Origin: Mucilaginibacter sp. UBA4741
Lineage (GTDB): Bacteria > Bacteroidota > Bacteroidia > Sphingobacteriales > Sphingobacteriaceae
Direction: 5' to 3'
Assembly: GCA_002403905.1 (NCBI GenBank)
Contig: DHIR01000089.1
Location: 1 to 18,222, forward strand
DNA length: 18,222 bases
The position numbers were made by a program, and so were the translations under genes. Below, in pieces: positions 1-18,222 of the stretch (the first letter of the stretch is position 1; the number at the start of each line of letters is the position of its first letter). The notes below the pieces were generated by a model, which was not told where the DNA came from, made no database searches, and saw only the letters and a list, made by a program, of their open reading frames with translations.

Positions 1-7
1 TCCTTTT

Positions 8-25
8 ATCCTATAAATCTTAGTT
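8..25. repeat. 18-bp direct repeat, copy 1
   Basis: The 18-mer atcctataaatcttagtt is found again, base for base, at 863-880. The two copies bracket the hypothetical gene at 30-644 and the palindromic spacer after it. This copy ends 4 bases before the ATG at 30. It resembles the short AT-rich words spread through spacers of Sphingobacteriaceae; mobility is not shown. Confidence 0.6.
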
Positions 26-29
26 CTCT

Positions 30-644
30 ATGGAAAACCACCCTTTTGATACTACCGGCCTTAAAGAAGAAGCAATAACCCGTTTTGCCGAAACTTACCA
101 GGCGCTTAAAGAAGAATTTCAGATCCAACCTACCGGCCATATCGATTTTGACCTGCACCAGTTTAAAGCTTTCAGAAATTGTTTGGATGTTAATGTGCGG
201 GGATCGTATGTTATTAAACAGGATTGCGGCGATTCTTATATACTATTTGTAGAGGTGCATTATAAAATTGGCAATAAGCATATCACCCATCACCAGGAAT
301 ACCAGGTTTGGGGATTGACTTACCTGAAACATAATTTCGGTGGGGTACTAATTCGCCGCGAAACATTGACGGATAAACTACTGGAACTGATACACCCCTT
401 AGAAATTGACTTTAAAGAAGACAAACCTTTTAGTGATACTTTTTATGTAGTAGTAAACGACCACGTAAAAGCCACCGCCGGCATGAACCGCGATTTCCGC
501 AACTCGGTTATGGATATCCGCGATAATGACTTTTTAATTGAGATAGTAGACCATACCATTATCATAGGTAATTACGATCCGATAATTCCGGAAAAATCTT
601 TACATATTGGGGAGTTTGTGGCGAGGATTGCTGGGGCATGTTAA
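30..644 (+). CDS. Conserved hypothetical protein, possibly DUF3137-like
   Basis: I do not recognise this 204-residue protein with confidence. It has no signal peptide and no membrane segment, so it is probably cytoplasmic. It is rich in aromatic and charged residues, with alternating strands and helices. The C-terminal third (about 133-190) reads F-x3-FYVVVNDHVKA, then a helix ending FRNSVMDI, then strands FLIEIVD and TIIIG. That order recalls the C-terminal part of DUF3137 proteins, where a strand with a D-x-x-x-A turn precedes a helix and two strands, but the match is by eye and weak. The ATG at 30 is the first in frame and no Shine-Dalgarno sequence precedes it. The gene is convergent with the ABC ATPase gene and stands alone here, so context gives no function. 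Confidence 0.7.
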   Translation: MENHPFDTTGLKEEAITRFAETYQALKEEFQIQPTGHIDFDLHQFKAFRNCLDVNVRGSYVIKQDCGDSYILFVEVHYKIGNKHITHHQEYQVWGLTYLKHNFGGVLIRRETLTDKLLELIHPLEIDFKEDKPFSDTFYVVVNDHVKATAGMNRDFRNSVMDIRDNDFLIEIVDHTIIIGNYDPIIPEKSLHIGEFVARIAGAC

Positions 645-750
645 TAACCAGCATTTAGTACGTCATTATAAGCGTAGCAATCGCAAGGATGCAATGCGGA
701 TAATATGTATCGTGTCTACGACACTCATTATTATTACGAGGCATATTTTA

Positions 751-797
751 CAACGGGTTAAAACCCGTTGCTATAACATAGGCCGAGCCGATGGCTC
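751..797. repeat. Palindrome pair in convergent spacer
   Basis: Two compact palindromes lie in the spacer between convergent genes. The first, 751-770, has 9-bp arms (caacgggtt / aacccgttg) around a two-base AA loop. The second, 785-797, has 5-bp arms (gagcc / ggctc) around gat. No T-run follows either, so they are not textbook intrinsic terminators. They resemble the REP-like intergenic palindromes of Bacteroidota and share the AA-loop design with the cluster at 6136-6278. Confidence 0.55.
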
Positions 798-844
798 TTA
801 AATCTTTCGAACACTCCTAATTTATAATCCCGGACTAATAGGTT

Positions 845-880
845 AATCCTAAAATCTTATTAATCCTATAAATCTTAGTT
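845..880. repeat. Tandem imperfect repeat containing 18-bp repeat copy 2
   Basis: Two near-identical units start with aatcct at 845 and at 862 (17-base offset). The second contains the exact 18-mer also seen at 8-25. The last two bases overlap the stop codon (879-881) of the minus-strand ABC ATPase gene. Confidence 0.55.
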
Positions 881-1598
881 AAACTACCCCGCTTCTGTCT
901 ACTATCTGTATATTGGTATTAGCATAATCGCGCTCAATTAAGCCATCGCGCATACGTACTATGCGGTGGGCGTGCATGGCGATGTCCTCTTCGTGGGTTA
1001 CTAATATAATAGTATTGCCTTTGGCGTGGATATCTTCCACCAGGCTCATGATCTCGATAGATGTTTTGGTATCCAGGTTACCCGTAGGCTCATCGGCCAG
1101 GATAATGGATGGATCGTTAATTAAAGCCCTTGCCACAGCAACACGCTGGCGCTGCCCGCCTGATAGCTCGTTAGGGCGATGGTCGGTACGGTTACCTAGG
1201 CCTACATTCTCTAAAGCCTTTTTAGCACGGGCCTGCCTGCCTTCTTTATTAACACCTGCATAAATTAATGGCAGTGCCACATTATCTAAAGCGGTATTAC
1301 GGGGCAATAAGTTAAATGTCTGGAACACAAAACCGATCTCCGAGTTACGCACTTCGGCCAGCTCATTATCACTCATGTGGCTTACGTTAATGCCATTAAG
1401 GATGTATTCGCCTTTGGTGGGGGTGTCCAGGCAACCTAAAATGTTCATCAAGGTTGATTTGCCCGAACCCGATGGTCCCATCAGCGCCACAAACTCACCT
1501 TTATTAATAGTAAGCGAAACAGATTTAAGGGCATGAATAATCTCCGTACCTATAATGTATTTGCGTCCTATATCTTTAATGGTGATTAATGGCTCCAT
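879..1598 (-). CDS. ABC transporter ATP-binding protein, MacB/LolD type
   Basis: This is a complete 239-residue ATPase subunit of an ABC transporter of the MacB/LolD/FtsE class, acting on the inner face of the inner membrane to power export of, or lipoprotein release to, the periplasmic side. Walker [10 protein letters not shown] is at 41-49, the Q-loop glutamine is Q93 ([10 protein letters not shown]), the signature LSGGQ is at 145-149, Walker B IILADEP is at 165-171 with catalytic E170, and the H-loop histidine is H202. The insertion after Walker A and the N-terminal [10 protein letters not shown] are typical of this class. No permease gene is adjacent, so the substrate cannot be told from context and a lolD or macB symbol is not justified. 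It lies downstream of gatC on the same strand, with a hairpin-forming spacer between them. The ATG at 1598 fits the family start. Confidence 0.93.
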
Positions 1599-1652
1599 GC
1601 TTGTTTTTTGTTCTTTGACTGTAAAGAGGGGTGGATTGTTACAATCTTTTTT

Positions 1653-1717
1653 GAGTAGTGAGTTTTGAGTGGTGAGTTATGAGTTTAAAGTCTCTGAACT
1701 CATAACTCATAACTACC
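1653..1717 (-). repeat. Heptanucleotide array and hairpin after gatC
   Basis: On the plus strand five heptads of the form gagtnnt (gagtagt, gagtttt, gagtggt, gagttat, gagttta) run from 1653 to 1687. They are followed at 1697-1717 by aactcat, aactcat and aactacc. The two parts form a perfect 13-bp stem, 1673-1685 with 1697-1709, around an 11-base loop. Read from the minus strand, the array begins at the gatC TAG (1719-1717). It could be a 3' end stabiliser or termination hairpin for the gatC mRNA; no U-tract is evident. Confidence 0.7.
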
Positions 1718-2004
1718 TACCCAATCACTTTCGCTACCAAAAAGTATTGGTCGTCATGCTTGGGCGAGTTTTGCAGCGCTTCTTCAACGGTAACATCCTG
1801 TTTAACCACGTCTTCCCTAAATACATTTACTTCGTTTGATAGGTAAACCAACGGCTCAACGGCTGAGGTGTCTATCTCATTAAGTTTAGCCATAAAGCTT
1901 AGAATCTTGTTCAAGTCGCCAATCATTTCCTGCTTTTCGGTTTCGGCAAGTTCAAGGCGGGCAAGGTGGACTATCTTATCTACGGTTTCGCTGTCAATAA
2001 TCAT
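1717..2004 (-). CDS. gatC: Glutamyl/aspartyl-tRNA amidotransferase subunit C
   Basis: GatC is the small subunit of the GatCAB amidotransferase, which converts Glu-tRNA(Gln) and Asp-tRNA(Asn) to their amidated forms in the cytoplasm. At 95 residues the length is right. The sequence follows the family: an N-terminal helix VDKIVHLARLELAETEKQ, then ILSFMAKLNEIDTSAVEPL, then an extended tail ending in a short helix with the FxxAKVI-type terminus. It starts one base after the stop codon of the plsC gene upstream (stop 2006-2008, ATG 2004-2002), so the two are surely co-transcribed. gatA and gatB are not in the window, which is common because the three subunits are often scattered. Confidence 0.93.
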   Translation of the reverse strand: MIIDSETVDKIVHLARLELAETEKQEMIGDLNKILSFMAKLNEIDTSAVEPLVYLSNEVNVFREDVVKQDVTVEEALQNSPKHDDQYFLVAKVIG

Positions 2005-2005
2005 A

Positions 2006-2731
2006 TTATACTAATTTCTGGTTGATAATGTTGTGGATCCTGTCGCGCAGGGCATCGGCATCATCGGGTGTTAAATTTGCCGTTTCAATAGGCTTATGTA
2101 CAAATATATGGCAAATTCCCGGTTTGCTGCCATATTCCGAGCCGTTGTTCCACAATACTTTCCAGGTATCTATTGAAGTTACAGGCAAAATGGGAATCTT
2201 CAGTTCAATAGCCAGCCGGAACGCGCCTTTTTTAAAAGAGTGCAGTTTCGGCGGATATTCGGTCGGAATGGTTGCTTCAGGGAAAATAACTACACTTATT
2301 CCTTCTTTTAATTTATCGGCAGCCAACTTGAATGCCCTGAAAGATGATATTTTGCTATCGCGGTTTACGGTTATATCAATGGTCCTGAAAAAGAAACCGA
2401 GCACCATATTGCTCAATAATTCTTCCTTGCCAATAAAAGCATGATTATTTTTTGCCGCTATGCTGATGGTAGATACATCTAAATTTGAAGTATGGTTGCC
2501 GCAAATAATATAAGTGCGTTTCCAATCTATAGGTTCCTCATAGTCAATATTGAAAAATATGCCCGAAATAGTAGCACTGCAAACAATAATGAACCTCCTG
2601 AACCGGTTGATGTATTTATATCTGCTTTGCCCGCGTGAAAGAAAATATAAAATTGGCCAAACCAGAATAAAAAAGAAAGCTACGCTATACCTATAAAAAT
2701 AGGTGTGTATTCTTTTTAAAACTCGTTTCAT
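2006..2731 (-). CDS. plsC: 1-acyl-sn-glycerol-3-phosphate acyltransferase paralog 1
   Basis: This PlsC-family acyltransferase transfers an acyl chain to lysophosphatidic acid to give phosphatidic acid at the inner membrane. From the ATG at 2731 it has 241 residues. A hydrophobic N-terminal segment (about 16-33) is the likely membrane anchor. The catalytic HX4D motif is H80-D85 in NHTSNLD. The phosphate-binding arginine region is TVNRDS (122-127), and IPILPV is the fourth block. The FPEG block reads FPEA here (150-153), an oddity not shared by the tandem paralog. I chose the ATG at 2731 because the proteins align from this methionine and the TTG at 2740 is the end of a perfect -7 box. It runs into gatC with a one-base gap. 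The exact acyl acceptor (glycerophospholipid or ornithine-type lipid) cannot be told. Confidence 0.88.
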   Translation of the reverse strand: MKRVLKRIHTYFYRYSVAFFFILVWPILYFLSRGQSRYKYINRFRRFIIVCSATISGIFFNIDYEEPIDWKRTYIICGNHTSNLDVSTISIAAKNNHAFIGKEELLSNMVLGFFFRTIDITVNRDSKISSFRAFKLAADKLKEGISVVIFPEATIPTEYPPKLHSFKKGAFRLAIELKIPILPVTSIDTWKVLWNNGSEYGSKPGICHIFVHKPIETANLTPDDADALRDRIHNIINQKLV

Positions 2732-2737
2732 TGAGCC

Positions 2738-2745
2738 CAAAGATA
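2738..2745 (-). promoter_or_regulatory. -7 promoter box of plsC paralog 1
   Basis: The minus strand reads TATCTTTG, a perfect match to the Bacteroidota -7 consensus TAnnTTTG. It ends 6 bases before the ATG at 2731. I see no clear -33 TTG at the expected distance. The mRNA would have almost no leader. Confidence 0.5.
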
Positions 2746-2806
2746 AATAAAAGTTGATGGAGTTTGTCAGGATAAAATGTATTCAACTTGATCTAACCTA
2801 ATTAAC

Positions 2807-3535
2807 TCATTCAACCAACTTCCTATTAATAATTCCATATATCTCATCGCGCAAAGTATCCGCGTCGTCAAGCTTTAGGTGGGCGGTTTGTACCGGTTTA
2901 TGAACATATATATGGCATACACCTGGTTTGCTGCCATGGTCAAGGCCGGTATCCCATAAAATTTTCCAGGTATTGGTTGATGAAACAGGTATGATAGGTA
3001 TTTTCAAATCGATAGCCAGCCTGAAGGGGCCGTTTTTAAAATCGTTTAATTGCGGTGGGTATTCGCTCGGTATCATACCCTCGGGGAATATAATAACTGA
3101 TATGCCACTCGCCAAAGCCTCTGCCGCTTTTTTAAATGCGCGGTATGACGACAACTTGCTTTCACGATTAACGGGAATATCCACCGACCTGAAAAATATG
3201 CCGGTAACAAACTCGTCTTTAAGCTCTTCTTTGCCCATGAAACAAAAGTTATTCTTTGTCATAAGGCTCATTGCGGTAATATCCAGGTTTGAGGTATGAT
3301 TGGGGCAGATGATATAGGTTTTATGCCAGTCTATAGGTTCTTCAAACGAAAAACTGTATATAATACCGGCTATTATCGAACTTAAAAATCCCCATATCCG
3401 CCTAACCTTATTCATGTCGTTGTACCTTTGGGGCTTGCGCGAAAAATAGTACAGGAACGGCCATAGTACGATATAAAAAAAACCAACACTGTAACGGTAA
3501 AAGTAGCAGTGCAGTTTCCTTAAAAATATTTTCAT
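2807..3535 (-). CDS. plsC: 1-acyl-sn-glycerol-3-phosphate acyltransferase paralog 2
   Basis: This is the tandem paralog of the neighbouring plsC gene; the two align from their ATGs through at least residue 160 without an obvious gap. From the ATG at 3535 it has 242 residues. An N-terminal hydrophobic segment (about 16-32) anchors it to the membrane. HX4D is H80-D85 (NHTSNLD), the arginine block is PVNRES, FPEG is canonical at 150-153, and IPIIPV is block four. The apparent TTG start at 3544 is the end of a -7 box, so ATG 3535 is preferred. It is divergent from trpS with only 38 bases between start codons. It is followed by plsC1 after a 75-base spacer holding another promoter box, so both may be made from one or two transcripts. 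Confidence 0.88.
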   Translation of the reverse strand: MKIFLRKLHCYFYRYSVGFFYIVLWPFLYYFSRKPQRYNDMNKVRRIWGFLSSIIAGIIYSFSFEEPIDWHKTYIICPNHTSNLDITAMSLMTKNNFCFMGKEELKDEFVTGIFFRSVDIPVNRESKLSSYRAFKKAAEALASGISVIIFPEGMIPSEYPPQLNDFKNGPFRLAIDLKIPIIPVSSTNTWKILWDTGLDHGSKPGVCHIYVHKPVQTAHLKLDDADTLRDEIYGIINRKLVE

Positions 3536-3541
3536 CGTCTT

Positions 3542-3549
3542 CAAAAATA
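3542..3549 (-). promoter_or_regulatory. -7 promoter box of plsC paralog 2
   Basis: The minus strand reads TATTTTTG, a perfect TAnnTTTG match, 6 bases before the ATG at 3535. That is the same spacing as in the sister gene. It lies only 11 bp from the oppositely oriented trpS -7 box, so the two promoters must overlap. Confidence 0.5.
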
Positions 3550-3560
3550 TAAAAAATACT

Positions 3561-3568
3561 TACTTTCG
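3561..3568 (+). promoter_or_regulatory. -7 promoter box of trpS
   Basis: TACTTTCG matches TAnnTTTG with one mismatch and ends 5 bases before the trpS ATG at 3574. No clear -33 element is visible; it would fall in the plsC2 start region. Confidence 0.45.
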
Positions 3569-3573
3569 CCGCT

Positions 3574-4569
3574 ATGGAAACTGTTGTGAGTGGTATAAGG
3601 TCTACCGGGAACCTGCATTTGGGTAATTATTATGGTGCGATACAAAACTTCGTGAAAATGCAGCACGAGTATAATTGCTTTTTTTTTATTGCCGATCTGC
3701 ACTCGCTTACCACGCACCCAACGCCTGATAACCTGCATGTTAATGTTAAAAATGTACTGGTTGAGTACCTGGCAGCGGGTATTGACCCGGAGAAAGCCAC
3801 TATCTACGTACAATCGGATGTCCAGGAAATCTCTGAGCTATACTTATACCTAAACATGAACGCCTACATGGGCGAACTTGAACGTAGCACCTCATTTAAA
3901 GACAAAGTACGCGCCAACCCTGATAATGTAAACGCCGGCCTTTTAACCTATCCGGTTTTAATGGCGGCTGATATATTGATACACAAAGCTACCAAAGTAC
4001 CCGTAGGTAAAGACCAGGAACAACACCTTGAAATGGCCCGTACCTTTGGTAATCGTTTTAACCGTTTATATAATAAAGAATATTTCCCCGAGCCGTATGC
4101 GTTCAACTTTAGCGAGAACCTGGTGAAGATTCCGGGACTGGATGGCAAAGGTAAAATGGGTAAATCAGAAGGAGAGGGCAACGCTATTTTCCTTTCAGAC
4201 TCGCCCGAGGTTATCCGAAAAAAAGTTATGCGTGCCGTTACAGATAGCGGACCGACAGCCGAAAATCAGCAAAAACCGGAGGAAATACAGAACCTGTTCG
4301 ACCTGATGAAGGTTGTATCTGCTCCTGATACCATTGCTCATTTTGATAATCTATATAATACTATGCAGATCCGTTATGGCGATTTGAAAAAACAATTAGC
4401 CGAAGACATGATCATTGCTACAGCCCCAATCCGCGAGAAGATAAGTGATATTGCCAATGATGCCCCATACCTGCGCCAGGTGGCCCGTTACGGAGCTATA
4501 AAAGCAAGAGAAAGCGCAGCCAAGACTATTAAAGAGGTGAGAGAGATAATTGGGTTTAAGAGTTTTTGA
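3574..4569 (+). CDS. trpS: Tryptophanyl-tRNA synthetase
   Basis: TrpRS is a class I enzyme that charges tRNA(Trp) with tryptophan in the cytoplasm using ATP. The 331-residue length is normal for bacterial TrpRS. The HIGH-equivalent motif is GNLHLGN (12-18), following VVSGIRST. The KMSKS loop is KMGKS (194-198) within GKGKMGKSEGEGN, the shape seen in Bacteroidota enzymes. Other family blocks are FFIADLHSLT (37-46), LNMNAYMGELERSTSFKDK and GLLTYPVLMAADIL (122-135). The C-terminal helical anticodon-binding part is complete. The ATG at 3574 immediately precedes the conserved N-terminus. It is divergent from plsC2 and followed by a heptad array. Confidence 0.97.
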   Translation: METVVSGIRSTGNLHLGNYYGAIQNFVKMQHEYNCFFFIADLHSLTTHPTPDNLHVNVKNVLVEYLAAGIDPEKATIYVQSDVQEISELYLYLNMNAYMGELERSTSFKDKVRANPDNVNAGLLTYPVLMAADILIHKATKVPVGKDQEQHLEMARTFGNRFNRLYNKEYFPEPYAFNFSENLVKIPGLDGKGKMGKSEGEGNAIFLSDSPEVIRKKVMRAVTDSGPTAENQQKPEEIQNLFDLMKVVSAPDTIAHFDNLYNTMQIRYGDLKKQLAEDMIIATAPIREKISDIANDAPYLRQVARYGAIKARESAAKTIKEVREIIGFKSF

Positions 4570-4571
4570 TT

Positions 4572-4646
4572 AGTCCATAGTCGATGGTCCATAGACCATA
4601 GTAAATTTAGTAGAAACTATTGACTATGGTCCATAGACCATGGACT
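4572..4646. repeat. Heptanucleotide array and hairpin after trpS
   Basis: Heptads agtccat, agtcgat, ggtccat and agaccat run from 4572 to 4599, starting 3 bases after the trpS TGA. A second block at 4623-4646 reads actatgg, tccatag, accatgg. The 16-mer atggtccatagaccat, itself a 6-bp hairpin with a CATA loop, occurs at 4584-4599 and 4626-4641. The segments 4585-4602 and 4623-4640 can pair over 16 of 18 positions. The right arm ends in the likely -33 element of the next gene. Confidence 0.7.
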
Positions 4647-4676
4647 TGGAAATTTAACATTCAAATTATATCTTAG
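4646..4676 (+). promoter_or_regulatory. Promoter of the deoxynucleoside kinase gene
   Basis: TTG at 4646-4648, a 20-base spacer, then TATCTTAG at 4669-4676 fits the Bacteroidota pattern TTTG-N17-23-TAnnTTTG with small deviations. The -7 box ends 5 bases before the ATG, so the mRNA should be nearly leaderless. Confidence 0.5.
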
Positions 4677-4681
4677 CGAAT

Positions 4682-5296
4682 ATGCATATAGCTATTGTTG
4701 GAAATATAGGAGCCGGTAAAACTACCCTCACAGAACTGCTGGCCAAAAATTACGGCTGGGAACCTTTATATGAAGCTGTTGATAATAATCCGTACCTGGA
4801 AGATTTTTATGGTGACATGAAACGCTGGAGCTTTAACCTACAGATATATTTTCTGAACAGCCGTTACCGCCAGATCATTGACATACAAAAAAGCGGTCGT
4901 GATATTATACAGGACAGAACCATTTATGAAGATGCTTACATATTTGCAGAGAACCTGCATGATATGGGCCTGATGACCAGCCGCGATTACGAAAACTACG
5001 AATCCATCTTTAATAACATAACCGAGTACATTAAGCCACCCGACTTGCTGGTATATTTAAAAGCATCGGTACCAACGCTGGTAAATAATATACAGCGTAG
5101 GGGCAGGGAATATGAGATAGGTATCCGTATAGATTATTTATCAAAATTGAACGAGAAGTACGATAAATGGATAAACGGCTATAAACTGGGTAAACTGTTG
5201 GTGTTAGATAAGGATAATTTGGATTTCGCTAACAATACTGAGGATATGTCATCGATCATCCAAATGGTTGAACGGGAAATTAACGGGCTATTTTAG
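4682..5296 (+). CDS. Deoxynucleoside kinase
   Basis: This 204-residue protein belongs to the dCK/dGK/dAK family, which phosphorylates deoxynucleosides at the 5' position with ATP for nucleotide salvage in the cytoplasm. The P-loop GNIGAGKTT is at 7-15. E31 in LYEAVD, W49, Q54 and R61 in the SFNLQIYFLNSRY stretch occupy the usual substrate-pocket positions. The DRS-like motif is DRTIYED (78-84). The LID arginines lie in QRRGREYE (138-145). The C-terminal VLDKDNLDF strand is also typical. Which base it prefers cannot be read from the sequence. It sits between trpS and kdsB on the same strand but has its own likely promoter. A heptad array begins at its stop codon. Confidence 0.92.
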   Translation: MHIAIVGNIGAGKTTLTELLAKNYGWEPLYEAVDNNPYLEDFYGDMKRWSFNLQIYFLNSRYRQIIDIQKSGRDIIQDRTIYEDAYIFAENLHDMGLMTSRDYENYESIFNNITEYIKPPDLLVYLKASVPTLVNNIQRRGREYEIGIRIDYLSKLNEKYDKWINGYKLGKLLVLDKDNLDFANNTEDMSSIIQMVEREINGLF

Positions 5297-5328
5297 TTAT
5301 GAGTTTTGGGTTATGAGTTTTAAGTTTT
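5294..5328. repeat. Heptanucleotide array starting at the kinase stop codon
   Basis: Successive heptads are tagttat, gagtttt, gggttat, gagtttt and aagtttt. The first three bases are the TAG stop codon of the deoxynucleoside kinase gene. Confidence 0.65.
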
Positions 5329-5352
5329 TATAATTATATGATAATTTCATAC

Positions 5353-5387
5353 CACTCACCACTTATTACTCACCACTCATCACTCAC
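5353..5387. repeat. Heptanucleotide array abutting the kdsB start
   Basis: Five uninterrupted heptads (cactcac, cacttat, tactcac, cactcat, cactcac) end exactly at the base before the kdsB ATG. They therefore occupy the whole ribosome-binding region. The word is roughly the complement of the array at 5294-5328, so imperfect pairing across the spacer is possible. Confidence 0.7.
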
Positions 5388-6113
5388 ATGCAAATCTTAG
5401 GTATCATTCCTGCACGTTACGCGTCATCCCGGTTCCCCGGGAAGCCATTGGTTGATATTGGCGGCAAGAGCATGATACAGCGGGTTTATGAGCAGGCAAA
5501 AAAAAGTGATCATTTGACCGAGGTTATTGTTGCTACAGATGATGATAGAATATTTGATCATGTAATAGCCTTTGGCGGTGTAGCCGTTATGACCAGCGCC
5601 GACCACCAAAGCGGTACCGACCGTTGTGCCGAGGTTGCTTTAGCTAACCCACAATACCAAGTAATAATAAACATACAGGGCGATGAACCTTATATCGACC
5701 CTGAGCAGATAACCAAGCTGGCGGCTTGCTTTACTTCGCCCGATGTGCAGATAGCAACACTGGTAAAAAAGGTTAAAACAGAGCAAGAGCTAAATAACCC
5801 CAATACGCCAAAAGTTATAGTAAATAAATTGAGCGAAGCAGCCTATTTTTCGCGCTCGCCCATACCGCATATTAGGGGAGAGGAACCGGCCAACTGGCTG
5901 GAGTTTTATTCGTTTTTTAAACATATTGGCATTTACGGTTACCGGGCCGATGTTTTGCAGGAAATAACCAAACTACCTATATCAGCCTTAGAAAAAGCCG
6001 AGAGTCTGGAGCAATTGCGCTGGATAGAAAATGGCTATCGTATTAAAGTTGCGGAAACAGAATTGGAAACTTATGCCGTGGATACGCCAGCTGATTTAGA
6101 GTTGTTGAAGTAA
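5388..6113 (+). CDS. kdsB: 3-deoxy-manno-octulosonate cytidylyltransferase (CMP-Kdo synthetase)
   Basis: KdsB activates Kdo with CTP to CMP-Kdo, the donor for the inner core of lipopolysaccharide, in the cytoplasm. The 241-residue length is normal. The nucleotide-binding N-terminus is PARYASSRFPGKPL (8-21). ATDDDRI, SGTDRC and IQGDEP follow in order, with the aspartates that bind the metal and substrate. The C-terminal part has FKHIGIYGYR, LEKAESLEQLRWIENG and AVDTPADLE, all diagnostic of KdsB as opposed to other cytidylyltransferases. It implies a Gram-negative outer membrane. The start ATG at 5388 comes straight after a heptad array, with no Shine-Dalgarno sequence. CTP for the reaction comes from PyrG, encoded 1 kb downstream. 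Confidence 0.96.
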   Translation: MQILGIIPARYASSRFPGKPLVDIGGKSMIQRVYEQAKKSDHLTEVIVATDDDRIFDHVIAFGGVAVMTSADHQSGTDRCAEVALANPQYQVIINIQGDEPYIDPEQITKLAACFTSPDVQIATLVKKVKTEQELNNPNTPKVIVNKLSEAAYFSRSPIPHIRGEEPANWLEFYSFFKHIGIYGYRADVLQEITKLPISALEKAESLEQLRWIENGYRIKVAETELETYAVDTPADLELLK

Positions 6114-6135
6114 TACTTACCTCCTAACAGTTTCC

Positions 6136-6278
6136 TGTTTGGCTAAAGCCACCTTATTTATTTTTGTTTTATCCGTTGACTAAAGTCAACGACAATGATA
6201 CCTTGTATATTCAATTCATTGCCGTCCCATTTATGGGGCGGGGACAAAGGCTTAGTACTAATTGGCTTTAGCCAAACA
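6136..6278. repeat. Composite palindrome cluster between convergent genes
   Basis: The outer arms 6136-6151 and 6263-6278 form a perfect 16-bp inverted repeat; each contains the small palindrome ggct-aa-agcc (or its complement). Inside are cgttgact-aa-agtcaacg (6174-6191, 8-bp stem) and a 9-bp stem at 6222-6241 (ccgtcccat / atggggcgg, one G-T pair). The cluster fills the spacer between kdsB and the minus-strand gene at 6284. It resembles REP-like elements of Bacteroidota; no transposase gene is nearby. Confidence 0.65.
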
Positions 6279-6283
6279 ATATG

Positions 6284-6856
6284 TTATTTTACCTTACTAT
6301 ACAAAGCCGCCACCTTACCACGGCACTCATTTAATATCACCACCGCCTGCGTTAAATTATCAACCACTTTATGTTTAAAGGCTTTGCTGCGGCGGTTTTT
6401 GGGTATCTGCCTTATCAGCTCATCGTTTTCATACATGCGGGTATCAATATTATTATAAATTTCGGCGGAGTTGAAGTTGGGGATCTTTAGGTTGTCTATT
6501 AACGGGCGGTTATTGATCAATATTTTCCGCAAGTCAATCACATTGGTTTGCATTATGCGCAGTGAGTTGTTAAAGTGATGATCGTTAAAGCCACCTTTAT
6601 TTATCAGGTTGATCAAATTATTTTGGTTGATAATAAGTACCCCAACCTTTTTATTAAAATTAACAGCCAGGTTTTTAAAGCTGATCCTGTCGGGTTTGCG
6701 GGCAATCAGGTCCGCGTTCTCTGTAAGCCGGGAGAATAATTTCGACATCATGTTTAATGAATACAGGTATTTTTCATACCCATCCTTGTTTTTTGGCAGG
6801 GCAAAATTGATTTCGGCAATAAATAACAGTGTTAGCAACAGCAGTAGCTTCTTCAT
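6284..6856 (-). CDS. Secreted hypothetical protein
   Basis: I do not recognise this 190-residue protein. It begins with a clear Sec signal peptide: MKK, then the hydrophobic run LLLLLTLLFIAEINFA, with likely cleavage around residues 19-20. There is no lipobox cysteine, so a soluble periplasmic or secreted product is expected. The mature part is basic, rich in Asn, Ile, Leu and Lys, with heptad-like leucine and isoleucine spacing that suggests a helical bundle. No catalytic motif is visible, and the only mature-region cysteine is in NECRGK near the C-terminus. It is convergent with kdsB and divergent from pyrG. The high Asn/Lys content differs from the surrounding housekeeping genes and suggests a fast-evolving or lineage-specific gene. 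Confidence 0.75.
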   Translation of the reverse strand: MKKLLLLLTLLFIAEINFALPKNKDGYEKYLYSLNMMSKLFSRLTENADLIARKPDRISFKNLAVNFNKKVGVLIINQNNLINLINKGGFNDHHFNNSLRIMQTNVIDLRKILINNRPLIDNLKIPNFNSAEIYNNIDTRMYENDELIRQIPKNRRSKAFKHKVVDNLTQAVVILNECRGKVAALYSKVK

Positions 6857-6987
6857 GATTTTTGTAAGTTGTAATTATGTAGAAAGAAAATATTTCTTCT
6901 TTTGTTTAAATTAAAATCAGGATTCCACATTCCCCCAAAACCTTTTCAACAATTGTATTTTCTTAACTCAAACACCAAAAATATTCT

Positions 6988-6995
6988 TACTTTTG
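6988..6995 (+). promoter_or_regulatory. -7 promoter box of pyrG
   Basis: TACTTTTG is a perfect TAnnTTTG match, 60 bases upstream of the pyrG ATG, giving a leader of about 55 nt. I see no clear -33 TTG at the normal distance. Confidence 0.4.
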
Positions 6996-7055
6996 TATCC
7001 CGTACACAAACAATTAGCAGCGGCTTAAAACTACTGCCGATTTTCAACAAAAATC

Positions 7056-8666
7056 ATGACTAAATACATATTTGTTACGGGCGGTGTTACCTCTTCGTTA
7101 GGAAAAGGCATTATATCGGCTTCCTTAGCCAAACTATTACAATCGCGCGGATACAGCGTAACCATTCAAAAATTCGACCCTTATATTAATATTGATCCGG
7201 GAACATTAAACCCTTATGAGCACGGCGAATGTTATGTTACCGAAGATGGTGCCGAAACAGATCTGGACCTTGGCCATTACGAGCGTTTTTTAAATACGCC
7301 AACATCAAAAGCTAATAACATTACTACCGGCCGTATCTACCAAAATGTGATCAATAAAGAACGCGAAGGCGCTTTTTTAGGTAAAACCGTACAGGTTGTT
7401 CCGCATATTACAGATGAGATCAAACGCAACATCCGTATACTGGGCGAAGACGGTAAATATGATATTGTAATAACCGAATTAGGCGGTACGGTAGGTGATA
7501 TTGAATCATTACCTTATATAGAAGCAGTAAGACAGTTTAGATGGGAGGTAGGCTCTGGTAATTCATTAGTGATACACCTTACCCTGATACCTTTCCTGGC
7601 AGCAGCCGGCGAATTAAAAACCAAACCAACCCAGCACTCGGTTAAAATGTTGTTGGAGTATGGTATACAGCCTGATATTTTGGTATGCCGTACAGAGCAT
7701 CATTTAAATATGGATATCCGTAAAAAGATAGCCTTGTTTTGTAACGTTAATATCAACGCGGTTATCGAGTCTATTGATGCATCAACCATTTATGATGTGC
7801 CGTTGCTGATGCTGAAAGAGCAACTGGATAAAACGGTATTAACCAAGCTAAAACTTCCGCATAAAACAGAACCTGCTTTAGAAAACTGGAAGGATTTTCT
7901 GGGCCGTCTTAAAAACCCAACATCCGAAGTAAGAATTGGCTTGGTTGGTAAATATGTGGAGTTGCCGGATGCTTATAAATCGATCATAGAATCATTTATA
8001 CATGCCGGCGCTAAAAACGAGTGCAAGGTAAAAGTTACCTATATCCCGTCAGAAGAATTAACGCCTGATAACGCTATTGAGAAGCTGATTGGCCTGCACG
8101 GTGTACTGGTTGCACCGGGTTTTGGCGAGCGCGGTTTTGAAGGTAAAATAGAAGCGATACGTTATGTACGCGAAAATAATATTCCGTTTTTTGGTATTTG
8201 TTTAGGTATGCAATGCGCAGTGGTTGAGTATGGCCGCAACGTTTTAGGTTTAAAGGATGCCAGCAGTACCGAGATGAACCCGGACACTCCGAACCCGGTT
8301 ATTGCCATGATGGAAGAGCAAAAGAAAGTAGTGAACAAAGGCGGTACCATGCGCTTAGGCTCATACGCCTGCGATTTGAAGAAAGGCACCAAAGCCTTTG
8401 CTATATATGGCCAGCAACATATAACCGAGCGCCACAGGCATCGTTATGAGTTTAATAATGAATACCTTAAGCAATATGAGACGGCCGGTTTAATGCCGTC
8501 AGGCTTTAACCCCGAGAATAATTTGGTGGAGATAGTTGAACTGAAAAATCACCCGTTTTTTGTTGGCGCGCAGTTTCATCCCGAATTAAAATCAACAGTT
8601 GCTAATCCGCACCCACTTTTTATTAACTTTGTCGCCGCTTCAATGGCTTATGCCCGGAAGAAATAG
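7056..8666 (+). CDS. pyrG: CTP synthase
   Basis: PyrG makes CTP from UTP, ATP and glutamine in the cytoplasm. The 536-residue length is typical. The amidoligase domain (about 1-270) starts with [16 protein letters not shown] (3-18, P-loop), followed by [15 protein letters not shown] and [25 protein letters not shown] (141-151) is also diagnostic. The class I glutaminase domain (about 293-536) has the oxyanion region GFGERG (355-360), nucleophile C382 in GICLGMQ, and the catalytic pair H508/E510 in FHPEL. All key residues are present. yidC starts 26 bases after its stop on the same strand, an arrangement common in Bacteroidota, so the two are probably one operon. Confidence 0.98.
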
Positions 8667-8691
8667 TTAATTTGAGTACGATACGATAGAA

Positions 8692-10515
8692 ATGGATAGA
8701 AATACGTTTACAGGATTATTCCTGATCATGATCATTATAGCCGGTTCGGTTTGGTTTTTTAAACCTAGTTCGGCCGAGATCGCAAAAGAAAAAGCATTAC
8801 AACACCAGGATTCATTAAAAAGAGTAGGTATTAAAACACCCGCTACAGCAATAATTGATACTGCAAAGATCGCTAATAAACCGGTTGATACAGCCGCTTT
8901 AAAAAGCCCGTTTGGCGCTACCTTAAATGGTACCGAAAAACTGATCACTGTAGAGAACAAAGATCTTAAATTAAAATTAAGCACACGCGGTGGTAGCATA
9001 TACTCTGTAGAGTTAAAAAACTTTAAAACGTTTGATAAAAAGCCGTTGGTTTTATTTGATGGCGATGCCAACAAGTTTGGATTTAGCTTTGCTGCAGGTG
9101 TAGCTAATGTTAACACCAGCGAAAGGTATTTTACACCAAGTGCCGCAGGTTTACAGGTTACCGGTCAGGATTCATCGGCCATAACCATGCGTTTAAGCTA
9201 TAGCCCAACCCAGTATATTGATTATATATATACCTTAAAAGGCGAGGGCTATAAAGTTGGATTGGTTATTAAAGCAACAGGCCTGGATAATGTAATTGCC
9301 AATAGCAGCAGTATTAATATAAATTGGGAAAGCAACATCCATAAGCTGGAAAAAAGTATTACGCTTGATCGTCAGAATTCATACATCGGTTATTTTAATA
9401 CCGAAAGCAACTACGACTTTTTTGGTGATACCAAAGACGACCAGAAAGATATTGCCGATAAGAAAATGCAATGGGTAAGCTTTAAGCAGCATTTCTTTTC
9501 GAGTGTGTTGATGTCAAAAGACGGTTTCAGCAAATCTAATTTTATAGTAAGTACAGATACCAGTAACCACGCTGATATTAAACAGCTAAAGGCCAACCTG
9601 GTATTAGCGCGTGATGCTGACGGGACCTTCCCGCTTGATTTTTACTTTAGCCCCAACCATTTTAAAACATTGCAGGCACAGGGCCATAGTCTTGAGAAGC
9701 AAATTTACATGGGCTGGGGCCCTTTAAAATATATTAACCGTTATGCGGTACAACCGGTGTTTAATTTCCTGACCCTGTTTAACTGGAACTACGGTTTAAT
9801 TATACTGGCATTAACTGTTATACTGAAATTAGTTTTATCACCGCTTACTTACAAGTCATACTTATCAATGGCTAAGATGCGGGTTTTAAAACCAGAGATG
9901 GACGAGATCAAAGCTAAAGTTGGCGAGGATAATCCTACCTTATTACAGCAAGAATATCTCAAGCTCTATAAAAAGGCTGGTGTAAATCCATTAGGCGGTT
10001 GTTTGCCATTGCTGATACAGATGCCTATTGTTATCGCGTTCTTCCGCTTTTTCCCCGGCTTGTTTGAGTTACGCGGACAAAGCTTTTTATGGATGCATGA
10101 CTTGTCGACTTATGATTCGATAGTAAACTTCGGTTTCAGCATACCATTCATAGGTGATCACTTGAGTTTAATGTGTTTGTTGATGACCATATCGACATTG
10201 ATATACACTTACTTTAACAACCAGATATCAGGTGTAAGCGGCCAAATGAAATACATTGGTTATATCACTCCGGTAATTTTCTTAGGCGCGTTGAATGGTT
10301 ACCCGGCAGGTTTGAATTATTATTACTTCCTGGCTAACATGCTTACCTTTTTACAGCAATACATTATCCGTTTAATGGTTGATGACAAAAAGATTCATGC
10401 CCAGATACAGGAAAACAAAAAGAAACCCGAGGATAAAAAGAAAAAATCAGGCTTCGGCGCTAAAATGGAAGAGATGATGCGCCAGCAACAACAGGTGCAG
10501 GCGAAGAAGAAGTAG
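8692..10515 (+). CDS. yidC: Membrane protein insertase YidC
   Basis: YidC inserts and folds inner-membrane proteins, alone or with SecYEG. The protein has 607 residues and the Gram-negative layout. TM1 is at about 7-23, a linker follows, then a beta-rich periplasmic domain (about 75-340), and the insertase core from about 362. The core begins WNYGLIILALTVILKLVLSPLT, continues SMAKMRVLKPEM and NPLGGCLPLLIQMPI (432-446), then the last membrane segments at about 488-560. The position of the conserved hydrophilic-groove arginine (E. coli R366) holds K379, a conservative change. The tail is very basic (KKKPEDKKKKSG, ending QAKKK), as expected for ribosome contact. It is probably co-transcribed with pyrG and is followed by a good intrinsic terminator. 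Confidence 0.97.
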   Translation: MDRNTFTGLFLIMIIIAGSVWFFKPSSAEIAKEKALQHQDSLKRVGIKTPATAIIDTAKIANKPVDTAALKSPFGATLNGTEKLITVENKDLKLKLSTRGGSIYSVELKNFKTFDKKPLVLFDGDANKFGFSFAAGVANVNTSERYFTPSAAGLQVTGQDSSAITMRLSYSPTQYIDYIYTLKGEGYKVGLVIKATGLDNVIANSSSININWESNIHKLEKSITLDRQNSYIGYFNTESNYDFFGDTKDDQKDIADKKMQWVSFKQHFFSSVLMSKDGFSKSNFIVSTDTSNHADIKQLKANLVLARDADGTFPLDFYFSPNHFKTLQAQGHSLEKQIYMGWGPLKYINRYAVQPVFNFLTLFNWNYGLIILALTVILKLVLSPLTYKSYLSMAKMRVLKPEMDEIKAKVGEDNPTLLQQEYLKLYKKAGVNPLGGCLPLLIQMPIVIAFFRFFPGLFELRGQSFLWMHDLSTYDSIVNFGFSIPFIGDHLSLMCLLMTISTLIYTYFNNQISGVSGQMKYIGYITPVIFLGALNGYPAGLNYYYFLANMLTFLQQYIIRLMVDDKKIHAQIQENKKKPEDKKKKSGFGAKMEEMMRQQQQVQAKKK

Positions 10516-10541
10516 AGATTAGTGATTGAAGATTAGAGATT
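10514..10541. repeat. Heptanucleotide array overlapping the yidC stop
   Basis: Four heptads (agagatt, agtgatt, gaagatt, agagatt) begin inside the yidC TAG stop codon (10513-10515). Unlike the arrays after gatC and trpS, this one has no complementary partner; a GC-rich terminator follows directly. Confidence 0.6.
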
Positions 10542-10545
10542 AGTT

Positions 10546-10575
10546 ATGGCTCGCGGTAATCGCGGCCATTTTTTT
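10546..10575 (+). terminator. Intrinsic terminator after yidC
   Basis: atggc-(t)-cgcg pairs with cgcg-gccat around a gtaat loop: 9 bp with a one-base bulge, 10546-10569. A run of seven T (10569-10575) follows. It lies 30 bases after the yidC stop and should end the pyrG-yidC transcript. Confidence 0.75.
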
Positions 10576-10582
10576 ACCCAAT

Positions 10583-10661
10583 TGTCATTTCGAACGAAGA
10601 GAGAAATCTATACACGCGCAAATAGCAGAAGTATAGATTTCTCGCTATGCTCGAAATGACA
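10583..10661. repeat. Long imperfect inverted repeat
   Basis: The outer arms tgtcatttcga (10583-10593) and tcgaaatgaca (10651-10661) pair over 11 bp. The inner arms gagaaatctatac (10601-10613) and gtatagatttctc (10631-10643) pair over 13 bp. Symmetric 7-base internal loops separate them, with a 17-base apical loop. The words match a dispersed intergenic repeat style I know from Bacteroidota genomes. It separates the yidC terminator from the next promoter. Confidence 0.7.
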
Positions 10662-10709
10662 TGAATTTTTATTTTTTTACAATTCACTAAAAAAATTAGT
10701 AAAATCTAC

Positions 10710-10717
10710 TACATTTG
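10710..10717 (+). promoter_or_regulatory. -7 promoter box of the exonuclease fusion gene
   Basis: TACATTTG is a perfect TAnnTTTG match and ends 3 bases before the ATG at 10721. Its last three bases are the TTG that could be misread as a start codon. The transcript should begin at or next to the ATG. Confidence 0.5.
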
Positions 10718-10720
10718 GAT

Positions 10721-12085
10721 ATGTATGCAATTGTAGATATTGAGACCACGGGGGGGCATGCCAGCGCAAACGGTATTACCGAAATTGCCATTTGTTTACA
10801 CGATGGTAAAAAGATAACCAAACGCTTTAGTACGCTTGTTAATCCCCGCAGGGACATACCTATTTACATACGCGCCTTAACCGGCATTACCAACGAAATG
10901 GTAGCCGAAGCGCCGCCTTTTGAAGACGTAGCCGCCGATATTTATCACCTGCTGCACGGCAAAATATTCATTGCCCATAATGTTAATTTCGATTACTCTT
11001 TTGTGCGCTATCATTTGGCAGCCGCCGGGTATGATCTGCAAAGCAATAAGCTATGTACCGTAAGGCTGGGCCGCAAAATATTACCGGGACTGCCATCATA
11101 CAGCCTGGGTAAGCTATGCAGACATTTGGGTATTGATAACGAAAGCCGCCACCGCGCCATGGGCGATGCCGAGGCCACTGCCGAACTATTTAGCCTGCTG
11201 CTGCGTAACGACAAGGATGATCACATTAAACAAGCACTAAAAGCAAACTCTAAAGAACAGGTATTGCCGCCAAATCTTCCTAAAAAAACAGTACAACAAT
11301 TGCCGGCTACACCTGGTGTATATTATTTTCATGACGCTAAGGGCAAGGTGATATACGTAGGTAAGGCCAAAAATATTAAGAAACGGGTAAGCAGTCATTT
11401 TACCGGCAATAACCCCGGTGTGCAACGGCAGGGATTTTTGCGAGAGATCCACCAGATAACACACCAGGTTTGCGGTACAGAGCTGATAGCTTTTGTATTG
11501 GAAGCGGTAGAGATCAAGCGCTTGTGGCCCAAATATAACCGCTCATTAAAGCGTTTCGAACATGCTTATGGCTTGTATATGTTCGAGGATCAGCGTGGAT
11601 ATATACGTTTGGCGGTTGATAAACATAGAAAATATACCGGGGCGATTTATACCTGCAACTCCATGCTGGAGGGCCGCAATATATTGAATCAATTGATAGA
11701 CACCTTTGAGCTTTGCCCCAAGCTTTGTTTCATCCAGAATAATACGGAGTCCTGCATCGGCAACGCCAAAGAACAATGCGCTTGCACCGGTGCGGAGAGT
11801 GTCGATAGCTATAACGCAAAAGTAAACCTGGCATTGGCCGAACTTAATAAGGCCCTGCCAACCTTCGCCATACGCGATGATGGCCGTACGGACGATGAGC
11901 ATAGCTGTATCCTGGTCGAGAAGGGTAAGTTTTACGGAATGGGATATATCTCGCAATACTTTGATGTAGAGAGCTTACAACAGCTAAAAAACTATATTAC
12001 GCCGTATCCGGGTAACGACTACATTAAAAACCTGGTGGCTAATTATGCCGATAAGTTCCCTCAGCGGAAGGTTGTGTTTGCGTAA
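10721..12085 (+). CDS. DnaQ-like exonuclease fused to Cho/UvrC-type GIY-YIG endonuclease
   Basis: From the ATG at 10721 the protein has 454 residues and two nuclease parts. The N-terminal DEDDh exonuclease (about 1-165) has D6/E8 in VDIETTGG, D91 in AHNVNFDYSFV, and H144/D149 in HRAMGDAEAT, so all five metal-binding or catalytic positions are present. The GIY-YIG nuclease (about 190-275) has GVYYF (199-203), VIYVGKAKNIKKRV (210-223, with R222) and the metal glutamate in LEAVEIKRLWPKYN (E261). The C-terminal part has cysteines 332, 336, 345, 353 and 355, the pattern of Cho/UvrC proteins, where such cysteines can hold an iron-sulfur cluster. A repair or damage-incision role with strand trimming is inferred. 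TTG 10715 is rejected as start because it lies in a -7 box. Confidence 0.92.
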   Translation: MYAIVDIETTGGHASANGITEIAICLHDGKKITKRFSTLVNPRRDIPIYIRALTGITNEMVAEAPPFEDVAADIYHLLHGKIFIAHNVNFDYSFVRYHLAAAGYDLQSNKLCTVRLGRKILPGLPSYSLGKLCRHLGIDNESRHRAMGDAEATAELFSLLLRNDKDDHIKQALKANSKEQVLPPNLPKKTVQQLPATPGVYYFHDAKGKVIYVGKAKNIKKRVSSHFTGNNPGVQRQGFLREIHQITHQVCGTELIAFVLEAVEIKRLWPKYNRSLKRFEHAYGLYMFEDQRGYIRLAVDKHRKYTGAIYTCNSMLEGRNILNQLIDTFELCPKLCFIQNNTESCIGNAKEQCACTGAESVDSYNAKVNLALAELNKALPTFAIRDDGRTDDEHSCILVEKGKFYGMGYISQYFDVESLQQLKNYITPYPGNDYIKNLVANYADKFPQRKVVFA

Positions 12086-12132
12086 TAATTTTTTCATTGT
12101 CATATATGCTATAGGCTGATTTGAAAAAAGAA

Positions 12133-12164
12133 TTTGCTTTTCTCAACAATAACTATTAATTTAG
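12133..12164 (+). promoter_or_regulatory. Promoter of the TlpA-like gene
   Basis: TTTG (12133-12136), a 20-base spacer and TAATTTAG (12157-12164) fit the Bacteroidota promoter with one mismatch. The predicted leader is about 22-25 nt. The TTTG lies in and at the edge of the loop of a 10-bp hairpin (12121-12146, one mismatch). Confidence 0.5.
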
Positions 12165-12192
12165 TTGTCAAACCTCAACTAACCTAAAGATC

Positions 12193-13713
12193 ATGAAAAA
12201 AGCAGTAATCAAAACCAGCCTGTTTATTTGTTTCTTAACTATTTCAATTTTAGCAAAGGCACAAACATCAGACGAAACAAAGCGCCTGGAAAAAATAAAA
12301 CACCTTGTGGCGGTTATTAATGCCCACCCGGACAGTATTGCTGCACACCGGGTATATATATACCTGGCAGGTTGGGACAATATGCTTCTGCAACAAAATT
12401 ATAAAACCTGGCTACAGAGATCCCGCTTTTCTACAAACGCGTTATTGCAATTAGGATGGAACGCGGGCGAGCGACCGGAGGCCAAACAGTTTTTTTTAAA
12501 GGCGTTAGAGACCGATTCTACCCGGGCAGAAATATGGAATGCCCTTGCAGGCGCCAATTTTATTGCAGGCGATAATTTAAAATACAGCGAATACAAAAAA
12601 CGAGCGTCGGAATTGGCTCCTGATAATGCAGATTATGCAGCGAGTTATATGTATTCATTAGAAAAGATAGATCCTGCTAAATATAAATCACTGTTAGTTA
12701 CGTTTGAAGATCGCTTCCCTAATACTGTCCGCGGGGCGCAATCGTTGTATAGGTTGGCGCTGGAGGAGACGGATACCGCGACGCGTATTAAAGCGTTTGA
12801 AAAATTAAGCACGGTGTATTACTTGCATAAAGATTGGATAATTGGAAGTGTTAAAGATTTGTATGACTTATACCTGCAAACCGACCCACAAAAGGCCGTT
12901 GAGCTGGCTAACACATATCACTGGCCACCAAAAGCAGTACAAGCCCAAAAAATCTTAATGATTAAACAATTTTCTGCTGAAAGAAAATATGGACAGGCAT
13001 TAGTAGTGATTGACTCTTTAGAACAGATGAAAAACTTATACCAGGCAGATCTGCTAGTGTATAAAAAGGCTGAGTTGTATGATCTGATGGGCGCTTCAGG
13101 CAGGGCTTATGATACCTTAATGAAAAAAATGATAAAAACACCAACCGCAAAATTGCACAATTTGTTGGTAAAATACGGCGACAAAATAGGCAAACAGGAA
13201 AGCGATGTGAGTGCTGATTGGTGGAAAATGCTGGAACAAAATGCCAACATGGCACCGGTATTTAGCTCAAAGCTATTTACCGCGGATAAAAGAGTATCGC
13301 TAAGCGATTATCGTGGGAAAGTAGTATTGCTTACTTTCTGGTTCCCGGGTTGCGGGCCTTGCCGGGCAGAGTTCCCGCATTTTGAAAATGTGCTGAAAAA
13401 GTTTGACCGCGGCCAGGTGGCCTACTTGGGTGTAAACGCAATGGAAGAGCAAGATGGGAATGTACTGAACGTAGTTGATAAAGAAATGCTGACATTTACA
13501 CCTTTACATGGAACGCGAAAGGCAGAAAAGCTCTTTAATTTTACTGTTTTCCCCACTAATTTTTTAATTGACAAACAAGGGCGGATAATTTTCAGGGATT
13601 TTGAAATTGGAGATGATAATGAAGACTTGTTAGAACTCATGATCAACCAGCTATTGAATGCAGATAAAATCGTACAGCCCCGATTAATTGCCGATACGAT
13701 GAAGAAGAATTAA
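12193..13713 (+). CDS. Periplasmic TlpA-like thioredoxin-fold protein with helical repeat N-domain
   Basis: This 506-residue protein has a Sec signal peptide (MKKAVIKTS, hydrophobic core to about 20, AKA-Q cleavage near 23-24), placing it in the periplasm or cell envelope. Residues about 30-345 are helical with TPR-like units, for example the repeated pattern of paired helices around 84-145 and 260-315. The C-terminal TlpA/AhpC-TSA thioredoxin domain (about 352-495) has VVLLTFWFPGCGPCRAEFPH with the redox pair CGPC at 387-390 and the cis-proline loop FPTNFLID (453-460, P454). It probably reduces or oxidises thiols of envelope proteins; the helical part may bind the client. It stands alone with its own promoter, convergent with pyrF. 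The substrate is unknown. Confidence 0.88.
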   Translation: MKKAVIKTSLFICFLTISILAKAQTSDETKRLEKIKHLVAVINAHPDSIAAHRVYIYLAGWDNMLLQQNYKTWLQRSRFSTNALLQLGWNAGERPEAKQFFLKALETDSTRAEIWNALAGANFIAGDNLKYSEYKKRASELAPDNADYAASYMYSLEKIDPAKYKSLLVTFEDRFPNTVRGAQSLYRLALEETDTATRIKAFEKLSTVYYLHKDWIIGSVKDLYDLYLQTDPQKAVELANTYHWPPKAVQAQKILMIKQFSAERKYGQALVVIDSLEQMKNLYQADLLVYKKAELYDLMGASGRAYDTLMKKMIKTPTAKLHNLLVKYGDKIGKQESDVSADWWKMLEQNANMAPVFSSKLFTADKRVSLSDYRGKVVLLTFWFPGCGPCRAEFPHFENVLKKFDRGQVAYLGVNAMEEQDGNVLNVVDKEMLTFTPLHGTRKAEKLFNFTVFPTNFLIDKQGRIIFRDFEIGDDNEDLLELMINQLLNADKIVQPRLIADTMKKN

Positions 13714-13737
13714 TAACACTAATTGCACTGATTTTTT

Positions 13738-13800
13738 CGAATTTCACAAATTAGCCTATCAACTCTAATTCGTGAAATTCGCTATAATTCGATTAATTCG
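13738..13800. repeat. Hairpin and aattcg repeats between convergent genes
   Basis: cgaatttcacaaatta (13738-13753) pairs with taattcgtgaaattcg (13766-13781) with one mismatch over 16 bp, around a 12-base loop. The right arm continues into a short array in which aattcg starts at 13767, 13776, 13786 and 13795, at steps of 9-10 bases. It is placed where both the TlpA-like gene and pyrF end, so a two-way termination or 3' stabilising role is possible. No U-tract follows on either strand. Confidence 0.6.
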
Positions 13801-13805
13801 TGTCC

Positions 13806-14639
13806 TTATATTATCCCCGCTTTCTCCAGCTCAACCTGCATTTGCTGCTGCATGCTCAAAGCTTCAGCGCGGGCGGCATCTGCAAAATCTTCGCCATTAC
13901 TCGCGTAAATTATAGACCGGGAGGCGTTTACCAGTAGCCCGCAATCTTTGTTCATTCCGTATTTGCAAACATCAGTTAAACTGCCGCCTTGCGCGCCTAT
14001 GCCGGGTACCAGTAAAAAGTTGTCGGGGGCGTATTTGCGTATATCGGTAAACTCAGTGCTTTTGGTGGCGCCTACTACATACATTATTCTATCGGCACCG
14101 GCCCAGGTATTGGCTTTTTTAATTACGGCTTCGTATAAATAGCCATCGCCGGTTTCCAGATATTGAAAATCTTTACTGCCTACTGATGATGTTAGCGCCA
14201 ACATAATTACCCACTTACCATCATACTTTAAATAAGGTGTAACGCTGTCATTACCCATATAAGGAGTAACAGTAATGGCATCAAAGCTCATTCCCGAGGT
14301 TGACTCATCAAAAAAAGCGCGGGCATATTTATCAGATGTATTGCCTATATCACCGCGTTTGGCATCTATTATATTCAAGCAATCAGTAGGTAAATATTTC
14401 CAAGTGGCTATCAGGCTTTGCAGACCTTTAACACCATAGGCCTCATAAAAAGCCGAGTTAGGTTTATAAGCCACACAAAGATCTTTAGTAGCATCAATAA
14501 TGCGCTTATTAAACTCCAGGATAGGGTCGGGGTATTGCTTTAAAAATTGGGGGATCTTATCAATATCGGTATCCAACCCTACACATAGAAATGATTTTTT
14601 TTGTTTTATCTGGTCTATAAGTTGCTGGCGATTGATCAT
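13806..14639 (-). CDS. pyrF: Orotidine 5'-phosphate decarboxylase, type 2
   Basis: PyrF catalyses the last step of UMP synthesis, the decarboxylation of OMP, in the cytoplasm. The 277-residue length and motifs fit the longer type 2 family rather than the 230-residue E. coli type. CVGLDTD (19-25) holds the first substrate-binding aspartate, K59 lies in [10 protein letters not shown], and the catalytic D-x-K-x-x-D is D92-K94-D97 in [20 protein letters not shown] and [12 protein letters not shown] form the phosphate-binding loops, and [11 protein letters not shown] closes the site. It is divergent from rho, with 319 bases between the start codons, and convergent with the TlpA-like gene. UMP from this enzyme feeds PyrG after phosphorylation to UTP. 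Confidence 0.97.
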
Positions 14640-14958
14640 TGATAGAAGCGGTAATTTTTTTAATGCTCAAAAAAACTAAAAATTAGCTTAAGTGTTGGAT
14701 TATTGTAGATATTTTTTTTAAAAGTTTGTTTTTATAAAATAATTGAGTAGAATTGTAGTGTTATCCTTTGAATTTTTCTTGCACTAAAGAAACATTTTTA
14801 AAATTCCACGTTAATTATTTCAATAAGCTACCTGGGTTTTAACATTTCAAACAAGCTGCAAATTAATTTCTTTCATAAAACAATCTGAGTATAATATATT
14901 TAAGACTCACGAATAACTATCGTAATAATAACCCCCTTTTGAACCCATAATTCATATT
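14640..14958. other. Divergent spacer between pyrF and rho
   Basis: This 319-base AT-rich spacer holds no convincing ORF. It must carry the pyrF promoter (minus) and the rho promoter (plus). A candidate rho promoter lies at 14725-14755; I could not identify a good -7 box for pyrF. The remaining 200 bases before rho would be transcribed as a leader. No strong hairpin or T-run terminator is visible in the leader. Confidence 0.6.
14725..14755 (+). promoter_or_regulatory. Candidate rho promoter
   Basis: TTTG (14725-14728), a 19-base spacer and TAGAATTG (14748-14755) match the Bacteroidota promoter with one mismatch. If used, rho mRNA has a leader of about 200 nt, long compared with the other genes here. 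Confidence 0.4.
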
Positions 14959-16578
14959 ATGTCTGATACAACCGAATTGAACGACAAACTCGTTTCTGAG
15001 TTGCGCGAAATTGCTAAAAGTTTAGGTATTGCTGACGCTGACTCTCTAAGAAAGCCGGAGCTAATAACCAACATTGTACAAATGCAGCAACTAATTGAAG
15101 CTGCAAGAGCACAACAACAAACCGTAGAAAACAACTACGCCCCTATAGGCGCACCCGCCAAAGAAGAGACCGGCGAAAAGAAAACACGTAACAGAATACG
15201 TGTTGTAAAAAATACTAACCAACCCCGTATTGAGGTTCCGTTAGATGATACCAACTTGTTTGATTTGCAGGACGATGAGCCGCAAACTGACGAGGAGCAA
15301 AATGAAGATATAGTTCCGGTAGAAGCGGTTGGGGAAACACCCGAACAGGAAGGCGAAATTGCCGCAAGCACATCTGCCGATCCAACAGCCGAAGGCCGCC
15401 CGCAAAAATTTGAGCGCCGTGTACAGCAGCAAAAAAATCAGGAGCCGGCTATTAATTTAGATTTTGATAATGTTATTGTAAACGAAGGTGTATTGGAAAT
15501 TATGCCTGACGGATACGGTTTCCTGCGTTCGTCTGATTATAACTACTTAACTTCTCCTGATGATATTTATGTATCACAGTCGCAAATAAAATTATTCGGC
15601 CTTAAAACCGGCGACACTGTACGCGGAAGCATACGCCCGCCAAAAGAGGGCGAGAAATACTTCCCGTTGGTACGTGTTGAAGCCATTAACGGCCGTATAC
15701 CTGCCGAAGTGCGTGACCGTGTTCCTTTTGATCACTTAACGCCGCTTTTCCCGTCAGAAAAATTAAGCTTGTTTACAGATCCGGGCAATTACTCAACCCG
15801 TATTATGGACTTGTTCTCGCCGATAGGTAAGGGGCAGCGTGGTTTAATTGTGGCGCAGCCTAAAACAGGTAAAACCATGTTATTAAAGGATGTAGCTAAT
15901 GCTATCGCTAAAAACCACCCGGAAGTTTACCTGATCATTTTATTGATTGATGAGCGCCCCGAGGAGGTTACCGATATGGCCCGCAGCGTACGCGCCGAAG
16001 TTGTTTCGTCAACATTTGATGAGCCTGCAGAGCGTCACGTAAAAATTGCTAACATCGTTTTAGAAAAAGCTAAACGTATGGTTGAGTGCGGTCATGATGT
16101 AGTTATCCTATTGGATTCTATCACCCGTTTGGCTCGTGCATATAATACCGTAGCTCCGGCATCAGGTAAAATATTATCGGGTGGTGTTGATGCTAACGCG
16201 TTGCACAAACCAAAACGCTTTTTTGGCGCGGCCCGTAACATTGAGGATGGCGGTTCATTAACCATTATTGCTACTGCATTAACAGAAACCGGATCGAAAA
16301 TGGACGAGGTTATATTTGAAGAGTTTAAAGGTACCGGTAACATGGAGTTACAGTTGGATAGAAAACTATCAAACAAACGTGTGTTCCCGGCTATTGATAT
16401 TACTGCTTCAAGTACCCGTAGAGACGATCTGTTGTTAGATAGAGAAACCCTGCAACGTATCTGGATACTACGTAACCACCTGGCCGATATGAACTCGATA
16501 GAGGCGATGGAATTTTTGCAAAGCCAGATAAGAGGTACAAAAACTAACGAGGAATTCTTAATATCAATGAATTCGTAA
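14959..16578 (+). CDS. rho: Transcription termination factor Rho
   Basis: Rho is a hexameric RNA-dependent ATPase that ends transcription. At 539 residues it is about 120 longer than the E. coli protein. The Rho_N helical domain is at about 5-45 ([14 protein letters not shown]). Next comes an insert (about 55-165) that is basic at RNRIRVVKN and then strongly acidic, with many Glu/Asp/Gln and no hydrophobic core, so it is probably disordered. The RNA-binding cold-shock fold (about 173-245) has [20 protein letters not shown]. The ATPase domain has Walker A AQPKTGKT (299-306), [14 protein letters not shown] (331-344), Walker B VVILLDS (381-387), and the Q-loop/R-loop region [22 protein letters not shown]. 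All catalytic features are intact. It has its own promoter and is followed by a large hairpin. Confidence 0.98.
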
Positions 16579-16585
16579 TAGTAGA

Positions 16586-16664
16586 TAGTGGTTTATTAGG
16601 TTGATTAGGTGAGTGGTTAAGACTTTTTGTCGATTATAAAAACTACTCACCTAATAAACTACTA
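16586..16664. repeat. Large hairpin after rho
   Basis: The left arm 16586-16618 pairs with the right arm 16641-16664. The RNA stem has 24 bp including two G-U pairs, with a 9-base bulge (ttgattagg) that repeats part of the stem word. The loop contains gac-ttttt-gtc. It starts 8 bases after the rho stop and shares the style of the heptad hairpins after gatC and trpS, although the heptad phase is clear only in its first two units (tagtaga, tagtggt). Confidence 0.65.
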
Positions 16665-16680
16665 ACTTAACTAACAGTTA

Positions 16681-16711
16681 TTGATTTATTAAGTTAATAC
16701 TGATACCTTCG
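16681..16711 (+). promoter_or_regulatory. Promoter of pssA-purS
   Basis: TTG (16681-16683), a 20-base spacer and TACCTTCG (16704-16711) fit the Bacteroidota promoter with one mismatch in the -7 box. The box ends 8 bases before the pssA ATG, so the leader is very short. Confidence 0.5.
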
Positions 16712-16719
16712 GGCCTACA

Positions 16720-17457
16720 ATGAAGAAGCGGGTTAAAAAACACCTTCCTAATGCCATAACATGTTTCAACCTGTTTAGCGGTTGTGTGGGTATTGTATTT
16801 GCTTTCCAGGGCGATTTAATAACCGCGGCCTACGCGCTTTTTTTGGCAGCCATATTTGATTTTTTTGATGGCTTTGCCGCCCGGGTACTTCAATCTTTTT
16901 CGGGCATAGGTAAAGATCTTGATTCGCTGGCGGATGTGCTAAGCTTTGGATTTTTACCATCGGCCATTATGTATGAGTTGTTTTTAAAATCGCAACAGAT
17001 AGAAAATATTGGTACTTATTTATCTTTTATAGCTTTTGCCATAGCGGTTTTCTCTGCATTGCGTTTGGCTAAGTTTAATACAGATACCCGCCAGGCCGAT
17101 ATATTTATAGGCCTGCCAACACCCGCAAATGGTATATTGATAGCCTCGTTGCCTTTTATAATCGAAAAATATCCGCAGTTAAATAAATACATATTAAACC
17201 AATACACGCTGTCTGCACTGGTTGTTATAATGTGTGCTTTGCTGGTAGCCGAGCTGCCACTGATGTCGTTAAAATTTAAAAACCGCGACCCCCGAAATCT
17301 TTACCGCTATTTATTGCTGTTATTCGCGGCTATATTGATTCTATTTTTTAAATTTGCCGCTGTACCGATGGTTATATTTATATATATATCACTGTCAATT
17401 GTCCAGTTTAAAATAGCTAATAATAATATAATAAGCGGCCCTAAAAAAAATAGTTAA
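16720..17457 (+). CDS. pssA: CDP-diacylglycerol-serine O-phosphatidyltransferase
   Basis: PssA joins serine to CDP-diacylglycerol to make phosphatidylserine, the precursor of phosphatidylethanolamine, in the inner membrane. The 245-residue protein has about seven hydrophobic segments. The CDP-alcohol phosphatidyltransferase signature D-x2-D-G-x2-A-R-x8-G-x3-D-x3-D is perfect: D47, D50, G51, A54, R55, G64, D68, D72. The N-terminus KKHLPNAITCFNLFSGCVGI and the block FNTDTRQADIFIGLPTPANG are specific for the serine-using branch rather than the PgsA branch. The start ATG is preceded by a good promoter. purS follows after 28 bases, so the two may share a transcript although their pathways differ. 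Confidence 0.95.
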   Translation: MKKRVKKHLPNAITCFNLFSGCVGIVFAFQGDLITAAYALFLAAIFDFFDGFAARVLQSFSGIGKDLDSLADVLSFGFLPSAIMYELFLKSQQIENIGTYLSFIAFAIAVFSALRLAKFNTDTRQADIFIGLPTPANGILIASLPFIIEKYPQLNKYILNQYTLSALVVIMCALLVAELPLMSLKFKNRDPRNLYRYLLLLFAAILILFFKFAAVPMVIFIYISLSIVQFKIANNNIISGPKKNS

Positions 17458-17485
17458 CCGCTTATATTAAAACCAAAACTACTCC

Positions 17486-17740
17486 ATGAAAACGTTTCAA
17501 GCAGAAATAGATGTAATGCCAAAAAAAGAAATACTTGACCCGCAAGGTAAAGCCGTAACCGGCAGTATGAAAAATTTGGGCCTTGCCGAAATTAATAACA
17601 TCCGCATAGGCAAACACATCTCCCTGCAAATTGAAGCGGATAGTGCAGAAATAGCTCGCGAAAAAGTTGAACTGGCTTGTAAAAATTTATTAGCTAATTT
17701 AATTATGGAGAGCTATACCTTTAAAATAGAGCAGGTTTAG
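17486..17740 (+). CDS. purS: Phosphoribosylformylglycinamidine synthase subunit PurS
   Basis: PurS is the small structural subunit that bridges PurQ and PurL in the three-part FGAM synthase of purine synthesis. At 84 residues it has the expected size and order: a first strand TFQAEIDVMPKKEILDPQGKAV, the helix MKNLGLAEINNIRIGKHISLQI, then AREKVELACKNLLANLIMESY and a final strand FKIEQV. The conserved DPQGKAV and IGK segments make the call firm. purL and purQ are not in the window. Its stop codon (17738-17740) overlaps the stop codon of the convergent Hpt gene. Confidence 0.94.
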   Translation: MKTFQAEIDVMPKKEILDPQGKAVTGSMKNLGLAEINNIRIGKHISLQIEADSAEIAREKVELACKNLLANLIMESYTFKIEQV

Positions 17741-18114
17741 AGCTTAGCTGCTGTTTCTTCTTTTATTTGTAACAAGGCAACTGTACTGGCGGCAATTAAC
17801 GCTTGTACCTGGTCAAAATTTGCAATTAAGGCCATTACATCAGGCGGATCTGTTTTACAGCTTAATTCAATTTGCTGCACTAGTGCCTGGCTGTTTAGCA
17901 TTCCAAAAAAACCCAGCGTAGCTTTCATTTTATGTGCTGCCGCTGCCGCGGTGGCCCAGTCCATTTCGTCAAAGGCGTTGCTTATATCCTGTAAAGAGGG
18001 TGGGGTTTGCTGCAAAAACATATCAATTGATTCCACAATAAACTCATCACTTCCATCAGCAATTTCTTGCAGTAGGGTAAGATCAAGGTCAACATTGGTT
18101 AAATCAACTGGCAT
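17737..18114 (-). CDS. Single-domain histidine phosphotransfer (Hpt) protein
   Basis: From the ATG at 18114 the product has 125 residues. It is an all-helical Hpt domain that would carry a phosphoryl group between the receiver of a hybrid histidine kinase and a response regulator in the cytoplasm. The phospho-accepting histidine is H61 in AAAHKMKATLGFFGM. The usual glycine after HxxK is alanine, which is seen in divergent Hpt proteins. Preceding helices DEFIVESIDMFLQQTPPSLQDISNAF match the Hpt four-helix bundle (E/D-F-x3-L/M-F). No kinase or regulator gene is next to it here, though the window ends close upstream. A TTG at 18120 is a poorer start than the ATG. Confidence 0.88.
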   Translation of the reverse strand: MPVDLTNVDLDLTLLQEIADGSDEFIVESIDMFLQQTPPSLQDISNAFDEMDWATAAAAAHKMKATLGFFGMLNSQALVQQIELSCKTDPPDVMALIANFDQVQALIAASTVALLQIKEETAAKL

Positions 18115-18131
18115 AAACAATAGTTAATATT

Positions 18132-18139
18132 CAAAAGTA
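18132..18139 (-). promoter_or_regulatory. -7 promoter box of the Hpt gene
   Basis: The minus strand reads TACTTTTG, a perfect TAnnTTTG match, ending 17 bases before the ATG at 18114. A convincing -33 TTG is not seen. The rest of the window to 18222 shows no other feature. Confidence 0.4.
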
Positions 18140-18222
18140 CATAATATTATAAAGAATACACAGACGGGATAAAAATCAAGTCCACGGAAATGCTCAAATT
18201 AGAGTGACTAAAAACATAATTA

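Follow-up and report, generated by a model that had tools for sequence, protein, structure and literature searches.

Degenerate heptamer arrays with complementary arms near stop codons in Mucilaginibacter and its relatives

The contig analysed here in full (18,222 nt, hereafter the window) comes from a MAG of Mucilaginibacter, a soil bacterium, and raises the question of what is held constant in the spacers behind several of its genes: a repeated word, or the spacing of its units and their ability to fold. A first-pass annotation had described heptamer arrays placed right after the stop codons of gatC, trpS, a deoxynucleoside kinase gene (dNK) and yidC, with a similar but less regular arrangement at rho, and had called the words gene-specific.

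Heptamer arrays in the window

When each spacer was dinucleotide-shuffled 1000 times, no shuffle reached the best lag-7/14 segment scores behind gatC, trpS and dNK (16.0, 11.5 and 14.0, respectively), and the segment behind yidC was weaker (8.5, P = 0.004, 1000 shuffles of the same kind). The rho spacer folds without a 7-nt period (lag-7/14 score 4, P = 0.61, 1000 dinucleotide shuffles), and the description of five genes with arrays thus stands at three, weakly at a fourth, and fails at rho as far as the period is concerned. The coordinates are collected in Table 1.

Table 1. Heptamer arrays, hairpin arms and neighbouring structures in the window
Feature	Position	Strand	Evidence
gatC 3' end, arm nearest the stop: AGTTATGAGTTATGAGTTCAGA, TGAGTNN word	1692..1716	-	TRF 1697-1714, 7 nt x 2.6, 100%; hairpin offset from stop 2 nt
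gatC 3' end, distal complementary arm, ~5 ACTCANN units (GAGTNNT on +)	1649..1689	-	TRF 1649-1686, 7 nt x 5.4 and 14 nt x 2.6; fold z -3.57
trpS 3' end, stop-proximal arm, GTCCAT word (TAGTCCA units), onset 1 nt past stop	4571..4606	+	TRF 4571-4602; 0/1000 shuffles
trpS 3' end, complementary arm	4619..4650	+	hairpin arms; fold -36.8 kcal/mol, z -6.35
dNK 3' end, stop-proximal arm, TGAGTNN-type units; TRF array spans the TAG stop	5291..5328	+	TRF 5291-5328
dNK 3' end, complementary arm, abuts ATG of next reading frame (5388)	5351..5387	+	TRF 5351-5387, 7 and 14 nt; fold z -5.56
yidC 3' end, one-armed GATTNNA array starting at stop codon	10513..10543	+	TRF 10513-10543; P = 0.004
Intrinsic terminator of ordinary type right behind yidC array (GC stem, T run)	10546..10575	+	terminator scan 10551-10565 and T tail; fold
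rho 3' end, long imperfect hairpin without period 7	16579..16680	+	lag-7 P = 0.61; lag-8 score 9.0, lag-9 9.5; fold z -5.21

The claim that a complementary word lets the 3' end fold agrees with the predicted structures of gatC, trpS and dNK; the clearest case is dNK, whose predicted fold consists of 5-bp blocks split by 2x2 internal loops. At gatC an array does follow the stop codon, but it is the short one, and the long array of 5.4 copies is the far arm. The yidC array has one arm (fold z -1.72), and other one-armed arrays were seen by eye in Parapedobacter (L210, L214), so folding is not universal. Intrinsic terminators consist of a GC stem and a T run; in contrast, the gatC, trpS and dNK stems lack a U tract and gave no match in the terminator scan, and the terminator of yidC is separate from its array.

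Of 14 window spacers tested, 10 had no significant period over their whole length; for two of these ten, P was nominally under 0.05 when the first 40 nt alone were scored (6857-7055, P = 0.026; 12086-12192, P = 0.030). Rfam gave no match in the window at the gathering score.

Period 7 and its placement in own genome and relatives

The window is unusually rich in period-7 arrays compared with its own genome, and the feature is general to Mucilaginibacter and relatives. A scan of all spacers, as the first-pass annotation had proposed, gave a weak bulk signal: in 22 unbiased stretches of the own genome (252 kb), period 7 had z = 2.7 over all pooled spacers and 1.9 after stop codons, with other lags equal or higher (e.g., z = 7.3 for lag 3 and 4.8 for lag 15). 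Bulk autocorrelation is too diluted, lag 7 being weak and mixed with other lags. The signal shows up inside hairpin arms. The arms of 51 own-genome hairpins from unbiased contigs gave z = 3.3, 2.8 and 4.0 for lags 7, 8 and 14, respectively.

For the wider set, in which the relatives' stretches and the named loci are all situated around trpS, 527 hairpins were picked without a period criterion; 358 had arms of at least 18 nt, and 350 were left after removal of a duplicate stretch (L118) and identical spacers. Their lag-7 identity in the arms was 0.360 (z = 18.0), followed by lag 14 (z = 11.8) and lag 8 (z = 6.4), with z <= 0.4 at the remaining lags from 4 to 15. When one of two close genomes was dropped, the 302 remaining hairpins gave z = 20.8 for lag 7, and 19 hairpins of E. 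coli showed no lag-7 or lag-14 signal in their arms. A common 7-nt period with differing words is thus supported in hairpins of the own genome and of its relatives.

We called a hairpin periodic when the lag-7 value of its arms was at least 0.5, and took those below 0.3 as the non-periodic comparison. Periodic hairpins make up 70/257 of those in co-directional or convergent spacers and 8/93 of those in divergent ones (P = 1e-4; 73/263 and 8/95 before deduplication). The asserted placement at stop codons was borne out: in co-directional spacers 42/56 periodic hairpins start no more than 10 nt past the stop, compared with 23/66 non-periodic ones (P = 1e-5; 44/59 and 23/69 before deduplication). 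The hairpins have their 5' edge at the stop, and the 3' arm finishes within 10 nt of the next gene in 22/59 co-directional cases. The stop codon is only weakly in register with the word (88/231 letters against 77.3 expected, P = 0.005, 77 elements), and we rejected the idea that it is part of the word.

The word precedes its anti-word in 61 distinct spacers and follows it in 2. Words were named from the 5' arms, so that only families with several members count; the ratios there are 14:0 for TGAGT, 16:0 for GTTCAT, 10:0 for CAAGA and 4:2 for TCAAAA. At two convergent sites (L046 6230, L047 7955) the arms flank what by eye looks like an ordinary terminator, and a transcript ending there would therefore hold a single arm.

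Arm pairing and differing words

Variation within the units falls mainly on two or three of the seven positions (phase concentration z = 20.4). In 85 elements the arms pair at 0.80 in register, at 0.67, 0.66 and 0.64 when shifted by 7, 14 and 21 nt, and at 0.24-0.29 at other shifts; units of one arm can pair with several of the other, which gives the stem a choice of registers. Core phases pair at 92%, and variable phases at 60% against 43% under permutation of units (85 elements), all such measures being inflated by the fact that hairpins were found by maximising pairing. The first null for the variable positions favoured the register found; when the register was re-optimised in a second test, the excess persisted (z = 7.8), and 70 of 92 elements exceeded their own null. 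The 60% pairing of the variable positions is lower than pure selection for pairing would lead one to expect.

The median RNA fold z was -3.1 for 22 Mucilaginibacter trpS spacers and -3.2 for 18 Pedobacter-type spacers, compared with 0.3 for 11 unlabelled spacers of other genera, the groups being hand-picked by us. RNAalifold found no consensus structure for 16 aligned trpS spacers, which we attribute to repeats aligning out of register.

Contrary to the first-pass annotation, the words are not bound to genes: in the window TGAGTNN occurs at both gatC and dNK, and orthologous dNK sites carry TGAGT, ACGT or TACGA depending on the related species, so that no lasting pairing of gene and word is seen. 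Among 55 Mucilaginibacter orthologous spacers each, no array of the listed words was found in 26 for trpS and 35 for dNK; the list was made by hand, and Pedobacter words such as GCGTTTG were counted as other hairpins or none. Threefold TGAGTNN has from 0 to 372 matches per genome, threefold CAAGANN occurs in 132/149 genomes and threefold TACGANT in 33/149. The reversed-pattern control is informative for the TACGA and CAAGA searches and useless for TGAGTNN, a pattern that is identical when reversed. By eye, the dNK word seemed to go together with genome-wide word counts; this association is confounded by descent and was dropped. Other palindromes appear and vanish in these spacers (a54, a79).

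Orthologous sites were compared in one close pair of genomes, G103 and G104, where 187 orthologous post-stop stretches were anchored at the stop codon and 35 were less than 60% identical. Period 7 was present in both members at 5 of these sites, in one at 7 and in neither at 23 (P = 0.015); a stricter threshold gave 4, 5 and 26 (P = 0.0085). The test covers these 35 sites, which include three pairs facing each other across a single convergent spacer, and the two thresholds; none of the other periods tested (5, 6, 8-11) reached 0.05, period 8 giving 0.22 and 0.086. Where an array was, an array with another word thus tends to be found above chance. Three low-identity sites bear two different word labels, with CAAGANN in G104 at all three, and CAAGANN has 59 matches in G104 and 30 in G103. 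Arrays conserved in both at 60% identity or more (13 sites) outnumber replaced ones. An earlier comparison of the pair (arrays in 6/29 low-identity and 8/84 other spacers) included several low-identity rows with poor flanks, probably from miscalled starts, and was superseded by the stop-anchored version.

Possible explanations and known systems

Five things are shown directly: a 7-nt period, predicted folds, placement at stop codons, constraint by position within the unit, and differing words at one gene in relatives. From them we read the arrays, with a probability that we put at about even, as extragenic stem-loops at gene 3' ends in which a repeat grammar, and not a sequence, is maintained. 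Such an element would lie mostly close to the stop, each arm being an array of a heptamer with a nearly fixed core and mainly two or three freer positions. In RNA, it might protect the upstream mRNA or help to end or insulate transcription, probably in the manner of REP/BIME stem-loops and not of U-tract terminators. Selection would keep the 7-nt spacing, the complementarity and the closeness to the stop and leave the word free, and a new word meeting this grammar could replace the old one; it could be seeded by heptamer slippage with inverted template switching, and templated addition of a fixed core with free positions may also be the origin of arrays. The arm pairing, the phase-wise variation and the co-location in the close pair are signs of the selection on period and folding that had been suggested, and they hint that architecture rather than sequence is selected: spacing and folding tend to persist, and the word differs between related species. 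Against this reading stand the missing U tracts at gatC, trpS and dNK, the one-armed arrays, the terminators between the arms at the two convergent sites, the 60% pairing of the variable positions, the 35 sites behind the co-location test, the many orthologous spacers with none of the listed words, and the excess of conserved over replaced arrays in the close pair.

A stronger proposal, which we regard as tentative and on the whole doubtful, is a class of bacterial 3'-end RNA element with a conserved grammar (units spaced at 7 nt with about five paired and two freer positions, self-complementarity in several registers, onset at the stop codon), whose words are swapped in place between related genomes by a possibly genome-wide process that favours a single word at any given time, CAAGANN in G104 being an example. 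Our searches of open-access papers turned up no account of such elements. If selection acts on a rule of spacing and folding and not on a sequence, homology searches would miss these elements by design, Sphingobacteriaceae would gain a common 3'-end element, and structure-level conservation under sequence replacement could be measured in a natural case. The finding also touches the long-standing question of why bacteria have so many 7-nt repeats. The STRR elements of cyanobacteria, named earlier as a parallel, are heptamer tandem arrays between genes and match fairly in unit length; they are not known to have inverted arms or a link to stops.

An unlikely but serious alternative is that the hairpins are dispersed selfish palindromes of REP/MITE type, moved by a transposase and found near stops only because insertion elsewhere is harmful. 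REP/BIME elements are described in passages of PMC3733652 as short multi-copy palindromes near coding regions, whose TAG often provides the stop; here, too, many-copy palindromes lie beside gene 3' ends, and TAG stops are enriched at the arrays (27/77 vs 243/1118, P = 0.011). The same words at many loci per genome, their widely varying abundance, the higher CAAGANN count in G104 than in G103, the presence of CAAGANN in G104 at all three sites with two word labels, the turnover of other palindromes in the same spacers and 46 blastn rows with E < 1e-3 between own periodic hairpin spacers (17-39 nt among the 20 matches listed) also speak for such dispersal. However, the loops of own periodic hairpins (27 spacers) are nearly unrelated, matching each other just twice at E < 0.1, over 9 and 10 nt, and a different word recurs at former array sites above chance. 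The arms are 7-nt arrays, and the REP foot is missing: GTAG occurs in 10/122 periodic and 12/240 other hairpins (10/128 and 13/247, P = 0.37, undeduplicated) and CGTC in 0/122 and 10/240. The RAYT-type Y1 transposase PF01797 is present in 52 of 60 genomes, with three copies in the own genome, but G002, G023, G032 and G036 (95-99% complete) have no match and all carry arrays, and we rejected it as the driver.

It is improbable that the arrays are functionless heptanucleotide satellites, with slippage favouring 7-nt units and template switching yielding hairpins. An array edge at the stop codon is what coding constraint alone would produce, and in many prokaryote genomes rich in long simple repeats the most frequent unit is the heptamer, which is ascribed to polymerase slippage (Mrazek 2007, via passages of PMC4679880). 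Those repeats share the 7-nt bias and form long series, whereas ours have few, degenerate and partly alternating units. Slippage would make neighbouring units more alike than chance, whereas identical neighbours in the degenerate arrays number 4/107 against about 12.9 expected (five words with enough data; two perfect TGAGT runs and three words with too few chains were left out), which argues against plain slippage and against the local slippage first suggested as their origin. The deficit comes mostly from CAAGANN (1/31 vs 5.4 expected, P = 0.012), whose next-but-one units are alike (8/14 vs 2.7 expected). TGAGTNN is at chance (3/34 vs 3.7 expected; 6/37 vs about 5 at own loci with nothing set aside). 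The confinement of variation largely to some phases and the recurrence of arrays at replaced sites also stand against satellites. Slippage clearly acts elsewhere in the genus on long perfect arrays, which are found in sister species and have like neighbours (e.g., G035:C1:70199-70329); their existence speaks for the satellite reading.

It is very improbable that the arrays are clustered binding sites of a cold-shock or S1 type protein that contacts single-stranded RNA or DNA at about 7 nt per domain, an idea put forward for TAACTGA repeats: one-armed arrays, a fixed core with free positions, constant spacing and the discussion of cold-shock proteins on heptamer repeats in passages of PMC4679880 suit it, but the cores are wholly different between genes and species, and the complementary arms would be unexplained.

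Compared with the stem-loops that we favour, the TAACTGA direct repeats, known from Beggiatoaceae, cyanobacteria and five Bacteroidetes, have one word, and the passages of PMC4679880 report a single inverted repeat and no word exchange, in contrast to the many words and inverted arms here. In Beggiatoaceae they lie mostly just upstream of start codons; our hairpins mostly begin close to the stop, and 22/59 co-directional ones also finish within 10 nt of the next gene. The tandem word TAACTGATAACTGA had no match in the window with up to two mismatches; reversed, TAACTGA fits the CAGTTNN word of the genus Mucilaginibacter.

Heptamer arrays in the window and its relatives

Contig C73, which makes up the window, belongs to a genome of 4.07 Mb in 299 contigs (80% complete), and its closest relatives are Mucilaginibacter. 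The gene names used here come from the first-pass annotation and agree with the translations. The heptamer arrays it placed after stop codons were recovered at four genes: those 3' of gatC, trpS and the deoxynucleoside kinase gene (dNK) were matched by none of 1000 shuffles of each spacer, and that 3' of yidC is present at P = 0.004 (1000 shuffles). No 7-nt array was found 3' of rho (P = 0.61, 1000 shuffles), for which a less regular arrangement had been claimed. Predicted folds are strong at gatC (z = −3.6), trpS (−6.4), dNK (−5.6) and rho (−5.2); that of the yidC array is not (−1.7), and there the stop codon is followed by the array and then by an ordinary terminator. The predicted dNK fold consists of 5-bp blocks in series, with a 2 × 2 internal loop every 7 nt.

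Hairpins were gathered from spacers blind to period, in 41 stretches of the same genome including the window (558 kb, 18 stretches selected at TGAGT matches), in 20 stretches around trpS from relatives, and in 200 kb, likewise around trpS, from each of two close genomes, G103 and G104. Arms reached at least 18 nt in 358 of 527 hairpins, and 350 were kept after dropping identical spacers and L118, a stretch inside that of G104 and thus double-counted. The identity of an arm with itself shifted by 7 nt (lag-7) was 0.360 in this set (z = 18.0), with z = 11.8 at lag 14, 6.4 at lag 8 and at most 0.4 at the remaining lags from 4 to 15. Removal of G104 gave z = 20.8 at lag 7 (302 hairpins), and for 51 hairpins from unbiased contigs of the window's genome lags 7 and 14 had z = 3.3 and 4.0, respectively. 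All these z values count related copies as independent.

In a survey of 80 named loci around trpS, hairpins with arm lag-7 of at least 0.5 (periodic hairpins) made up 34/72 in Mucilaginibacter and near MAGs, 12/40 in Pedobacter and other genera, 1/3 in Sphingobacterium and 0/3 in Daejeonella. Other families of the class, sampled with twenty stretches (two all N, two selected at TGAGT matches, four near matches to the transposase family PF01797), gave 5/39, or 4/37 without the two TGAGT-selected stretches, with z = 2.1, 4.0 and 3.1 at lags 7, 14 and 15. The lag-7 excess was absent in 19 hairpins of E. coli K-12 (z = 0.5).

Unit anatomy and arm pairing

Variation is clustered in certain phases of the seven (z = 20.4, 95 elements), the mean mismatch of the ranked phases being 0.02, 0.04, 0.08, 0.14, 0.24, 0.38 and 0.52. 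Arm pairing is 0.80 in register, 0.67, 0.66 and 0.64 after sliding by one, two and three units, and 0.24–0.29 at non-unit shifts. Core positions pair in 92% of cases, and variable positions in 60% vs 43% on unit shuffling; the excess persists against a null with re-optimised register (mean score 14.2 vs 12.1, z = 7.8, 92 elements). Therefore, pairing matters over and above the word, although some positions are exempt.

Adjacent units do not resemble each other: identical neighbours occur in 4 of 107 cases, about 12.9 being expected (five words); for TGAGTNN alone the figure is 3/34 (expected 3.7). CAAGANN units alternate, the next but one being identical in 8/14 (expected 2.7).

Placement and possible role

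After deduplication, the periodic share of hairpin-bearing spacers was 56/199 for co-directional, 14/58 for convergent and 8/93 for divergent genes. Co-directional periodic hairpins start within 10 nt past the stop in 42/56 cases, vs 23/66 for hairpins with lag-7 below 0.3; before deduplication, no more than 10 nt separated the far arm from the next gene in 22/59. The period ends at the coding sequence, the register match across 77 elements being about 0.3 in the sequence ahead of the stop and 0.38 within the stop codon; coding constraint could by itself be enough for this.

Period, predicted folding, placement, constraint and word differences are all observed. Our favoured reading, at about even odds, is that the arrays are 3'-end RNA stem-loops selected for their repeat grammar: the stems would be transcribed into RNA, would influence the 3' ends or the lifetime of mRNAs, and would be kept in place by selection. 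We conjecture that the predicted stems, interrupted every 5 bp by internal loops, may evade RNase III. No description of post-stop heptamer hairpins in Bacteroidota was found in the open-access papers searched.

At two convergent sites (L046 and L047, table), each gene has by eye one sense-strand array, with a common word. In many Mucilaginibacter trpS 3' spacers the 5' arm continues directly into TGTATATTAG; because this is similar to the Bacteroidetes −7 promoter box, the array there may overlap a putative dNK promoter.

Word differences and vocabulary

Labelled arrays were found in 29 of 55 Mucilaginibacter rows at trpS (GTTCAT 25, GTCCAT 4) and in 20 of 55 at dNK (TACGA 10, ACGT 9, TGAGT 1, the window). 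The minimum number of word changes on a quick tree of labelled rows, without a shuffled control, is 3 at trpS and 5 at dNK. The genome closest to the window at trpS/dNK (G140, stretch L106) has another word at both genes.

G103 and G104 share a median of 98% amino acid identity, and 94% nucleotide identity over the final 150 nt of compared genes. From 309 reciprocal best hits, 187 post-stop stretches were obtained that had 75% or more flank identity and measured 25 nt or longer in both genomes. Of these, 35 were below 60% identity, including three pairs that are opposite sides of a single convergent spacer. Among these 35, period 7 is shared by the two genomes at 5, confined to one of them at 7 and absent from both at 23 (P = 0.015); a stricter threshold gives 4, 5 and 26 (P = 0.0085). 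The label differs at three sites, CAGTT to CAAGA at a18 and GTCCAT to CAAGA at a293 and a294. Thirteen sites have period 7 in both genomes at 60% identity or more, and replacement is therefore not the usual course in this pair.

Of 149 genomes of the genus, 132 contain three-unit CAAGANN arrays, with 27 matches in the window's own genome (reversed-pattern control 0 there, non-zero in 9 genomes). TGAGTNN arrays occur in 92 (own 38; the reversed control is uninformative for this word) and TACGANT arrays in 33 (own 0). In some sister species these words form long perfect arrays (table); slippage therefore operates on the words, and those arrays are likely unstable loci.

The palindrome past the yidC terminator looks like a dispersed repeat, judging by similar-looking palindromes in other spacers of the genus. 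The 9-nt hairpin is perhaps a cousin of the heptamer hairpins with a different unit length.

Coordinates of arrays, hairpins and neighbouring features
Stretch	Position	Strand	Feature
Window	10–25, 865–880		CCTATAAATCTTAGTT, flanking first gene region; TRF 842–882
Window	2006–2740, 2807–3544	minus	Neighbouring, similar reading frames, presumably acyltransferase-like
Window	10582–10662		Long palindrome TGTCATTTCGAACGAAGAGAGAAATC...
Window	13714–13805		Hairpin filling convergent spacer; arms tend to 9 nt, AATTCG core; lag-9 score 7; TRF period 9 at 13776–13800
L046	6230–6348		Array, ordinary-looking terminator, inverted array (by eye)
L047	7955–8079		As L046
L118	7996–8111		Example of trpS 3' spacer with TGTATATTAG
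G035:C1	70199–70329		Perfect TGAGTCG array, at least 10 copies
G062:C8	119980–120061		Perfect CAAGAGT array, at least 10 copies
G074:C14	42273–42361		Perfect TGAGTTG array, at least 10 copies
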